Of a DNA stretch of 64,000 bases, positions 1-64,000 are shown one piece after another. Every line of letters begins with the position of its first letter. Position 1 is the stretch's first letter. The notes beneath the pieces were generated by a model, which worked only from the letters and a program-made list of their open reading frames with translations, was not told the origin of the DNA and ran no database searches. The translations under genes were made by a program, and so were the position numbers. The DNA comes from Aliiroseovarius salicola (GTDB taxonomy: Bacteria > Pseudomonadota > Alphaproteobacteria > Rhodobacterales > Rhodobacteraceae): contig NZ_JAQIIO010000004.1 in assembly GCF_027891095.1 (NCBI RefSeq), positions 1 through 64,000 on the forward strand, written 5' to 3'.

Positions 1-8
1 AATAACCG

Positions 9-767
9 TCATTGCCCGGTCTCCGTTTCATTTGTGTTTACGAGTGCGGCCAAGGCGTCTTTGATTATAACGGCAGTGGCGCTTGCGATCATGTGTTGTT
101 GCAGTTGGTTGCCAATCAGATCGTTTCGGTACTCGAGCATGACATTTGGCCAATCCTTTGGAATCGCGTGGTGCTTCAAGGTGTGGGTTACTCCGTCTTC
201 CGGTCCGTAGGGGGCGTTTCTGCGAGTGTCCAACGCTGTGTGTTGACCTGCGCAATCCAGCATTTTGTCCGCCAGGCGGGTGTCCCTGTCATGAAGGATA
301 CCCAATTGCACCGCGCGGGGTTTGCCGTGGAAGGTCGATGTGAAGCTGTGCAATGTCACCAGCACACCCGAGACGCGCTGGTCCATGAGGGCCGATAGGG
401 CGGTCTCAAACGGGCGATACACTGTGTCGACGCGTTCCTGACGCGCCTCAGGAGTGAGATTCCGGTTGCCCGGCACCTCATAAATTTCCGAAACCTCGCG
501 AATAGCCGCTTCCGAGGAGGGAGGCCGATTGCAGTCATAGACCAGCCGCGACACGGTCGATGCGACCAGTGGTGCATCAAGGAGCTCTGACAGTTTTCGT
601 GCGAGACCAAAAGCCCCCGGATCCCAGGCCGCATGGCTGACCGCTGCTTCTTCCGACAGTCCCAACCCGCCATAGCGGGCCGGAATATGGTTCGAGGCAT
701 GTTCGCAGACAAGGACAACTGGCGAGGTACCCTTGTCGTTAAAAACCATGACAGACGTGTCATCCAT
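9..767 (-). CDS. N-formylglutamate amidohydrolase-like protein
   Basis: A 252-aa protein that resembles the N-formylglutamate amidohydrolase (HutG-like) family, which hydrolyses an N-formyl amino acid to formate and the free amino acid. The early segment VVLVCEHASNHIP and the later LVTLHSFTSTFHG match metal-binding blocks expected of the family. I chose the ATG at 767 because the stop of the upstream dehydrogenase shares one base with it (TGATG), which signals translational coupling; an upstream in-frame ATG at 824 lies inside the dehydrogenase gene. It is the last visible gene of a six-gene minus-strand operon that begins with a betaine-type binding protein. The real substrate is unknown. 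An N-formyl intermediate produced from an N-methyl group by the neighbouring dehydrogenase is an inference. Confidence 0.8.
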   Translation of the reverse strand: MDDTSVMVFNDKGTSPVVLVCEHASNHIPARYGGLGLSEEAAVSHAAWDPGAFGLARKLSELLDAPLVASTVSRLVYDCNRPPSSEAAIREVSEIYEVPGNRNLTPEARQERVDTVYRPFETALSALMDQRVSGVLVTLHSFTSTFHGKPRAVQLGILHDRDTRLADKMLDCAGQHTALDTRRNAPYGPEDGVTHTLKHHAIPKDWPNVMLEYRNDLIGNQLQQHMIASATAVIIKDALAALVNTNETETGQ

Positions 768-3211
768 CAGACTTTCACCCGTTCCATCTTGGGATCGAAG
801 AGCGGAGCAAGTGTAACGTTGCATGGTACACGGATTGTGGCGACCTCAAGCTCATATTCTCCGCTCAGGACATAGTCACGGTCCACCCCGTCATCGCAGC
901 GAACGTAACCCATGGCGATGGATTTTCCGATCGCGTGACCGTAGCCCGCCGAGCTGACATAGCCGACTCGTTCACCATTGCGATAGATCGTCTCTCGGCC
1001 CGACAGGATGACGTCGCCATCGGTGGTAAAGGTGGCCAGCATCTTCTTCATGCCGGTCTGGCGCTGTTCGGCAACGGCTTCGCGTCCCTTGAAGGGGATG
1101 TTCTTTTTCATCTTCACGGCCCAGCCCAGACCGGCTTCGTCCGGCGTGTGGTCCGTGCCGATGTCCGACGGCCACGCACGATAGCCTTTTTCAAGCCGCA
1201 TGGTTTCAATCGCGCGGTAGCCCGCGTTGGTCAATCCATGCTCGGCCCCTGCCTTATGCAGGGCATCATAGACGGTGGTGGCATATTCGACCGGGAGGTG
1301 CAGCTCCCAGCCAAGCTCACCGACATAGGTGACGCGCAATGCGTTGACCGGGCAGCCCGCGATGCCAATGGTCTTGGCGGTGCCAAACGGGAACCCCTCG
1401 TTTGACACGTCATCGCGCGTGACCTTCTCAAGGATTTTGCGAGCATTTGGCCCCATTAGCGATAGCACCGCATAAGAAGAGGTCACGTCAAACAGCTGCG
1501 CATTCATGTCGGCTGGGATGTTCTTGGAAATCCAGTCGAAGTCATGCGTGGCATAGCCGGTGCCGGTGACGATGTAATACTCATCTTCAGCGACGCGCAC
1601 ACAGGTCAGGTCACATTCGATCCCCGCATTGTCGTTGAGCATCTGAGTGTAGACCAGCGAGCCCACCGGCTTGGCCACATCATTGGCCGCAATCCAGCTG
1701 AGAGCGGCCTCGGCATCCGGGCCTTTCAGGGCAAACTTGGCAAAGCTGGTTTGGTCAAACAGCACCGCCGCTTCGCGACCTGCATTGTGTTCGCGGCCGA
1801 CGGGGATGTGCCAGTTGGGGCGTTCAAACGTGAAGATGTCACGCTGTTCTTCGCCATTTGCCGTGTCCGCGTACCAGTTGGGCCGTTCCCAGCCAAGTTT
1901 CTCTCCGAACACGGCACCATCCGCCTGAAGCGTGTCGTAAAGCGGTGATTTGCGGCAGGGACGGCCACTGTCATGTTCTTCCGAGGGCCAGGCCATGGTG
2001 TAGTGTTTGCCATAGGCTTCGATCGTGCGGGTGCGGATCCAGTCGTCGTCAAAGTGCGGGCGACCAAAGCGGCGGATGTCGACCGGCCAAAGATCGAAGG
2101 GCGGCTCACCCTTGGCAACCCATTCCGCCAGCGCCATCCCGGCGCCACCGCCGGCTGCGATGCCATAGGCATTGAAGCCAGCACCAACAAAGAAGTTCTT
2201 CAGCTCGGGCGCCTCCCCCAGGATGAAATTCCCATCCGGTGTGAAGCTTTCGGGGCCGTTCACCAGCTCTTTGACCCCGGCATTTTCCAGCGCAGGGACG
2301 CGTCCCAGAGAGAGCTCCATCAGCTGTTCAAAGTGGTCAAAGTTACTGTCAAGCAGCGTGTAGTGGAACCCTTGCGGAATGCCGGATGTGGCCCAGGGGA
2401 TCGGGTTTGGCTCATAGCCCCCCATCACCAGACCTCCGACCTCTTCCTTGTAGTAGGTCAAGCGATCAGGGTCGCGCAGTGTCGGTAGGTTCGATGGCAC
2501 GCCCTCGATTTGCTCGGTCACCATGTACTGGTGCTCCATCGGCACCAGCGGGACATTCACCCCAACTGACTTGGCAAAAGTGCGAGTCCACTGGCCACAA
2601 CAGGCGATCACGATGGGCGTGTTGATACGGCCTTTTTCAGTCTCGACCCCTTTGATGACGCCCTTTTCGATATCAACCGAAGTGACCTTGGTGTCTTCGA
2701 AAATCCGGGCCCCTGCCATGCGGGCCCCCTTGGCAAGCGCCTGTGTGATGTCAGAGGGGTTGGCCTGACCGTCGGTAGGCAGATAGGCTGCACCGATCAC
2801 ATCGTCGATGGTCATGAGCGGCCACAGTTCCTGCGCCTCTTTCGGGGTCAAGAGCTGCATGTCCAGCCCGAAGGAATGCGCGGTGGTGGCTTGTCGCTTG
2901 ACCTCAGTCCAGCGTTCTTCGTTACAGGCCAGGCGCAATCCGCCGTTCATCTTCCAGCCGGTTCCCAGCCCGGTTTCCTCCTCCAAGGTGTTGTAGAGAT
3001 CCACCGAGTACCCAAGCAGCTGAGTGATGTTGGCGTTTGAACGCAGCTGCCCGACCAGGCCAGCCGCATGGAAAGTTGTGCCCGAGGTTAATTTCTTGCG
3101 TTCAACAAGAACAACGTCCCACCCCAATTTGGCCAGATGATAGGCCGTCGAGCAGCCAACGATTCCGCCGCCTACGATGACGGCCTGTGCGGTTTTGGGA
3201 AAGTCGCTCAT
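767..3211 (-). CDS. FAD-dependent dehydrogenase fused to GcvT domain (dimethylglycine/sarcosine dehydrogenase-like)
   Basis: An 814-aa oxidoreductase. The N-terminal half is a DAO-type FAD domain with a dinucleotide fold (GGGIVG at residues 14-19) and a TTFHAAG motif whose His48 corresponds to the covalently flavinylated histidine of dimethylglycine and sarcosine dehydrogenases. The C-terminal half is a GcvT/aminomethyltransferase fold, which in the family passes the released methyl carbon to tetrahydrofolate. The ATG at 3211 has a good Shine-Dalgarno sequence (AGAGGAA) and overlaps the kinase stop by four bases (ATGA); the frame is open 81 codons further upstream inside the kinase gene, which is a shadow. 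The substrate is probably a secondary or tertiary N-methyl amine. Sequence alone does not separate dimethylglycine from sarcosine or another N-methyl compound. Confidence 0.9.
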   Translation of the reverse strand: MSDFPKTAQAVIVGGGIVGCSTAYHLAKLGWDVVLVERKKLTSGTTFHAAGLVGQLRSNANITQLLGYSVDLYNTLEEETGLGTGWKMNGGLRLACNEERWTEVKRQATTAHSFGLDMQLLTPKEAQELWPLMTIDDVIGAAYLPTDGQANPSDITQALAKGARMAGARIFEDTKVTSVDIEKGVIKGVETEKGRINTPIVIACCGQWTRTFAKSVGVNVPLVPMEHQYMVTEQIEGVPSNLPTLRDPDRLTYYKEEVGGLVMGGYEPNPIPWATSGIPQGFHYTLLDSNFDHFEQLMELSLGRVPALENAGVKELVNGPESFTPDGNFILGEAPELKNFFVGAGFNAYGIAAGGGAGMALAEWVAKGEPPFDLWPVDIRRFGRPHFDDDWIRTRTIEAYGKHYTMAWPSEEHDSGRPCRKSPLYDTLQADGAVFGEKLGWERPNWYADTANGEEQRDIFTFERPNWHIPVGREHNAGREAAVLFDQTSFAKFALKGPDAEAALSWIAANDVAKPVGSLVYTQMLNDNAGIECDLTCVRVAEDEYYIVTGTGYATHDFDWISKNIPADMNAQLFDVTSSYAVLSLMGPNARKILEKVTRDDVSNEGFPFGTAKTIGIAGCPVNALRVTYVGELGWELHLPVEYATTVYDALHKAGAEHGLTNAGYRAIETMRLEKGYRAWPSDIGTDHTPDEAGLGWAVKMKKNIPFKGREAVAEQRQTGMKKMLATFTTDGDVILSGRETIYRNGERVGYVSSAGYGHAIGKSIAMGYVRCDDGVDRDYVLSGEYELEVATIRVPCNVTLAPLFDPKMERVKV

Positions 3212-4107
3212 GATGTTCCTCTTTGGGATTGATAGTCGGAAAGGGCCTGCTGGTAGCGGGCAAGGTTGTCTGCCGTGTAGGCGGCATAGTCGAAGTCGAT
3301 CTCCGAAGTGATTTCGGACACCATGCTCCACATGGTTTCGCGCAGCAGCGAGGCGCATTTCATGGCGCCATAGCTCTGCATCAACGCAGCATCTGGCGGG
3401 GTGCCAAAATAGGTCTGCAGCATCAGGTGTTCGGCTTCGGAGGGAAGCTCGCAATTGGTGGCGAGCCCACCCAGATCGAACAGCGGGGAATTAAACCCGC
3501 CATACTCCCAGTCGATCAGCCAGAACTGCTCGCTTCCGCGCAGGATGTTGGCGGGCAGCAAGTCATTGTGGCCCAGCACCAGTTGCACTGGTCCCACCGC
3601 CTGTTCTAGCGCGTCTGCGTCCTTCATAAGGGCATCCAATGCCCCGATATGTGACGATCCGTTTTGGCGCAGAAAGGCAGCGTAGTCGCGCAACACGTGG
3701 AAAACCCAGAAGGTCAGGACAGGCCCACGCACCGCAGGGGTCACTTCCTGGTGTGTCCGGTGGATCAGTCTCGTTACCTTTTGCAAGGTGTCGGCGTCAT
3801 GCAGGTCGGTGGCCTCCAATGCCGGGGCCTCGACGAAATCTAGAACCAGGATGCCGGGCTCAGCATAATGCACTGCCGGGGCAATGCCGACCGAAGCCGC
3901 TGCTTGCGAGATTGCCAATTCGTTGAACCGCTTAACGCCGTGTTCAGGAATGTCTTCGCCAAAGCGAACGACATAAGCTTGCTCTCCATCTGTCACCTTG
4001 AGGTTGATGTTGGTGATGCCGCCACCCAGCTGTTCGATGCTGGGCTGCGCGCCACTCCAACATGGTAAGGCGCGTGCATACGCCATGGCTTTTTCGAGAG
4101 AGGACAT
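3208..4107 (-). CDS. choline/ethanolamine-kinase-like phosphotransferase
   Basis: A 299-aa small-molecule kinase of the choline kinase/aminoglycoside phosphotransferase fold. Visible landmarks are the nucleotide loop LGGGITNINL (27-36), Brenner's motif HNDLLPANIL (180-189) with the catalytic Asp182, and the metal-binding IDWEYGG (198-204). The ATG at 4107 overlaps the permease stop as TGATG; a GTG at 4110 is one codon earlier and possible. It sits between an importer and a methylamine-type dehydrogenase in one operon, so it probably phosphorylates the imported compound or an intermediate at a hydroxyl group. A paralogue sits next to a second such dehydrogenase at 10050-10979. Choline itself as the substrate is not established. 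Confidence 0.85.
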   Translation of the reverse strand: MSSLEKAMAYARALPCWSGAQPSIEQLGGGITNINLKVTDGEQAYVVRFGEDIPEHGVKRFNELAISQAAASVGIAPAVHYAEPGILVLDFVEAPALEATDLHDADTLQKVTRLIHRTHQEVTPAVRGPVLTFWVFHVLRDYAAFLRQNGSSHIGALDALMKDADALEQAVGPVQLVLGHNDLLPANILRGSEQFWLIDWEYGGFNSPLFDLGGLATNCELPSEAEHLMLQTYFGTPPDAALMQSYGAMKCASLLRETMWSMVSEITSEIDFDYAAYTADNLARYQQALSDYQSQRGTS

Positions 4108-6110
4108 CACTTCACCCCCAGTTTTTCTTGTGAATTGCGGGCCAGGGCGGCGACGATGCGGTCGGCGATGATGGCGATAAAGGCAACCGAGAGACCGGCA
4201 ATGATGCCTTGCCCGGTGTTGGCCTTGGTCAGAGCGATATAGACTTCTTGCCCAAGATCACGCGTGCCGACCAAGGCGGTGATCACCAGCATCGACAGCG
4301 CCAGCATGATGGTCTGGTTTAGACCCAGCAGCAGCGATGGCGCGGCCAGCGGCAGTTTGATGCGCAGCAGGATCTGGCGCTCGGTGCAGCCAGACACCTT
4401 GCCAGCCTCAATCAGCTCCTGGTCAATCGAGCGGATGCCATGGGCGGCGTAGCGGACGGCGGGTGCGAGAGCATAGAGGACCACCGCGATCATGGCCGAG
4501 AAGTCGCCGACCCGGAACAGCATGACAACCGGGATCAGGTAGACGAAACTCGGAAGAGTTTGCAGCGTGTCGATCATCGCACCGATGACGCTGTTGGCCC
4601 GGTTGCTTTGGCCAGCCCAAATCCCAAGGGGAATGCCGATGGCGCTGGCAATTAGAACCGAAACCGACACAAGGTAGACGGTGATCATCGCTTTGGCCCA
4701 GAGGCCATTGGCCGCAATGAAGAGGGTCATTGCTGCCGACATCAGGCCGAACTTCCATCCCCCGACACGTCCAGCTGCCAAGCCCACGACGATCACACCC
4801 CAAGCCCAGGGAATACCCGAGAAGAAGCGCTTTACCGGCAGTAGCAGAGTGGTCAGGAAGAAGGTTTTGATCGCCTCGAAGAAATCGAAGAATGTGACGT
4901 TGATCCACTCCATCATCGCGGTCCAAATGGACCCGGTGGTGATGGTTAGACTTTCCGGAAGCAGGCGAAAGCCCGGGAGGTAGATGCCCAGCAATGTGCT
5001 GATCACGATCAGAGCGACACTGGTGCTGATCAGCGGGTGGCGTTGGTAGATTGGTTGCGCAGGATCCGGGCGCGGGCGAACGCGACGAATGGCGAAGGCC
5101 TGGCTGACACGGTCGAGCGCGATGGCCATGACAACAATCGCCAGCCCAGCCTCAATCCCACCGCCAATGTCCAGACGGCGCAGCGACGTGAGAACATCAT
5201 AGCCTAGCCCGCCCGCACCGATCATCGAAGCGATGATCACCATATTCAGGGTCAGCATGATGACCTGATTGACACCCACCATCAGCGAGGGCAGCGCGGT
5301 GGGGACCATGACTTTCCACATCTGCTGATGGGGTTTGCAGCCAACCATGCGCCCTGCTTCCTTGACCTCCTCAGGGACCGATTGCAACGCGACGGTGGCA
5401 ATGCGCACCATCGGCGGCATGGCGTAGATCACCGTGGCCACAAGCGCCGAGACAGGACCGAAACCGAACAGGAACAGAATGGGCACCAGATAAGCAAAGA
5501 CCGGAACCGTCTGCATGAGATCGAGGATCGGGCGCAGTGCTTTCTCCACCCATGGGTGACGATAAGACAAGATGCCCAACAAAAGCCCGCCGGTCACGCC
5601 AATCGGCACTGCGATTAGCACGGATGCCAGCGTGACCATGGCACTTTCCCACTGTCCGAATATGGCGAGATAGGCGAAACACAGGGCAGCCAGCATGGCC
5701 AGTCCGGCATTGCGGGCATAAAGCGCAATCACTGCCATGGTGCCAATGATGGCGATCCAGCTGATCGACGGGGCTACCTCGATGGCTTGTTGACCCTGTC
5801 CAACCGAGAACCCGTCAATCAGAAGAGAGCGCACGAATTGATAGGGCAGCTCGATCACGGCGGCGATGAACCGCGTAAGGTCGCGGAACGTGAAAAGCCC
5901 GAAATGAGCGTCTTCGACCAGCCAGGTCATTGCGCTGGAAATCCAGCTGTCCAGAGGCAGTTCATATTTCTTGGGAAAGCGAACGATCCAACGCGCATCC
6001 AGCGCCTTGTAAATCGCAAATGAGAACTGGGACAGCCCCCATGTGATTGCGAAGAGCCCAAGCCAGAACATACGCGGGCCTCGCAAACAGGATTTCAGAA
6101 AGCTGCTCAT
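4107..6110 (-). CDS. betaine-type ABC transporter, double permease
   Basis: A 667-aa inner-membrane protein that contains two complete ProW/OpuAB-like permease domains in tandem, against about 280-350 aa for a usual single permease. Each half carries an EAA loop: EVKEAGRMVGC in the first and ELIEAGKVSGC in the second, each followed by a conserved proline-serine-leucine stretch. Each half also has its own extra N-terminal membrane segments. The start overlaps the ATPase stop by four bases (ATGA). One chain would supply both halves of the transmembrane channel for the ATPase encoded upstream. The cognate binding protein (7275-8216) suggests a quaternary ammonium or related compatible solute. 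Confidence 0.9.
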   Translation of the reverse strand: MSSFLKSCLRGPRMFWLGLFAITWGLSQFSFAIYKALDARWIVRFPKKYELPLDSWISSAMTWLVEDAHFGLFTFRDLTRFIAAVIELPYQFVRSLLIDGFSVGQGQQAIEVAPSISWIAIIGTMAVIALYARNAGLAMLAALCFAYLAIFGQWESAMVTLASVLIAVPIGVTGGLLLGILSYRHPWVEKALRPILDLMQTVPVFAYLVPILFLFGFGPVSALVATVIYAMPPMVRIATVALQSVPEEVKEAGRMVGCKPHQQMWKVMVPTALPSLMVGVNQVIMLTLNMVIIASMIGAGGLGYDVLTSLRRLDIGGGIEAGLAIVVMAIALDRVSQAFAIRRVRPRPDPAQPIYQRHPLISTSVALIVISTLLGIYLPGFRLLPESLTITTGSIWTAMMEWINVTFFDFFEAIKTFFLTTLLLPVKRFFSGIPWAWGVIVVGLAAGRVGGWKFGLMSAAMTLFIAANGLWAKAMITVYLVSVSVLIASAIGIPLGIWAGQSNRANSVIGAMIDTLQTLPSFVYLIPVVMLFRVGDFSAMIAVVLYALAPAVRYAAHGIRSIDQELIEAGKVSGCTERQILLRIKLPLAAPSLLLGLNQTIMLALSMLVITALVGTRDLGQEVYIALTKANTGQGIIAGLSVAFIAIIADRIVAALARNSQEKLGVK

Positions 6111-7135
6111 GCTGCTGTACGTCCGATCATGATGTCAACGGCTGCGCGCGCATCTATGGTGCCCACAGGTTTGCCATCTTCGTCGAGAACGCGGAAGGGC
6201 AGGTCGGCCTCATCCAGTTGGTGAACCGTATCGGCCACGGCCAGATGCCCGTCCAGGTCGCCTGCGTATTCGCCCTCGGGCACGCCCTTTGACATGATGG
6301 AGCTAAGCTTGATCACCTTGGCGCGCGGAATGTGGCGGGTGAATTCCTCGACATATGGTGTGGCCGGATTGAGCACCAGGTTCTCCGGCGTGTCGATCTG
6401 TTCGATACAGCCGTCCTTCATCACCGCGATGCGGTCTGCCAAGCGAATGGCTTCGTCGAAATCATGGGTGATGAAGACGATGGTTTTGTGCAGCATGGAC
6501 TGCAAGCGCAGGAATTCATCCTGCATTTCGCGCCGGATCAAAGGGTCAAGCGCGGAAAACGGTTCATCAAGGAACCACAGATCGGGATCAGCCACTAGAG
6601 AGCGGGCAATGCCGACGCGCTGCTGCTGGCCGCCGGAAAGCTGGCGCGGATAATGGTCTTCGCGCCCTTTCAGGCCAACGGTTTCGATCATTTGACGTGC
6701 TCGGTCTTCGCGTTCGTTTTGGGACACGCCCTGAACTTCCAGGGGAAAAGCGGCGTTCTGCAAAACCGTCAGATGAGGAAGAAGCGCAAAATGCTGGAAT
6801 ACCATGCCCATCTTCTTGCGGCGCACATCGATCAGCTCTGCATTGCTCATCTTCAGCAGGTCACGGCCTTCGAAATTGATCTCGCCTGCGGTGGATTCCA
6901 CCAGTCGTGACAGACAGCGCACAAGCGTTGATTTACCTGATCCGGACAGTCCCATGATCACGAAAATCTCGCCTTGAAAGACCTGTACATTGGCGTCGCG
7001 CACGGCACCCACCACATGAGAGGCCTCGAAATCTTTTGAAGTGGGCGCACCGTTGTGTTTCTTCAGAAAGGTCTCGGGGTGAGCGCCGAAGATCTTCCAG
7101 ACACCACGGCATTCCAGCTTGACTGAACGCTCCAT
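6107..7135 (-). CDS. betaine-type ABC transporter ATP-binding protein
   Basis: A 342-aa ATPase of the ProV/OpuAA type. Walker A is GLSGSGKST (62-70), the signature is LSGGQQQRV, and Walker B is LWFLDEPFSALD. The N-terminus carries the ProV-style extension before the P-loop (KIFGAHPETFLKKHNG). The C-terminus (about 275-342) looks like a CBS-type regulatory region, ending in GKPVGTIDARAAVDIMIG. I chose ATG 7135, which has a GAGG Shine-Dalgarno sequence; an ATG 23 codons upstream lies in the hairpin-containing leader and has no such support. It is second in the importer operon, 139 bases after the binding-protein gene. Confidence 0.93.
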   Translation of the reverse strand: MERSVKLECRGVWKIFGAHPETFLKKHNGAPTSKDFEASHVVGAVRDANVQVFQGEIFVIMGLSGSGKSTLVRCLSRLVESTAGEINFEGRDLLKMSNAELIDVRRKKMGMVFQHFALLPHLTVLQNAAFPLEVQGVSQNEREDRARQMIETVGLKGREDHYPRQLSGGQQQRVGIARSLVADPDLWFLDEPFSALDPLIRREMQDEFLRLQSMLHKTIVFITHDFDEAIRLADRIAVMKDGCIEQIDTPENLVLNPATPYVEEFTRHIPRAKVIKLSSIMSKGVPEGEYAGDLDGHLAVADTVHQLDEADLPFRVLDEDGKPVGTIDARAAVDIMIGRTAA

Positions 7136-7228
7136 TGCTACCTCGGAATTGGGCTGGAACTGGCCCATGGGGGGGCCGTTCCTGCCGATAGGAAAGGGTA
7201 TCACTGGCGCTTGGGCCAGGATGGATAG

Positions 7229-7260
7229 GGAGAAGGCGCAGGGAGAGAGGCACCTTCTCC
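7229..7260 (-). other. intercistronic stem-loop 3' of SBP gene
   Basis: On the minus-strand transcript an 11-bp stem (7250-7260 with 7229-7239) forms around a 10-nt loop. All positions pair, with one G-U wobble. The same sequence read on the plus strand has a mismatch, so the structure belongs to the importer mRNA. It lies 15 bases after the binding-protein stop and has no T-tract, so it is more likely a stabilising or partial-attenuation element than a full terminator. Confidence 0.65.
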
Positions 7261-7274
7261 AACTGGGGCTGATC

Positions 7275-8216
7275 TTACTTGATCCAGCTCGACCAAGCAG
7301 CTTCGTTGGCGGTCATCCATTCGGAGACAACGCTTTCGATCGAGACGCCTTCCAAATCGACCTTGCCCACAAGAGCCCCCATGGCGTCATTGTCGATATC
7401 AAAGGCCTTGATCGCGTCAGCTGCGCCCGGCCATTTGTCGGCAACACCCGACCATGCCACCTTCCAGATCGGACCGGTCGGCTTGCCGCAATCATAGGCC
7501 GCATCGGGGTTCATGCCGGCGGACGGATCGTTGTAGCACTCGACCGAATAGGGGGGGAATTCGACAAATTTGCCATCATATTTCGCGGTGGCCCAATGCG
7601 GTGAATAGATCCACAGCACAATTGGTGCCTCACGCTGATAGGCACTTTCGAGCTCCGCAAAAAGGGCCGCATCGGTGCCTGCATGAACCACTTCAAAGTC
7701 CATCCCAAGTGACTCAACGCGTTCATCATCAAAGCCACCCCAGGTGACGGGGCCGCCTAGGTAACGCCCCATGGGTGCCGTCTCAGGTGTCGAAAACTCC
7801 TGCGCACAATCATTCAGGGCTTTCCAGTCCGGCAGGCCGGGGCAGAGTTTTTCCATATAGGCCGGATACCACCATTCCTCGATGGCCTCCATGCCAGTGG
7901 GGCCCATATTGACCACCTTGCCGGTGCCGAACGCTTCGTCCATCGCCTCGCGGCCGGTGGTTTCCCAGATTTCCATTGCGATATGCAGGTCGCCTGATTT
8001 CAGGCCCGCGAACTGAGCGATATAGTCTGCCTGAACATACTCCACATTATAGCCGGCCTTTTTCAGGACTTCGCCCATAATGGTGGTTGTGATGATCTGT
8101 CCGGTCCAGTCGTGGGTGGTCAGTTTGATCGGATCAAGCGATTCAACTTCCGCCACGGCGCTGCTCGCCAACAGCGCGGTCATCAACGTGGCGGAATATG
8201 TTGTGAATTTCGTCAT
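7275..8216 (-). CDS. betaine-type ABC transporter substrate-binding protein
   Basis: A 313-aa periplasmic protein of the OpuAC/ProX family. A signal peptide (MTKFTTYSATLMTALLASSA, then VAE) precedes the mature domain. Tryptophans in HDWTGQ, EIWETT, EEWWYPAY and WIYSPHW could form the aromatic cage that binds quaternary ammonium or sulfonium groups. ATG 8216 has a strong GGGAGG ribosome site; the upstream open frame is non-coding promoter DNA. It is the first gene of the six-gene operon and is transcribed divergently from the DeoR regulator at 8427, with an operator array between them. Confidence 0.93.
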   Translation of the reverse strand: MTKFTTYSATLMTALLASSAVAEVESLDPIKLTTHDWTGQIITTTIMGEVLKKAGYNVEYVQADYIAQFAGLKSGDLHIAMEIWETTGREAMDEAFGTGKVVNMGPTGMEAIEEWWYPAYMEKLCPGLPDWKALNDCAQEFSTPETAPMGRYLGGPVTWGGFDDERVESLGMDFEVVHAGTDAALFAELESAYQREAPIVLWIYSPHWATAKYDGKFVEFPPYSVECYNDPSAGMNPDAAYDCGKPTGPIWKVAWSGVADKWPGAADAIKAFDIDNDAMGALVGKVDLEGVSIESVVSEWMTANEAAWSSWIK

Positions 8217-8312
8217 GGTCAGCCTCCCAGCTTTGTTTTTTGTGGGTTTTGCGTCTTCAGCGGTCTGAAAATGCGGAAACAAGGTGATGTTTCGGCATAA
8301 AGCGACAAAAAT

Positions 8313-8380
8313 CAACATATAAATTTGGAAAATGTTGTAAAATGATAAAATAATGTGGAAATATTGTGGGAATAATGGTG
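8313..8380. promoter_or_regulatory. phased half-site array between SBP operon and DeoR gene
   Basis: The AT-rich divergent promoter holds CAACA at 8313-8317, an inverted TGTTG at 8333-8337, and weaker copies TGTGG at 8354 and 8365 and TGGTG at 8376. Spacings are 20, 21, 11 and 11 bases, close to whole helical turns. A cleaner version of the same array occurs upstream of the second dehydrogenase (13455-13489). This is the likely DeoR operator; the binding protein is inferred. Confidence 0.55.
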
Positions 8381-8426
8381 GAATGCAGAGGGGGAGCGCC
8401 CTCATTTGTTGAATTGGAGTAGAATC

Positions 8427-9197
8427 ATGGAACCGCGTGCAAATCACAGACAGAAGGTGATCTTGGACGAGTTGCGCCGCTCTGGTGGATCAATGCGGAT
8501 CCACGCTTTGGCTCAGGCACTGGATGTGACAGAAGAAACCGTTCGTAGAAACCTCAAGTCACTTGCGGATGAAGGATTGGTTGATCGCATGCATGGTGGC
8601 GTGCGGATTGTAGAAAGCGACGCCGAAGCAGATTTCAATGCGCGATATCGGGACAATCCGGTCGCCAAACAGAAAATCGCCAGCCATGTGGCGCGCATGT
8701 TACCCAACGATGTGTCGCTGTTTCTCGATATCGGCAGCACGACGGCGCATATTGCCGACGCGCTGCGTGACCACCAGCGGCTGGTTGTGGTCACCAACTC
8801 TGTCTATGTCGCGTTCCGTTTGGCCACGCGCAATGGCAACCGTGTCTTTCTGGCAGGGGGGGAATTGCGTGGCCACGATGGTGGTGCTTTCGGGACCGAT
8901 GCAATGGAGTTTGTGGCGAACTTCAATACGGATTTTGCCGTTCTGTCTTCAGCGGGGATCACATCAAAGGGTTTTTTCCTTTTCGATCTGGAAGAGGCAC
9001 GCTTCTCGCGCTTGATCATGCAGCAGGCCGACACACGCATCATGGCCGCCGACTCCAGCAAGTTCGGAGGGGTGGCGCCCGTTGATATTGGACGGCCGTC
9101 ACAGGTGGACTATCTGATCTGCGATCGGGAGCCGCCGCAAGACATCGCCTCAGCCGCAATGGCTGATTGGGGCACCAAAATCCAAATCGCCAAATAG
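8427..9197 (+). CDS. DeoR-family transcriptional regulator
   Basis: A 256-aa repressor. An N-terminal DeoR helix-turn-helix (residues about 6-57, with the recognition stretch VTEETVRRNLKSL) is followed by a sugar-phosphate-isomerase-like effector domain that includes LFLDIGSTT and VVTNSVYVAFRLA. ATG 8427 follows a GGAG site; an ATG seven codons upstream is not supported. DeoR proteins typically sense phosphorylated metabolites, which fits the kinases encoded in the flanking operons. It is divergent from the importer operon and is followed eight bases later by a phosphatase-like gene, so it probably controls both. Confidence 0.9.
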   Translation: MEPRANHRQKVILDELRRSGGSMRIHALAQALDVTEETVRRNLKSLADEGLVDRMHGGVRIVESDAEADFNARYRDNPVAKQKIASHVARMLPNDVSLFLDIGSTTAHIADALRDHQRLVVVTNSVYVAFRLATRNGNRVFLAGGELRGHDGGAFGTDAMEFVANFNTDFAVLSSAGITSKGFFLFDLEEARFSRLIMQQADTRIMAADSSKFGGVAPVDIGRPSQVDYLICDREPPQDIASAAMADWGTKIQIAK

Positions 9198-9205
9198 GAG
9201 AGACC

Positions 9206-9982
9206 ATGACCAACGCGATCAATGAGGTCAGCGATGTGGCAAAGCGCATCGCAATGCAAGCAAGTGCAATACCGATGTCCCATTTTCGGGCCCCTCTCAA
9301 TATCACTGACAAGGCAGATGACAGCCCGGTCACGATTGCCGACCAGAAAACCGAAACCTTTATTCGCCATGCGCTTGAGTGCAGCTTTCCTGACCATGGG
9401 ATTTTCGGCGAGGAATACGGTATCTCTGGTTCGCTTGAGGGGGAAACCTGGATCGTCGACCCGATTGACGGTACGCGGTCTTTTATCACCGGGTCGCCGT
9501 TGTTTGGCATGTTAATGGGGTATTTGGTCGAAGGCGAGCCGCGTCTAGGGCTGGTCAGAATGCCCGCGCTGAACGAGACATATGTGGGCGTGCCAGGGGT
9601 GGGAGCATCCTGCAATGACCTACCGATCCGATGCCGCGAAACGCAGGCGCTTGATGATGCGCTGGTGTATATCAACGAGGCAGAGCGGATCCAGAAGATG
9701 AATCCTGCCTTATTTACCCGGCTCTGTACCATCGGACACACCCGCCGGATGGCCTATGACTGTTATCCTCATGCCTTGGTGGCGTCCGGGCAGATCGATG
9801 CGGTCATCGATTGCGGGCTGGAGCCTTACGACTACTTGCCCTTGGTTGGGTTGGTCCACGCTGCAGGCGGGATTATCACCGATTGGGGCGGCAATGCGCT
9901 GACGCTAGAAAGCGATGGGCGTGTGGTCACCGCCGCGACTCCAGAATTGCATGCACAGGTGCTTTCGGTCCTGAACGACTGA
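9206..9982 (+). CDS. inositol-monophosphatase-family phosphatase
   Basis: A 258-aa Mg-dependent phosphatase of the inositol monophosphatase/histidinol-phosphatase family. The metal site is visible as GEE (68-70) and the signature DPIDGTRSF (85-93). It is encoded directly downstream of the DeoR gene with an AGGAGAG ribosome site, so the two form an operon. A phosphatase beside two small-molecule kinases suggests it removes the phosphate these add or acts on a later phospho-intermediate; this is inference. It differs from the SuhB-type paralogue at 40101-40886. Confidence 0.85.
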   Translation: MTNAINEVSDVAKRIAMQASAIPMSHFRAPLNITDKADDSPVTIADQKTETFIRHALECSFPDHGIFGEEYGISGSLEGETWIVDPIDGTRSFITGSPLFGMLMGYLVEGEPRLGLVRMPALNETYVGVPGVGASCNDLPIRCRETQALDDALVYINEAERIQKMNPALFTRLCTIGHTRRMAYDCYPHALVASGQIDAVIDCGLEPYDYLPLVGLVHAAGGIITDWGGNALTLESDGRVVTAATPELHAQVLSVLND

Positions 9983-10000
9983 GTGATATGGAAACACAAA

Positions 10001-10032
10001 AAAAGGGCCGGAGCGTTTGCTCCGGCCCTTTT
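10001..10032. terminator. bidirectional Rho-independent terminator
   Basis: A perfect 14-bp inverted repeat (10001-10014 and 10019-10032) around a GTTT loop, with A and T runs on the two sides. It separates the convergent phosphatase and kinase genes and can end transcripts from both strands. Confidence 0.92.
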
Positions 10033-10049
10033 CGTTTGTTTGTGCGGTA

Positions 10050-10979
10050 TCAGCCGACTTTGACAGCAGCAACATGTGACGCGAATGCGTCGCTTTGCAT
10101 CAGCGCCTTGCAGCGTTCGAACCGCGTGGTGGCATAGGCCCAGAAATTTTCGGCCGGATTATCATCCGCATGTTGAATGAGGCCCCAAAGGGTCCACAGC
10201 AGGTCGCACATTGCCTTGTAGATCACAACGCGGCCTTTCTCCTCTGCCGTGGGCGCGCGCCCAAAATAGCCGCGCAGAAGTTCGTCTTCTTGTGCTTCAT
10301 CCATTTCCGCCTCAACCGACAGATCACCCACGTCCCAAAGCGGGTCATTCATGCCTGAATACTCCCAGTCGACGATCCACATGACGTCTCCGTCGTCCAG
10401 GAAATTCTCACACAAGGGATCGCAGTGGCAGGGGGCCAGCTTTGCGGGATTGGCGGCCAGGGCTTCCTTGACCGGTTCGGCTGCCTTGACCACTTCGGCA
10501 TAGCCGTCTGGCAATTCGACATCTTTGGTCTCGAGGACTTCAAGATAATCATCAATCATTGCAAACAGCTCGAAACGGAACTCAAAAGTTTCACCCGAGT
10601 TGTGCAGTTTGGCAAGCGCGGTCCCCGCCCGCCACGGTGATCCGGAACGGGATTTGAACAGGGCAGGGGTCATGGTTTCGATCCCGTCGATGGCGCGCGT
10701 CACCATGTCTCCGGATCCTGCATCCGCAAAGAGAACTTCGGCAGAGATGCCCGCCCGCCAAGCAGCTTTGGAATTGGTCACTTCGATGGCTCGATCAATG
10801 TATTCATCCGTGCCTTCGCCAGGAATACGCACAATCACGCGTGCGTCCCGGGCTTCGACGAGATGTACCAAGTTGGTCAGCCCACCCAGGCGCGTGATCT
10901 TACATTCTGGCGGCGTGATGTCTTCGAACCCGGTGGTGTTTCGAAGCGTGGACAGGATGGTATCAGTATGTTCGTACAT
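10050..10979 (-). CDS. choline/ethanolamine-kinase-like phosphotransferase (second copy)
   Basis: A 309-aa kinase of the same fold as 3208-4107 but clearly diverged. The nucleotide loop is LGGLTNLVHL (31-40), the catalytic loop is CHCDPLCENFL (184-194), where HCD replaces the HND of the first copy, and the metal motif is DWEYSGMNDPLWD (204-216). ATG 10979 has a GAGGAGG ribosome site. It lies nine bases downstream of the second FAD/GcvT dehydrogenase, so kinase and dehydrogenase are again paired but in the opposite order. Function is probably phosphorylation of an amino alcohol or a related compound. Confidence 0.85.
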   Translation of the reverse strand: MYEHTDTILSTLRNTTGFEDITPPECKITRLGGLTNLVHLVEARDARVIVRIPGEGTDEYIDRAIEVTNSKAAWRAGISAEVLFADAGSGDMVTRAIDGIETMTPALFKSRSGSPWRAGTALAKLHNSGETFEFRFELFAMIDDYLEVLETKDVELPDGYAEVVKAAEPVKEALAANPAKLAPCHCDPLCENFLDDGDVMWIVDWEYSGMNDPLWDVGDLSVEAEMDEAQEDELLRGYFGRAPTAEEKGRVVIYKAMCDLLWTLWGLIQHADDNPAENFWAYATTRFERCKALMQSDAFASHVAAVKVG

Positions 10980-10988
10980 GTCGCCTCC

Positions 10989-13412
10989 TCACGACTTGAG
11001 TTTTTCATTCTGCGGATCAAATAGGGGGCCGTCGACCCTTTTGATTGGATGACGGTCCCCAAAGACTTCAACCTCGAAGCCGTCTTCGCAGCTGATGTCG
11101 GTGTCCAGATAACCAAAGATGATCGTCTGGCCGACCGAGTGGCCAAAGCCTGCACTTGTGGCTAGTGACACGGTTTCCCCGTTGCGCAGGATTGTTTCAC
11201 CACCGTAGAGCGGCAGTTTGACCGGCGTGGTGAAGGTGCAAAGTTTTTGCGCAGGCCCCTCGGTTTTTTGCTGTTCCAGCACGTCGCGACCAATGAAATC
11301 ACCACCGACCTTCAGGTGGACACGGAACCCAAGCCCCGCTTCGATTGGCGTATAGTCGGGAGAGATGTCACCTGACCAGTAGAGGTACCCTTTCTCAAGT
11401 CGCAACGTGTCGATGGCGCGATAACCGACGTCGCGAATATCATGCGGTTCGCCTGCAGCGCGCAGGGTTTGATAGACATGGGCGGCAAACTCTGTTGGGA
11501 CATGCAGTTCCCAGCCCAGTTCGCCGACAAAGCCGATCCGCGCCGCCCGTACCGGGGCGCAGCCGATGGTGATGTTTTGGGCGGTGCCAAAGGGGAAAGC
11601 GGCGTTTGACACGTCCTGCTCGCAGATGGTCTGCAGCACGTCCCGTGCCTTGGGTCCACAAATGTTGACCACGGCGCGCCCAGAAGTGACCTCGATCATT
11701 TGAATGGAGCCGTCCTTGGGCATCTGGCGGCGAATGTAATCTTCGTCATGGGTGCCAAACCCGGACCCTGTGACCAGATAGAAATGATCACGCGCCAGAC
11801 GGGTGATCGTTACATCGGCCTCTATTCCACCGGTTTCGTTGCAGAATTGTGCGTAGATCACCGTGCCATCAGGCTTGTCCATATTGCAGGCGGCCAGACG
11901 CTGGAGCAGGTCCAGCGCACCGGGGCCCATGATTTCGAACTTGGCAAAGCTGGACTGGTCGATCAGCGCAACGCCTTCACGCACGGCCTTATGTTCCTCG
12001 GCGGCATATTTATGCCAGCCTGGTTCAAGGAAATCGAGCTGGTCCACCGGCTCCACCCCTTCGGGGGCGAACCACAGGGGGCGCTCCCAGCCGTTTTTCG
12101 ATCCGTAAACAGCGCCGCGGTGCTTGAGCAGCCCATGCAGCGGCGACAGGCGGATGTTGCGGGCGCTTTCATGTTCCTGCCCGGGGTAACGCATCTTGTA
12201 ATGGTGGGCATAATGTTCCACAGCGCGGGGATACATGAAGCTCTTGGTGCCGTGATGCGGACCGAAACGGCGGCAATCAAGCGGCCAGAGATCCAGGCTT
12301 GGCCGTCCCTCGGTAATCCATTCAGCGATCATTTCTCCGGCACCACCACCGGCCGCAATCCCATACAGGAAGCCGGTAGCCATCATCAGGTTGTCAAAGC
12401 CGGGGGCCCAGCCCAGCACAAAATCCCCGTCTGCCGAATAGGGGATCGGGCCATTGATGACCGATCGGATGCCCACCTCGTTCAGCACCGGAGTCACCTC
12501 GGCGGCCAGTTCGGCCAGCGGTCCAAAACGATCGAGATTGTCTGGCAGAAGTTGGCGCACGAATTCGCCGGGGATGCCGTTGTCACCAAAAGGCAGGGTG
12601 CCTTCTTCGTAGCCACCAATCACCAGCCGCCCGCCTGCATCTGGTTTGTAGTAAACAAGGCGCTCGGGGTCTCGCAGGGTTGGCAGGCCTTTGACCAGTG
12701 CTTCGTCTGGAAGCGGTTCGGTCACAATATATTGGTGCTCAACAGCACAGGCAGGCACATGAATGCCCAGCTTTTCACCCAGTTCACGGCTCCACATCCC
12801 AGCAGCCATAACAATGGTCTCGGCCTCATAGTCGCCTTCGCTGGTCATCACCTTGGTGATGCGACCGTCCTTGATTTCGAAATCCAGAACTTTGACGCCT
12901 TGTCGGATCTGCGCGCCATATTTGCGTGCGCCCGCCGCAACAGCCTGGCACAGGCTGGCCGGGTCCACATGCCCGTCAGAGGGAATAAAGGCCGCGCCTT
13001 CCAGCCCGGAGGTGTCAATATATGGAAACAGCTCCTTGGCTTCGGCAGCTGTGATCATTTCCATTTCAAGATCAAAGCTCTTTGCCATGGTGGTTAGACG
13101 CTGGGCCTCAAGCAGGCGTTCCTTGGTGGCAGCCAGGCGCAAGCTGCCAACCTTTTTCCAGTCAAACGCCATGCCGGTTTCTTGTTCAAGCCGGTCATAC
13201 ATCGCCACCGAGCGTTTCAGCATGCGGGTGGTGTTACGCGATGAACGCAGCTGTCCAACAAGGCCGGCGGCATGCCAGGTGGCGCCTTCGGTCAGCGAGG
13301 CTTTCTCCAAAAGCACGACCTCTTTCTCACCATTGCGCGCAAGGTGATAGGCCGTAGAGCAACCGATGATACCTCCGCCAATGATGAGGTGTTTTGCAGA
13401 ATGTGTGGTCAT
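10989..13412 (-). CDS. FAD-dependent dehydrogenase fused to GcvT domain (second copy)
   Basis: An 807-aa paralogue of the dehydrogenase at 767-3211 with the same two-part build: dinucleotide motif GGGIIG (12-17), a WHAAG motif with His47 at the flavinylation position, and a C-terminal GcvT half ending in a beta-rich region. It should oxidise an N-methyl amine and hand the carbon to tetrahydrofolate. ATG 13412 follows an AGGATCC site. It leads a two-gene operon with the kinase at 10050-10979 and is divergent from an AraC-type regulator, with a strong phased operator array between them. Confidence 0.9.
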   Translation of the reverse strand: MTTHSAKHLIIGGGIIGCSTAYHLARNGEKEVVLLEKASLTEGATWHAAGLVGQLRSSRNTTRMLKRSVAMYDRLEQETGMAFDWKKVGSLRLAATKERLLEAQRLTTMAKSFDLEMEMITAAEAKELFPYIDTSGLEGAAFIPSDGHVDPASLCQAVAAGARKYGAQIRQGVKVLDFEIKDGRITKVMTSEGDYEAETIVMAAGMWSRELGEKLGIHVPACAVEHQYIVTEPLPDEALVKGLPTLRDPERLVYYKPDAGGRLVIGGYEEGTLPFGDNGIPGEFVRQLLPDNLDRFGPLAELAAEVTPVLNEVGIRSVINGPIPYSADGDFVLGWAPGFDNLMMATGFLYGIAAGGGAGEMIAEWITEGRPSLDLWPLDCRRFGPHHGTKSFMYPRAVEHYAHHYKMRYPGQEHESARNIRLSPLHGLLKHRGAVYGSKNGWERPLWFAPEGVEPVDQLDFLEPGWHKYAAEEHKAVREGVALIDQSSFAKFEIMGPGALDLLQRLAACNMDKPDGTVIYAQFCNETGGIEADVTITRLARDHFYLVTGSGFGTHDEDYIRRQMPKDGSIQMIEVTSGRAVVNICGPKARDVLQTICEQDVSNAAFPFGTAQNITIGCAPVRAARIGFVGELGWELHVPTEFAAHVYQTLRAAGEPHDIRDVGYRAIDTLRLEKGYLYWSGDISPDYTPIEAGLGFRVHLKVGGDFIGRDVLEQQKTEGPAQKLCTFTTPVKLPLYGGETILRNGETVSLATSAGFGHSVGQTIIFGYLDTDISCEDGFEVEVFGDRHPIKRVDGPLFDPQNEKLKS

Positions 13413-13450
13413 GTTCGGATCCTACCTGATGTCGGGAATAAATTGACACA

Positions 13451-13490
13451 AAAACAACAAAAAACAACAAAAAATGTTGAAAAATGTTGC
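13451..13490. promoter_or_regulatory. four half-site operator array, 10-bp period
   Basis: Two identical 10-mers containing CAACA (13455-13459, 13465-13469) are followed by two near-identical 10-mers containing the reverse complement TGTTG (13475-13479, 13485-13489). All four centres are exactly 10 bp apart, giving a symmetric array on one DNA face. A partial fifth copy (GACACA) lies at 13445. It sits 39-78 bp upstream of the dehydrogenase start and matches the array at 8313-8380. Confidence 0.7.
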
Positions 13491-13583
13491 AGCGGGGCCG
13501 AAATTGGGCCAAATTGCACGGAAAACCGCGGTTTTTCAGCTTCGATCCTGCCCGGATCACTGATGGATTACAGGAGTTATCAG

Positions 13584-14567
13584 ATGCAGCAACCTGCTCA
13601 TAACGCGTTTAGAATGGCGACATTCGCTGCGACGCCTGAGGTTCAAGAGGTGGTGATTCTTCTTAGTGAAGGTGCTGCGATGGCGGATTGCAGCGCAATC
13701 ACGCAGCCCCTGAAAAGCGTCAATGACATCGTAGGCACTCAGCTCTTTCGCTGGCGGTTCCTGACCCTGAACGAGGGTGTTCAGAAGCTATCATGCGGTT
13801 CTGAGCTTGCCAGCGAAGCGCAAAACGGCCCTTTGCATCGGGACACATTGGTGTTTCTCAATTGGGACAGGCCATCGGAGCAGGAATCCGGCCGCTTGGC
13901 CCAGTGGTTGCGTCGACAAGACCGGTGCGGGAACAAATTTGTGCTTTTGGGGAGTTCAGTTTTGACTGCCATTGAGGCTGGTATCCTAAATGACATTCCA
14001 GTTGCAGTGCATTGGGAGTGGATTGATTTCGTCAGGGAGTTGTACCCCGAGGTGCGGGCTGTAGATCAGCTCTACTCCGTGTCCCCAAGGGTTTCCGCCA
14101 GCACATGTAGCGACGCCACCATCGATCTGGTAATCGGATTCATCGAAGCACAACATGGCACCAGCTTCGCGCGCAAGGTTCAAGAACGATTAAACCGCCC
14201 GTACCGGCGTCTTCCAAACACTTCGCAGAGCATTCCGCTGTCACGGAAATACGGCACTCGGAATCCGACTTTCCTTGCGGTGGTTGAGCGGATTCAGAAC
14301 TGCTTTGATGAGAACCTATCCGTAGAGGAGCTTTGTCAGGAGTTTGATATTTCGAGGAGGCAGCTGGAGAGGCTGTTTGCAGATCGTGCCGGAACCTCTC
14401 CGTTGAAGTTCATAAAAGATTATCGGTTGGGAAAGGCGCAGCAATTGCTCCAGGTTACGGATATGAGCGTGATCGAAGTGGCAATCGCCTGTGGCTTTCC
14501 GACAGATGCCTGCTTTCGTGCGGCGTTCAAACGAAAGTTTGGAATGACCCCATCAAAGTTTGTCTGA
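13584..14567 (+). CDS. AraC-family (GlxA/CdhR-like) transcriptional regulator
   Basis: A 327-aa regulator with an N-terminal DJ-1/PfpI-like domain (about 1-200) and a C-terminal double helix-turn-helix AraC domain (about 230-327), including LSVEELCQEFDISRRQLERL and a terminal RAAFKRKFGMTPSKF block. I chose ATG 13584, which follows an AGGAG site by eight bases; an ATG seven codons upstream is weaker, and the longer open frame is antisense to the dehydrogenase. The family includes activators of glycine betaine, carnitine and arginine catabolism, which fits the neighbouring methylamine-type dehydrogenase. Its effector is unknown. Confidence 0.87.
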   Translation: MQQPAHNAFRMATFAATPEVQEVVILLSEGAAMADCSAITQPLKSVNDIVGTQLFRWRFLTLNEGVQKLSCGSELASEAQNGPLHRDTLVFLNWDRPSEQESGRLAQWLRRQDRCGNKFVLLGSSVLTAIEAGILNDIPVAVHWEWIDFVRELYPEVRAVDQLYSVSPRVSASTCSDATIDLVIGFIEAQHGTSFARKVQERLNRPYRRLPNTSQSIPLSRKYGTRNPTFLAVVERIQNCFDENLSVEELCQEFDISRRQLERLFADRAGTSPLKFIKDYRLGKAQQLLQVTDMSVIEVAIACGFPTDACFRAAFKRKFGMTPSKFV

Positions 14568-14614
14568 CGGTACAGACGCTTGCACCTCTCGTTGGTTTCT
14601 GGAATGAAAGTGTC

Positions 14615-15373
14615 ATGGCGAAGTATGATCAAGAGATTTTAAATGCAGTCGGATTGCGCGGCACACTGAGTGTTGTTGAATTGTCTGAAATGCTAGGTGT
14701 TTCGGACCAAACAATTCGACGCATCGTCAAACCGTTGGTGGATGCGGGATTGATCAAAAAAGTGCATGGTGCAATCGTAAGTGTCGACAACCCGACGACA
14801 GAACCTTTTCAAGTCCGATTGCAGCACAATCGCGAAGCCAAGGCTCAAATTGCTTCGAAGATTGCCGAGTTGATCCCCGACGGGGCATCGGTAGCGATCG
14901 ACGCAGGATCCAGCGCGGGATTTGTCGCCAAAGCGTTGCAGATAAGGAAAAACCTTACAGTCGTCACCAACTCGGCATTTGTCGCCAGTACCCTGTCTTT
15001 AAAGAAAGGGAACAAGGTTTTTTTTGCGGGGACGCAACTGCGAGACTACGATGGTGCTTCTTATGATCGAACGGCGTTCAACACCGTGGAATCGTTGCGT
15101 GTTGATTACTGCGTTCTGACCGCTTCACTCGTCCATCACAAGCGCGGTTTTCTAATGGCTGAACAAAGTGAAGCGGATATGGCGAAAGCAATGACAAGTA
15201 TTGCTGAGCAGACAATCTTTGCCGTGGATCACTCCAAATTGGTTAAGAATGGCACGCAAGGGCTGTTGTCAATTGGTGAGCTGAGACCACAGCCGTGGAT
15301 GATCACAGATGAGATCTCCCGGGGGGCTGGTGGTGATTTTGATGACATTGCCAATGTAATAGTGGTGTCTTGA
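14615..15373 (+). CDS. DeoR-family transcriptional regulator (second copy)
   Basis: A 252-aa DeoR protein with an N-terminal winged helix (LSVVELSEMLGVSDQTIRRI, then VKPLVDAGLIKKVHGA) and a sensor domain with VAIDAGSSAGFVAKAL and VVTNSAFVASTLSL. It starts 47 bases after the AraC gene and is probably co-transcribed with it. The ribosome site is weak (GGAA). With the DeoR gene at 8427 it gives the region two paralogous regulators. Either could bind the CAACA/TGTTG arrays. Confidence 0.87.
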   Translation: MAKYDQEILNAVGLRGTLSVVELSEMLGVSDQTIRRIVKPLVDAGLIKKVHGAIVSVDNPTTEPFQVRLQHNREAKAQIASKIAELIPDGASVAIDAGSSAGFVAKALQIRKNLTVVTNSAFVASTLSLKKGNKVFFAGTQLRDYDGASYDRTAFNTVESLRVDYCVLTASLVHHKRGFLMAEQSEADMAKAMTSIAEQTIFAVDHSKLVKNGTQGLLSIGELRPQPWMITDEISRGAGGDFDDIANVIVVS

Positions 15374-15913
15374 TTGGCACTGTAGGGCTGGCACACTCAT
15401 AGATATCCTGCTTGAGATGGGCTCTCCTCTCGGTTCTGGAACTTTTACCTTTGCTCTCTGAGTTCGCTCTCATAGTCGCTTCGTGTTGCAGCCAACAACG
15501 GTCCAGCAATGGATTCTGTAGGCTTAAGCTCAGTGCAACAGCTTGGGCACTCAATAGTTGGCTCTTGCATCGGTGCCTCATAAGGGCTTGTAGCCAATTG
15601 CTAATCAGGCGTTTCAGACTCAAACCACCCAAAATGAGTGAGCAACCAATGGTGATGAAAAGTTATTCAAGGAAGGCCCATGATTGAAGGAGATTGGGTC
15701 GTGTCAGAGTGTGATCCGTTAAGGCGCTGACAATGCAAGCCTAGAAGTTTGAGATCGCGAGACCGCTCTCGCGCAAAGAAACTGGTAAAACTCTTCTTCG
15801 ATATTTGGTGCCGTTATCTATCATTATGCCCAGTTTTTTGGGCGGGTTGGTGGTGGTTGGATTTGTTTATGTTGAGTAATATTGTTTTAAAGAAATGACT
15901 TAAAAGGAGGGGG
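15374..15913. other. 540-bp region without a recognised gene
   Basis: Between the DeoR stop and the left attachment repeat I see no convincing gene. Open frames of 91 aa (plus) and 109 aa (minus) overlap each other, lack recognisable motifs and have no good ribosome site. A short GCCCA/TGGGC hairpin with a T6 loop lies near 15834. In the original chromosome this would be the 3' flank of tRNA-Cys. Confidence 0.6.
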
Positions 15914-15960
15914 TGGAGGCGAGTACCGGAATCGAACCGGTGTACACGGATTTGCAATCC
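15914..15960 (-). repeat. attachment site (left), duplicated 3' end of tRNA-Cys
   Basis: A 47-bp sequence identical to 19304-19350. Read on the minus strand it is the tRNA-Cys 3' part from the anticodon stem through the T arm to CCA, without the 5' half. Such fragments mark the far end of an element that inserted by recombination into the tRNA gene. Confidence 0.93.
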
Positions 15961-15991
15961 ATGGCGTGTGGGCATTTTCATTGAATAATTT

Positions 15992-16039
15992 GGGTAGAGA
16001 ACAGCAGAACACATCAAAAACATTGCGCGAATGGGTAGA
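15992..16039. promoter_or_regulatory. left arm-type integrase site candidates
   Basis: Two copies of GGGTAGA (15992-15998 and 16033-16039) lie within 80 bp of the left attachment repeat. Matching copies lie near the right repeat, the layout expected for the arm sites of a tyrosine integrase. Binding is inferred. Confidence 0.45.
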
Positions 16040-16052
16040 GCGTCATTCGCGC
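16025..16052 (-). terminator. hairpin over integrase stop codon
   Basis: A perfect 9-bp inverted repeat (16025-16033 and 16044-16052) with a 10-nt loop overlaps the integrase stop. On the minus strand it is followed by AATGTTTTTG, so it may terminate the integrase transcript. It also contains one of the GGGTAGA motifs. Confidence 0.45.
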
Positions 16053-17032
16053 TTCTTCTGTGCGTCCTTAGCCCGCGCTTCCTGCCTCGCTCGCCCCGCA
16101 TAGTGTCGCACCATTGCTGTCGTCGTGTGGCCCGTAACAGCCATCACTTCATCGTCAGATCCAGCCGCGCCAATCTCGCTGGCAACCGTGTGGCGGATAG
16201 CGTGAATGTCATGAGCTTCGGCCCCGATTTCTTTGCGTAGCTTCATCATCGCATCAGCCGCGCCGCGATAGGACCAAGGCGAGGTTTTGCGGTAGGCGGT
16301 CAGGATGGTTGTGCCTGATCGGTCTGCCAGTTTCAGGCACTCTTTCAGATCATCGGTCATCGGCAGCACAAGGGGTGCGCCTGTCTTGTTCTGGTTCACT
16401 TCGATGCTATCCCCGCGTATGTGGCCCCATTCTGCGCTGAGAACATCCCCAACACGTTGCCCGGTGCAGTACAGCATCTCGAACAACAGGCGCGTTCTGT
16501 CGCCGTGTGGGCGGGCGCTGCGAGCGGCTTGGATCATGTCTTTCGGCCAAGGCTTGCGGATCTGCTTTTGGTACTTCACCTCGCCCACGCCTTTTGCGGG
16601 GTTCCGTTTGATTTCTCCCACATCAATTCCGTATTCCATGAGGATCCGAAGCACTCTAACAAAATAGTTTGCATAATGTGGTGTTTGCGATTGGGCCAAC
16701 TGGTCGCGCCACGCGATGACGTGCTTGCGTTCGATTGACTCTACTGCAACATCGCCAGCGTTGGTTTCCAGGCGGGAAAGATATTTCTGATAGTCGGTTT
16801 TTGTTCGGGGTTTCAGCCCGATAAACTTCTGAGACTTGAGATATGATGTGATCAGCCCTTTGACCATGAACGCTTTAGGCTCCGGGGCAACGCCATTTAG
16901 GATGCGCGTGTATTCAGCATAGAAGGCGGGCGTCAGATCTTGGTTCTGGAAACGCCTCGTCGGCCAGCCGCGCCGCTTGAAGTACAGCACGCCTTTCAGG
17001 CTCACGACATATTTCGGTGTCTCTTTTTTCAT
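16043..17032 (-). CDS. tyrosine-type site-specific integrase
   Basis: A 329-aa phage-type integrase. The catalytic set is visible: Arg193 in TGQRVGD, Lys216 in the beta-hairpin region, His277 and Arg280 in HAIRH, His302 in GHTTT, and the nucleophile Tyr311 in VRHYAGRAR. The N-terminal 160 residues form the core- and arm-binding part. Its 3' end points to the left attachment repeat 80 bp away, so it is almost certainly the enzyme that inserted the element into tRNA-Cys. All catalytic residues are intact, so the element could still excise. Confidence 0.95.
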   Translation of the reverse strand: MKKETPKYVVSLKGVLYFKRRGWPTRRFQNQDLTPAFYAEYTRILNGVAPEPKAFMVKGLITSYLKSQKFIGLKPRTKTDYQKYLSRLETNAGDVAVESIERKHVIAWRDQLAQSQTPHYANYFVRVLRILMEYGIDVGEIKRNPAKGVGEVKYQKQIRKPWPKDMIQAARSARPHGDRTRLLFEMLYCTGQRVGDVLSAEWGHIRGDSIEVNQNKTGAPLVLPMTDDLKECLKLADRSGTTILTAYRKTSPWSYRGAADAMMKLRKEIGAEAHDIHAIRHTVASEIGAAGSDDEVMAVTGHTTTAMVRHYAGRARQEARAKDAQKKRE

Positions 17033-17103
17033 TCTGACATGTTCACAAGGTCAACAGGGTCAACATTGGCTTTCTCTTCCCGCGCGAAGTCAAGGCGAAA
17101 TTC

Positions 17104-17907
17104 TTGGCCAAGCTGTTCCAGAAAAAGCAGCGCACAGGCACATGGGATAAGCCGGTGCTGGTCAACATCCCAGATGGGCCGTTTCGCCTGAAACTCTTTG
17201 GCGATCCGCACCTTGACGCAAACGGGTGTGACTTCGAACTCTTCGAAAAGCACTGGCAAGAATTGAGCGTTGAAAACCGAGTGTTTGGCGTCTGCATCGG
17301 TGATTGGTTCAACAACTGGCTGCGGGTTCTGTCACACCTCTGGAAGCATGAGGGCGACCCTGATGATGCCTGGGTGTTATTTGAATACCTGATGCACCAA
17401 AACGGCCACGCTCTGTTAGGGGCTTGCTCAGGCAATCACGACGATTGGACGCACGGGCCTGTTGACCCGATTGATATGCTGATGAAGCAGCACGGCGTTG
17501 TTTATCGTCAAGGCGCTGTGAGGCTCTTTGTGGAGGCTGGTGGCAAGGGGCCAATCCAGATTGCGCTTCGGCACAAGTGGAAGGGCCATTCCATGTATTC
17601 CCCGGCCCACGGGCTGCGCAGGGCTGCGGCAGAAGGCTGGCACGATCATATCATGGTCGGAGGTCACACGCACGTTGATGAGGACCGGCACTATATCCAG
17701 CCGCGCTCCGGCTTCATGTCCCACCTGTTCCAACTCTCTGCCTTCAAGAAGTTTGACGACTTCGCAGACGTTCACGGGTTCAAGCCACACTCGATTTCGC
17801 CCGTGCGGGATCTGGTCATTCAGCCCGACAAGGACGACAGCGACCCCGATAAGGTGATGGCGTTCTATTCTTCAGAAGAGGCGGCGCGCTACTTCAATGC
17901 CCTATGA
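17104..17907 (+). CDS. calcineurin-like metallophosphoesterase
   Basis: A 267-aa phosphoesterase with the full two-metal motif set: GDPHLD (33-38), GDWFN (66-70), SGNHDD (109-114), a histidine in RHKWKGH (156-162) and GGHTH (186-190). Targets in this superfamily range from nucleotides to nucleic acids, and related genes occur in phages. The start is TTG at 17104 with AAGG upstream; no ATG or GTG is available before the in-frame stop at 17035. It is divergent from the integrase (71-bp gap) and overlaps a 49-aa ORF at its end. Its role in the element is unknown. Confidence 0.85.
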   Translation: MAKLFQKKQRTGTWDKPVLVNIPDGPFRLKLFGDPHLDANGCDFELFEKHWQELSVENRVFGVCIGDWFNNWLRVLSHLWKHEGDPDDAWVLFEYLMHQNGHALLGACSGNHDDWTHGPVDPIDMLMKQHGVVYRQGAVRLFVEAGGKGPIQIALRHKWKGHSMYSPAHGLRRAAAEGWHDHIMVGGHTHVDEDRHYIQPRSGFMSHLFQLSAFKKFDDFADVHGFKPHSISPVRDLVIQPDKDDSDPDKVMAFYSSEEAARYFNAL

Positions 17908-18046
17908 AGCCGCAGTCATTTTCAAGGTGTATCAGGGCAGGTTCTGCATCTGGCGGGGCCGTGAGCTTGTTGCCTCCTTTGGTGCAGAGGATGTTCCTTA
18001 TCTCATGCGAGAGCTTTTGAAGCTGTTAATCGAAGCCAAGAAATAA
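17897..18046 (+). CDS. small hypothetical protein (49 aa)
   Basis: An ATG at 17897 opens a 49-codon frame that overlaps the end of the metallophosphoesterase by 11 bases, which suggests coupled translation. The product starts MPYEAAVIFKVYQG and ends in a leucine-rich, probably helical tail (LMRELLKLLIEAKK). I recognise no family. Position, overlap and absence of an alternative gene support it moderately. Confidence 0.5.
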   Translation: MPYEAAVIFKVYQGRFCIWRGRELVASFGAEDVPYLMRELLKLLIEAKK

Positions 18047-18057
18047 TCCCCCGCCCC

Positions 18058-19083
18058 CTATCCGACTGTTTGGCGGACACCTTTAGCAAGTGACCGGCCT
18101 GGACGTTTAGTTAGGATGCCGGAAATTGCTTTCCGCGCCGGGTTCTCAAACACCCAATAGACAAGCGCCGACAAAGCGATGGTGCAGATAAAACCGGGCA
18201 GTACCATCCAGACCCGACCGATTTCCATAAAATCTGCAAGGTCGCACGAAGCTCGCAGGACAGGGATGTGAAGCAGATAAATCCCAAACGACCAGTCTCC
18301 CAGCTTTAAGCAGGCTTTGCTTCCTAGGATTTTTGCTTCGTTTGCGTTTCTCACCAGAGCGGTCGCCACTATGAACGCCATTGTCACCTGAGCAAGCGGA
18401 GAGCGATATATCACATGGTTCGCCAAGCTGTCCGAGATCAGGGCGAACGATGCGGCAATAGGGAGCAGAGCAACCGCTGCGGGGGCAAATAGGGAAAGTG
18501 ATTTGGGGATCTGGTGTTGGAGATGTGCGATAATCATCCCCAAAATGAAGACCTGCAAGTTACCGAAAACAGACAATCGCGATAGCGGTGGCAGGTAGAA
18601 AAAGGCAATATAAGCCCCTACCAGAATTGCTAATCTCGCATATACACTGACCCGCGCGGTAAACAGCCAAAACACCATAAACAACAGGTAGAACTTCATC
18701 TCCACCACAATTGTCCAAAAGACAAATTTCCCGTCCTGTAGAGAAAGGTGCGAGAAGATATCCCCAAATGAGAGTTCATAGAACTGCGTCACACCGAAGG
18801 ACGTAGAAGCCACCGCCGAGATCACAACCACTAGACTGAAAAGCGGATAGATGCGCGCGAACCGGGCAACGACAAAGCGCCACATTGTTCTGATCGAGAC
18901 TTTCTTCGGCAGGTAGATCGACGCCATCAGATAGCCACTCAGCACGAAAAACAGCATGACCCCGATAGATCCCAAGCCGTAGAAAGGGAGCTTTGGCAGC
19001 ATCCCATAAAGCGCCATATGAGCGATCACCACCGAACAAGCGGCAATTCCGCGCAATCCCGCAAGCGTAGGTTTAAATTCCAT
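18058..19083 (-). CDS. acyltransferase 3 family membrane protein (OafA-like)
   Basis: A 341-aa multi-spanning inner-membrane protein of the acyltransferase 3 family, which acetylates or acylates surface polysaccharides and other extracytoplasmic targets. About ten hydrophobic segments are visible. The first contains the family's early LRGIAACSVVIAH region with the expected conserved histidine, followed by FVLSGYLMA. No strong ribosome site precedes ATG 19083. As cargo of a mobile element it may alter the cell surface, similar to serotype-converting phage genes; that role is inference. Confidence 0.85.
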   Translation of the reverse strand: MEFKPTLAGLRGIAACSVVIAHMALYGMLPKLPFYGLGSIGVMLFFVLSGYLMASIYLPKKVSIRTMWRFVVARFARIYPLFSLVVVISAVASTSFGVTQFYELSFGDIFSHLSLQDGKFVFWTIVVEMKFYLLFMVFWLFTARVSVYARLAILVGAYIAFFYLPPLSRLSVFGNLQVFILGMIIAHLQHQIPKSLSLFAPAAVALLPIAASFALISDSLANHVIYRSPLAQVTMAFIVATALVRNANEAKILGSKACLKLGDWSFGIYLLHIPVLRASCDLADFMEIGRVWMVLPGFICTIALSALVYWVFENPARKAISGILTKRPGRSLAKGVRQTVG

Positions 19084-19149
19084 CTAAATTCAATTCTGAA
19101 TAAACAACCATCAACTATATATTGGCATTTTGCTATCAAAAATCAATTA

Positions 19150-19184
19150 CCCCCGTGTCGGCTTACCGATGCGGGGGCTTTTTT
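19150..19184 (+). terminator. Rho-independent terminator without an obvious gene
   Basis: A 12-bp stem with two G-U wobbles (19150-19161 with 19166-19177), a CUUA loop and a following CTTTTTT run. It works on the plus strand only: two of the wobble positions become mismatches on the minus strand. The nearest plus-strand gene ends 1.1 kb upstream, beyond an oppositely oriented gene, so it may end a small RNA. Confidence 0.75.
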
Positions 19185-19238
19185 CGTTTGTGGGGCATGC
19201 CGACTCGCTGAAAGACAGAACAGGAACGGAACGGGAAT

Positions 19239-19271
19239 GGGTAGAAAATGAGTAGAGATTAAAATCTACCC
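19239..19271. promoter_or_regulatory. right arm-type integrase site candidates
   Basis: GGGTAGA at 19239-19245, AGTAGAGAT at 19251-19259 and an inverted copy TCTACCC at 19265-19271 lie 33-65 bp inside the right attachment repeat. They match the copies near the left end. Confidence 0.45.
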
Positions 19272-19303
19272 AGAATCAAAGTCGCGTAAGTGCTTGAAAT
19301 TGT

Positions 19304-19377
19304 TGGAGGCGAGTACCGGAATCGAACCGGTGTACACGGATTTGCAATCCGCTGCGTCACCACTCCGCCAACTCGCC
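19304..19377 (-). tRNA. tRNA-Cys (GCA)
   Basis: A 74-nt cloverleaf on the minus strand with acceptor stem GGCGAGT/ACTCGCC, anticodon loop with GCA, T arm GGTTCGATTCC and encoded CCA at 19306-19304. It is the intact target gene of the integrative element; its 3' 47 bases are the right attachment repeat and are repeated at 15914-15960. Confidence 0.97.
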
Positions 19378-19585
19378 ATCCGTGGTGTTCGGCTTCTTTA
19401 GCGCTGAATTCCGAGGAGGTCCAGAGGGGATCTTCTTGTTCTGGTACAAAGTTTCGATTTTTCCCTTACGGGTGAAAGGTTGCGTATTTAATACCTTCCG
19501 TGCGTCACTTAATCCCTTGTGGGATTGCCCGCATATTCTATCTATGGCAATACGGACGTGATATTTCAGACAAGAAGGCTCAACC

Positions 19586-20239
19586 ATGACCGACTTTGCC
19601 GCTCGCCGCACAATGATGGTGGACACGCAGGTGCGCCCCTCGGATGTGACCAAATTTCCGATCATTGATGCAATGCTTTCTGTACCGCGCGAGAATTTTG
19701 TACCAGAAGCGAAACGTGAAGCCGCTTACATGGGGGAAAATATCGACCTTGGTGGCGGTCGTGTTGTGCTGGAGCCTCGAACCCTTGCCAAGATGCTCGA
19801 CGCATTGGATATCCAACCGGATGAAATGGTGCTCGATCTGGGATGCGGCCTGGGATACAGCGCGGCTGTTCTTGCCCGACTTGCGGACTTTGTCGTTGCT
19901 ATTGAAAGCGATGAAGCAATGGCAAGCGATGCTCAGACCGGGCTGTCAGAATTCGGGGCGGACAATGTTGCAGTTGTCCAGGGGGAACCCGCAGAAGGAA
20001 ACGCAAAAAACGGCCCATATGATGTGATCGTTGCGCAAGGTGCGGTAGAGCAGGTGCCGGATGCACTGCTTGAACAATTGAAGGAAGGTGGTCGGATGGC
20101 GGCCATTTTTTCCGACGGAAAACTGGGCACCGTTCGTATTGGTTACAAGATTGATGGGACCGTGGTCTGGCGCCATTCGTTTAACGCCGGCGCGCCCATC
20201 TTGGCTGGATTCGAAGCTTCGCGCGCATTTGTTCTCTAA
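19586..20239 (+). CDS. pcm: protein-L-isoaspartate O-methyltransferase
   Basis: A 217-aa SAM-dependent methyltransferase that repairs isoaspartyl residues in damaged proteins. The SAM-binding motif is [16 protein letters not shown] (about 85-100), preceded by the family's [11 protein letters not shown] region. ATG 19586 has an AAGG site. It is followed by tolC and a PopZ-like gene, an order I recall as common in Rhodobacterales. A ubiquinone-methyltransferase or other role is less likely. Confidence 0.85.
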
Positions 20240-20286
20240 TTGATCTGAGGCATAAGGCGACGAGAACAACAAAAGTGGATATTGAT

Positions 20287-21678
20287 ATGAATTTCAAAAG
20301 GAATTTCGCTGGGATCGTTTCTGCTACGTTGATGGCCATGTCATCACCTGCTGGAGCTGAAAGTTTAGGTGACGCGCTGGCGTCGGCTTACAAGCACAGC
20401 GGCCTTTTGAAGCAAAATCAAGCGGTACTGCGCGCCGCCGATGAAGATGTTGCGATCGCTCTGTCCGGGTTGCGCCCTACAATTGACTACTCGCTGTCTC
20501 ACTCTTGGAGAGATGTGGATGGCGCAGGACCAGCCGTCGATACGCGGGTGAATTCTGCCAGTTTGACAGCCTCCATGCTGCTTTACAATTTTGGCCGCAC
20601 TCAGTTGGGGATTCAGGCCTCAAAAGAAGTGGTAATGGCCACAAGGGACACGCTGGTAGGTATTGAACAGACCATTCTTTTGCGTGCAGTTCGGGCGTTT
20701 TTGGATGTCCGTTCCACAAATGAAAACGCTGCATTGCAGGCCAATTCCGTGCGCGTCCTGGCACAGGAACTACGGGCCGCTCAGGATCGGTTTGAAGTGG
20801 GTGAGGTAACGCAGACCGATGTGGCGATTGCACGTGCCCGTCTGGCGTCAGCACGCGCAAACCAAGTGACTGCGCAGGGCGAGTTGGAAATCGCCCGCGA
20901 AGAATATCGCGCTGCCGTCGGGCACCTTCCGAAGAGCTTCCCCAATACCCCGGGGCTGCCGAAAACAGCAAATTCTCTGGCGGCTGCCAAATCGGTGGCA
21001 CGTGATCGCCATCCTGATATTCAAGCAGCCCAGCACCGGGTGAATGCAGCTGATCTTGGGGTGGAAGTTGCCAAAAAGGCGATGCTACCTTCGCTTGTCG
21101 GATCCGCTCAGACCTCGTTTACCGATACCATCGGAGACAGCACCGGAGGCAGCTTTAACAATCAGATTGGAGTGACACTGCGGGGAGAGTTCTATGCTGG
21201 TGGGCGTCGGTCAGCGGAATACCGCAAATCGATTGCACAGGCGGAACAAGCCCGAGCTGCGCTTGATCTTGCCCGCATTACTGTTGATCAAAATGTCGCT
21301 GACGCCTGGTCGAAAATGTCGATAGCTGCGGCACGGCTTGAAGCATCAGAACGCCAGATTCGCGCAAGCCGTGTGGCGCTGCGTGGGGCACGGGAAGAGG
21401 CCACATTGGGATCTCGTACGACGCTTGATGTTCTGAATGCCGAGCAAGAGCTTTTGAACGCGGAAGCTTCGCGTATTACCTCCCAATCCGACCGTTTCCT
21501 GGCGGCCTATTCGCTTTTGGCTGCGATGGGTCTTTTGACCGCAGAGCATCTGAAGCTTGGCGTCGCTTCCTACGATGTTGACGCCTATTATAATGCAGTG
21601 CGCAACGCACCGGTACGCCAGGTCAGCCCGCAGGGAGAAAAGCTGGATGCGATCATTTCGATCTTGGGGAAGAACTGA
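20287..21678 (+). CDS. tolC: TolC-family outer-membrane efflux protein
   Basis: A 463-aa outer-membrane channel for type I secretion or multidrug efflux. A signal peptide (MNFKRNFAGIVSATLMAMSS, cut near AGAES) is followed by two long coiled-coil repeats typical of TolC, each with alanine- and glutamine-rich helices, and the LYNFGRTQLGIQAS and LRGEFYAGGRRSAEYRKS turns. I chose ATG 20287; an in-frame GTG at 20275 is four codons earlier. It starts 47 bp after pcm. Confidence 0.92.
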   Translation: MNFKRNFAGIVSATLMAMSSPAGAESLGDALASAYKHSGLLKQNQAVLRAADEDVAIALSGLRPTIDYSLSHSWRDVDGAGPAVDTRVNSASLTASMLLYNFGRTQLGIQASKEVVMATRDTLVGIEQTILLRAVRAFLDVRSTNENAALQANSVRVLAQELRAAQDRFEVGEVTQTDVAIARARLASARANQVTAQGELEIAREEYRAAVGHLPKSFPNTPGLPKTANSLAAAKSVARDRHPDIQAAQHRVNAADLGVEVAKKAMLPSLVGSAQTSFTDTIGDSTGGSFNNQIGVTLRGEFYAGGRRSAEYRKSIAQAEQARAALDLARITVDQNVADAWSKMSIAAARLEASERQIRASRVALRGAREEATLGSRTTLDVLNAEQELLNAEASRITSQSDRFLAAYSLLAAMGLLTAEHLKLGVASYDVDAYYNAVRNAPVRQVSPQGEKLDAIISILGKN

Positions 21679-21774
21679 ACGCTCTGTTGTGAGAATCAGG
21701 GTCGCCTTGTAGACTGAACATGTAATTCCAGCACAGTTTGGAAAAAATCAGCAGTTTATAGCAGGTGGTCAGGC

Positions 21775-22902
21775 ATGTCAGATCCGGTCAGCAACGCAGA
21801 TATCGAGGATGTACTTTCTTCGATCCGGCTGCTTGTTTCTGAAAACGCCACCCCTCGTAAAGAAACGCCTGCAGTGACGGAAGTGTCAGCGGACAAAGAA
21901 CCTGCGGACAAGGAAATAGCATCATCTGACAAATTGGTGCTTACGCCGGCGTTTCGTGTCCACGACACCCCCGCTCCAATTGATGAAGAAGTTATCAGCC
22001 AGACGTTGGATATAGAGGCCGTGGAGCACTCTGATCAGCAGCAGATCACTTCAGATGAGAGCTTGGGCGACGAGACCTTGAATGACGAGGCCTTGGATCA
22101 AGAGATCAAGGCCGCACAGAGTGAAGAATCTGACATTCCCCAATCTGAGAACAATGATCTGGTGTCCACGCCAGAGGAAGAAGGGGTGATGTTCCTGCAC
22201 CGCCCGATTTCGCCCGAGGAAGAGCAGGTTGAAGAAGAGGAAACTCAAGACCTCTCGGGTCAAACATCTGAGCAAGAGATTGATGTCCCGTCAGAAGAAG
22301 AGCCCGCAGGTGGCGTTGAAGCAGGTGGCATTGAGAATGTAGAGGACATCCATCAGGACGCTCATGATGCGTTCGAAGATCCCACTGGTGAAATTGTGGA
22401 ACCAGACTGGCCGCTTTCTCCCCCGATTGAAGAGACATCCGCAAAAGAGGTGCCATCGCTTGATCATCGTGTGGCAGAGCTTGAGGACGCGGTGAACAAA
22501 AGCATCTCTGAGTTCGAACCTGATCTGGGAGATGCCGTCGAAGACATTGGCCCCGGGATTTTCCTACACCACAGAGCGCCGACAGATCCCATGGAGCCTA
22601 TCGATAACTCTGACACTCCGACCAACTGGCAAGAATTTGATGCTGAGGTCAAAGCGTTCATCGAAAATCCTGCTGACGAGAACAACGCAGAGGCAGCCCC
22701 AGCAGAGCAGGATAAGGACGAACCTATCCTCGATGAGGATGACGCTGTCGCTGTGATTGATGAGGAAATGCTGCGAGAGCTTGTGACGCGTCTGGTGCGT
22801 GAAGAACTGCAAGGCGAGGTTGGCGAGAAGATCACGCGCAATGTGCGCCGGCTTGTTCGTCGCGAGGTCGAACGTGCGCTGACACTCAAGTCTCTCGGTT
22901 AA
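21775..22902 (+). CDS. PopZ-like (DUF2497-type) acidic polar organising protein
   Basis: A 375-aa highly acidic protein with three parts. An N-terminal helix DIEDVLSSIRLLVSE (10-24) resembles the start of alphaproteobacterial PopZ. A roughly 280-residue disordered linker is dominated by Glu, Asp and Pro. A C-terminal helical segment (about 320-375) includes IDEEMLRELVTRLVREELQ and ends in basic, arginine-rich helices. PopZ forms a polar matrix that anchors chromosome and cell-cycle proteins. Similarity is by architecture rather than clear full-length identity, so the name is tentative. It is convergent with cobQ with a three-base gap. Confidence 0.6.
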   Translation: MSDPVSNADIEDVLSSIRLLVSENATPRKETPAVTEVSADKEPADKEIASSDKLVLTPAFRVHDTPAPIDEEVISQTLDIEAVEHSDQQQITSDESLGDETLNDEALDQEIKAAQSEESDIPQSENNDLVSTPEEEGVMFLHRPISPEEEQVEEEETQDLSGQTSEQEIDVPSEEEPAGGVEAGGIENVEDIHQDAHDAFEDPTGEIVEPDWPLSPPIEETSAKEVPSLDHRVAELEDAVNKSISEFEPDLGDAVEDIGPGIFLHHRAPTDPMEPIDNSDTPTNWQEFDAEVKAFIENPADENNAEAAPAEQDKDEPILDEDDAVAVIDEEMLRELVTRLVREELQGEVGEKITRNVRRLVRREVERALTLKSLG

Positions 22903-22905
22903 CCC

Positions 22906-24351
22906 TTATTTTGCAAGGCTGTAGAGAAGATCGAGGTCCAGATGGGTTTCGACATGATCTGCCAGCGCATCCAGCGTGTGTTCCACCTGCACATCATAGC
23001 CCGCATCCGTGACTGTCGCGCCCAATGAGCCAAGATAGTGGCGACGAAACCCGTCCGCGGAAAAAAGCCCATGCAGATAACAACCGCGCACGCGACCGGT
23101 AGAATTGATGGCCCCCTCACGGCGCTGATTGATCGACAACCAGGCTCGTGATGTGTCCGGTCCATCGGTCTGACCAAGATGGATCTCATACCCCTCAACC
23201 GGTTGCCCGCTGATCAGGTCTGTCGCCGACGTAAGTGCAAGGATTTTCTTTGGCTCAAGCCGCGTGACAACGTCGAGATGACCCAGGCCAGCAACCCGAC
23301 CTGGCGCTCCTTCAATCCCGTCATCATCCCAGATCTCGCGCCCCAACATTTGATACCCGCCGCAGATCCCCAACACCTCTCCGCCACGTCTGATATGGGC
23401 GGACAGGTCGATATCCCAGCCATGGGACCGAAATTCCTCCAGATCTGAAATGGTCGATTTCGAGCCTGGAATTAGGATGAGATCGGCATCAAGGGGCAGG
23501 GGGCGACCGGGTTCGATGATTTCAACCGTCACATCTGGTTCGTTCACCAATGGATCAAGGTCGTCAAAATTTGCGATACGCCCAAGCTTTGGGACCACAA
23601 TCTTGAAGCTGCCACCCTTACGCGTTGCAATATCGAGTACGTCTTCGGCGGGCAGATGCCAGGCATCGGCAAACCAGGGCAAAGTGCCCAGATCGGACCA
23701 TCCCGTGCGGGTAGCAATCTCGGAAGCCCCCTCGGCAAAAAGGGTCACGTCACCACGGAACTTGTTCACGAGAAACGCCTTGATCCGATCTCGGTCTTCT
23801 GGTGGTAGCACCGCGTGGGTGCCGACCAGTTGGGCAATCACTCCACCCCGATCAATGTCGCCTGCCAGCACAACAGGCAGGTCAGCGGCGTCAGCAAAAC
23901 CCATATTGGCAATGTCACCCTCACGCAGGTTGATTTCGGCAGGGCTGCCAGCACCTTCGATAAGAACCAGATCAACCTGAGATTTCAGCCTGTCGAAGCT
24001 TTCCAGAACCTTCGGCATCAGACTCGATTTCATCTTGCCATAGTCTCGGGCTTTGAGCGTGGTGAGCCGTTGGCCCTGAACGACAACCTGTGCCCCGGTA
24101 TCGGTTTCGGGTTTCAGCAATACCGGATTCATATCCACCACTGGGTCCAAACCGCACGCCCGTGCCTGAAGCGCCTGCGCGCGACCAATTTCGCCACCGT
24201 CCACGGTGACGGCAGCATTGTTCGACATATTCTGTGGTTTGAAGGGCGCGACCTTCAGCCCGCGTTTCACGAAAGCCCGGGCAATCCCTGCGACCAGCAT
24301 GGACTTTCCTACATTCGAGCCTGCGCCCTGGATCATAATTGATTTGCTCAT
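22906..24351 (-). CDS. cobQ: cobyric acid synthase
   Basis: A 481-aa glutamine-dependent amidotransferase of cobalamin synthesis; it amidates side chains b, d, e and g of adenosylcobyrinic a,c-diamide. The N-terminal P-loop domain has GAGSNVGKS (9-17), and the C-terminal glutaminase domain has the [11 protein letters not shown] nucleophile elbow and the final CYLHGLF histidine. ATG 24351 was chosen because the protein normally begins MSKSIMIQG; an ATG nine codons upstream is possible. No cobalamin riboswitch is visible upstream, and no other cob gene is adjacent. Confidence 0.96.
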
Positions 24352-24425
24352 GCATGATCCATACGGCGTTTGTCCCACTGTGCCCAGCCCCTAGGCGACC
24401 GGCAATCGTCTGGTGCCGACAAAAG

Positions 24426-24454
24426 AAAACGCACCCCCGAGGGAGTGCGCTTTT
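24426..24454 (-). terminator. Rho-independent terminator
   Basis: A CGCAC/GTGCG stem extended by inner C-G pairs with one mismatch, flanked by AAAA and TTTT. It lies 22 bp after the DUF6280-like gene on the minus strand, where a TTTTCTTTTG run follows. Confidence 0.7.
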
Positions 24455-24475
24455 CTCAAGAAGTGTCCTGTGAAA

Positions 24476-24793
24476 TCAGGCGGCTTCAGCAGCGATTGCA
24501 TTGCGACGCTCGCTTTCCTCGCGAGACAGGGCGACCGAAGTACGGATGCCTTTGCCGACAAATTCCATCAGACCTTTGACGACACGTTCGTTCGGGTCGA
24601 TGCCTGCACAGCTCAACACTTCGCGTCCATCACGCGAACGGGCCCAGCGGGCAATCTGATCCGGGCCATTCCCGTATTTCTTATCATCGGCGATGGCATC
24701 ATCAAGGGCGGCCAGCACAACGGCCGCAAAGAGTTTGCGCGCACGATTGCCTTGCTCGTGATTGAATGCAGTACCGTCTACGGAATCCAACAT
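24476..24793 (-). CDS. DUF6280-like conserved roseobacter protein
   Basis: A 105-aa soluble protein of unknown function. It resembles a small conserved Rhodobacteraceae family (recalled as DUF6280) with the block FNHEQGNRARKLFAAVVLAA and a C-terminal REESERRNAI tail. ATG 24793 follows an AGGA site; an ATG 17 codons upstream is unsupported. It is divergent from efp, with a perfect palindrome between them. No catalytic motif is visible. Confidence 0.75.
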   Translation of the reverse strand: MLDSVDGTAFNHEQGNRARKLFAAVVLAALDDAIADDKKYGNGPDQIARWARSRDGREVLSCAGIDPNERVVKGLMEFVGKGIRTSVALSREESERRNAIAAEAA

Positions 24794-24889
24794 GATCGTC
24801 CTATTTATTATTCTTGCTCTTGCGCTCCCAAGGCGTTCGGCCAATATGGCGTTTTCGCCGCGATTCGGTATCCCTTGAAATGCATGGCT

Positions 24890-24910
24890 GCTATGCTGTC
24901 AGAGCATAGC
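24890..24910. other. palindromic stem between divergent genes
   Basis: GCTATGCT and AGCATAGC form a perfect 8-bp inverted repeat around GTCAG, followed by TTTAA. It lies in the gap between the DUF6280-like gene and efp, 97 bp from the first and 145 bp from the second. It may be an operator or a weak terminator. Confidence 0.35.
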
Positions 24911-25054
24911 TTTAACCATTTCTTAACATCTTCAACTATAGCACATCTATGAGGCGCTGATTGCTGCTCCGCAGGATATCGTTGTCTTGCATGGACAAGA
25001 CCGCCAAGATATAGGTGCTTCCCAACGGAAAACAACCTTTAAAGGTCAATTAAC

Positions 25055-25618
25055 ATGCCCAAGATCAACGGCAATGAAATCCGCCCCGGCAATGTTCTGG
25101 AGCATAATGACGGACTTTGGGCGGCTGTAAAAGTCGATCATGTAAAGCCTGGAAAAGGCGGTGCATTTGCACAGGTCGAGCTGAAGAACCTTCGCAATGG
25201 GTCAAAACTGAACGAACGGTTCCGCTCGGCAGACAAGGTGGAACGCGTGCGCCTTGAACAGAAAGACCAGCAATTCCTTTATGAAGATGATGGAATGCTG
25301 ATTTTCATGGACACCGAAACCTATGAACAGAACCAGATCTCGTCCGATCTGCTGGGTGAACGCCGCCCGTTCCTGCAAGATGGCATGACCATCGTGGTCG
25401 AGTTTTATGACGCCGAGGCGCTGAATGCGACCTTGCCGCAGAAAGTGACCTGCAAAGTGGTCGAGACGGAGCCGGTTGTGAAAGGCCAGACCGCCGCCAA
25501 CAGCTTCAAGCCCGCGATCTTGGACAATGGCGTCAAAGTCATGGTGCCCCCCTTCGTTGGTCAGGACGAGGCGATTGTGGTTAACACCGAGACCATGGAA
25601 TATTCGGAACGCGCATAA
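25055..25618 (+). CDS. efp: elongation factor P
   Basis: A 187-aa translation factor that relieves ribosome stalling at polyproline stretches. Its three-domain length is standard. The modification loop is [10 protein letters not shown] with Lys34 at the tip, so it is of the lysine type. No epmA/epmB partner is visible nearby. ATG 25055 follows AAAGG. Confidence 0.97.
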
Positions 25619-25654
25619 GCCGGTCTGATAAACCGGTCTGATATGTGATGGCAG

Positions 25655-25688
25655 GGGCAGGGCGATGTGCTCTGCCCTTCCTCTTTTA
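25655..25688 (+). terminator. probable terminator after efp
   Basis: A GGGCAG/CTGCCC stem (25655-25660 and 25672-25677) with partial inner pairing, followed by TTCCTCTTTT. It lies 37 bp after the efp stop. A 13-bp spaced duplication of CCGGTCTGATA precedes it. Confidence 0.5.
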
Positions 25689-25698
25689 AAGGTCCAGC

Positions 25699-26274
25699 AT
25701 GACAACGATCCTTTTCAACAAACCCTACAATGTGCTGTCGCAATTCACCGATAAGGGAACCGAGGGTAGCACGCGCGAGACTCTTTCGAACTACATCGAT
25801 ATTCCCAAAGTCTACGCTGCAGGGCGGTTGGATCGTGACAGCGAGGGGTTGCTTGTCCTTACTGACAATGGGGGCTTGCAAGCCAAAATCGCCAATCCCC
25901 GTTTCAAACTGGAAAAGACCTATTGGGCTCAAGTCGAAGGGGTTCCAGACGTGGCCACTTTGGCTGCGCTGCGGAAAGGCGTCGATCTGAAAGATGGAAA
26001 AACCCGGCCAGCAAATGTTCGTTTGATCGAAGAACCCGAGGGTCTATGGCCGCGAAACCCACCTATTCGTGCACGTAAATCCGTGCCGGAGCGTTGGATT
26101 GAAATCACCATCCGCGAGGGCCGAAACCGACAAGTCCGGCGCATGACAGCAGCGGTTGGACACCCGACACTGCGCCTTATTCGTTATCGCGTGGGGGATT
26201 GGACACTTGAGGGCATCCCTTCAGGCCACTGGGCTTACGCACCCCAAACACCTCGTTTTGGTAGCAATCTCTGA
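25699..26274 (+). CDS. rluE: 23S rRNA pseudouridine synthase, RluE-like
   Basis: A 191-aa pseudouridine synthase of the RsuA/RluB/E/F family. The catalytic motif [11 protein letters not shown] (42-52) holds Asp45, and NRQVRRM near residue 145 is the second family motif. It lacks the N-terminal S4 RNA-binding domain found in RluB and RsuA, which fits RluE. It follows efp by 80 bp, after a probable terminator. Confidence 0.88.
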
Positions 26275-26342
26275 TCTTTTTTCTTGCCGGAAGTACCTCG
26301 GGGTGAGCCTCGAAGAGGCGAGGGGCAGCGCCCTTGAATCGC

Positions 26343-27143
26343 TCATTCTACCTTGCACAGAAGACGGTCCAGAAGGGGCAAATAGCCCGCGCCGAACAGC
26401 CGCACATGCACCAAAGCAGGCCAGACCTGATAAATCACACGCCGGGTTTCCCAACCCGGATCCAAGTGGCCATAGGCGTCACGAAATGCTGCGGGTGGCG
26501 TGCCAAACAGATACAGCATCGCCAGATCCACTTCGCCATCACCATAGTAGCAGGCGGGATCAATCAGATAAGCAGACTGTGCGGTGAACAACACATTGCC
26601 CGACCACAGGTCTCCATGGAGCAAAGCGGCCTTGGGTGTGGCGGGAATGAATTCTGAAAGTTGACCTGCCAGTTTCTCAACTCGGTTGGCAAATCCTGCA
26701 GGCAAACGGTCTATCAGCGGTCGCAGGCGGTGGTTGATCCAGAACTTGACCCAATTCTCGGATGGGGTGTTGGTGATTGGAACCGTGCCAAAAGCATAGT
26801 CGTCAGACCATCCATAGTTCTGCCCAGAAGTGTTGTGTAATGCGCGTAGGGAGGTGCCAAGACTGGCCCACCCTTTGTCACTTGCCGGGGCCTCGGGAAG
26901 ATACTCCATCAGCAGGGTATTGCCATTGGCAGCGATCACTGCCGGAACCGGAGCGCCCACCTTTGAAAGAGCAGCAAGCATTTGCGCTTCCTGCCCCACC
27001 ATCGGACCCTGCTTCGCGACAACTTCGCGCCTGTCGGAAAGCGTGACAAGGGCCACGTCGGACAGGTCCCCGCCATGAAGGGGCCGCACCGCCACCGGAT
27101 GGGCCTGAAGGTATTGAATACAGAGGTCGGTCAGCCCGCCCAT
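26343..27143 (-). CDS. fructosamine kinase family protein
   Basis: A 266-aa kinase related to fructosamine-3-kinase and ketosamine kinases, which phosphorylate protein-bound or free glycation products. The catalytic loop LLHGDLWSGNVLF and the metal motif LIDPACYYGDGEVDLAML are characteristic. The start overlaps the ygfZ-like stop by 13 bases. It is last in a four-gene minus-strand operon that runs from 30427. Confidence 0.88.
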   Translation of the reverse strand: MGGLTDLCIQYLQAHPVAVRPLHGGDLSDVALVTLSDRREVVAKQGPMVGQEAQMLAALSKVGAPVPAVIAANGNTLLMEYLPEAPASDKGWASLGTSLRALHNTSGQNYGWSDDYAFGTVPITNTPSENWVKFWINHRLRPLIDRLPAGFANRVEKLAGQLSEFIPATPKAALLHGDLWSGNVLFTAQSAYLIDPACYYGDGEVDLAMLYLFGTPPAAFRDAYGHLDPGWETRRVIYQVWPALVHVRLFGAGYLPLLDRLLCKVE

Positions 27144-27859
27144 GTAATGCGGGCCTCGCCCGCCATCATATCAGCGCCAGCGCGGTCAAAGCGCAGATAG
27201 GCAAGCGCGTGCTCGCCAGACTGAGTGAAAAGCGTGCCCACGGTTTTGCCATCCCGTGTGATCTCGCTTCCGACAGGAGCTGATCCTGAGATATCGACCT
27301 GCACCAATCCTTTGCGCAGCTCGGTTTTGTGTTTCATTCGGGCCGTCACCTCCTGCCCAACGTAACAGCCTTTACGGAAATCAACGCCGTGCAATCTGTC
27401 AAAGCCGACTTCCAGGATATAGCTGTCAGGACCAAGCTCGATGCCGGTTTCCGGAATGACATGGCTGATACGGATGGCATCCCAGTCCACGTCTACAGAC
27501 GCGCGACCATCGTAAGCGCGCCACCCCATATCGGGATGGCGGGGATCGGCAAATGCACCTGTCGGAGTGGTCCCCAAGCCGCGTGATGGGGTGATATCCG
27601 TGACCTCAATCTGCACATCCGCCCGAAGTCGATACATATTCAGGCGCTGTCCAAGCCCCTTGGCAAGTTGACTGTCCACATCCAGCAAGATGGCATCACC
27701 ATCAGGCACCAGAAAAAAATCCGCCAGATACTTGCCTTGTGGCGACAGGAGGGCTGCGTAGACCAGCCCGTTTTTCAACCCGTTCACATCATTGGTCACG
27801 AGGTTCTGCAGAAACTCCAGACGATCATTTCCGGTAAGACGAAAGACAGTGCGGGGCAT
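27131..27859 (-). CDS. ygfZ: YgfZ/GcvT-like folate-binding protein
   Basis: A 242-aa tetrahydrofolate-binding protein needed for assembly or repair of some Fe-S enzymes in the YgfZ/IBA57 family. The diagnostic motif is KGCYVGQEVTAR, with the conserved cysteine. ATG 27859 has a GAGGA site; an ATG eight codons upstream overlaps the exporter gene. It is shorter than E. coli YgfZ, as usual in alphaproteobacteria. Confidence 0.88.
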   Translation of the reverse strand: MPRTVFRLTGNDRLEFLQNLVTNDVNGLKNGLVYAALLSPQGKYLADFFLVPDGDAILLDVDSQLAKGLGQRLNMYRLRADVQIEVTDITPSRGLGTTPTGAFADPRHPDMGWRAYDGRASVDVDWDAIRISHVIPETGIELGPDSYILEVGFDRLHGVDFRKGCYVGQEVTARMKHKTELRKGLVQVDISGSAPVGSEITRDGKTVGTLFTQSGEHALAYLRFDRAGADMMAGEARITWAG

Positions 27860-27869
27860 GTAAAATCCT

Positions 27870-29723
27870 CTATGAGCGGCCAAAGCCGAACAGGCGTTTC
27901 AAGCTGAAGGTACGGGGTTTTCTGGGGTTGGACAACGCGCGCACTTTTTCGGCGGCGGCCTCTTCTGCGGTGGGGCCGGTATCCTTGAATTGCAGCGCGT
28001 GTAACTGTGCATAAATGCCACCGCGCTCCAAAAGCTCGTCATGGGTACCTTGATCCACCACTTGCCCCTGATCCATCACCACAATCTTGTCTGCGGCCTG
28101 AATGGTCGACAGGCGGTGGGCGATGACCAGAGTGGTGCGGTTTTCAGACAGCTCATCCAAAGCTTCCTGCACCAGTTTTTCGGATTTGGCATCAAGTGCC
28201 GACGTGGCCTCATCCAGCAGCAGAACTGGGGCGTCGCGCAGAATGGCACGGGCGATGGCGATGCGCTGGCGCTGCCCACCAGACAGGTTTGATCCACGCG
28301 GACCAGCCTCGGTATCAAGCCCATTTTCCATACGGGGGAGGAAATCAGCAACATGGGCGGCATTCAGGGCATGATCCAGCTTGCTCTGGTCCACGTTCTC
28401 GCGCCCCATAAGGATGTTGTCGCGGAGCGTTTCGTCAAACAGCAGGGCTTCCTGACTGACCACAGAATAAAGCCCGCGCAGCTGGTCAAGAGGCAGAGCG
28501 GTGATCTCGGCATTGCCAATCGAGATTGCGCCGCTATCCGCATCAGCCAATCGGGTCAGCAGGTTGAAAACGGTGCTTTTTCCCGCGCCTGATGCCCCAA
28601 CCAGGGCGGTGGTTTTCCCAGCTTTTGCTGTGAAACTGGTGCCCCTCAGAACCTGAGTGTCGCCATATGAAAACTGTACATTTTCAAGGATGATATCCGC
28701 TTTGCGCGCGGGGCCGGACAGGAGTTTAGGTTTCTCCGGTGACAGAATGGTCGGGTGGGTGTTGAACACATCCCGGATCCGTTCGAGGCTCGCAAGGGCG
28801 GCCTGCCATGCTCCGGACACTTTGCCCAGATTGCGCATCGGATCAAACACCAGTGCCATTGCGGTGAAAAACGACATGAACTCACCAACGGTCTTTTCAC
28901 CCGCAACAATCTGCAGCCCGCCATAGAAAAGAACACCGAAAAAGCCGATTGCTGCGATAATATCGATCAAAGCAACGATACCCGCCTGATTTAACTGGCT
29001 TTTCAGATGGGTTTCCGCAAAGCGATCAATGTCCTGATCAACCCGTCCTCTTTCCCGGCGCTCTGTTCCCGTTAGCTTGATCTGGTTGATACCATGAAAG
29101 ATTTCGTCCAGCCGAGTGGAGATTTGTGCTGCGGATTTGCGGCTGTCGGTGGTGGTCTTGCGAACCTTCTTCTGTAGGATGCCCACCGGGATTGTCAGGA
29201 TCGGGGCCGCGGCCACGGCGATCAAAACCCAAAGCCAGTCGATCCAGAGCGCAACACCGAGAAGTGCAATCAAGGATACCGCATCGCGGGCCACCGCCGA
29301 AAGCACCACTTCCCAGATTGTTGCGATGGCCTGAGCATCGCCACGTACTCGTTCCATCAATGTGCCCGGGGAGTTGTCGCGGAAATAGTTGCTGTCGAGC
29401 GTCAGCATATGCGCGACCATATTCGACTGCAGCCCGGCAGCGACGCGCTGTCCGACATGCACCATAAGTGTCTTGTGACCAAAGGCTGCGATCGCGCGGG
29501 TGATGAAAATCCCGGCCACCAGGGCCGCCACCAGCAAGATCGCGCCACGGCTTCCACCTGAAAACGCGGTGTCAAACATCGGCTTGATCATGTAGCTCAA
29601 TCCGCCGAGGGCCATGCCCTCGACCGCCATCAACAACACTGCGCAAGTTAACGGCACACGATAAGCGCGCAGGTAGCCACGCCAGATCCATCGGACCATC
29701 GGGTCATTTGTGGTGTCGTTCAT
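27870..29723 (-). CDS. ABC exporter, MsbA-like (fused permease and ATPase)
   Basis: A 617-aa type IV ABC half-transporter. Six membrane helices fill the first 320 residues, followed by a nucleotide-binding domain with GASGAGKST, LSGGQRQRIAIARA and VLLLDEATSALD. MsbA-like proteins flip lipid A or other lipids across the inner membrane; drug export is an alternative. It overlaps the upstream phosphatase gene by four bases (ATGA). Confidence 0.9.
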   Translation of the reverse strand: MNDTTNDPMVRWIWRGYLRAYRVPLTCAVLLMAVEGMALGGLSYMIKPMFDTAFSGGSRGAILLVAALVAGIFITRAIAAFGHKTLMVHVGQRVAAGLQSNMVAHMLTLDSNYFRDNSPGTLMERVRGDAQAIATIWEVVLSAVARDAVSLIALLGVALWIDWLWVLIAVAAAPILTIPVGILQKKVRKTTTDSRKSAAQISTRLDEIFHGINQIKLTGTERRERGRVDQDIDRFAETHLKSQLNQAGIVALIDIIAAIGFFGVLFYGGLQIVAGEKTVGEFMSFFTAMALVFDPMRNLGKVSGAWQAALASLERIRDVFNTHPTILSPEKPKLLSGPARKADIILENVQFSYGDTQVLRGTSFTAKAGKTTALVGASGAGKSTVFNLLTRLADADSGAISIGNAEITALPLDQLRGLYSVVSQEALLFDETLRDNILMGRENVDQSKLDHALNAAHVADFLPRMENGLDTEAGPRGSNLSGGQRQRIAIARAILRDAPVLLLDEATSALDAKSEKLVQEALDELSENRTTLVIAHRLSTIQAADKIVVMDQGQVVDQGTHDELLERGGIYAQLHALQFKDTGPTAEEAAAEKVRALSNPRKPRTFSLKRLFGFGRS

Positions 29724-30427
29724 GTCGCGCTCGGTTCCGGTGATGTTTTTCCCCGTTTGGCGAGGAAGGATGAGGTCAGCGCTACTGGGTCATAATGGTC
29801 CCTGATCCAGTCACGAATTGGGATCGGGTCGGCTTCGATATGCTCCGCATAGGCCTCGATCATATGGTCAAGGATGCCGGCTTTCGACCAATGCTGGTGA
29901 GAGTATTTGATCGATAGCTGTTTTGCGGCTTCTCCTATCGGGGCCCCCATATAGTCGATCAGGTAAAATGCTGCAGCCAGACCAGTGCGATCCGCACCGG
30001 ATTTACAATGCAGAAGCATCGGCTTTTCAACCTGGTCCATCAGATCAAACAGCTCTAGATATGTCTCGGCCGGTAACAATTCTCGTGCCTGAAGCGGCAA
30101 ATCGTAAAGCGCCATATCGTATTCCTCGCAGGCCTCTTTCTCAAAAAGGTAGTAGGAATAAATGTCCGGGCCGCGCAGATTGATGACCGATTTGATGCCA
30201 ATCTCGGAAAGGCGGGGAAAATGCACCGGATCAGGCTGGTTGGACCGCCAAGCGTCCTCAGACAGCTGATAGCGATTGGGCAGGATCCGCCGTAAAAAAG
30301 CGTGGTCGACCAAATTGTTGTGCTTGCGCGCATCCCGACGCCCCTCAGGGGTCGAGATATCGGTTCCAAAGCCGCTTTTCCAAGCGCGTTCCTTGGCTTT
30401 GATTTTGGCATATAGGGTCGACAGCAT
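29720..30427 (-). CDS. dual-specificity/tyrosine-phosphatase-like protein
   Basis: A 235-aa phosphatase with the CX5R loop HCKSGADRTG (140-149), catalytic Cys141 and Arg147. The N-terminal region includes FGTDISTPEGRRDARKH, found in a roseobacter family. I chose ATG 30427, preceded by GGAG; ATG 30448 is also open but lacks a good site. Translational coupling to the MsbA-like exporter suggests a role in envelope lipid or polysaccharide metabolism; the substrate is unknown. Confidence 0.82.
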   Translation of the reverse strand: MLSTLYAKIKAKERAWKSGFGTDISTPEGRRDARKHNNLVDHAFLRRILPNRYQLSEDAWRSNQPDPVHFPRLSEIGIKSVINLRGPDIYSYYLFEKEACEEYDMALYDLPLQARELLPAETYLELFDLMDQVEKPMLLHCKSGADRTGLAAAFYLIDYMGAPIGEAAKQLSIKYSHQHWSKAGILDHMIEAYAEHIEADPIPIRDWIRDHYDPVALTSSFLAKRGKTSPEPSAT

Positions 30428-30767
30428 AACGCGCTCCGCTGAGTTCATTCCGGTGTATCGTCAAAGCCGCAGGCAGACAAGCAATCGGAGCAGTTCTTCA
30501 TGTCATAACAACCCATGGGGTGGCGTTTCGCAAATGAGAATGCTCAGAGGTTGCCCATATCTGGGCGCAGCAACCCCCTGTTTCAACAGATGAAAAGCGC
30601 AGGTTCAAATGCTCCCTGGCCCAAAACACGAGCGTTTAGATGCAGCGCAAGAGGGGGGGCCATTGATGATCGGAATTGGTATGCAAAGCGAAGCAGACCC
30701 GGATGGTGCCGGTTATCTCTGTATTGGACAGTAGCATTGGTTGCCATGGAAATCGGGCTGCCAGAGG
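30428..30767. other. 340-bp gap without a recognised gene
   Basis: Between the phosphatase start and the hisC-like stop I see no supported gene. A plus-strand frame of 197 aa starts here but runs antisense through hisC and has no motifs. A 22-codon ORF at 30666 is too short to judge. The upstream part should hold the promoter of the phosphatase operon. Confidence 0.5.
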
Positions 30768-31883
30768 CTAATCCGCCTGCGCCACTTTCAGTGCTTCAGG
30801 CAAGGCAGCAGCAAAAGCGTCCAGATCTTCAGGCCTGCCTGCTGACACACGGATGCAGCGGTCCTGTGGGGCAGCAAAGGGCATGCGTACGAATAGGTCA
30901 CGTTCGACCAGCGCGCCCAGCAATCTTCGGGCGAAGTCTCCGTCTCGGCAACAGTCGATTGCTACGAAATTGGTTGCCGAAGGCAAGGTTGTCAGGCCGT
31001 TTTCTCGGGCGATCTCGTCGATGCGCGTTCGGGCGTGGGCGACATTCAGAATGGTGTCTCGTAGATAATCTTGATCTTCAAGGGCCGCCAATGCGCCTGA
31101 CTGGCTGATCCGGCATATGCCGAAATGGTTGCGGATCTTGTTGAATGCCGTGATTAGCGGAGCGGCCGCAATCGCATAACCAATCCGTGCGCCTGCCAAC
31201 CCGTAGGCTTTAGAAAAGGTGCGAAAACGGATGACGCGAGGGTCGTCAGGCAGGAGATCAGGTGCCGTTCCCTCTGGCGCAAATTCAACATAAGCCTCAT
31301 CCAGAACCAACAAGCAGCCCGCCGGTACGGAATTGATCATTCGCTGCACCCGCGTCGCGTCGTGCCAAGTGCCCATCGGATTGTCTGGATTGGCGAGATA
31401 GATCAGTTTTGCCCCGACCTCTGTGGCCTTGGTAATCAACGCGTCCGGATCCTCGTGATCACCAGAATAGGGAACGGTGACAAGGTCCCCTCCAAATCCC
31501 GCCACATGATAATTGAAGGTCGGATAGGCACCTTGTGATGTGACGACCTTATCACCGGGACCGATGATCAGACGCACCAGATAGCCAAGCAGCCCATCAA
31601 TCCCTTCTCCAAGCATGATATGTGCAGGATCAATGTTCAGGTGATTGGCGAGGGCATTGCGCAGATCGTAGCTTTCTGAATCGCCGTACATCCATGTCTC
31701 GGATGCTGCAATTTGCATCGCCGCTATGGCCTTGGGAGAGGGGCCAAAGACATTCTCATTTGCTCCAAGACGGGCCGCAAAAACGCGCCCCCGCAGACGT
31801 TCTTGTGTCTCTGGGCCTACAAATGGAACAGAAGAGGGAAGGCTTTCAGCGAGCGGGGTCAAGCGAGCATGGTTTCTGGTCAT
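30768..31883 (-). CDS. hisC: histidinol-phosphate aminotransferase-like PLP enzyme
   Basis: A 371-aa class I/II aminotransferase. The PLP lysine is Lys225 in RTFSKAYGLAG; ANPDNPMG (164-171) and LDEAYVEF (194-201) are family landmarks. It most resembles HisC, which transaminates imidazole-acetol phosphate. No other his gene is adjacent, so an aromatic or other amino-acid aminotransferase role is possible. ATG 31883 has a poor ribosome site. Confidence 0.85.
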   Translation of the reverse strand: MTRNHARLTPLAESLPSSVPFVGPETQERLRGRVFAARLGANENVFGPSPKAIAAMQIAASETWMYGDSESYDLRNALANHLNIDPAHIMLGEGIDGLLGYLVRLIIGPGDKVVTSQGAYPTFNYHVAGFGGDLVTVPYSGDHEDPDALITKATEVGAKLIYLANPDNPMGTWHDATRVQRMINSVPAGCLLVLDEAYVEFAPEGTAPDLLPDDPRVIRFRTFSKAYGLAGARIGYAIAAAPLITAFNKIRNHFGICRISQSGALAALEDQDYLRDTILNVAHARTRIDEIARENGLTTLPSATNFVAIDCCRDGDFARRLLGALVERDLFVRMPFAAPQDRCIRVSAGRPEDLDAFAAALPEALKVAQAD

Positions 31884-31940
31884 GACAGAATTAGATCAGG
31901 GAGGCGGAACGGGGGCAAGGTTGAAAAATGCCTTGAGCAC

Positions 31941-31969
31941 CCATATTTGAGAATCGTTCTCAAATATGG
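31941..31969. promoter_or_regulatory. 29-bp perfect palindrome, likely operator
   Basis: Arms of 13 bp (31941-31953 and 31957-31969) flank a TCG centre. The core TTTGAGAA-N3-TTCTCAAA resembles Fur/Irr-type iron boxes. It lies 58 bp upstream of hisC and 19 bp upstream of the small Tat-signal gene, so it could control both. A leader RNA hairpin is the alternative reading. Confidence 0.6.
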
Positions 31970-31988
31970 ATTTTGTCAGGAGGGATTG

Positions 31989-32165
31989 ATGTCCCAGATG
32001 AACAGACGAGTGTTTCTATCCAGTGTTGCCGCAGCGGCGAGCCTACGTGTAATGCCACCTGCGGCCAAAGCGCTGTCAAAGACCCAACCAGGAAAGCGGA
32101 TCCTTGAGTTGGTGTATGACAAATCCATGGGCATGATGCGCGCCGTGGACAGACTGGTTCCGTAA
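31989..32165 (+). CDS. small twin-arginine signal protein (58 aa)
   Basis: A 58-aa protein with a Tat-type signal NRRVFLSS followed by an alanine-rich hydrophobic stretch and a PAAKALS cut region, which leaves a mature part of only about 29 residues. The ATG at 31989 has a near-perfect AGGAGGG ribosome site eight bases upstream, and a terminator follows four bases after the stop, so it is a self-contained transcription unit. The function is unknown. Confidence 0.75.
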   Translation: MSQMNRRVFLSSVAAAASLRVMPPAAKALSKTQPGKRILELVYDKSMGMMRAVDRLVP

Positions 32166-32168
32166 GCA

Positions 32169-32197
32169 AAAAGGCCGGACGTACTGTCCGGCCTTTT
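32169..32197. terminator. bidirectional Rho-independent terminator
   Basis: A perfect 12-bp inverted repeat (32169-32180 and 32186-32197) around GTACT, with A and T runs. It ends the small Tat-signal gene on the plus strand and valS on the minus strand. Confidence 0.9.
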
Positions 32198-32221
32198 GGA
32201 TTGTTCCAGAGGGCGCGTGCC

Positions 32222-35200
32222 TTAGATCTCTTTCAATCGGGCAAGCGCAGTTTTCAGCTTTTCTTCTTCCTCTTCGCGGGCGGCCAGATTGGCGCGGGTT
32301 TCTGCGACAACTTCCGCCGGAGCACTTTCTGCGAATTTCGGGTTCTTCAGGCGTCCACGCAGGCCACCCAACTCTTTGGCCAGCTTGCCCAGCGACTTTT
32401 CAAGCCGCGCGATTTCCTCGTTCACATCAATGATATCCGCGAGCGGCAGGGCGAAGGTGCCACCGTCTACGGCCACCGTGATGCAGCCCTTGGGCAGTTC
32501 GGTCATCTCGGTGATTGAGTCCACGCGTGCCATGCGCTGAACCAGCCCGATGTTATCTGCCAAGGCTTTCTGACCCGCTTCATCCAGCTCTTGCTGAATG
32601 ACCGGGATTTTCAGCCCTGCGGGAACGTGCATCTGGGCGCGCGCCGAACGAATATTTTCGATCAACGAAATCACCCAGTTCATTTCACGTGCGGCAGCTT
32701 CATCCACCAGTTCCGCGCCATATTCCGGCCAATCGGCGTGGATCAGCATCGTGTTGCGATCTGAAATCTGCTCCCACAGTTCTTCGGTGATGAAAGGCAT
32801 GATCGGGTGCATCAGGATCAGGCATTGGTCAATCACCCAGGCCATGGTGGCGCGGGTTTCTGCGACCACTGCGGCGTCGTCCGAGTTCAACAGAGGTTTC
32901 GAGAATTCCACATACCAATCGCAGACCTTGCCCCAGACATAGGCGTACAGGCCTTGAGCTGCGTCATTGAAACGATAGGTGGCCAGCGCTTCGTCTACAT
33001 CCGCGCGGATCTTAGCTGTTTCAGAGATGATCCATCGGTTCACCGTTTGGGTGGCTGACGCCGGATCGAAATCCGCGCTTGGTTTGCATTCGTTCATCTC
33101 TGCAAAGCGAGCGGCGTTCCAGATCTTTGTGCCAAAATTGCGATAGCCCGCCACGCGGTCCTTCGACATTTTCAACACGCCCCCGATTGAGGCCATCGCT
33201 GTGTTGGTAAAGCGCAGCGCGTCGGCGCCGTACTCGTCGATGATCTCCAGCGGGTCAATCACATTGCCCGTGGTCTTGGACATTTTCTTGCCCTTCTCAT
33301 CGCGAACAAGACCATGCAGGTAAACAGTGTGGAACGGGTTCTTGCCGCACACGGCCTGGCTCATCATCATCATCCGGGCGACCCAGAAAAACAGGATATC
33401 CTGCCCGGTGATCAACACGTCGCCGGGGAAATAGGCGTTCAGTTCATCCGTGTCCTGCGGCCAGCCCAGCGTGCCAAATGGCCAAAGACCCGATGAGAAC
33501 CAAGTGTCGAGCACGTCTGCATCACGCCAAACAGGGTAAACCAGCTTGGTCGGATCCTGTTCCATTTCATATTGGGCAAGCGCTTCGGCAAAGACATGGA
33601 TCGCGGCGGCGCGGTCCTCGACCTCAACCACGCGGGCGTAATTGAGCGGGGTGGGCAGGGCGGCAAGGCCGTCAGTAAACTTGCCAGCAACCTCTTCGAA
33701 ATGCGCGGCGCAGGCGGATTTTTCATGACCGGGCAGGAAATCCTGCTCGAGCATCAGGCGACCCATTTCGACGATGTCGATGGCGCCATCATTCTCGTCG
33801 TCCACGTACCCTTCGGCCGAGAGGTCAAAACCATACCAAACCGGCACCTGATGACCCCACCAAAGCTGGCGCGAGATGCACCAGGGTTCGATGTTTTCCA
33901 GCCAGTGGTAGAAGGTCTTTTCGCCGCTTTCCGGAAGGATTTTCACCTCACCTGAGCGCACGGCGTCCAGTGCAGGACCGGCGATCTTTTCGGCATCGAC
34001 AAACCATTGGTCGGTGAGCATCGGCTCGATGACCACTTTCGAGCGGTCCCCAAAGGGCTGCATGATCGGTTTGTTTTCAACGTAGGGCACTTTTTCGGTG
34101 ACCAGCTGGCCTTCCTCTTCACGAGTTTCCTCGATCATCACGGCCAGCCCCTCGGCACTGATCTGGTCAATCACCAGCTTGCGCGCTTCAAAACGATCAA
34201 GGCCACGGATCTCATCCGGCACAAGGTTCATTGCGGCGATCTTTGCCTCGTCAAAACCTTCTTCGCCATTTGCGATGCGCTGGGCGATCTCGGCCTCTTC
34301 CGCATAGGGGCGCCCATCGGCGCGCATGTGACCGCGGGTGTCCATCAGGGCGTACATTGGAATGCCGCCGCGTTTGGCAACTTGATAGTCGTTGAAGTCG
34401 TGTGCACCGGTGATCTTCACCGCACCCGAGCCGAATTCCTTGTCCGGATATTCGTCGGTGATGATCGGGATGAGACGGCGATGTTCTTTTGGTCCAACCG
34501 GGATTTCACAGAGTTTTCCGACAATTGGTGCGTAACGTTCATCTGACGGATGCACAGCAACCGCACCATCGCCCAGCATGGTTTCCGGGCGCGTCGTGGC
34601 GATCGAGATATAGTCGCGCTCTTCTTCAAGCACGACATTTCCATCCTCATCCTTCTCGACATAGGTGTAGGTCGCGCCACCGGCGAGCGGGTATTTGAAG
34701 TGCCACATGTGACCGGCTACTTCGATGTTTTCCACTTCAAGGTCGGAAATGGCGGTTTCGAAATGCGGGTCCCAGTTGACCAGACGCTTGCCGCGATAGA
34801 TCAACCCTTTGTCATACATGTCGACAAAGACCTTCAGCACCGCGTCGTGGAAGTTGGCCGAGTTTTCATGCCCCACGCGCGGATCGCCCGGTGCGCCGGC
34901 CATGGTGAAGGCGTTGCGCGACCAGTCGCAGCTTGATCCAAGACGCTTCAACTGGTCGATAATGGTCGAGCTATACTGGCCCTTCCATTCCCAGACCTTC
35001 TCCAGAAATGCCTCGCGTCCAAGGTCACGACGTCCCGGCAGGCCCTTTTCGGCGAGCATCTTCTCGACTTGCAACTGGGTCGCAATCCCGGCGTGGTCCT
35101 GCCCTGCTTGCCAAAGCGTGTTATAGCCGCGCATCCGGTGCCAGCGGGTCAGAATGTCTTGCAACGTGTTGTTGAACGCATGGCCAAGGTGCAGCGCCCC

Positions 35201-35347
35201 AGTCACATTGGGCGGTGGGATCATGATGGTAAAGCTGTCTGCGCCCGGCTTGGCATTTGCGCCAGCCTTGAAGGCGCCTGCCTCTTCCCAGTTTTGATAG
35301 ATACGCGCCTCAGAAGCGGCTGCGTCAAAGGTCTTGTCCATGGCCAT
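32222..35347 (-). CDS. valS: valyl-tRNA synthetase
   Basis: A 1041-aa class I synthetase that charges tRNA-Val. The HIGH-type motif is HLGH (53-56) in [14 protein letters not shown], and the KMSKS-type motif is KMSKT near residue 688. A large CP1 editing domain lies between them, and the C-terminus is the arginine- and lysine-rich coiled coil of bacterial ValS. It is longer than the E. coli enzyme (951 aa). Start ATG 35347 follows GGGAC; ATG 35341 is possible. Confidence 0.97.
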
Positions 35348-35649
35348 GGTTTTGTCCCGTCAATTCACGTGTTGATTGGGGTTTAGCCGTTGCAAGGCAA
35401 AAGGGAAAGAGGGAGAGCGGGCGCTGACTTCTTCTTCTCCGAAATTCCCACTTGGAGCGGCGTCGATGATGCCGTCTGCGTCTGGATCGTGGAAGGGGCG
35501 TCAGATGAGACGAACTTACGTGCCATCCCGCCACAATCGGCTTGATCCGGTGGTAACGGTTGATCAGTGAGGCGTGTATGTCGCCTCCAGTGTCTCGGAT
35601 GTATCTCGGGTGCTGCAAACACGCGCTCAGAACCCATTAAACCCGAAGA
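35348..35649. other. 302-bp gap without a recognised gene
   Basis: No convincing ORF, RNA or repeat is visible between valS and the Lrp-type regulator. The part next to 35347 must hold the valS promoter. Confidence 0.5.
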
Positions 35650-36081
35650 TTACCCCAATCTGTCGATCCGTGTGGAAAGATGGATTAGGCTTTCCGATCC
35701 CTTAACACCATCAATTTCGCCAATCATATCCAAAGCTTCGTCCAGCTGTGCCGTCGATGACGCCGCAAGCTGCAGCAGCATGTCGAACCTGCCAGAGGCC
35801 GTGTGGGCGCTTTCCACCTGCGGCAAGGTCTTTAGGCGAGCAACCACCGCAGGGGTCGAACGAGGTTCGATTGAAATGAGAACCGTCGCGCGGATTGTGT
35901 CGCCCCGCGCAGCATCTCCAAGTTTGAGGGCATACCCGGCAATGATTCCCCGCTCTTCGAGCCTTTCGATCCGGGCCTGAACCGTCGAGCGCGCCAGACC
36001 AAGTCGCCGCGCCAGTGTGGCCACGGGCAACCGTGCATTCTGCTCAAGTTGCGCGATAAGTTCGCGATCAGTTTCGTCCAT
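35650..36081 (-). CDS. Lrp/AsnC-family transcriptional regulator
   Basis: A 143-aa regulator with an N-terminal winged helix (residues 1-60, LPVATLARRLGLARSTVQAR) and a C-terminal RAM ligand-binding domain. It is divergent from the decarboxylase gene at 36224, which it probably controls in response to an amino acid such as ornithine or lysine. A palindrome lies between the two genes. Confidence 0.9.
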   Translation of the reverse strand: MDETDRELIAQLEQNARLPVATLARRLGLARSTVQARIERLEERGIIAGYALKLGDAARGDTIRATVLISIEPRSTPAVVARLKTLPQVESAHTASGRFDMLLQLAASSTAQLDEALDMIGEIDGVKGSESLIHLSTRIDRLG

Positions 36082-36104
36082 CTGTTACCCTCATCCGTCA
36101 GTTT

Positions 36105-36126
36105 GAATGAAAATTTTCGTCATTTC
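36105..36126. promoter_or_regulatory. candidate Lrp-type operator
   Basis: A perfect 10-bp palindrome GAAAATTTTC (36109-36118) lies in a longer imperfect inverted repeat (GAATG... CATTTC), 24 bp upstream of the regulator start and about 100 bp upstream of the decarboxylase. AT-rich palindromes of this kind are typical Lrp/AsnC sites. Confidence 0.45.
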
Positions 36127-36223
36127 GCTTGGGGGCACACTAGCAATTGACGTAGCGTACTTAAACAGTAAATAGACCGCCACGCGCATCCGCGCGCGAA
36201 TCGCGTGCGTCTGGGGACCCTTC

Positions 36224-37363
36224 ATGAGCAATCAACCTTTCATCTGGACCAATGTCCTGTCTCATTTGAAATCCGATCACCCGCTGGGGACGGTGATGTA
36301 TTTCTCGCCTGCCGTGTTGCAGGCGACAGCACATCGCTTCATTGATGGGTTCGATGGGTTGGTCACCTATGCGGTCAAAGCCAACCCTGCGCCTGTTGTT
36401 CTTGAGAATTTGATTGCGGCCGGAATTTCGGCGTTTGATGTTGCCAGCCCCGCCGAGATGCGTGCCCTGCGCGCAGTCGCGCCTCAAGCGGTGTTGCACT
36501 ACAACAATCCAGTGCGCAGCCCGGATGAAATTGCCGTTGCCGTCGAGCTGGGGGTGTCGTCCTATTCGGTTGATTCTATGCGCGAGCTTGAAAAGCTGAT
36601 CAAACTGGTACCCGCTCGCGGAACGGAGATTGCAGTGCGTCTTTGCCTGCCGGTGGACGGGGCCGTTTATGACTTCGGTGAGAAGTTTGGTGCCGGACCT
36701 GAGCGCGCCACGGCTCTTTTGAAAGAGGTTGCTGCCGCCGGTTTTGAGCCCGCAATCACCTTCCATCCAGGCACGCAATGCGCGGACCCTTCCGCCTGGG
36801 TGCAGTACATCGGAACATGTGCAGACATCGCCGGGGCCGCTGGTGTGCGGATTGCTCGGTTGAATGTAGGGGGTGGGTTTGCCTCCAATCGTGGTGAGGC
36901 CCCCGACCTGGAAGCCATTTTCAACGCAATCAGAACCACGGTTGAGGCGCGTTTCGGAGTGGATCGCCCGGCGCTGGTTTGTGAGCCGGGGCGGGCAATG
37001 GTGGCCGAAGCCTTCACACTGGCCACGCGGGTCAAGGCGATCCGCGAGAATGGCGATGTGTTTTTGAACGATGGAATCTATGGGGCCTTCTCGGAAGCGC
37101 TTTGGGTTGGGTGTGTCGATCGGTTGCATGTCTACACCGAGGATTCGGTTAAAATCGTGGGCGACCGCGAACCACGCGTGATCTATGGTCCGACCTGCGA
37201 TTCCATGGATCGCTTGCCAGACCCTATGCCGCTGCCTGTTGACATTGAAGAAGGGCATTATGTTCTGTTTGAAGGGATGGGGGCCTATTCCACCGCAACG
37301 GCCACCACGTTTAATGGATATGGGCAATCCGAGTTCGTAACGGTGCAGGATCTGGCGCTCTAG
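36224..37363 (+). CDS. ornithine/lysine/diaminopimelate-type decarboxylase (fold III)
   Basis: A 379-aa PLP-dependent alanine-racemase-fold decarboxylase. Lys52 in TYAVKANP binds PLP; LNVGGGF is the glycine loop, and GPTCDSMD (Cys325) plus FEGMGAYS supply active-site residues from the other subunit. The length fits ornithine decarboxylase, which makes putrescine. The divergent Lrp regulator fits amino-acid control. Carboxynorspermidine or lysine as substrate cannot be excluded. Confidence 0.88.
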   Translation: MSNQPFIWTNVLSHLKSDHPLGTVMYFSPAVLQATAHRFIDGFDGLVTYAVKANPAPVVLENLIAAGISAFDVASPAEMRALRAVAPQAVLHYNNPVRSPDEIAVAVELGVSSYSVDSMRELEKLIKLVPARGTEIAVRLCLPVDGAVYDFGEKFGAGPERATALLKEVAAAGFEPAITFHPGTQCADPSAWVQYIGTCADIAGAAGVRIARLNVGGGFASNRGEAPDLEAIFNAIRTTVEARFGVDRPALVCEPGRAMVAEAFTLATRVKAIRENGDVFLNDGIYGAFSEALWVGCVDRLHVYTEDSVKIVGDREPRVIYGPTCDSMDRLPDPMPLPVDIEEGHYVLFEGMGAYSTATATTFNGYGQSEFVTVQDLAL

Positions 37364-37395
37364 GAAGCGATGCAAAAACCGTCCATGCGCTGTGC

Positions 37396-37875
37396 TCAGG
37401 CCATTTTCATGATGATGCAGGTGGTTGAACCGGTCGCATAAAGCCGCCCGTCTTCCACGCCGCGCAACTCTCCCATCGCAACACCGGTTGAGCGCCCTGA
37501 ATGCTGGATGGTGCCTATCGCTTCCACTTGGGTGCCCGGGCGAATGGGGCGCACGATATTCACCTTGTATTCAAGTGTTGTATAGACAGAGCCTTGCGGC
37601 ACCTTGGTCATCACCGCACAGGCCATGCAGCTGTCCAGAAGGGTTCCATACCAGCCTCCATGTACTGTCCCCATAGGGTTGCAATGGTCGAACTCCGGTG
37701 TTCCTTGAAAGATCACCCGCCCGTCTTCTACTGAGTGCAGGTGATAGTTCAGTCCAACGGATATGGGGGGGCGAGGCAGGATGCCCTCCAGCGTGAGCTG
37801 CATGAATTCAAGCCCTGAGATGCGGGCCAGATCCTCGCCAGTCAGCAGTTCTTCCATTGAAGTTGCGGTCTTCAT
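37396..37875 (-). CDS. PaaI-family acyl-CoA thioesterase
   Basis: A 159-aa hotdog-fold thioesterase. The motif NPMGTVHGGWYGTLLDSCMA (about 66-85) includes the HGG turn and the catalytic acidic residue. Such enzymes hydrolyse aromatic or short acyl-CoA. It is convergent with the decarboxylase gene. ATG 37875 has an AGGAG site. The substrate is unknown. Confidence 0.85.
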   Translation of the reverse strand: MKTATSMEELLTGEDLARISGLEFMQLTLEGILPRPPISVGLNYHLHSVEDGRVIFQGTPEFDHCNPMGTVHGGWYGTLLDSCMACAVMTKVPQGSVYTTLEYKVNIVRPIRPGTQVEAIGTIQHSGRSTGVAMGELRGVEDGRLYATGSTTCIIMKMA

Positions 37876-38024
37876 GCTATGCTCCTGATCCTTCGCCTGA
37901 CCTTATTACCAGTTCAGATAGATGGGGTGGGGCGATGCAGGCAAGAGTGACGCAACGGCGCATTATGATCATCCACTAGCGAGAAAATGTGATCGGGAAC
38001 AATTGGCCGGGAACAATGATGTCA

Positions 38025-38065
38025 AAAACAAAGGGCGCGGCTGTGTCGCATAATGCACCGCGCCC
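38025..38065 (-). terminator. Rho-independent terminator of metF
   Basis: A GGGCGCGG/CCGCGCCC stem (38033-38040 and 38058-38065) with a 17-nt loop region; on the minus strand TTTGTTTTTG follows. It lies about 45 bp after the metF stop. Confidence 0.7.
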
Positions 38066-38109
38066 CTTGCCGGGAAAAACATTGGGACATTCCCGTTGAA
38101 ATTCAGAGG

Positions 38110-38976
38110 TCAGGCCACATTCTGAAGCTGTACCTTTGGCGTTACCCCAAGTGCGTGGCAGACATCCCGCGTGAGGGCTGGCTTGTTCAGGGTGTAAAAA
38201 TGAAAATCCTTCACCCCTTCATCCATCAGATCTGAACAAAGCTCGGTGCACAGCGCCGTCGCGAGCAGTTCTTCACGCCCGTCTCGCTTGGCTTTCTCAA
38301 AGGTGTCATCCAACCAAGAGGGTACGGAGGTGCCGCAGCGGGTCGCAAATTTCCTGACCCCGTTCCAGTTTTCAATGGGCAGGATGCCCGGGATGATCGG
38401 CACATTAATACCGGCTTTCACACAGGCATCGCGGAAACGCAGGAAGGTTTCAGCTTCAAAAAAGAACTGAGTGATCGCCGAACCTGCGCCTGCATCCACC
38501 TTTTTCTTCAGCCAGTCGACACAGGCCTGAAAATCATCAGCCTCAGGATGGGGCTCAGGATAGGCGCCAACACGGATATGAAAATCACCGGTATCGGCCA
38601 AGGCTTCAACGAGTTCAATTGAGCTCGCAAACCCTTCCTTATGGGCGGTGAAACCATTTGAACCTTTCGGAGGGTCACCGCGAAGGGCGACAATATCAGT
38701 GACACCGATCTTTGCGTAGTCACGTGCAATCTGAAGGGTTTCCTCCCGGCTTGCCTCAACGCAGGTCAGATGCGCAGCGACATCCAGTCCGTACTGCTCG
38801 TGAATAACTTTGACCGCATCATGGGTCAGATCACGCGTGGTGCCGCCAGCTCCGTAGGTGACAGAGACAAAATTCGGGTCCATCGGAGCCAGATCCCGCA
38901 CGGTGTCCCAAAGGCGCCAGCTCGCTTCAAGCGACTGTGGCGGGAAAAACTCGAAAGAGATATTCGGCTTGGTCAT
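38110..38976 (-). CDS. metF: 5,10-methylenetetrahydrofolate reductase
   Basis: A 288-aa FAD-dependent TIM-barrel enzyme that reduces methylene-THF to methyl-THF for methionine synthesis. It begins with the family's ISFEFFPPQS motif; FVSVTYGAGG and AHLTCVEASREE are further landmarks, and QFFFEAETF lies late in the barrel. It is divergent from a MetR-like gene, with a matching operator between. It may also draw on methylene-THF released by the GcvT-fused dehydrogenases. Confidence 0.96.
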   Translation of the reverse strand: MTKPNISFEFFPPQSLEASWRLWDTVRDLAPMDPNFVSVTYGAGGTTRDLTHDAVKVIHEQYGLDVAAHLTCVEASREETLQIARDYAKIGVTDIVALRGDPPKGSNGFTAHKEGFASSIELVEALADTGDFHIRVGAYPEPHPEADDFQACVDWLKKKVDAGAGSAITQFFFEAETFLRFRDACVKAGINVPIIPGILPIENWNGVRKFATRCGTSVPSWLDDTFEKAKRDGREELLATALCTELCSDLMDEGVKDFHFYTLNKPALTRDVCHALGVTPKVQLQNVA

Positions 38977-39032
38977 TTTGGCCTCACGATAGCGGGTGTG
39001 TTCTGTGCCCCCTTGTGCTGCAAATTGAATTG

Positions 39033-39055
39033 TGAGACAAACTCATAATTCTCAC
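39033..39055. promoter_or_regulatory. MetR-type operator
   Basis: TGAG-N5-CTCA (39033-39045) has the spacing of the MetR consensus TGAA-N5-TTCA, and a second CTCAC follows at 39051. It lies between the divergent metF and metR genes. Confidence 0.6.
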
Positions 39056-39075
39056 GAAGAATATGAAAGTCACAC

Positions 39076-39978
39076 ATGTATCTCGAATTTCGCCATTTGC
39101 GCACCATCCGCGCGATCCATCAAGCGGGCAATCTGGCCCGAGCGGCGGACATGCTCCATATTACACAATCGGCATTGAGCCATCAAATCAAAGCTCTTGA
39201 AGAGCAGGTTGGAATGGAGCTGTTTCATCGGCGTACAAAACCGATGAAATTGTCACCGGCGGGGATAAAGCTACTGCGCTTGTCGGAACGTGTGTTGCCT
39301 GAAATTGCGGCCATCGAAGAAGAGTTTCGTGCGCTGCATGAAGGTCGTTCCGGGCGGCTGCATATCGCAATCGAATGCCATGCATGTTTCGATTGGCTCT
39401 TCCCGGTTCTGGACAAGCTGCGCCATGCCTGGCCAGAGGTGGATCTGGATATCCGCCAGCGGCTGGCCTTTGATGCGCTCGAAGCCCTGCGGCGCGAGGA
39501 GGTTGATTTCGTGATCACGTCCGATCCGGTAGATCTTCCCGGTATCGCGTTTTCACCGTTGTTTGACTATGAGCCTCGCTTCGTCGCGGCATCAACGCAC
39601 CCACTCGCGGATCGGGACTTCATAGAAGCAGAGGATTTCGAGGAAGAGATGGTTCTGACTTATCCGGTTGAGCGGTCAAAAATTGATCTGTTCAGCGCGC
39701 TTCTGACCCCCGCCCGGGTAGAGCCACGAGCGGTGCGGCAGGTGGAAATGACTGAAGTGATCTTGATGCTGGTGGCCGCGGGGCGCGGGGTGGCGGTGAT
39801 GCCTGACTGGGTGCTCAGATCTGTCAAATCCAATCCGGATTATGTGACCAAGCATCTGACCGAGGAGGGGCTGTCCAAGCGGATGTATGCCGCAACGCGT
39901 GAAGAGGATACGATGGTTCCATTCATGGCCCATATGATCCGCCTGTGTCGTTCAGAGCCGGTAAAACTGCAGCGTTAG
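39076..39978 (+). CDS. metR: LysR-family regulator, MetR-like
   Basis: A 300-aa LysR protein with an N-terminal helix-turn-helix (LARAADMLHITQSALSHQIK) and a substrate-binding-like sensor domain. Sequence features such as IECHACFDWLFPVLD are typical of MetR, which uses homocysteine as co-activator. The position divergent from metF supports this call. Confidence 0.88.
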   Translation: MYLEFRHLRTIRAIHQAGNLARAADMLHITQSALSHQIKALEEQVGMELFHRRTKPMKLSPAGIKLLRLSERVLPEIAAIEEEFRALHEGRSGRLHIAIECHACFDWLFPVLDKLRHAWPEVDLDIRQRLAFDALEALRREEVDFVITSDPVDLPGIAFSPLFDYEPRFVAASTHPLADRDFIEAEDFEEEMVLTYPVERSKIDLFSALLTPARVEPRAVRQVEMTEVILMLVAAGRGVAVMPDWVLRSVKSNPDYVTKHLTEEGLSKRMYAATREEDTMVPFMAHMIRLCRSEPVKLQR

Positions 39979-40100
39979 GGCCAGCAAATCGGAAAACACA
40001 TAGCTCCTATGCGTTTTTCCCGGGTGAAACTGCATAAGAAAACTTGGCAAGTGGCCCGTCAGGGCTTATACGCGCGTTCTGATACAAAGGAGCCCTTCCC

Positions 40101-40886
40101 ATGCAGTTCAGCGCCAACCTCAACGTGATGATCAAAGCCGCCCGTAAGGCTGGTCGCAGCCTGGTGAAGGATTTCCGCGAAGTCGAGAACCTTCAGGTCT
40201 CGATGAAAGGGGCCGGGGATTTTGTCAGCCGCGCCGACATTGCTGCCGAAAAGATCATCCGCGAAGAATTGCTGGAAGCACGTCCGAACTATGGTTGGCT
40301 CGCCGAAGAGGGCGGAGAAATCGAAGGCAAGGATCCGACCCGTCGCTGGATCGTTGATCCGCTGGATGGCACCACTAACTTTCTGCATGGTCTTCCGCAC
40401 TGGGCGATCTCGATCGCATTGGAACATAAGGGTGAGATCGTCGCCGGCGTGATTTTTGATGCTGCCAAGGACGAGATGTTCATGGCTGAAAAAGGTGCCG
40501 GCGCATGGCTGAACCAGAGCCGTCTGCGGGCCTCGGGCCGGACGCGCATGATTGAATCGATTTTCGCCACAGGCTTGCCTTTTGGCGGTCGTTCGGATTT
40601 GCCCGAAACGCTTCAGGATCTGGCCCGCCTTCTGCCCGCAACTGCGGGTGTACGCCGCTTTGGGGCAGCATCGCTTGACCTCGCCTATGTGGCAGCTGGC
40701 CGCTATGATGGATTTTGGGAGCGGCGCCTACATGCTTGGGATGTTGCTGCAGGTCTGGTCATTGCCAAGGAAGCCGGTGCGCTGCTCGAACCGATTGATA
40801 AGAATGGTGACATTCTGTCCGATGGTGAATTGATTGTGGCCAACGAAGCTTTGTTCGAAAAATTCGCCACTGTGATCAGAGATTGA
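40101..40886 (+). CDS. suhB: inositol monophosphatase family protein, SuhB-like
   Basis: A 261-aa Mg-dependent phosphatase with EE (69-70) and DPLDGTTNF (86-94) metal motifs and the C-terminal WDVAAGLVIAKEAG signature. SuhB proteins hydrolyse inositol-1-phosphate and also act in rRNA transcription antitermination in enterobacteria. ATG 40101 follows AAGGAG. Confidence 0.92.
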   Translation: MQFSANLNVMIKAARKAGRSLVKDFREVENLQVSMKGAGDFVSRADIAAEKIIREELLEARPNYGWLAEEGGEIEGKDPTRRWIVDPLDGTTNFLHGLPHWAISIALEHKGEIVAGVIFDAAKDEMFMAEKGAGAWLNQSRLRASGRTRMIESIFATGLPFGGRSDLPETLQDLARLLPATAGVRRFGAASLDLAYVAAGRYDGFWERRLHAWDVAAGLVIAKEAGALLEPIDKNGDILSDGELIVANEALFEKFATVIRD

Positions 40887-40980
40887 TCAGGTTTTACGAG
40901 GGCAGGACAAGCTTCTGCCTTCGTAAAGTTACCCAGAGCGGGTCACAGTTTGGCCCGAATCTCTCGGTTAACTTGGCATT

Positions 40981-41181
40981 ATGAAACAGTTTGCTTATAC
41001 CACCGCTCACCCCCATCGGTTTCTTCATGATGAAGACGGGGCCGTCACCGTTGACTGGGTTGTCCTGACGGCTGCCATCGTCATGCTTGGGATGGCTGCT
41101 GGTTTTACAGTGACGTCCAATATTCCAGGAATTGCTGACAAAATCAGCTCGGTTGTTGCTGGGCAAGATGTCGGCGGCTGA
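40981..41181 (+). CDS. Flp-like type IVb pilin subunit (orphan)
   Basis: A 66-aa protein with a short leader, then FLHDEDGAVTVDWVVLTAAI and a single hydrophobic helix, the pattern of Flp/Tad pilins (glutamate or aspartate near the processing site, then the membrane helix). No tad assembly genes are near it. Small roseobacter proteins of this type are common as stand-alone genes. Ribosome site weak. Confidence 0.7.
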   Translation: MKQFAYTTAHPHRFLHDEDGAVTVDWVVLTAAIVMLGMAAGFTVTSNIPGIADKISSVVAGQDVGG

Positions 41182-41211
41182 TCGGTCACCAAACTCGTCG
41201 AGGGAGTGAGG

Positions 41212-41244
41212 CAAGGCATCCGAAAGGATGGCTTGTTAGTTTTT
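41212..41244 (+). terminator. Rho-independent terminator
   Basis: A CATCC-GAAA-GGATG tetraloop hairpin extended by CAAG/CTTG across one G-G mismatch, followed by TTAGTTTTT. It lies 30 bp after the pilin-like gene. Confidence 0.7.
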
Positions 41245-41270
41245 GACTAATTCACAGCAGACATTTCAGA

Positions 41271-42026
41271 TCAGCGATTGTGCTTGTTCCGCCTAGTGGG
41301 CGGAATGCGTGTTTTTTGAAAACGATAACGTGCTGCTGGGTGATTGGGATGCCCGTCATTGGCCTTCCAGTAATCGGCTCCGCCCAAACGTTGCCAGAGC
41401 GGCAGCATGGCGACAAATCCCACCACAAATCCTCCGATATGGGCCCAATAGGCAACCCCGCCTTGCGCGCCACCAGCAGTAAACCCTCCGAACAACTGGA
41501 GGCCAAACCAGATCAAAAGCATCAACCAGGCTGGGAAGGGGATGACCTTGAAAAAAATCACAATAATAAAAAGCACATCCACCTGGGCACGGGGAAACAG
41601 CAACAGATATCCTCCCATGATCCCGGCAATTGCCCCCGACGCGCCGACAATAGGAACAGAGCTGGACGGATCGGCAACTACCTGCACCATCGAAGCGCCT
41701 ATCCCGGCGGCGAGATAAAACAATGCGAAACGCAGGTGGCCCAGCAGGTCTTCGAGATTGTCCCCGAAAATCCACAAAAACAGCATGTTACCGGCAAAGT
41801 GCAAAAAACCACCATGCACAAAGATCGAAGTGATCAACGTCTCAACGCCATTTCCTTGCAGAACATGCTGAGGCACCGCGCCATAGGTGTAATAGATCTG
41901 CGCAAGCGCCGCCTCGTCGCTGCGCAAGGGCCACATGATCAGGAACACCGTCAGATTGAGCCCTAGTAGTGCAAAGGTGATATAGGGAACGCGAAGCGAC
42001 GGGTTGTGGTCTCGTATCGGTATCAT
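41271..42026 (-). CDS. rhomboid family intramembrane serine protease
   Basis: A 251-aa multi-spanning protease. The catalytic serine lies in GASGAIAG (Ser130) and the catalytic histidine in YWAHIGGF (His196). The HGGFLHFAGNMLFLWIFG block of the family is present. I chose ATG 42026, giving MIPIRDHNPS; a longer frame to 42143 lacks a ribosome site and overlaps a gene promoter. The substrate is unknown. Confidence 0.9.
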   Translation of the reverse strand: MIPIRDHNPSLRVPYITFALLGLNLTVFLIMWPLRSDEAALAQIYYTYGAVPQHVLQGNGVETLITSIFVHGGFLHFAGNMLFLWIFGDNLEDLLGHLRFALFYLAAGIGASMVQVVADPSSSVPIVGASGAIAGIMGGYLLLFPRAQVDVLFIIVIFFKVIPFPAWLMLLIWFGLQLFGGFTAGGAQGGVAYWAHIGGFVVGFVAMLPLWQRLGGADYWKANDGHPNHPAARYRFQKTRIPPTRRNKHNR

Positions 42027-42164
42027 GGCCCGATACAGGGAGGTTTGAGGCGCGAGGTCAATCCCCCGACATAGGATTCTTCGAATGAAGCTGAGGGGGA
42101 GTATCGTTAGATGCTGACGGGAGAGTGATTTTGGTTGTTGCATCTGATGTGGTATCCTAACGTC

Positions 42165-42716
42165 ATGATCCTTCGTAACCTCATGTTTTCAAGTCTTTTT
42201 TTGGCTGCCGCATCGGCACAGGCAGAGACCTGCCCTGATGCACGAGACATCTCATCAGAGATGGATGCGCTTCTGCATGGTGTGCAAACCGCTCGCAGCG
42301 AAGGTGAGGCGCGTCCTTTTGTGAACCAGATGTGGCAATTGTGGAGAGATGCTCCCGACCAATGGGCCCAGGAGCTGCTGCAGGAAGGATCAGATCGGAT
42401 ACGCGTTGCGGACTATCGTGGAGCAGAGGCCGCGCTTTCGGCCCTAATTTCTTACTGCCCAACATATGCGGAAGGCTATAATCAGCGCGCATTTTCGCGG
42501 TTTCTCGCAGGAGATCTGGAGCATGCGTTGCGAGATCTCGATAAAGCCCTCACTTTGCGCCCACGCCATGTGGCGGCCTTGGCAGGGCGCGTTCTGACGC
42601 TTCACGCCATGGGGAAAACAGAAGAGGCACAGTCGACATTACGCGATGCCCTTGCCCTCAATCCCTGGTTGCCCGAACGCCACCTGCTTAAAACTTCGCC
42701 GGGTCAGGATATTTGA
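42165..42716 (+). CDS. periplasmic TPR-repeat protein
   Basis: A 183-aa protein with a signal peptide (MILRNLMFSSLFLAAASAQA) and two to three tetratricopeptide repeats (about 95-175, including AYNQRAFSRFLAGDLEHAL-like helices). It probably mediates protein-protein contacts in the periplasm. It is divergent from the rhomboid gene. An ATG ten codons upstream is less likely. Confidence 0.75.
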   Translation: MILRNLMFSSLFLAAASAQAETCPDARDISSEMDALLHGVQTARSEGEARPFVNQMWQLWRDAPDQWAQELLQEGSDRIRVADYRGAEAALSALISYCPTYAEGYNQRAFSRFLAGDLEHALRDLDKALTLRPRHVAALAGRVLTLHAMGKTEEAQSTLRDALALNPWLPERHLLKTSPGQDI

Positions 42717-42797
42717 TCCCGAATTGCAGCCACTCACCTCTTGCTCTCGCTCCGCAACTCGCTATTGTCGCGCCACTCTGGCCCATCGCCGCATCAG

Positions 42798-42884
42798 GCC
42801 CGCGTGGTGGAATGGTAGACACAGGAGACTTAAAATCTCTAGGCCGTATAGGCCGTGCCGGTTCGAGTCCGGCCGCGGGTACCA
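42798..42884 (+). tRNA. tRNA-Leu (TAA)
   Basis: An 87-nt class II tRNA with acceptor stem GCCCGCG/CGCGGGT (one G-U pair), anticodon TAA in loop CTTAAAA, a long variable arm and encoded ACCA. T loop GTTCGAGTCC is canonical. Confidence 0.97.
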
Positions 42885-43053
42885 GAGCGCAACATGAGAT
42901 CCCCGGACTTTTCCAGACCGTTGCAATTAACCTGAAAAAGACCCAACCTTGCGCCACATCAATGAATTTTCACCTCGCCCGTGGGCAGATTTCTACATGG
43001 ACCATCCAACCGATATGTCATCCGCCCAGCCGCAAAGCGGGAAGGAGCCCAAC

Positions 43054-43767
43054 GTGGCAACAACTGAACGCGTCTTTCGAACCGAGAAGGTGACAAAAGT
43101 CTATCACACGGGATCCGTAGATGTGCATGCTCTGCGGGGTGTGACGGCGGATCTATATGCTGGCGAGTTTACGGTGTTGCTGGGCGCTTCTGGCTCTGGC
43201 AAGTCCACGCTTCTGAATATTCTGGGCGGGTTGGATCACGCCAGTTCCGGGCGGGTCTGGTTTCGGGATCTCGAACTGACCGGATTGGGAGAACGAGGTC
43301 TGACCCGATACAGACGTGATCACGTCGGCTTTGTCTTTCAGTTCTATAATATCGTTCCATCTCTAACCGCCCGAGAGAACGTCGCTCTGGTGACCGAGAT
43401 CGCCGAAGACCCGATGACGCCGGAAGAAGCGCTTGAGCGCGCAGGTTTGTCGCATCGAATGGATCACTTTCCTGCCGAGCTTTCCGGGGGGGAACAGCAA
43501 AGGGTAGCGATTGCCCGCGCAATAGCAAAACGGCCTGAAGTTCTCTTGTGTGATGAACCCACCGGTGCGCTGGACAGCATGACCGGGGTGCAGGTGCTTG
43601 AGGCGCTAGAGGGGGTCAATCGTGAGCTGGGGACGTCAACGATTGTAATCACCCACAATGCGGGCATTCAGGCGATGGCGCATCGCGTAATCCGCTTTGC
43701 AGATGGCAACATCAGCGAAGTAACCCAAAACGAGACGCGGGTGTCACCGTCGGAGATTGTATGGTGA
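43054..43767 (+). CDS. MacB/LolD-like ABC transporter ATP-binding protein
   Basis: A 237-aa ATPase for a FtsX-type permease. Walker A is GASGSGKST, the signature is [14 protein letters not shown] and Walker B is [12 protein letters not shown]. The likely start is GTG 43054, which has a perfect AAGGAG site; ATGs at 42997 and 43015 would add an unconserved tail. First gene of a three-gene efflux operon. Confidence 0.88.
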
Positions 43768-43768
43768 C

Positions 43769-46144
43769 ATGATGCAGACACTCGACCGGAAACTCCTGCG
43801 TGATCTGACCCGGCTTTGGTCTCAAAGCCTTGCAATTGCGTCGGTTCTTGCGGTTGGGGTCGCCATTATGGTGATGATGGCCGGGGCGGAAAGATCCCTG
43901 CGTGAAACGCGCGACACGTTCTATGAGCGCAATCAGTTTGGGGAGGTCTTTGCATCGGTCACGCGTGCGCCAATCGGGCTTCTTGATCGAATCGAAGCAA
44001 TCCCCGGCGTCGCAGTGGTAGAAACCCGTATTCGAAATCCCGTAATCCTCGATATCGAAAATATGTTGGCACCTGGCACTGGGATGCTGCTGTCGTTGCC
44101 ACATAGCTTTGCACAGGGAACATTTCCGCGTCTCAATCGACCGAGCCTGGATATCGGGCGATGGCCTGAGGCAGGCAGAGATCATGAAGTTGTGGTCAAT
44201 GATAGCTTTGCCAAGGCGCATGAGTTTGCTCTCGGAGATGGGTTTTACGCAATTATCAATGGTCAGCGGCGTCACCTGACGATTGTTGGCACCGCGCTGA
44301 GCCCTGAATTCATCTACACGATCGGTCCCGGGTCCATCATGCCGGATGATAAACGGTTTGGTGTGATCTGGATGGACGGAACTGCGCTCACAGCGGCGTT
44401 CAACCAGACCGGCGCCTTCAACGACCTGAGCCTCCGGGTGGAGCCAGGAACCAATTTGAATGAGGTGCTGCGGCAGTTGGACTTGATCCTGGCTCCTTAT
44501 GGTGGCACCGGAGCCTATTTGCGCAAGGACCAGATCTCGCACAGTTTTCTGGACGCGGAGCTGACGCAACTGGCGACCATGGTGAAAATTGTCCCTCCCA
44601 TCTTTCTGGTGGTCTCCGCCTTTCTCGTGAACATGGTGCTGGGACGGCTTGTGTCGCTAGAGCGCGAGCAGATCGGCTTGTTGAAAGCGCTGGGCTATCG
44701 TCAGTCCGAGATTGCATGGCATTATATCAAACTGGCCCTTTGCATCGGTGCATTTGGCGTAGCACTTGGATGGGGGTTCGGCCTTTGGGGTGGACGCGGC
44801 ATAGCCGAACTCTACGCCAAGTTCTTCCATTTTCCCTATCTGGTGTTTGTACCTTACCCGTCTGTCTATGCGGTGTCGGCTCTTGCTGGTGTGGCTGCGG
44901 CTGGGCTGGGTGCGGTGTTTGCCGTACACAAGATTGTGGCCCTCAGCCCGGCAGTGGCCATGTCTCCTCCAGCACCACACAGGTTCCGGGCAGGGGTCGC
45001 GGATCGGTTGATCCATGCGGTTCACATGCGCCAGACCAGCATGATGATTTGGAGATCCCTGACCCGCTGGCCCCTGCGCGCCGGTCTGACCATGTTGGGC
45101 ATCGCCACTTCCGCAGCCGTCATGGTGGCCGCGCTTTTCATGTTCGATTCGATGGATGCGCTCATGGACAAAGCTTTTGTACAGCTCAACCGGCAGGATA
45201 TGATCCTGAACTTTGTGCAAGACAGGCCCAGATCGGTGATCGACGATGTCGATCACTTGCCCGGAGTGATGGTCAGCGAAGGGGTCTGGTCGATGCCCGT
45301 TCGTTTGAGCCATGATCAGCACGAACGGCGCACCGTTCTCGAAGCCCGTGATGCCGGTTCTGAACTCACTCATCTCCTCAACGAAAACGATCAGCCCGTG
45401 GAACCGGACAGCGGCATCGTGCTTACGCAGCGCCTGGCCAAACAATTGGGGCTGAAGTTGGGGCAATCGGTATCAATCCGCTTTCCATCAATTGGTGATC
45501 GCGAGCACAAACTCGCGGTGGTGGGGTATGCAGCACAGAGTTTCGGTATGGGAGCCTATGTGACCCCCGAAACCATGACGCGGCTGACCGGTCGGGCGGC
45601 ACGGGTCACACAGAGCAATGTGATGGTCGATCCGGATGAAATAGATGCGTTATTCGCTGTGGCAAAGACGACGCCTGCGCTGTCAGGGGTGGTCGAGATG
45701 CGGGCCGTTCGTCAAAGTTTCACCGACACAATTGCGCAGAATGCCGGCATGATGACGACAATCAATGCACTGATGGCCGCGCTGATCGCGGTTGGGGTTG
45801 TCTATAATGCCGCGCGCATTCAATTGTCGGAACGTGCGCGAGAGCTGGCCAGCTTGCGAATCCTCGGTTTTACCAATGCCGAAGTCAGCTACATCCTTTT
45901 GGGAGAGCTTGCATTTCTCACCTTGCTGGCGATTCCTCTGGGTCTTGTCCTGGGGTATTTGCTTGCGGCGGGGATGGTGGCCGGGTTTGAAAGTGATCTC
46001 TATGCCATTCCCCTCGAAGTCTCTCGCGTCACCTATTTTCGCGCCGCTTGGGTGGTTGCACTTGCCTCGGCCCTTTCGGCTGCGGTGGTCTGGCGTCGTA
46101 TCGACCAGATGGATCTGGTCTCTGTCATGAAAACAAGGGAGTGA
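43769..46144 (+). CDS. FtsX-like ABC permease (two-domain)
   Basis: A 791-aa inner-membrane permease with two FtsX/MacB-PCD modules; membrane helices cluster near residues 20-40, 270-400, 440 and 660-780, with large periplasmic regions between. It starts one base after the ATPase stop at a MMQTL start; ATG 43757 overlaps the ATPase. It probably exports a small molecule, lipid or peptide together with the adaptor encoded next. Confidence 0.88.
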   Translation: MMQTLDRKLLRDLTRLWSQSLAIASVLAVGVAIMVMMAGAERSLRETRDTFYERNQFGEVFASVTRAPIGLLDRIEAIPGVAVVETRIRNPVILDIENMLAPGTGMLLSLPHSFAQGTFPRLNRPSLDIGRWPEAGRDHEVVVNDSFAKAHEFALGDGFYAIINGQRRHLTIVGTALSPEFIYTIGPGSIMPDDKRFGVIWMDGTALTAAFNQTGAFNDLSLRVEPGTNLNEVLRQLDLILAPYGGTGAYLRKDQISHSFLDAELTQLATMVKIVPPIFLVVSAFLVNMVLGRLVSLEREQIGLLKALGYRQSEIAWHYIKLALCIGAFGVALGWGFGLWGGRGIAELYAKFFHFPYLVFVPYPSVYAVSALAGVAAAGLGAVFAVHKIVALSPAVAMSPPAPHRFRAGVADRLIHAVHMRQTSMMIWRSLTRWPLRAGLTMLGIATSAAVMVAALFMFDSMDALMDKAFVQLNRQDMILNFVQDRPRSVIDDVDHLPGVMVSEGVWSMPVRLSHDQHERRTVLEARDAGSELTHLLNENDQPVEPDSGIVLTQRLAKQLGLKLGQSVSIRFPSIGDREHKLAVVGYAAQSFGMGAYVTPETMTRLTGRAARVTQSNVMVDPDEIDALFAVAKTTPALSGVVEMRAVRQSFTDTIAQNAGMMTTINALMAALIAVGVVYNAARIQLSERARELASLRILGFTNAEVSYILLGELAFLTLLAIPLGLVLGYLLAAGMVAGFESDLYAIPLEVSRVTYFRAAWVVALASALSAAVVWRRIDQMDLVSVMKTRE

Positions 46145-46149
46145 CCCTT

Positions 46150-47382
46150 ATGGCCTCAAATAATAATGGAAAATTTCGCAAGTGGGGCCTGTCGATACTG
46201 GCGCTGGGCGGGATCATTGCATTGATCTGGGTGGCACAGCGCCCTGAACCGGTGCCGGTGGATCTTGCCGAAATCTCTCGCGGACCACTTGAGGTGACGA
46301 TCAATGCCGAGGGGCAGACTCGCATCCGCGATATCTTTGATTTGTCCGCGCCCGTGATGGGGCAGCTGGAGCGCAGCCCGGTGGCTGTTGGTGATACAGT
46401 TGTGGCGGGACAGACTGTTGTCGCCAGAATTGCGCCGGGTGCTCCTGGGTTTCTGGATGATCGCGCGCGTGCGCAGGCAGAAGCGGCTGTGGCACAAGCA
46501 CAGGCGGCACTGTCACTCGCTCAATCTCAAATCGCCATGGCCGAGGCGGATTTGGGTCACGCACAGGTTCAATATAGCCGTCTGATCGATCTGCATGCCC
46601 GTGGAACCGTGCCGCAGGCGCAATTGGACGAGGCCGAGCTGGGCGTGGACCTTGCGGCGGCCAAGCTGGATGCCGCCCATGCGACGTTTGAAATGCGCCA
46701 AGGCGAGTTGGCCGCGCAGCAAGCTTCCCTGATTGAACCGGGACAGCATGCGTCGAGCGGGGGTGAAAACCCAGCTTGCTGTGTTGAACTTCGCGCTCCC
46801 GTGTCAGGAACGGTTCTTAGTGTTGCTCATGAAAGCGCACGCATGGTTCAGGCCGGTGCGCCAATTCTATCGATCGGGGAAACCCATGATCTGGAGATCG
46901 TGGCTGACCTTTTGTCGTCGGATGCAGTGCGCCTGTCTCCTGGTGCGTCTGCCTATGTTGAAGGGTGGGGCGGTCAGGGGGCTTTGCATGCCCGTTTGCG
47001 GGTTGTTGAACCCGCTGGTTTCACCAAACTTTCGGCACTCGGGATAGAAGAGCAACGGGTCAAGGTGTTGTTGGATTTTGACAGTCCAAATGAGGCGCGT
47101 GCCGCGTTGGGTCATGGCTTTCGAACCTATTTGAGGATCGTGGAGTGGCAAGCGGATGACGTTTTGCAGGTGCCGGTGTCGGCATTGTTTCGGCGTGAGG
47201 GAAATTGGGTGGTGTATGTTGTCAGCGGAGGAATTGCGTCCCTGCGTAGCGTAGATATTGATCATCGAAACGGGAATTTTGCCGAGGTCACAGCCGGGTT
47301 GGAAGCCGGTGAAATGGTCATCACTCACCCTGGTGACCGGGTCGTGGAAGGGGGCAATGTTGTGCCTCGCGAGGTTTTCTGA
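46150..47382 (+). CDS. periplasmic adaptor (membrane fusion) protein
   Basis: A 410-aa HlyD/MacA-type adaptor with one N-terminal membrane anchor (WGLSILALGGIIALIWVA), a biotinyl-lipoyl domain, a coiled-coil hairpin rich in Ala and Gln (about 105-200) and beta-barrel domains. The AAGGGAG site overlaps the permease stop. It would link the ABC pump to an outer-membrane channel such as the TolC homologue at 20287. Confidence 0.9.
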   Translation: MASNNNGKFRKWGLSILALGGIIALIWVAQRPEPVPVDLAEISRGPLEVTINAEGQTRIRDIFDLSAPVMGQLERSPVAVGDTVVAGQTVVARIAPGAPGFLDDRARAQAEAAVAQAQAALSLAQSQIAMAEADLGHAQVQYSRLIDLHARGTVPQAQLDEAELGVDLAAAKLDAAHATFEMRQGELAAQQASLIEPGQHASSGGENPACCVELRAPVSGTVLSVAHESARMVQAGAPILSIGETHDLEIVADLLSSDAVRLSPGASAYVEGWGGQGALHARLRVVEPAGFTKLSALGIEEQRVKVLLDFDSPNEARAALGHGFRTYLRIVEWQADDVLQVPVSALFRREGNWVVYVVSGGIASLRSVDIDHRNGNFAEVTAGLEAGEMVITHPGDRVVEGGNVVPREVF

Positions 47383-47645
47383 ACTTCAGTTATGGTCCAA
47401 AGAAGATCTTCAGCGCCGAATATCGTTTGACAGATTGCCACGGAATCAGGCAGATTCTGCCCATCCGCAGCGATGGCGTCGCTGCACCGGGCCTGCCGCC
47501 CAGCCGTGATTGGAAACACGTTTCGTGGAATTCTTATTCACCGCTCGGTCGCGGTCCCCGGTCCGGAGATCAACTGTCCTGAACGCCGGGGCATTGATTG
47601 GCCGGGCATCTGCACTCATTCCCGGCCTCGGATATGGAGATGCAA

Positions 47646-48851
47646 ATGCAACGTCCTCAATTCTTTGTCTGTGAAAATGGAGAAAAAGCCCCGCTTCCCT
47701 TCTCGAATGCTGAATATGAGCGTCGGCTGGCCCAGCTGCGTGCAATCATGGCCGCGAAGGGGCTGGACGCGGTTCTATTCACCTCGATGCACAATATCGC
47801 CTACTATTCAGGCTTCCTGTACTGCTCGTTCGGTCGCCCCTATGGCTGCGTGGTGACCGCTGATCGCTGCACGACGATCAGTGCAAATATTGACGCTGGC
47901 CAGCCTTGGCGCCGCAGCTTCGGCGATAACGTGATCTATACCGACTGGGAACGGAACAACTACTGGCGTGCCGTGAAAGATGTGGCCGGTGGGGCAAAGC
48001 ATTTCGGTATCGAAGGGGATCACCTGACACTGGCGCAGCGTGCACTGGCAGAGGAATTCCTTGGTGCCGAGTTTGTTGATGTGGCAGGCGACACCATGCA
48101 GGCGCGTATGATCAAGTCAGCTGAAGAGATTGTCCTGATCAAAGAAGGCGCACGTGTGGCTGACATCGGTGGTGCTGCGATTCGCGACGCGATTCGCGTG
48201 GGGGCCCGTGAGATTGATATCGCCATGGCGGGTCGTGACGCGATGGAAGAGGAAATTGCCCGGTCTCACCCTGATAGTGAAATCCGTGACAGTTGGGTCT
48301 GGTTTCAGTCGGGCATCAACACCGACGGCGCTCATAATCCCGTAACAACCCGCAAACTGGAAGCAGGCGACATCCTGTCGCTTAACACCTTCCCGATGAT
48401 CTCCGGGTATTACACCGCTCTGGAGCGCACACTCTTCATTGGCGAACCCGATAAGGACAGCCTGCGCATCTGGGAAGCCAATGTGGCTGCACATGAGTTG
48501 GGGCTGAGCCTGATTAAACCGGGGGCGACCTGCTCTGGTATCACTGCGGAAATCAACAAGTTCTTCGAAAGTGAAAACCTGCTGCAATATCGTTCCTTCG
48601 GCTATGGGCACTCGTTTGGCGTGCTGTCGCATTACTATGGTCGCGAGGCAGGACTGGAATTGCGCGAGGACATCGATACCGTATTGGAGCCCGGAATGGT
48701 TGTGTCGATGGAGCCGATGTTATTCCTTCCTGAAGGTCTGCCGGGGGCAGGCGGCTATCGTGAACATGACATTCTGGTGGTGGGGGAAAGCGACGCCGAG
48801 AATATCACTGGCTTCCCATACGGACCGGAGCACAACATCGTTTCAATCTGA
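47646..48851 (+). CDS. creatinase (creatine amidinohydrolase)
   Basis: A 401-aa pita-bread-fold hydrolase that splits creatine to sarcosine and urea. It matches my recall of Pseudomonas creatinase closely: SFGRPYGCVV, SANIDAGQPWRR, WFQSGINTDGAHNPVTTRK with the catalytic histidine at 230, and GYGHSFGVLSHYYGREAG. The length also fits (about 403 aa). I chose ATG 47646, preceded by GGAG; ATGs at 47634 and 47640 are alternatives. The following PotABCD-like importer probably supplies creatine. Sarcosine and urea would need enzymes outside this cluster; the FAD/GcvT dehydrogenases in the window are candidates for sarcosine. Confidence 0.93.
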   Translation: MQRPQFFVCENGEKAPLPFSNAEYERRLAQLRAIMAAKGLDAVLFTSMHNIAYYSGFLYCSFGRPYGCVVTADRCTTISANIDAGQPWRRSFGDNVIYTDWERNNYWRAVKDVAGGAKHFGIEGDHLTLAQRALAEEFLGAEFVDVAGDTMQARMIKSAEEIVLIKEGARVADIGGAAIRDAIRVGAREIDIAMAGRDAMEEEIARSHPDSEIRDSWVWFQSGINTDGAHNPVTTRKLEAGDILSLNTFPMISGYYTALERTLFIGEPDKDSLRIWEANVAAHELGLSLIKPGATCSGITAEINKFFESENLLQYRSFGYGHSFGVLSHYYGREAGLELREDIDTVLEPGMVVSMEPMLFLPEGLPGAGGYREHDILVVGESDAENITGFPYGPEHNIVSI

Positions 48852-49205
48852 TAGCGATTGAGAAGAAGACCCGTTCCCGTGGTCGGCTATTTTGGTCAGT
48901 TTTCCGACGAAAATTATCGTTGTATGCGGAAATTCTATCAAAAAGATCCCGGGAACGGCGATATGGTTCTTGCATGATAAGGCGGTAAAAAATCCATCTT
49001 TGGATCCAATCTTTGCCAAGGCCTTGTCGCTAATGGACAAAAAATGTCGCTTTCCTGTTGCAATCTGCCTGCTCTTCGTGTTGCCTTTAGCCTACGCACC
49101 GACAAGCAGCCAGTGCACTGCACCGGATGCTGACAAAATAATGACGCTCGTGATGCAAGCATGGGCGCTGCAACAGAAAGCCCGAAACGGGCACAGGGGG
49201 GTCAC
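48852..49205. other. gap between creatinase and importer genes
   Basis: No well-supported gene. A 58-codon frame (49033-49209) with a hydrophobic N-terminus ends at a TGA that overlaps the likely TTG start of the ATPase, but its ribosome site and codon use are poor. The region probably holds the importer promoter. Confidence 0.45.
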
Positions 49206-50306
49206 TTGACCGATACTGCTGCGAACGACGGTTTCGTCGTCTTTGATCGTGTTCAGAAAAGCTATGATGGGGTTAACCTGGTCGTTAAAGACCTCAACCT
49301 GTCCGTTGGTCGGGGTGAGTTTCTGACCATGCTTGGGCCATCCGGGTCTGGTAAAACCACATGCCTCATGATGCTCGCTGGCTTTGAAACCGCGACGCAT
49401 GGTGACATTCGCCTCGGCGGCAAACCGATCAACAATATCCCGCCGCACAAGCGCGGCATTGGCATGGTATTTCAGAACTATGCCCTGTTCCCTCACATGA
49501 CGATTGCCGAAAACCTCTCCTTCCCTCTGGAAGTGCGGAAGCTGGGCAAATCCGATCGTGAGCAGAAGGTCAAGCGTGCGCTTGATATGGTGGAAATGGG
49601 AGACTTTGGCGGGCGCCGTCCAGCCCAGCTCTCAGGTGGCCAACAACAACGTGTGGCCCTTGCACGCGCGCTGGTGTTTGAACCGGAACTGGTTCTGATG
49701 GACGAACCTCTTGGCGCGCTCGATAAGCAACTGCGCGAAAAGATGCAGTTTGAAATCACCCATCTGGCACACAGCCTCGGCATCACCACCGTTTACGTGA
49801 CCCACGACCAAACAGAAGCGCTGACCATGTCGGATAACGTTGCTGTGTTTGATGATGGACGCATTCAGCAGCTGGCTCCGCCGGACCAGCTTTATGAAAA
49901 GCCCGAAAACAGCTTTGTTGCTCAATTTATCGGTGAAAACAATACCTTGGAAGGCGTTGTTACAGAGATTACCGGTGATACCTGTGTGGTCCGTCTGGAT
50001 GACGGTGAAGAGCTGGATGCAACGCCGATCAACGTCTCGAAAGTCGGGGACCGCACCACGGTGTCGATCCGTCCCGAACGCGTTGAATACAACAAGGAAC
50101 GCCTGCAGGAAGGCGCCCATACGCTCAAGGCCGAAGTGCTGGAGTTCATCTATATGGGTGACATTTTCCGCACGCGTCTGCGGGTTGCCGGGAACGAAGA
50201 GTTCATCATCAAGACCCGCAATGCCCCGGATGTTGATCGCCTGGTCCCCGGCCAGCAGATCGAAATCGGTTGGTTGCCGCAGGATTGCCGCGCACTTGAT
50301 GCTTAA
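49206..50306 (+). CDS. PotA-like ABC importer ATP-binding protein
   Basis: A 366-aa ATPase of the polyamine/Fe importer type with a C-terminal TOBE domain. Walker A is GPSGSGKTT, the signature is [14 protein letters not shown] and Walker B is [12 protein letters not shown]. The probable start is TTG 49206 with a GGGGGG site; an ATG at 49161 would add 15 residues. It leads the four-gene importer operon after creatinase. Confidence 0.88.
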
Positions 50307-50420
50307 ATTGCCTTTGCTGCCTTTGGGCCGTCTGGCCCAGGGGTGAAAAGTCCGGGGCCATGCATGCCGCCCGTCTGCTGGCCCCCAAAAGATCAACGGG
50401 AATGTAACAGGGAGAATAAT

Positions 50421-51527
50421 ATGAAAGTCATGAAGACCCTTGCGGCCACTACCGCACTGACGGTTTCCGCCGGTGCCGTTTCCGCGCAGGACATGTCGAA
50501 CGAGCTGGTGCTCGTTTCTTGGGGTGGCGCCTATCAGGACAGCCAGCAAAAGGCCTATGTAGAGCCCTATCTGGCGATGAACCCCGGCCTGACCGTGACC
50601 TGGGATTCCAGCTCGGCAGAAGCCGTGGCCAAACTGCGTGCCATGGAAGAAGCCGGCAATGTGACCTGGGATCTGGTCGATGCTGTGGCCTCGGACTCGA
50701 TGCGCCTGTGTGACGAAGGTCTGGCAGAAGAGCTGAACCATGACGAGATGCTGGCTGCTGCGCCGGATGGCACCTCTGCATCGGACGATTTTGGCGACCT
50801 TCTGGTCTCGGACTGCTTTGTGCCGCAGATCGTTTACTCGACCACTTTCGGTTATCGCAACGATATGGTCGGTGACACCGCTCCGACCTCGGTTTGCGAC
50901 ATCTTCGATACCACCAAGTATCCGGGCAAACGTTCGCTGCAGAAACGTCCGATCGATAACGTGGAATGGGCGCTGTACTGTGACGGCGTAGCCAAGGACG
51001 AGCTCTATGACGTTCTCGGTTCCGATGGTGGCATGGAGCGTGCCCTTGCCAAGCTCGACACCATCAAGGACGATGTTGTCTGGTGGACCGCAGGTGCAGA
51101 AACCCCGCAGCTGCTGGCCGATGGCGAAGTTGTCTTCGGCTCGACCTTCAACGGTCGTCTGTTCTCGGCAATCGCCGAGCAGAACCAGCCGATCGGTATG
51201 CTCTGGGACATGCAGTCGTTTGACCTTGACGGTTGGATCCTGCCTGCCGGTCTGCCAGCAGACCGCCGTGCCCGTGCGCTGGACTTCCTGAAGTTCGCCA
51301 CCGACACCCAGCGTCTGGCTGATCAGGCTGCTTACATCTCCTACGGTCCGGCACGTGCATCGTCCGCTCCGCTGGTTGGTAAGCACGCTGAACTGGGCAT
51401 CGACATGGCGCCGCACATGCCGACCGACCCGGCAAACGCCGGCAACATTCACGTCTATGACTACGAATGGTGGGCTGATAACCGCGACGATCTGAACGCG
51501 AAGTTCGAAGCTTGGCTGGCCAAATAA
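50421..51527 (+). CDS. PotD-like extracellular solute-binding protein
   Basis: A 368-aa periplasmic binding protein of the spermidine/putrescine family with a signal peptide (MKVMKTLAATTALTVSAGAV, then SAQ). The mature protein starts with LVLVSWGGAYQDSQQKAYVEP, a family pattern. ATG 50421 follows AGGGAG. Ligand assignment to creatine is from its position after creatinase only. Confidence 0.9.
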   Translation: MKVMKTLAATTALTVSAGAVSAQDMSNELVLVSWGGAYQDSQQKAYVEPYLAMNPGLTVTWDSSSAEAVAKLRAMEEAGNVTWDLVDAVASDSMRLCDEGLAEELNHDEMLAAAPDGTSASDDFGDLLVSDCFVPQIVYSTTFGYRNDMVGDTAPTSVCDIFDTTKYPGKRSLQKRPIDNVEWALYCDGVAKDELYDVLGSDGGMERALAKLDTIKDDVVWWTAGAETPQLLADGEVVFGSTFNGRLFSAIAEQNQPIGMLWDMQSFDLDGWILPAGLPADRRARALDFLKFATDTQRLADQAAYISYGPARASSAPLVGKHAELGIDMAPHMPTDPANAGNIHVYDYEWWADNRDDLNAKFEAWLAK

Positions 51528-51538
51528 TTCCAGCTTTC

Positions 51539-51562
51539 GGAGGGGGCCAAATGGCCCTCTCC
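51539..51562 (+). other. intercistronic stem-loop 3' of SBP gene
   Basis: GGAGGGGGCC pairs with GGCCCTCTCC (one G-U) across an AAAT loop, 11 bases after the binding-protein stop. No immediate T-tract follows, so it probably stabilises or partly attenuates the operon mRNA. Confidence 0.65.
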
Positions 51563-51652
51563 ACCCTGACTTTCTTTTTTATTCTATTCATTCGTTTGTC
51601 ACTTTTGACATGCTGCAACCAAAACAAAATGGCGTAAGCCAACAGGGATGAT

Positions 51653-52924
51653 ATGAGCGATACGACGGATACCGGCCCGGTTCTGGCCGCAGACGGGACC
51701 CCACTCAAGCGAAGCCTGGCGCGGGCGCTCCGACGGCAGAAGATGCGTGCCTTGATGCTGATTGCTCCGCTTCTGATCTTCATTCTGGTCAGCTTCATTT
51801 TGCCTGTGGGCGACATGCTGTATCGTTCGGTCAAGAACGATATTGTCGCCGACACATTGCCGCGCACGGTTGTCGCTATTCAGGATTGGGATGCGAATTC
51901 AGGTGAGCTTCCAGACGAGCCGGTATTTGCCGCGATGGCAGCCGATCTGAAAGACGCTGCATCCGCCAAGACCCATACCAAAGTTGGCACCCGGTTGAAC
52001 TATGAAAACCCGGGGATCGCTTCGGCCTTCCGCAAGGCTGGCCGTAAAGCCAAGAAGTTCGACATCGAAAATGACGGACCTTGGAAAGAACAGCTGCTTG
52101 ACCTGAACAAGGCTTGGGGGGATGTCGAAGTCTGGCGAACCATTCAAACCTATTCTCCAAGGGTGACACAGGGCTATTTTCTCAACGCTGTTGATATGAA
52201 AGTAGGACCTGACGGGGCTGAAGCCCGTCCCGAAAGCGAACAAATCTACATGAACCTTCTGAAGCGGACGCTGTGGATGTCGATGCTGATCACGTTCAGC
52301 TGCATCGTTCTGGCGTATCCGGTGGCCTGGATTCTGGCCAACCTGCCAATGCGGGTTTCAAACCTATTGATGATCTTGGTGCTGTTGCCCTTCTGGACAT
52401 CCCTTCTGGTTCGGACATCCGCATGGAAGATTTTGCTGCAACAACAGGGTGTCATCAACGATTTGCTTGTGTGGATCGGAGTGGTCGCAGATGAAAACCG
52501 CCTGGTCATCATCAACAACCAGTTTGGTACGATCATCGCAATGACCCACATTCTGCTGCCCTTCATGATCCTGCCGATGTATTCGGTGATGCAGACGATC
52601 CCGCCGACCTACCTGCGGGCTGCAAAATCGCTGGGAGCCACTGACTGGACAGCGTTTTGGAGGGTTTATTTCCCTCAGACCGTGCCGGGCATTGGTGCGG
52701 GGTCCATCCTCGTGTTCATCCTCGCCATTGGTTACTACATCACACCGGCATTGGTTGGTGGTACCAAAGGTACCTTCATCTCGAACCAGATTGCCTACCA
52801 CATCTCGACCTCACTCAACTGGGGTCTGGCGGCGGCACTGGGCGCCATCCTCCTCGCGGTCGTTCTGGTCCTCTACTGGGCCTATGACAAGATCGTGGGC
52901 ATTGACAACGTGAAGCTGGGATAA
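51653..52924 (+). CDS. PotB-like ABC importer permease with periplasmic insertion
   Basis: A 423-aa permease, longer than the usual 280-300 aa. After the first membrane helix (about 35-55) a hydrophilic region of about 140 residues precedes helix 2 near 210, so it likely forms a periplasmic domain. The EAA-type loop is LRAAKSLGATDWTAFWRVYFP. It starts 125 bp after the binding-protein gene. Confidence 0.9.
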   Translation: MSDTTDTGPVLAADGTPLKRSLARALRRQKMRALMLIAPLLIFILVSFILPVGDMLYRSVKNDIVADTLPRTVVAIQDWDANSGELPDEPVFAAMAADLKDAASAKTHTKVGTRLNYENPGIASAFRKAGRKAKKFDIENDGPWKEQLLDLNKAWGDVEVWRTIQTYSPRVTQGYFLNAVDMKVGPDGAEARPESEQIYMNLLKRTLWMSMLITFSCIVLAYPVAWILANLPMRVSNLLMILVLLPFWTSLLVRTSAWKILLQQQGVINDLLVWIGVVADENRLVIINNQFGTIIAMTHILLPFMILPMYSVMQTIPPTYLRAAKSLGATDWTAFWRVYFPQTVPGIGAGSILVFILAIGYYITPALVGGTKGTFISNQIAYHISTSLNWGLAAALGAILLAVVLVLYWAYDKIVGIDNVKLG

Positions 52925-52929
52925 TCGAT

Positions 52930-54105
52930 ATGGCTATTACTCCTGTAGAAAACCAAACCCCCACCTTCACCGCAGCGGTCGTCGGTGCGGCAGGTGCCCT
53001 CGCAGGGCTCTTTGTCGGCACCGCGCAGGGTTCGGGTTTGCTGGGTGTCGTAATCGGCGGTGTCCTTCTGGCGATTGTTGGCTATGTCGCACCATCACTC
53101 ACCGAGCGGCAAAAGCCGGTTCGCTGGGCGATCTTGGTGGGGTTCATCGTCGCCGGCCTGATCATTGGCGGTGTGCCCGCTGCCGTGGTGGGTGTTCTGT
53201 TTGGGCTGTTCTTCGGCTGGTTCGCCTTCTGGATCGCTTCAAGTCGTTACCGCGCCCATCTTGCCCCATATCTGACGCCGAAGCAGGTGCTGTGGCATTA
53301 CACGTTTCGGGTGATCTGCGGTTCCATCTTCTTTTTCCTGATCGCACCGATTGTGGTGGTGATGCCGCTGAGTTTCAACGCACAGGACTTCTTTACTTTC
53401 ACACCGGAAATGCTGCGGCTTGATCCCGAAGGGTATTCCTTCAAGCACTACCGTGACTTCTTCTCCAACTCCGAGTGGCAGGCGTCTTTGTGGAACTCGG
53501 TGCGGATTGCTCCTGTGGCGACGCTTCTGTCGGTTGGTTTCGGTACACTGGCGGCCATTGGCCTCAGTCAGCCCCACGTGCCAGCCCGCCGTGCGATCAT
53601 GGCGATCCTGATTTCACCCATGATCGTGCCGCTGATCATTTCGGCTGCTGGCATGTACTTCTTCTACTCGCGTCTTGGCCTGCAAGGCTCCTACTGGGGT
53701 GTTGTGCTGGCCCACGCCGCACTTGGGATCCCCTTTGTGATCATCACAGTGACCGCAACGCTGGTGGGTTTTGACCGTTCTCTGACCCGGGCTGCTGCGA
53801 ACATGGGGGCCGATCCGGTGACCACCTTCTTCCGCGTGCAGATGCCGCTGATCCTACCGGGTGTGATCTCAGGTGCTCTGTTTGCCTTCATCACATCGTT
53901 TGACGAAGTTGTTGTGGTGCTGTTTGTCGGCTCGGCCGGACAGAAAACCCTGCCTTGGCAGATGTTCCTTGGCCTGCGCGAGCAGATCTCGCCGACCATC
54001 CTGGCAGTGGCAACCATACTTGTGGTGATCTCCATCGCTCTCTTGACGACCGTAGAACTTCTGCGCCGTCGGTCCGAGCGTCTGCGTGGCATGTCACCGG
54101 GTTGA
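52930..54105 (+). CDS. PotC-like ABC importer permease with extra N-terminal membrane region
   Basis: A 391-aa permease. Residues 1-115 add three or four Gly/Ala-rich hydrophobic helices (for example VVIGGVLLAIVGYVA) before the standard permease core, which begins near 120. The EAA loop is LTRAAANMGADPVTTFFRV. It follows the PotB-like gene by five bases. The extension is unusual for the family. Confidence 0.9.
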   Translation: MAITPVENQTPTFTAAVVGAAGALAGLFVGTAQGSGLLGVVIGGVLLAIVGYVAPSLTERQKPVRWAILVGFIVAGLIIGGVPAAVVGVLFGLFFGWFAFWIASSRYRAHLAPYLTPKQVLWHYTFRVICGSIFFFLIAPIVVVMPLSFNAQDFFTFTPEMLRLDPEGYSFKHYRDFFSNSEWQASLWNSVRIAPVATLLSVGFGTLAAIGLSQPHVPARRAIMAILISPMIVPLIISAAGMYFFYSRLGLQGSYWGVVLAHAALGIPFVIITVTATLVGFDRSLTRAAANMGADPVTTFFRVQMPLILPGVISGALFAFITSFDEVVVVLFVGSAGQKTLPWQMFLGLREQISPTILAVATILVVISIALLTTVELLRRRSERLRGMSPG

Positions 54106-54429
54106 TATGACGTAAAGAAAAGAGTAGGCGGCGTCCCAACCTGACGCATTCCGTGCTGTAGGAGGCAATTGGTAATAAGCCGCAGAGCTTTGGTTGGCTC
54201 CACCGAAAAACGGTGGAGCCAATTTTGATAGATTGGGCGGAAAAGAACCGTTCGCTGCGATGAGCATCAAAGTCCGCAAAAGCGGGACTATCACGACATT
54301 CGCTCCGAGCTTCCAAATGACTAATCTGTTTGCATGTAGCGTCCGACTTGAAACAAGGCGGGTTTCGAAAATGACAGGTTGTCAAAATCTCATCCAGACA
54401 ACGCCCGGTTTGCACTCCTTTCAGTGAGG
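54106..54429. other. 324-bp gap with terminator and conserved-looking sequence
   Basis: No gene is supported. After the importer terminator, a stretch around 54230-54400 encodes, on the minus strand, a short ADFDAHRSERFFS-like frame that I recall as a dispersed sequence in roseobacter genomes, and a small AGTCCGC/GCGGGACT hairpin lies near 54270. Confidence 0.4.
54194..54226 (+). terminator. Rho-independent terminator of importer operon
   Basis: A perfect 12-bp stem (54194-54205 and 54211-54222) with an AAAAA loop and a following TTTT, about 90 bp after the last permease gene. Confidence 0.9.
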
Positions 54430-55614
54430 TCAGGCGACTTCGAACAAAGCTGCGGCCCCCATACCTCCGCCAATGCACATGGACGTAACCACGTACTTTA
54501 CACCACGGCGCCTACCTTCAAGCAAAGCATGCCCGACTTGTCTCGCGCCCGTCATACCGTAGGGGTGGCCAATCGAAATGGCACCGCCATTCACGTTGTA
54601 GACTTCCGGATCAATACCAAGATGATCGCGGCAATACAGAACCTGGCAGGCGAAGGCTTCGTTAAGCTCCCAAAGGCCGATGTCTTCGATGCGAAGACCT
54701 GCATTCTTCAGCAGCTTTGGAATGGCATAGATCGGGCCGACACCCATCTCTTCCGGTGCGTTTCCTGCAACTGCCATACCGCGATAAATGCCGAGCGGTG
54801 TGAGCCCCTGTTGCTCAGCCAATTTGCCTTCCATGAGAACGCAAGCGGAAGCACCATCTGAGAGCTGGCTTGCGTTTCCTGCGGTAATCACGCCTCCTTC
54901 GACAACCGGGTTCAGCCCGCCCAGTGCTTCGGTCGTCGTACTCGGTCGATTGCCTTCGTCTTTTGACAAGGTCACCTCTTCCAGGGTTTCCTCTCCGGTT
55001 TCGCGGTTCTTGACCCGCTTTATCGCAGTGATCGGAACGATCTCGTCATCAAAGGCGCCAGCGGCCTGAGCCCGAGCCGTCCGACCTTGCGAAAGTGCAG
55101 CGTATTCATCCTGCACCTCGCGGCTGATCCCATAGGTCCGCGCCACATTTTCCGCGGTCATCAGCATCGGCATATAGGCATGCTCTGATTGGGCGATAAC
55201 GTTTGGATCTTTCTCATCGCCCGCCCATTTCAGATAGGCATTCTGCAGGGCGGAAATATTTTCCTGCCCGCCAGCCACGGCAACGTTCTGACCATCCACA
55301 ATGACCTGCTTTGCAGCCGTCGCAATGGCCATCAATCCCGATGAACATTGCCTGTCGACCGTCTGTCCTGCCACCGTATTGGGAAGGCCCGCCGCCAGTG
55401 CAGAAAGCCGAGCAACATTCATGCCTGCTGTTCCCGCTGTCAGGACCGATCCGATGACGACATCTTCGATCGTACCGGGGTCCACGCCTGCACGTTCAAC
55501 CGCGTGCTGAATGGCGTGCCCCATCATGGTAGGGGATTTGATGTTGTTCAGCGCACCTTTGAAGGCAACCCCAATAGGAGTTCGTGCGGTTGAGACGATA
55601 ACGGCTTCTCTCAT
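54430..55614 (-). CDS. acetyl-CoA acetyltransferase (thiolase)
   Basis: A 394-aa thiolase with the acylated Cys90 in RQCSSGL, the catalytic His in GGAISIGHPYG and the second Cys in CIGGGMG. It may cleave a 3-ketoacyl-CoA to acetyl-CoA or the reverse. The start overlaps the upstream gene by four bases (ATGA). It is last in the ligase-cupin-FadJ-thiolase operon. Confidence 0.93.
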   Translation of the reverse strand: MREAVIVSTARTPIGVAFKGALNNIKSPTMMGHAIQHAVERAGVDPGTIEDVVIGSVLTAGTAGMNVARLSALAAGLPNTVAGQTVDRQCSSGLMAIATAAKQVIVDGQNVAVAGGQENISALQNAYLKWAGDEKDPNVIAQSEHAYMPMLMTAENVARTYGISREVQDEYAALSQGRTARAQAAGAFDDEIVPITAIKRVKNRETGEETLEEVTLSKDEGNRPSTTTEALGGLNPVVEGGVITAGNASQLSDGASACVLMEGKLAEQQGLTPLGIYRGMAVAGNAPEEMGVGPIYAIPKLLKNAGLRIEDIGLWELNEAFACQVLYCRDHLGIDPEVYNVNGGAISIGHPYGMTGARQVGHALLEGRRRGVKYVVTSMCIGGGMGAAALFEVA

Positions 55615-57731
55615 GATTTTTCCTTTTTGGCATCAAAATACGCGGTAAGTGTCACGCCCGAGGTTGCGAGTTCTTCCAACAAAGGCGCAGGCGTGAACCA
55701 CATCTCACCATAGGCACCAAGCGACTGCCGATAGTGGTTCATGCGCTCCAGAATCTGGCTCAGTCCAATCTCGTCGGCATAGTGCATCGGGCCGCCGCGC
55801 CAGTTCGGAAAGCCATAGCCATTGACCCAGATCAGGTCGCAATCACCCGGGCGCGTTGCAATGCCCTCTTCAAGGATCAAGAAGCCCTCGTTGATCAGGG
55901 GGAACAGACAACGCTCAAAGATTTCCTGATCGTCGATTTCCCTGCGCTTCACGCCATGCAAGTCCGCCAAATGGGCACTGATTTGAACAATCTCAGGGTC
56001 TTCGACTCGTGTCCGCCCCTCGTAGACATAGCTTCCTCGCCCGGTTTTCTGACCCAGTCGGCCCAGTTCAAACAACCTGTCCTGTACAGCCTGGTATGTC
56101 GGGTCATGTGCGATTTCACTGCGCCGTTCCTGACGCACGCGGGCGCCCACATCGACCCCGGCCAGATCCGCCATCGCGTGAATGCCCATGGCCATGCCGA
56201 AGTTCTCAAGGACGTCATCCACCTGTTTCGGCGTCGCCCCCTCAAGAAGCAGACGAGACCCTTCGCGGAAGTATGGCTCGAGCATCCGGTTTCCAACAAA
56301 GCCGTAGCACACGCCAACCGTGACAGGGAGCTTTCGGATCTTCTTTGCGACCGTGATTGCCGTTGCGATGACATCCGGAGCGGTCTTGGCGCCGCGCACC
56401 ACCTCCAGCAAGCGCATGACATTGGCCGGGCTGAAGAAATGGAGACCAATCACATCCTCCGGACGGGATGTGACTGCGGCGATTTCATCAAGATCCAACG
56501 TCGATGTGTTTGAGGCCAGTATCGCGCCGGGTTTGGCGTGCTGGCCCAACGCTTCGAAAATCTGGCGTTTGACATTCATGCTTTCAAACGCCGCTTCAAT
56601 GATCAGGTCGGCCTCTGCGAGGTCGCCGTAGCTGAGCGTCCCGGTGGCGTTGGATACGATGGCCTCTGCCCGATCGGCACTGAGCCGCCCTTTTTGAGCC
56701 GCACGCTGAAAATGCTCCCGGACCTTTTCCAGCCCCTGTTCGAGCGCGCCTTGCGTGGTTTCAAGAAGCGTGAACGGATATCCCGCCTGCAGAAAGGCGA
56801 TGGCAATGCCGCGCCCCATTGTTCCGGCACCGATCACAGCGACCGATGAAATGCTACGTGGTTGGTCAGCACGGGTAACGCCGGGAACCTTGGTGCATTC
56901 ACGCTCTGCAAAGAACAGATGCCGCCCCGCGCGCGATTGAGGTGTGTCGAGCAGTTCAGCGAAACCTGCCTTCTCTTGTGCCAACCCCTCGGCCAGCGGC
57001 ATTTCGCACGCGGCCTCGATGGACACCAAACATCGTTCAGGGGCGACAAGGTTTTTGGACGTGTGCGCTATCTGGTCTCGGAAACCCGTCAGATATCCCT
57101 TCGGATCAGGGTGTGTGACGGTCATATCCGCGCAACTGCGTTTCGGATCGCCCTCATGGCTGACACGGGTGGCGAAACCCAAAACATGCGCGCGAAAATC
57201 CTGGTTGTTTTCAAGCAGCGCGTCGACCAGCCCACAAGACAGGGCATATTCGCCTTTCACGGGATCACCCGAGAGGATCATTTTCGTTGCCGCTTCCAGC
57301 CCGGCAATCCGGGGTAGTCGCTGGGTGCCGCCGGCACCAGGCAGCAGCCCCAGTTTGATCTCAGGTAGGCCCATCACGGCATCCGGCGTGGCGACACGGT
57401 AATCACAGGCAAGCGCGATCTCCAGCGCACCACCCATAGCGGGACCTGCTATCGCGGCGATAATGGGTTTTTTGCTGGTTTCAATCGTTACACACAGGTT
57501 TGGCAGGTCCGGCTTGTCCCAAACTGCCCCGGTACGGAACTCGACGATGTCAGCGCCGCCGCAAAAGAGCGGCAGAGCCGAGCATAGAACGATAGCTTTG
57601 ACCTGTTCATCGGCGTCCAACCCGTGGATGGCCGAGGAAAGCGCCTGCCGCATCTTCAGGCCAAGAGCGTTCACTGGCGGGGCATTCAGCTCAATGAAAG
57701 CGACACCCTCGGTGTGTTTAATGGAAATCAT
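55611..57731 (-). CDS. enoyl-CoA hydratase/3-hydroxyacyl-CoA dehydrogenase fusion (FadJ/FadB-like)
   Basis: A 706-aa bifunctional beta-oxidation enzyme. The N-terminal hydratase has both catalytic glutamates, Glu104 (GGALEIALA) and Glu124 (LPEIKLGLLPG), and the oxyanion loop. The dehydrogenase part has VAVIGAGTMGRGIA (about 300) and a C-terminal helical region. ATG 57731 follows GAGG; the extended frame overlaps the cupin gene. With the ligase it could hydrate and oxidise a short or medium acyl-CoA, including acryloyl-CoA. Confidence 0.92.
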   Translation of the reverse strand: MISIKHTEGVAFIELNAPPVNALGLKMRQALSSAIHGLDADEQVKAIVLCSALPLFCGGADIVEFRTGAVWDKPDLPNLCVTIETSKKPIIAAIAGPAMGGALEIALACDYRVATPDAVMGLPEIKLGLLPGAGGTQRLPRIAGLEAATKMILSGDPVKGEYALSCGLVDALLENNQDFRAHVLGFATRVSHEGDPKRSCADMTVTHPDPKGYLTGFRDQIAHTSKNLVAPERCLVSIEAACEMPLAEGLAQEKAGFAELLDTPQSRAGRHLFFAERECTKVPGVTRADQPRSISSVAVIGAGTMGRGIAIAFLQAGYPFTLLETTQGALEQGLEKVREHFQRAAQKGRLSADRAEAIVSNATGTLSYGDLAEADLIIEAAFESMNVKRQIFEALGQHAKPGAILASNTSTLDLDEIAAVTSRPEDVIGLHFFSPANVMRLLEVVRGAKTAPDVIATAITVAKKIRKLPVTVGVCYGFVGNRMLEPYFREGSRLLLEGATPKQVDDVLENFGMAMGIHAMADLAGVDVGARVRQERRSEIAHDPTYQAVQDRLFELGRLGQKTGRGSYVYEGRTRVEDPEIVQISAHLADLHGVKRREIDDQEIFERCLFPLINEGFLILEEGIATRPGDCDLIWVNGYGFPNWRGGPMHYADEIGLSQILERMNHYRQSLGAYGEMWFTPAPLLEELATSGVTLTAYFDAKKEKS

Positions 57732-57742
57732 GTTTGGAAACC

Positions 57743-58429
57743 TCAATTGGACTGCTTGGCAAGATCTTGTTCGATCTCTGCCCAATCGTCGAAGTGGATT
57801 ACATTGCAGGGTGAATTCACGTTCTCGAGCCAGACAAAGACGGAGATGAATGGCTGGTCATAGACCCGGGTGGCGTGGGGATCGCCCGCCGCGTTCCAGA
57901 TAAGTGATCCAGCCGGATAATCCTGCCAGTCACGGGTGCCAAACCGCCAACCAGATTTCTCGGACAGGTTCAGGTACAGCTCTGGCGCGTCGTGGTTGTG
58001 GTCGCGATACAGCGTCCTTGGGCCCAGCATGAAAATGCCAAGGTTGAAATCGGGATGGTGATGTCCACATGCGTCTGGCCCAATCAGCAGAGTATGTAGG
58101 TTACACTTTGTGTATCCCTCGCCCAATTCGGCACCAGGGGGATAGAATTGGGCGTTGTCTTCGCGCCAGATCAGATCATCCTTGGCCGCTTTCAGACAAC
58201 GTGCGATTTCTTGCAATTCGGGGGCGACAATCCCGGCGATGGCGTTCTTCAGAACCTCATCGTGCCGGGTTCCTTGGGGAGGTAAATCAATGAGCCGCTC
58301 GTCGGACAGGTCCATGGCTGCCAGCTTGTCCAACGTCAGATCAACGCCGCGCGTGGCAGCTCTATGTGCCTGCAGATAGGTGACAATGGAATGAATAAGC
58401 GCCTGAATACGACGTTGCTTGTCTGTCAT
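57743..58429 (-). CDS. DMSP-lyase-like cupin (DddQ/DddK/DddL superfamily)
   Basis: A 228-aa cupin. Residues Tyr141, His144, His146, Glu150, Tyr152, His185 and Trp200 reproduce, in order and spacing (with one insertion), the metal and catalytic set I recall for DddQ (Tyr120, His123, His125, Glu129, Tyr131, His163, Trp178). The Tyr initiates beta-elimination of dimethylsulfoniopropionate to acrylate and dimethyl sulfide in that enzyme. The gene overlaps the CoA-ligase stop by four bases and is 11 bases before the hydratase gene, so a link to acyl-CoA metabolism is likely. Some proteins of this superfamily are not DMSP lyases, so the substrate needs a direct test. Confidence 0.75.
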   Translation of the reverse strand: MTDKQRRIQALIHSIVTYLQAHRAATRGVDLTLDKLAAMDLSDERLIDLPPQGTRHDEVLKNAIAGIVAPELQEIARCLKAAKDDLIWREDNAQFYPPGAELGEGYTKCNLHTLLIGPDACGHHHPDFNLGIFMLGPRTLYRDHNHDAPELYLNLSEKSGWRFGTRDWQDYPAGSLIWNAAGDPHATRVYDQPFISVFVWLENVNSPCNVIHFDDWAEIEQDLAKQSN

Positions 58430-60051
58430 GATTTTAGGCCCGCGCGAGTTGAAATGTCTTGCCGCACGAGCTTCTTGTCGAGCTTGCCGACGCTGGTTTT
58501 AGGAAGGCTGGTGACAAAGAATATACCGTCGGGAACTGCCCATTTTGAGATCTCGCCTGCGTCGACGCGCGACTGGATTTCTTCAATGACTCTCAAGCGC
58601 ACAATATCCGGATCGGCATCCTTTGCGGCTTGAGCGACCAACACTGGCCGCTCGCCCCACTTCGCGTGCGGCAGCCCGATCGCGGCGACGTCCTCGATGC
58701 CACCACAAGACGATGCTATGTTTTCCAGTGCCAGTGAGGAAATCCACTCGCCGCCGGTCTTGATCACGTCCTTGAGGCGGTCAGTGATCTGCAACGACCC
58801 ATTCTCGCGGATATACCCAACATCCCCGGTATGCAGATACCCACCATCCCAAAGTTCATCTGAGGCTTGCGCGTTGTCCAGATAGCCTTGTGTCAACCAG
58901 GGAGCCCGAGCAACAACTTCGCCGGTTGTTTCGCCATCATGTGGGACCTCCTGCATATCCGGTGTCACAACGCGAAGGTCGACAAGCGGGCCGGGAAAGC
59001 CGGTTTGCGCCTGCACCTCTGGATCGTCGCTGGACAAATCGGCCACTGTCAAAAACGGACAGGTTTCGGACATCCCATATGCCGCATGCAAGGATATGCC
59101 TGCCGCCGCCGCCCGGTCCTGTAGAATGCGCGGCAAAGCGGCCCCGCCAATGATGACCTTCCATTGGCTTAGGTCAGTTTGCGGGCAGTTGGGATGGTCG
59201 AGCACCATTGACAGAACCGTGGGCACGCAATGGGAAAAGGTGACGTTTTCGTCTTCAATCAATCGCAAGATTGTTTCAGGGTCATATCGACCGGGATAGA
59301 CCTGACGCAGCCCCAGCATCGTTGCGGCATATGGAAATCCCCAGCCGTGGACGTGAAACAAGGGCGTCAGCGGCATGTAAACGTCGCCGCGATGAAATCC
59401 GGCGTTTCCGGGCCACGCTCCGAAGCCGGCGATCAGGCCCAACGTGTGAAGGACCAACTGCCGATGTGAATAGCTCACCCCTTTGGGATTGCCGGTTGTC
59501 CCAGTCGTATAAAACAGGGTTGCGGTTTGGTTTTCATCGAAGTCCGGGAAGTCAAAGCTGCCTGAGGCATCGCCTATCCACTCTTCATATCCTTCACCGT
59601 CGCCAATCGGCACAATGATGATGTCCCGATCAAAATCCGATTTGATGTCATCAATGAGCGGCATGAAATCGCGGTGCACGATAATCAGGTCCGGCTGCCC
59701 ATGGTTGATCGTATAGAGAACCTGGGCAGGAGATAGACGGACGTTGATCGTGAAAAGGGACGCGCCCATCATCGGGATCGCGAAAAAACACTCAAGATAA
59801 CGGTGCGTATCCCAATCCATGACACCGACGCGCATGCCCTCATGTATCCCGCTGGCCTTTAGAGAATTGGCAAGTTGGCGCACGCGTTTGCCCAAGTCCG
59901 CGTAACTCAGCCGCATTTCGGTGCCGCTGACGATCTCTTGGCTGGCTGACGCAAGCTGGGATCCGGCCAGCAAGTGTTTAATCAGCAATGGATAGCCATA
60001 TGCATTTGGCGAAGGTGAAAGTGGTGGCATGAAGGTGGAATCCCATAGCAT
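58426..60051 (-). CDS. acyl-CoA synthetase (AMP-forming, DmdB/fatty-acid-CoA-ligase type)
   Basis: A 541-aa ANL-superfamily ligase. The P-loop is YTTGTTGNPKGVSYSH, and the A8 motif is ITDRLKDVIKTGGEWIS, with the catalytic Lys near the C-terminus in SVGKLDKK. Relatives activate fatty acids, methylthiopropionate (DmdB) or acrylate-like acids. The start may be ATG 60051 or 60030 (MPPLSP). It leads the operon and is divergent from a LysR gene. Confidence 0.88.
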   Translation of the reverse strand: MLWDSTFMPPLSPSPNAYGYPLLIKHLLAGSQLASASQEIVSGTEMRLSYADLGKRVRQLANSLKASGIHEGMRVGVMDWDTHRYLECFFAIPMMGASLFTINVRLSPAQVLYTINHGQPDLIIVHRDFMPLIDDIKSDFDRDIIIVPIGDGEGYEEWIGDASGSFDFPDFDENQTATLFYTTGTTGNPKGVSYSHRQLVLHTLGLIAGFGAWPGNAGFHRGDVYMPLTPLFHVHGWGFPYAATMLGLRQVYPGRYDPETILRLIEDENVTFSHCVPTVLSMVLDHPNCPQTDLSQWKVIIGGAALPRILQDRAAAAGISLHAAYGMSETCPFLTVADLSSDDPEVQAQTGFPGPLVDLRVVTPDMQEVPHDGETTGEVVARAPWLTQGYLDNAQASDELWDGGYLHTGDVGYIRENGSLQITDRLKDVIKTGGEWISSLALENIASSCGGIEDVAAIGLPHAKWGERPVLVAQAAKDADPDIVRLRVIEEIQSRVDAGEISKWAVPDGIFFVTSLPKTSVGKLDKKLVRQDISTRAGLKS

Positions 60052-60092
60052 CTCTATCTGCTAATCTGACATTTCTCACCCAGTCGAAGAAT

Positions 60093-60111
60093 TGAAAGAA
60101 ATTTCCTTTCA
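60093..60111. promoter_or_regulatory. LysR-type palindrome
   Basis: TGAAAG-N7-CTTTCA is a perfect inverted repeat between the ligase and LysR genes, with the general T-N11-A layout of LysR-type sites. Confidence 0.5.
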
Positions 60112-60221
60112 TCAAGAAATTCTAACCGATCATATCGCACCGCGAATTGCGTTTTACCCCCTGACAGGCTATGAAAAAGAGTATCAAAACCCTGCTGCAT
60201 TCGCGCCCGTCGCCGGATAAC

Positions 60222-60241
60222 TCTGCTTGAGGGTAAGCAGA
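60222..60241. promoter_or_regulatory. second palindrome near LysR start
   Basis: TCTGCTT-N6-AAGCAGA, a perfect 7-bp inverted repeat 26 bp before the LysR ATG; possible autoregulatory site. Confidence 0.4.
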
Positions 60242-60267
60242 ATTGATTTCATCGAGGAGATGCAGCA

Positions 60268-61191
60268 ATGACCACTCACATGCCCACGCTGGTTTCACTG
60301 CGCGCTTTTGAGGCAGTGGCGCGTCACAAGAGTTTCCGAAAGGCTGCAGAAGAGATTTGTGTGACGCACGCGGCAGTCAGCCACCAAGTCAAAGCATTGG
60401 AAACATCAATCGGCGTTAAGCTGCTGGAACGCACAAGCCGTTCGGTCGAACTGACACCGGCTGGCGAGCAGTATTACCCGCCAGTACGCGAACACATTCA
60501 GGGAATCATCAAAGCCACACGGCGCATCCAGACACCTGAGGAACCGGACGTGTTGCTCGTTCAGTCCTACGCAAGTTTCAACACAATGTGGCTCCAACCC
60601 AGATTGGCTGAATTTCTTCAGGATAATCCGGACACACGCGTGCGCATAGTCTCTACCTTTGAAGACGGTGATTATGACATGCACCGGTTCGATGTGGGCG
60701 TGTTCAATGCACCACCATTTGACAAACGGTTTAACTATAGCCCCTTGTTCGAAACCGATATCTACCCGGTATGTGCTCCAGAGGCCTTGAAAACCGCAAG
60801 CGGTGGAGTGCCGCTGGAAGAGCTAAGAAATTTCCTGCTGTTGAGTGTCCCAAGCACATGGAATGAGCCGGATGACTGGGACTGTTGGTTGGATGCGGCA
60901 GGCTTAGATCGCGAAACGATGAAATTTGGCTCTGTTTTCGACAATTACCCGCTTGTCCGTGAGGCTGTTCTAAATAATCACGGTATCAGCGTCGCAAGGG
61001 CACCGTTTTGCGCGCGTGATCTTGAGAGGGGGCGTCTGGTTAGACCCTTCGACATTTCAGTACCCGAGCCAGGCCGCTGGTATCTGGCGACGCAAAAAGA
61101 GCGTGCACCCAACCCCAAGCTCGATACATTTATCGACTGGCTGTTCGAACAGATCGAGGCCGACCCAACCATGCGGTTCTTCCGGGCCTGA
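60268..61191 (+). CDS. LysR-family regulator (GcvA-like)
   Basis: A 307-aa LysR protein with an N-terminal helix-turn-helix (FRKAAEEICVTHAAVSHQVK) and a sensor domain of the GcvA type (LLVQSYASFNTMWLQPRL). ATG 60268 has a GAGGAG site. It is divergent from the ligase-cupin operon, which it probably controls, and convergent with the second importer. Confidence 0.9.
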   Translation: MTTHMPTLVSLRAFEAVARHKSFRKAAEEICVTHAAVSHQVKALETSIGVKLLERTSRSVELTPAGEQYYPPVREHIQGIIKATRRIQTPEEPDVLLVQSYASFNTMWLQPRLAEFLQDNPDTRVRIVSTFEDGDYDMHRFDVGVFNAPPFDKRFNYSPLFETDIYPVCAPEALKTASGGVPLEELRNFLLLSVPSTWNEPDDWDCWLDAAGLDRETMKFGSVFDNYPLVREAVLNNHGISVARAPFCARDLERGRLVRPFDISVPEPGRWYLATQKERAPNPKLDTFIDWLFEQIEADPTMRFFRA

Positions 61192-61224
61192 TCTGTTGAA
61201 TTCCAGCTCTGCCGTCAGCGCGCG

Positions 61225-62283
61225 TCAGGATTGACGCGCACCGGCCTCGGATGCGACGCGAGGGACAAGAGCGCGAACCAGTTCGGTCATATCCAGTGTG
61301 CCGACCGTCTGCTCCCCATCTTTGACGATATAGGCGTGTGACGTATCCCCGCCGGACCGCGCGATCATGCTTTCGAGCGTGTCGTTCACGTCCACTTCGC
61401 CATGGGCATCTTTTGGCACTTTGCCGCCTACAAGTGGGGTCATAATCGAGCGCACCCGCAGAACCCGTGCGCGGTTGATGTCGCTCACGAAGTCTTCGAT
61501 GTAGGGATCGTTAGGGTTCAACAGAATATGCTGCGGCTCGCCCTGTTGTACAACAAAACCATCCTTCAAGATCACAAGGTGATCGGCCAGCTTCAGCGCC
61601 TCATCAAGGTCATGCGTGATGAAGATGATGGTCTTGTGCAGCTCTTTTTGCAGCTCGAGCAGCAGGTCCTGCATGTCGGTCCGGATCAGCGGGTCAAGTG
61701 CCGAGAAAGCCTCGTCCATCAGCATGATCGGTGTGTTTGCACTCAGTGCCCGAGCAATGCCCACACGCTGTTGCATCCCACCAGACAGCTGCGCCGGATA
61801 ATGGTTCTCGAACCCGCTCAGACCCACGCGATCCAGCCATTTCGCGGCTTCCTTATCGCAATCCGCCTCAGGCTCGCCACGCACCGACAAGGGCATGCCT
61901 GCATTCTTCAGCACGGTCTTGTGCGGCAATAACGCGAACTTCTGGAAAACCATCGACATCTTTTCTTGACGGGCATGACGCAGCCCGTCCTCGGACAGTT
62001 GCATCACATCTTCGCCCTGCACGATGATCTCGCCCGCAGTGGGTTCGATCAACCGGTTCAGGTGGCGGATCAGCGTGGATTTACCCGAGCCTGACAGGCC
62101 CATGACAACCGTGATTTCGCCCGCCTGCATATCGACGTTGATGTTGTTGAGACCCAACACGTGCCCGTGCTGTGCCAACAACTCTTCCTTGCCCATGCCT
62201 CCTTTGACATGCTGCAACACGTCCTTGTCGCGGGCGCCAAAGATTTTATAGAGCCCGGACAGGCTGACCATTGGTTGTGTCAT
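61225..62283 (-). CDS. betaine-type ABC transporter ATP-binding protein (second system)
   Basis: A 352-aa ProV-like ATPase: [33 protein letters not shown], then a CBS-type C-terminal region (VRSIMTPLVGGKVP to TLDMTELVRAL). A perfect GCGCGTCA/TGACGCGC hairpin overlaps its stop codon (61220-61239). Gene order in this operon is SBP, permease, ATPase. Confidence 0.92.
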   Translation of the reverse strand: MTQPMVSLSGLYKIFGARDKDVLQHVKGGMGKEELLAQHGHVLGLNNINVDMQAGEITVVMGLSGSGKSTLIRHLNRLIEPTAGEIIVQGEDVMQLSEDGLRHARQEKMSMVFQKFALLPHKTVLKNAGMPLSVRGEPEADCDKEAAKWLDRVGLSGFENHYPAQLSGGMQQRVGIARALSANTPIMLMDEAFSALDPLIRTDMQDLLLELQKELHKTIIFITHDLDEALKLADHLVILKDGFVVQQGEPQHILLNPNDPYIEDFVSDINRARVLRVRSIMTPLVGGKVPKDAHGEVDVNDTLESMIARSGGDTSHAYIVKDGEQTVGTLDMTELVRALVPRVASEAGARQS

Positions 62284-62295
62284 CGAACGGGCTCC

Positions 62296-63324
62296 TTAGT
62301 GTTTGACTTGGGTCTTATCGACCCGTGTGAGAGCTGCCTTGGACACGCGGTCAAGGATCACGGCCAGCAAAACAATGCCGATGCCAGCGACGATGCCCAC
62401 ACCCAGTTCAAGGTTTCGGATACCGCGCAACACGTTCACGCCAAGGCCAGGGGCCGAAACAAGAGAGGCGATCACGACCATGGCAAGGCTCATCATGATG
62501 GTCTGGTTGATCCCGGCCATGATGTTCGGCAGCGCCAGCGGCAATTGTACTCGCATCAGTTTCTGGCGGTCCTTCATGCCAAAGGCATTGGCCGCCTCGA
62601 TCACGTCCTGATCTACAAGGCGGATGCCAAGGTCGGTCAAACGGATCACCGGCACAATCGCGTAAAGGATGATCGCAATCCCGTACAGTTTGGATTCCGT
62701 GACCGAGAATAAGAAAATCAGAGGGATCAGGTACACGAAGGTCGGCAGCGTCTGCAGCAGGTCCAGCAATGGAACGACGCTTTTTTGCAATCGGTCGGAT
62801 TTTGACATTGCAATTCCAATGGGCACACCGAACAGCACCGAAATCGTCGTACATACAAAGATGATCGACAGGGTTTGCATCGCCACATCGTAGTGGTCTA
62901 CGACAGCCAGCAGCATAATCGAGACGGCGACAAAGATCGTCACAGGGCGCGAACGCGAGGCGTACCAGGAAATCGCCACCAGAAGCGGGACCATGATGAA
63001 CCACGGCATCGCTTCAAACAGCCATAGTGCGCCATCCAACATCCAGCTCAGCGGCTGTGTGATCGGGTCCAGAACAGTTTTCAGAGCCGGTTTGGCTGCC
63101 AGAAACCCTTCTTCGATCCCGTTGGTTACATCGCGCGACTGCCAAACCCGGTTGCAGCTTTCATGCAGATTATCAAACGAGGGAATCGGAACTAACGGCC
63201 CAGAGGCCTCCTCTCCCCCTGCTCGCGCCGCAAGGTCCGCCAGCGAAAGAGGCGCTTCATCGCCGGAATCGCCGCACCAGTCGCTCAAACCTAAGGTGCT
63301 GAATAGCTTGTCATAGAAGGCCAT
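62296..63324 (-). CDS. betaine-type ABC transporter permease (second system)
   Basis: A 342-aa single-domain ProW-like permease, with a long N-terminal hydrophilic part, about seven membrane helices and the EAA loop VIEAANAFGMKDRQKLMRVQLP. It differs from the double permease at 4107-6110. Twelve bases separate it from the ATPase gene. Confidence 0.92.
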   Translation of the reverse strand: MAFYDKLFSTLGLSDWCGDSGDEAPLSLADLAARAGGEEASGPLVPIPSFDNLHESCNRVWQSRDVTNGIEEGFLAAKPALKTVLDPITQPLSWMLDGALWLFEAMPWFIMVPLLVAISWYASRSRPVTIFVAVSIMLLAVVDHYDVAMQTLSIIFVCTTISVLFGVPIGIAMSKSDRLQKSVVPLLDLLQTLPTFVYLIPLIFLFSVTESKLYGIAIILYAIVPVIRLTDLGIRLVDQDVIEAANAFGMKDRQKLMRVQLPLALPNIMAGINQTIMMSLAMVVIASLVSAPGLGVNVLRGIRNLELGVGIVAGIGIVLLAVILDRVSKAALTRVDKTQVKH

Positions 63325-63355
63325 TTATCCCACTTTCCGTCTACTTCAGTGCGTT

Positions 63356-63379
63356 AGGGGCATCGCTGAGGATGCCCCT
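63356..63379 (-). other. intercistronic stem-loop 3' of SBP gene
   Basis: A perfect 9-bp stem AGGGGCATC/GATGCCCCT with a GCTGAG loop, 11 bases after the binding-protein stop and before the permease gene. It parallels the stem-loops at 7229-7260 and 51539-51562. Confidence 0.65.
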
Positions 63380-63390
63380 GTCCGTGCAAT

Positions 63391-64000
63391 TTACTGCAGC
63401 AGTGCAGAAAGATTGTCGCGCGCCGCATCGTTAAGCCATGCCCCCCAGACATCCTTGTTGGTCGTCAGGAAATGCACCGCGCCTTCATCGTAAGAGGCAT
63501 TGTTGTCTTCAACCCATGCCAGCGTTTCGCCCATCTGTGCGTTGGTGAAGGACAGATTTGTCATCAGGTCAGACACTGCTGCGTTTTCAGCCATGAATTC
63601 CTTGGAAAGGACTGTCACCACCTCGCTACGGGGGAAGGCGCTCATTGCTGGTGTCTCGCATTCCGCCGTGATGTTGCAGGCATGCTTTTCAGGGTCATGG
63701 GGGCCCATCTCGACCAGAGTCATCGGGTATTTGCCCAGTACTGATGTCGGCGCCCAATAAAAACCGAGCCATGGCTCCTTGTTGCCGTAAGCGGCGGCGA
63801 TTGAAGCTGCAAGGGTTTCGCCGGATCCATGCACAAAGTTATCAATGCCTGCATCAATCAACCCACCTGCCTTCAGCAGGTTGGTGCTGACATTCAGACA
63901 AGTCCATCCCTCGGGGCAGTTGTGAAAGCGATTTCCGACGAGTTCGGGGTTGGCTGCGATGCCTTCAATTGTTGCCAGTTCCGGATGCTCTTCCACAAGG
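63391..64000 (-). CDS. betaine-type ABC substrate-binding protein, C-terminal part
   Basis: The last 203 codons of an OpuAC/ProX-family periplasmic protein; the N-terminus and signal peptide lie beyond the window. Aromatic residues in NKEPWLGFYWAPTS suit a ligand cage, and paired cysteines (CNITAEC, CPEGWTC) may form disulfides. It is the first gene of the second betaine-type importer. Confidence 0.85.
   Translation of the reverse strand, partial: LVEEHPELATIEGIAANPELVGNRFHNCPEGWTCLNVSTNLLKAGGLIDAGIDNFVHGSGETLAASIAAAYGNKEPWLGFYWAPTSVLGKYPMTLVEMGPHDPEKHACNITAECETPAMSAFPRSEVVTVLSKEFMAENAAVSDLMTNLSFTNAQMGETLAWVEDNNASYDEGAVHFLTTNKDVWGAWLNDAARDNLSALLQ

What the first reader, a model, noticed from the sequence alone, without database searches (positions are those of the whole stretch)
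9..15373. Twin kinase/GcvT-dehydrogenase modules with DeoR control: possible undescribed catabolic pathway
Two paralogous pairs, each a choline-kinase-like phosphotransferase next to a flavinylated FAD/GcvT dehydrogenase, flank a DeoR-phosphatase pair. One pair sits in an operon with a betaine-type importer and an N-formylglutamate-amidohydrolase-like gene. DeoR proteins usually sense phosphorylated compounds, so a phosphorylated, N-methylated intermediate is a coherent reading: import, phosphorylation, demethylation to folate, deformylation. I do not know a described pathway with this set.
Basis: partly seen in the sequence, partly recalled or inferred. Interest (0 to 1): 0.85.

Follow-up and report, generated by a model that had tools for sequence, protein, structure and literature searches.

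The report
Kinase-gated breakdown of methylated ethanolamines
A conserved and apparently undescribed set of bacterial genes looks built to import small methylated amino alcohols, tag them with phosphate, strip off their methyl groups and feed the resulting ethanolamine into a known breakdown route.

Summary
The window has two choline/ethanolamine-kinase-like genes (K1, K2), each beside a DMGDH-type FAD/GcvT dehydrogenase (DH1, DH2), around a DeoR-phosphatase pair, with a TmoX-like importer upstream of K1. The set is conserved: of 295 family genomes 58 have K1 and 35 have K2, and all 35 have K1. In 80 named loci K1 precedes DH1 in 64 and follows the importer permease in 44.

The main correction concerns the N-formylglutamate-amidohydrolase-like gene. 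In relatives it belongs to the published ethanolamine gamma-glutamylation route, where this family hydrolyses gamma-glutamylglycine. In the nearest named relative the K1 operon continues with that route's other three genes, and the route's importer is replaced by ABC-K1-DH1. A homologue of the ethanolamine ligase is in 55 of 58 K1 genomes against 132 of 237 others.

Best reading: N-methylated ethanolamines are imported, O-phosphorylated, N-demethylated to folate, dephosphorylated to ethanolamine, then gamma-glutamylated to glycine and glutamate. Substrate and step order are inferred. The window's own host lacks a close ligase. Six paper searches aimed at such a pathway found no description.

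The parts
9..767 (-). NFGA-like amidohydrolase (frame open from 824; ATG at 767 overlaps the DH1 stop), probable gamma-glutamylglycine hydrolase
   Evidence: Pfam FGase 134 bits; L137 has NFGA-GS-ALDH-FeADH in a row; family assigned this role in PMC6529630 and PMC10132767; start
767..3211 (-). DH1, FAD/GcvT (DMGDH-type) dehydrogenase, 814 aa
   Evidence: Pfam DAO, FAO_M, GCV_T, GCV_T_C; human DMGDH E 2.4e-156; DH1 rows group together; ATGA overlap with K1
3208..4110 (-). K1, choline/ethanolamine-kinase-like; Glu258 probably where choline kinases have the first box Trp (start GTG 4110 or ATG 4107)
4107..6110 (-). ABC permease, two fused domains
   Evidence: Pfam BPD_transp_1, 2 stretches; NCBIfam choline ABC permease TIGR03416 427 bits in two stretches, cut-off 363
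6107..7204 (-). ABC ATPase, ProV-like
   Evidence: NCBIfam TIGR01186 338.3 bits, cut-off 326.6
7275..8219 (-). SBP, TmoX-like substrate-binding protein with altered cage
   Evidence: 4xz6 E 4.9e-75; cage residues in 86 sequences
8313..8337 (.). probable operator half-sites CAACA / TGTTG between SBP and DeoR1, 20 bp apart
8406..9197 (+). DeoR1 regulator
   Evidence: DeoRC and HTH_DeoR
9167..9982 (+). IMP, inositol-monophosphatase-family phosphatase
   Evidence: PF00459 169.7 bits
10050..10979 (-). K2, choline/ethanolamine-kinase-like with both box Trp; relative of 3dxq
10989..13412 (-). DH2, FAD/GcvT (DMGDH-type) dehydrogenase
13455..13489 (.). probable operator: CAACA, CAACA, TGTTG, TGTTG at exact 10-bp steps
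13272..14567 (+). AraC-type regulator (frame overlaps the start of DH2; real start probably about 13570, by eye)
   Evidence: HTH_18
14615..15373 (+). DeoR2, the regulator found beside DH2-K2 in several relatives

Best explanation
It is a catabolic module for N-methylated ethanolamines, most likely dimethyl- and/or monomethylethanolamine. Proposed steps: (1) the SBP/ABC system imports the amine; (2) K1, and K2 where present, phosphorylate the hydroxyl; (3) DH1 and DH2 oxidise N-methyl groups of the phospho-compound and pass each carbon to tetrahydrofolate, with electrons probably going to ETF; (4) the inositol-monophosphatase-family enzyme removes phosphate to give ethanolamine; (5) ethanolamine enters the known gamma-glutamylation route to glutamate and glycine, whose last enzyme is the NFGA-like protein. 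DeoR proteins repress both modules until a phosphorylated intermediate appears. Shown here: gene content, conservation, linkage, predicted folds, conserved pocket residues, shared operator-like repeats. Inferred: the substrate, the order of steps, the regulators' effector and the flow of electrons. K2 keeps the choline-type Trp pair and K1 seems to have Glu instead of one Trp, so my guess is that K2 takes the more methylated and K1 the less methylated amine.
For: Linkage: in Cognatishimia maritima (L137) the operon runs SBP-ATPase-PERM-K1-DH1-NFGA-GS-ALDH-FeADH; Litoreibacter halocynthiae (L192) has all four ethanolamine genes beside the module; Salipiger abyssi (L039) has them after K1-DH1, ETF, FolD and PurU, with GlyA next and serine ammonia-lyase upstream. 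Published order: a separate cluster (L223, in a genome that has K1 elsewhere) has RpiR, NFGA, TRAP small, large and binding parts, GS, ALDH, FeADH, the order of the ethanolamine operon in PMC10132767; its NFGA/GS/ALDH/FeADH are 51/70/84/86% identical to those of L137. Co-occurrence: ligase homologue in 55 of 58 K1 genomes vs 132 of 237 others, Fisher p 1.2e-9; K2 only in K1 genomes, 35 of 35. Fold: the 50 PDB rows shown for the K1 model are all choline/ethanolamine kinases. SBP pocket, 86 sequences: W85, E114 and W160 in 86, W38, W203 and Y205 in 84, and Gly at TmoX F106 in 82, which may leave room for a larger ligand than TMAO. Operator: six-base words repeated at 10 bp upstream of SBP in 21 of 81 (4.7 expected) and of DH2 in 15 of 43 (3.5 expected), but in 4 of 129 (8.0 expected) upstream of ATPase-labelled genes.
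Against: Direct linkage to the ethanolamine genes is a minority: at strict identity 7 of 80 named loci have at least one and 2 of 80 have two or more; 1 of 51 K1 stretches in the family set. The window's host has no close ligase (best 33% identity); it keeps the last 100 residues of the ALDH and a full FeADH on another contig. K1 is not always beside DH1 (64 of 80; 46 of 51), and the phosphatase is within reach in only 26 of 80 and 15 of 51. In two genomes (G206, G280) K1 lies apart from the ABC-DH1 cluster. In Salipiger-type loci the pair lies in a TMA/methylamine cluster. All loci were picked by K1 or K2, so the counts do not say how often DH1 or DH2 occur alone. No enzyme has been assayed. 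The p values ignore relatedness.
Confidence: 0.55

Rival explanations
1. The module serves another N-methylated alcohol, for example an N-methyl amino-acid alcohol or a homoserine/carnitine-type betaine; the ethanolamine genes are neighbours by common regulation or common nitrogen metabolism.
For: Linkage to ethanolamine genes is seen in a minority of loci; substrate identity rests on context; K2 has a weak homoserine-kinase match, E 2.7e-4, 20 bits, cut-off 271.
Against: Both kinases resemble choline/ethanolamine kinases most among solved structures; a ligase homologue is in 55 of 58 K1 genomes; in L137 the four genes follow DH1 on the same strand.
Confidence: 0.22
2. It is part of trimethylamine / TMAO / methylamine breakdown: the importer takes TMAO or a relative and K1-DH1 act on a methylamine intermediate.
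For: SBP is closest to TmoX among solved structures. Some loci (L148, L149, L153, L155, L082) have a Tmm gene (815 bits, cut-off 675, tested in L149), a Tdm-like gene, K1-DH1, then genes that I take, from recall, for N-methylglutamate synthase (amidotransferase, FwdC-like and glutamate-synthase-like matches). A Tdm-like gene (1073.9 bits, cut-off 1100) lies near DH2-K2 in S. abyssi.
Against: The published TMAO-contact residues F106, F220 and W222 (PMC8918994) are Gly, Trp and Tyr here (mapped by eye on the alignment). Methylamines have no hydroxyl for a choline-type kinase. The Tdm-like label is in 5 of 80 named loci and the Tmm cluster in 5 of 80.
Confidence: 0.1
3. The kinases salvage (methyl)ethanolamine or choline for phospholipid synthesis, and the dehydrogenases are ordinary dimethylglycine/sarcosine enzymes that happen to be adjacent.
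For: K1 has the choline/ethanolamine kinase fold and K2 is close to 3dxq and LicA; DH1 resembles DMGDH.
Against: K1 and DH1 overlap by four bases in the window (ATGA) and are adjacent in 64 of 80 loci; DH1 and DH2 each group apart from five other host copies; a phosphatase and catabolic genes are linked in part of the loci.
Confidence: 0.13

Closest known systems
Ethanolamine gamma-glutamylation operon (RpiR-GGAH-EtoVWX-ETAGA-GAADDH-GETADH; Phaeobacter MED193, PMC10132767; GlnA4 route, PMC6529630)
   Same: NFGA, GS, ALDH and FeADH of the longest K1 operons are homologues of a cluster with that gene order.
   Different: The TRAP ethanolamine importer is replaced by an OpuAC-type ABC importer, a choline-type kinase and a folate-domain dehydrogenase; DeoR instead of RpiR beside the importer.
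Dimethylglycine dehydrogenase (DMGDH)
   Same: Same four-domain FAD/GcvT architecture and the HAAG motif with its His, the FAD-linking one by recall.
   Different: Separate DH1 and DH2 groups, found here beside kinases (the loci were picked by kinase); expected substrate is an amino-alcohol phosphate.
Choline/ethanolamine kinase (LicA 4r77, M. loti 3dxq, ChoK alpha)
   Same: Fold and catalytic motif.
   Different: K1 has an invariant Glu258 (136 of 136 sequences), probably in place of the first box Trp; role looks catabolic.
TMAO importer TmoXVW / DMSP importer DmpXWV
   Same: Same SBP family; for TmoX most of the aromatic box and the Glu are kept.
   Different: TmoX F106/F220/W222 are changed (PMC8918994). 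DmpX was compared only by listed positions (PMC10030565).
Phosphobase methylation pathway of plants and worms (recalled)
   Same: Same proposed intermediates: phosphoethanolamine and its N-methyl forms.
   Different: Would run in the reverse, oxidative direction with folate instead of SAM.

Membership tests
Choline/ethanolamine kinase | Pfam PF01633 above curated cut-off (29 bits) | tested here: met
   K1 75.9, K2 57.5 bits
Choline/ethanolamine kinase | catalytic H-x-D-x4-N and downstream Asp (motif by recall) | tested here: met
   K1 H181, D183, N188 in 136 of 136, D200 in 135 of 136; K2 H185, D187, N192, D204 in 64 of 64
Choline/ethanolamine kinase | two Trp of the choline box (Trp420, Trp423 in ChoK alpha1, PMC4814829) | tested here: inconclusive
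   K2 W262 and W265 in 64 of 64. K1 keeps W261 and has E258 for the other in the alignments with 3dxq and K2 and in a weak segment with human ChoK (5.5 bits); the alignment with LicA sets W261 on the first Trp instead
Choline/ethanolamine kinase | phosphorylates choline or an ethanolamine | not testable with these tools
   no assay
GntI pre-guanitoxin N-oxide kinase | NCBIfam NF041256 cut-off 357 bits | tested here: not met
   K1 143.9, K2 144.0 bits, though it is the best NCBIfam match of both
Thiamine kinase | NCBIfam TIGR02721 cut-off 299.45 bits | tested here: not met
   K1 65.6, K2 44.9 bits
DMGDH-type FAD/GcvT dehydrogenase | DAO + FAO_M + GCV_T + GCV_T_C in one chain | tested here: met
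   DH1 and DH2
DMGDH-type FAD/GcvT dehydrogenase | oxidises dimethylglycine or sarcosine | not testable with these tools
   no assay
Ethanolamine gamma-glutamylation route | NFGA-family hydrolase, ligase, ALDH and Fe-ADH in the genome | tested here: not met
   window host: NFGA, an ALDH remnant and FeADH, no close ligase; all four present in relatives L137 and L192
TmoX (TMAO) binding protein | W55, W102, F106, E131, W177, F220, W222 | tested here: not met
   W38, W85, G89, E114, W160, W203, Y205, mapped by eye on the printed alignment
Choline-binding protein ChoX | NCBIfam TIGR03414 cut-off 379 bits | tested here: not met
   38.5 bits
DmpX (DMSP) binding protein | T64, A153, Y200, W202 among pocket residues | tested here: inconclusive
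   G161, W203, Y205 at what look like the matching places, but no alignment with DmpX was made

The most novel reading that the evidence does not exclude
Phosphate serves as a temporary handle: bacteria convert methylated ethanolamines to phospho-esters so that dimethylglycine-dehydrogenase-type enzymes can demethylate them, running the phosphobase methylation pathway backwards (phospho-dimethyl- to phospho-monomethyl- to phosphoethanolamine) before releasing ethanolamine. This would be a new catabolic logic and a new carbon, nitrogen and one-carbon source for marine alphaproteobacteria.
Probability: 0.38. Interest if true: 0.78.

Novelty: new variant of a known kind. Interest (0 to 1): 0.62.

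Why it matters
Methylated ethanolamines are head groups of membrane lipids and intermediates of choline metabolism (recalled), yet six paper searches aimed at such a pathway found no bacterial route of this kind. If the reading is true, a group of genes annotated as 'phosphotransferase' plus 'FAD-dependent oxidoreductase' gains a testable function that joins lipid head-group recycling to one-carbon and nitrogen metabolism. It also gives a simple, assayable idea: phosphorylation as a handle for N-demethylation.

Tried and rejected
Deformylation by the NFGA-like protein: rejected because the gene sits with the ethanolamine gamma-glutamylation genes in relatives and the family is assigned gamma-glutamylglycine hydrolysis there. 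NFGA as a core member: rejected; labelled in 4 places over 148 loci. Homarine, an early idea from memory: the paper search gave nothing. TMAO import: see rivals. N-oxide kinase (GntI): far below the cut-off. A general search for further conserved neighbours gave no other common partner; the most frequent unlabelled cluster was in 11 of 148 loci. Upstream FeADH regions show no repeat at period 10 (0 of 11). A check of whether predicted models could be measured in the Python box found no coordinates there, so pocket geometry was not examined.

Searches of print: ten; six of them were aimed at this pathway. Searches asked for several terms at once and returned no paper at all; others listed 4, 6 and 1 papers, none on the subject by title and abstract start. 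The library holds open-licence papers only, so absence is weak evidence. Papers: passages only were seen of PMC10132767 (with its outline), PMC8918994, PMC6529630, PMC10030565 and PMC4814829; all others were seen as search listings.

Thresholds: K1 at E 1e-60 or better, K2 at 1e-100 or better and ligase at 1e-60 or better were set after seeing the score gaps. Dropping eight weak ligase genomes gives 54 of 58 vs 125 of 237, p 1.1e-9. G242 has a partial K2 match (2.8e-31) and was counted as lacking K2. The 58 include the window's genome. The named set and the family set overlap: some stretches are the same contig fetched twice (for example L084 and L148, L131 and L203), so pooled counts hold duplicates; one search dropped near-identical rows. 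Shuffles are first-order Markov samples; its ATPase-labelled control holds other ABC ATPases too and shows excesses at periods 6, 9, 12 and 15, as coding sequence does, but not at 10. In some searches DH1 was given with one extra residue before its Met (767-3214).


Full report
What is there. The window is the first 64 kb of contig C27 of a 3.58-Mb genome. On the minus strand, from 8219 down to base 9, lie SBP, ATPase, double permease, K1, DH1 and an NFGA-family gene. The stop of the ATPase gene overlaps the start of the permease, the stop of K1 overlaps the start of DH1 (ATGA in both), and an ATG for NFGA overlaps the stop of DH1, so this looks like a tightly coupled operon. Divergent to it are DeoR1 and an inositol-monophosphatase-family gene. 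DH2 and K2 follow on the minus strand, then an AraC-type regulator and DeoR2 on the plus strand. K1/K2 are 26% identical and DH1/DH2 46%. In a tree of 37 sampled sequences DH1 (20 rows) and DH2 (12 rows) each fall on one side of a branch (support 96/96 and 99/98), apart from five other GcvT dehydrogenases of the host; the host has 16 GCV_T matches in all. That tree has long branches among the host copies, so the relation of DH1 to DH2 is open.

Conservation. Among 295 genomes of the same family, drawn evenly and including the window's, 58 have K1 at E 1e-60 or better and 35 have K2 at 1e-100 or better. All 35 lie within the 58 (Fisher p 2.7e-30). By their titles most of the 80 are alphaproteobacteria, with a few gammaproteobacterial, SAR324 and deltaproteobacterial bins and one bin titled Mesoflavibacter. 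In these 80 loci K1 is followed by DH1 in 64 and by DH2 in 3, preceded by the permease in 44, and has a DeoR gene in 48, the phosphatase in 26 and K2 in 28. Several loci are cut by contig ends, so these are lower bounds. Of 60 stretches from family genomes, 51 hold K1, with DH1 adjacent in 46 and the permease in 34. In two genomes (G206, G280) K1 lies apart from the ABC-DH1 cluster. In Rhizobium rosettiformans the parts stand in one row: ABC-K1-DH1-DH2-K2. The loci were picked by K1 or K2, so they do not show how often the dehydrogenases occur alone.

The ethanolamine link. In Cognatishimia maritima, whose DH1 is 94% identical to the window's, the operon goes on after NFGA with a glutamine-synthetase-like ligase, an aldehyde dehydrogenase and an iron alcohol dehydrogenase (L137). 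A separate cluster in a genome that has K1 elsewhere (L223, G200) has RpiR, NFGA, three TRAP components, ligase, ALDH and FeADH. That is the order of the ethanolamine operon of Phaeobacter MED193 given in PMC10132767. NFGA, ligase, ALDH and FeADH of the two clusters are 51, 70, 84 and 86% identical. PMC6529630 proposes the same steps and gives the last one, gamma-glutamylglycine to glycine and glutamate, to a formylglutamate amidohydrolase family member. So in C. maritima the ethanolamine importer is replaced by an ABC importer, a kinase and a folate-domain dehydrogenase. Litoreibacter halocynthiae has the same four genes beside the module. Salipiger abyssi adds ETF subunits, FolD, PurU, GlyA and serine ammonia-lyase, which fits methyl carbon on folate plus glycine as product. 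Over the 295 genomes a ligase homologue is in 55 of 58 with K1 and 132 of 237 without (p 1.2e-9).

Limits of that link. Direct neighbourhood is the exception. With strict identity, 7 of 80 named loci have at least one of the four genes and 2 of 80 have two or more; in the family set 1 of 51. Two further named loci (L164, L204) have the ligase-ALDH-FeADH row at lower identity. If the chance of such a row within 10 kb is 0.5% per locus, four of 80 has probability 7e-4; at 1% it is 9e-3 (both rates are my estimates). The window's own genome has no close ligase: the best is 33% identical. It has the last 100 residues of the ALDH and a full FeADH (81%) on contig C32. There they follow a Na/Pi-symporter-like gene, a second phosphatase (52% to IMP), a second DeoR (39% to DeoR1) and a PehA-like ester hydrolase (454 bits, cut-off 900). 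Whether the missing part is a real loss or an assembly gap cannot be told.

Kinases and importer. AlphaFold models of K1 and K2 are confident (mean pLDDT 95.8 and 93.6). The 50 best PDB rows shown for the K1 model, of 327 with E <= 0.001, are all choline or ethanolamine kinases. In human ChoK the choline site includes Trp420 and Trp423 (PMC4814829). K2 has such a pair (W262, W265, 64 of 64 sequences); K1 has E258 and W261 (136 of 136). The pairing E258-W262 comes from a joint alignment and a profile-profile alignment, from the alignment with 3dxq and from helices in register with a constant shift of four. The alignment of the K1 profile with LicA sets W261 on the first Trp instead, so this is probable, not settled. 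The SBP is closest to TmoX among solved structures. Of the TMAO contacts (PMC8918994) the three Trp W55, W102, W177 and Glu131 are kept, but F106 is Gly in 82 of 86, and F220 and W222 are Trp and Tyr in 84 of 86 (positions mapped by eye on the alignment). No alignment with DmpX was made.

Regulation. Upstream of SBP-labelled and DH2-labelled genes, six-base words repeated at a 10-bp distance are in excess (21 of 81 vs 4.7 expected; 15 of 43 vs 3.5). Of the distances 6 to 15, only 10 stands out in both sets. Sequence upstream of ATPase-labelled genes, mostly inside the operon, shows no excess at 10 (4 of 129 vs 8.0) but does at multiples of three, as coding sequence would. The half-site is CAACA / TGTTG. 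In the window four stand at exact 10-bp steps at 13455-13489, upstream of DH2, and two 20 bp apart at 8313-8337. Five overlapping triplets of half-sites within 35 bp occur in the whole window against 0.58 expected (maximum 5 in 50 shuffles); two of the five are this site and three lie near 61.5-62.2 kb. The same repeat type at both modules suggests one regulon.

How it most likely works. A methylated ethanolamine is bound in an aromatic cage with one Glu, imported, and phosphorylated. The phosphate gives the small amine a negative group like the carboxylate of dimethylglycine, which a DMGDH-type enzyme may need; this is inference. DH1 and DH2 remove methyl groups to folate, the phosphatase frees ethanolamine, and the gamma-glutamyl route finishes the job. 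That K2 was not found without K1 in these 295 genomes fits K2-DH2 as an added entry for a more methylated substrate. Nothing here was assayed.

Verdict. The pathway looks undescribed within the searched library, but its parts belong to known families, so I file it as a new variant of a known kind.

Noticed in passing
L219 (G000 C32) 4957-11426: In the window's own genome a PehA-like ester hydrolase, a second DeoR, a second IMP-type phosphatase and a Na/Pi-symporter-like gene stand before a 100-residue ALDH remnant and an intact FeADH, as if a second phospho-ester module had replaced the ethanolamine ligase and most of the ALDH.
   Followed up: partly
L148 (same contig as L084), L149, L153, L155, L082: K1-DH1 stand between Tmm- and Tdm-like genes and genes that look like N-methylglutamate synthase (by recall), with a P450 and a GMC oxidoreductase nearby: a combined methylamine island.
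   Followed up: partly
L097 1514-10609 and L103: K1-DH1 follow a molybdopterin oxidoreductase set, with a sulfoacetaldehyde acetyltransferase (Xsc, 926 bits, cut-off 676) further upstream; L103 seems to have an Xsc gene near K1 too, by the look of its start only. Meaning unknown.
   Followed up: partly
L046 5397-7763 and L167 3413-4462: A Tdm-like gene (1073.9 bits in L046, just under the NCBIfam cut-off of 1100) near DH2-K2, and a match to it near DeoR1-SBP in L167; a possible N-oxide demethylase partner.
   Followed up: no
L094, L161, L163, L210: A gene of one cluster (F20), sulfatase-like by eye, recurs near K1 in four loci.
   Followed up: no
L046 1330-5372: A second TmoX-like importer (SBP 44% identical to the window's) beside the Tdm-like gene.
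   Followed up: no
window 61519-62180: Two more small clusters of CAACA/TGTTG half-sites, not at regular 10-bp steps.
   Followed up: no
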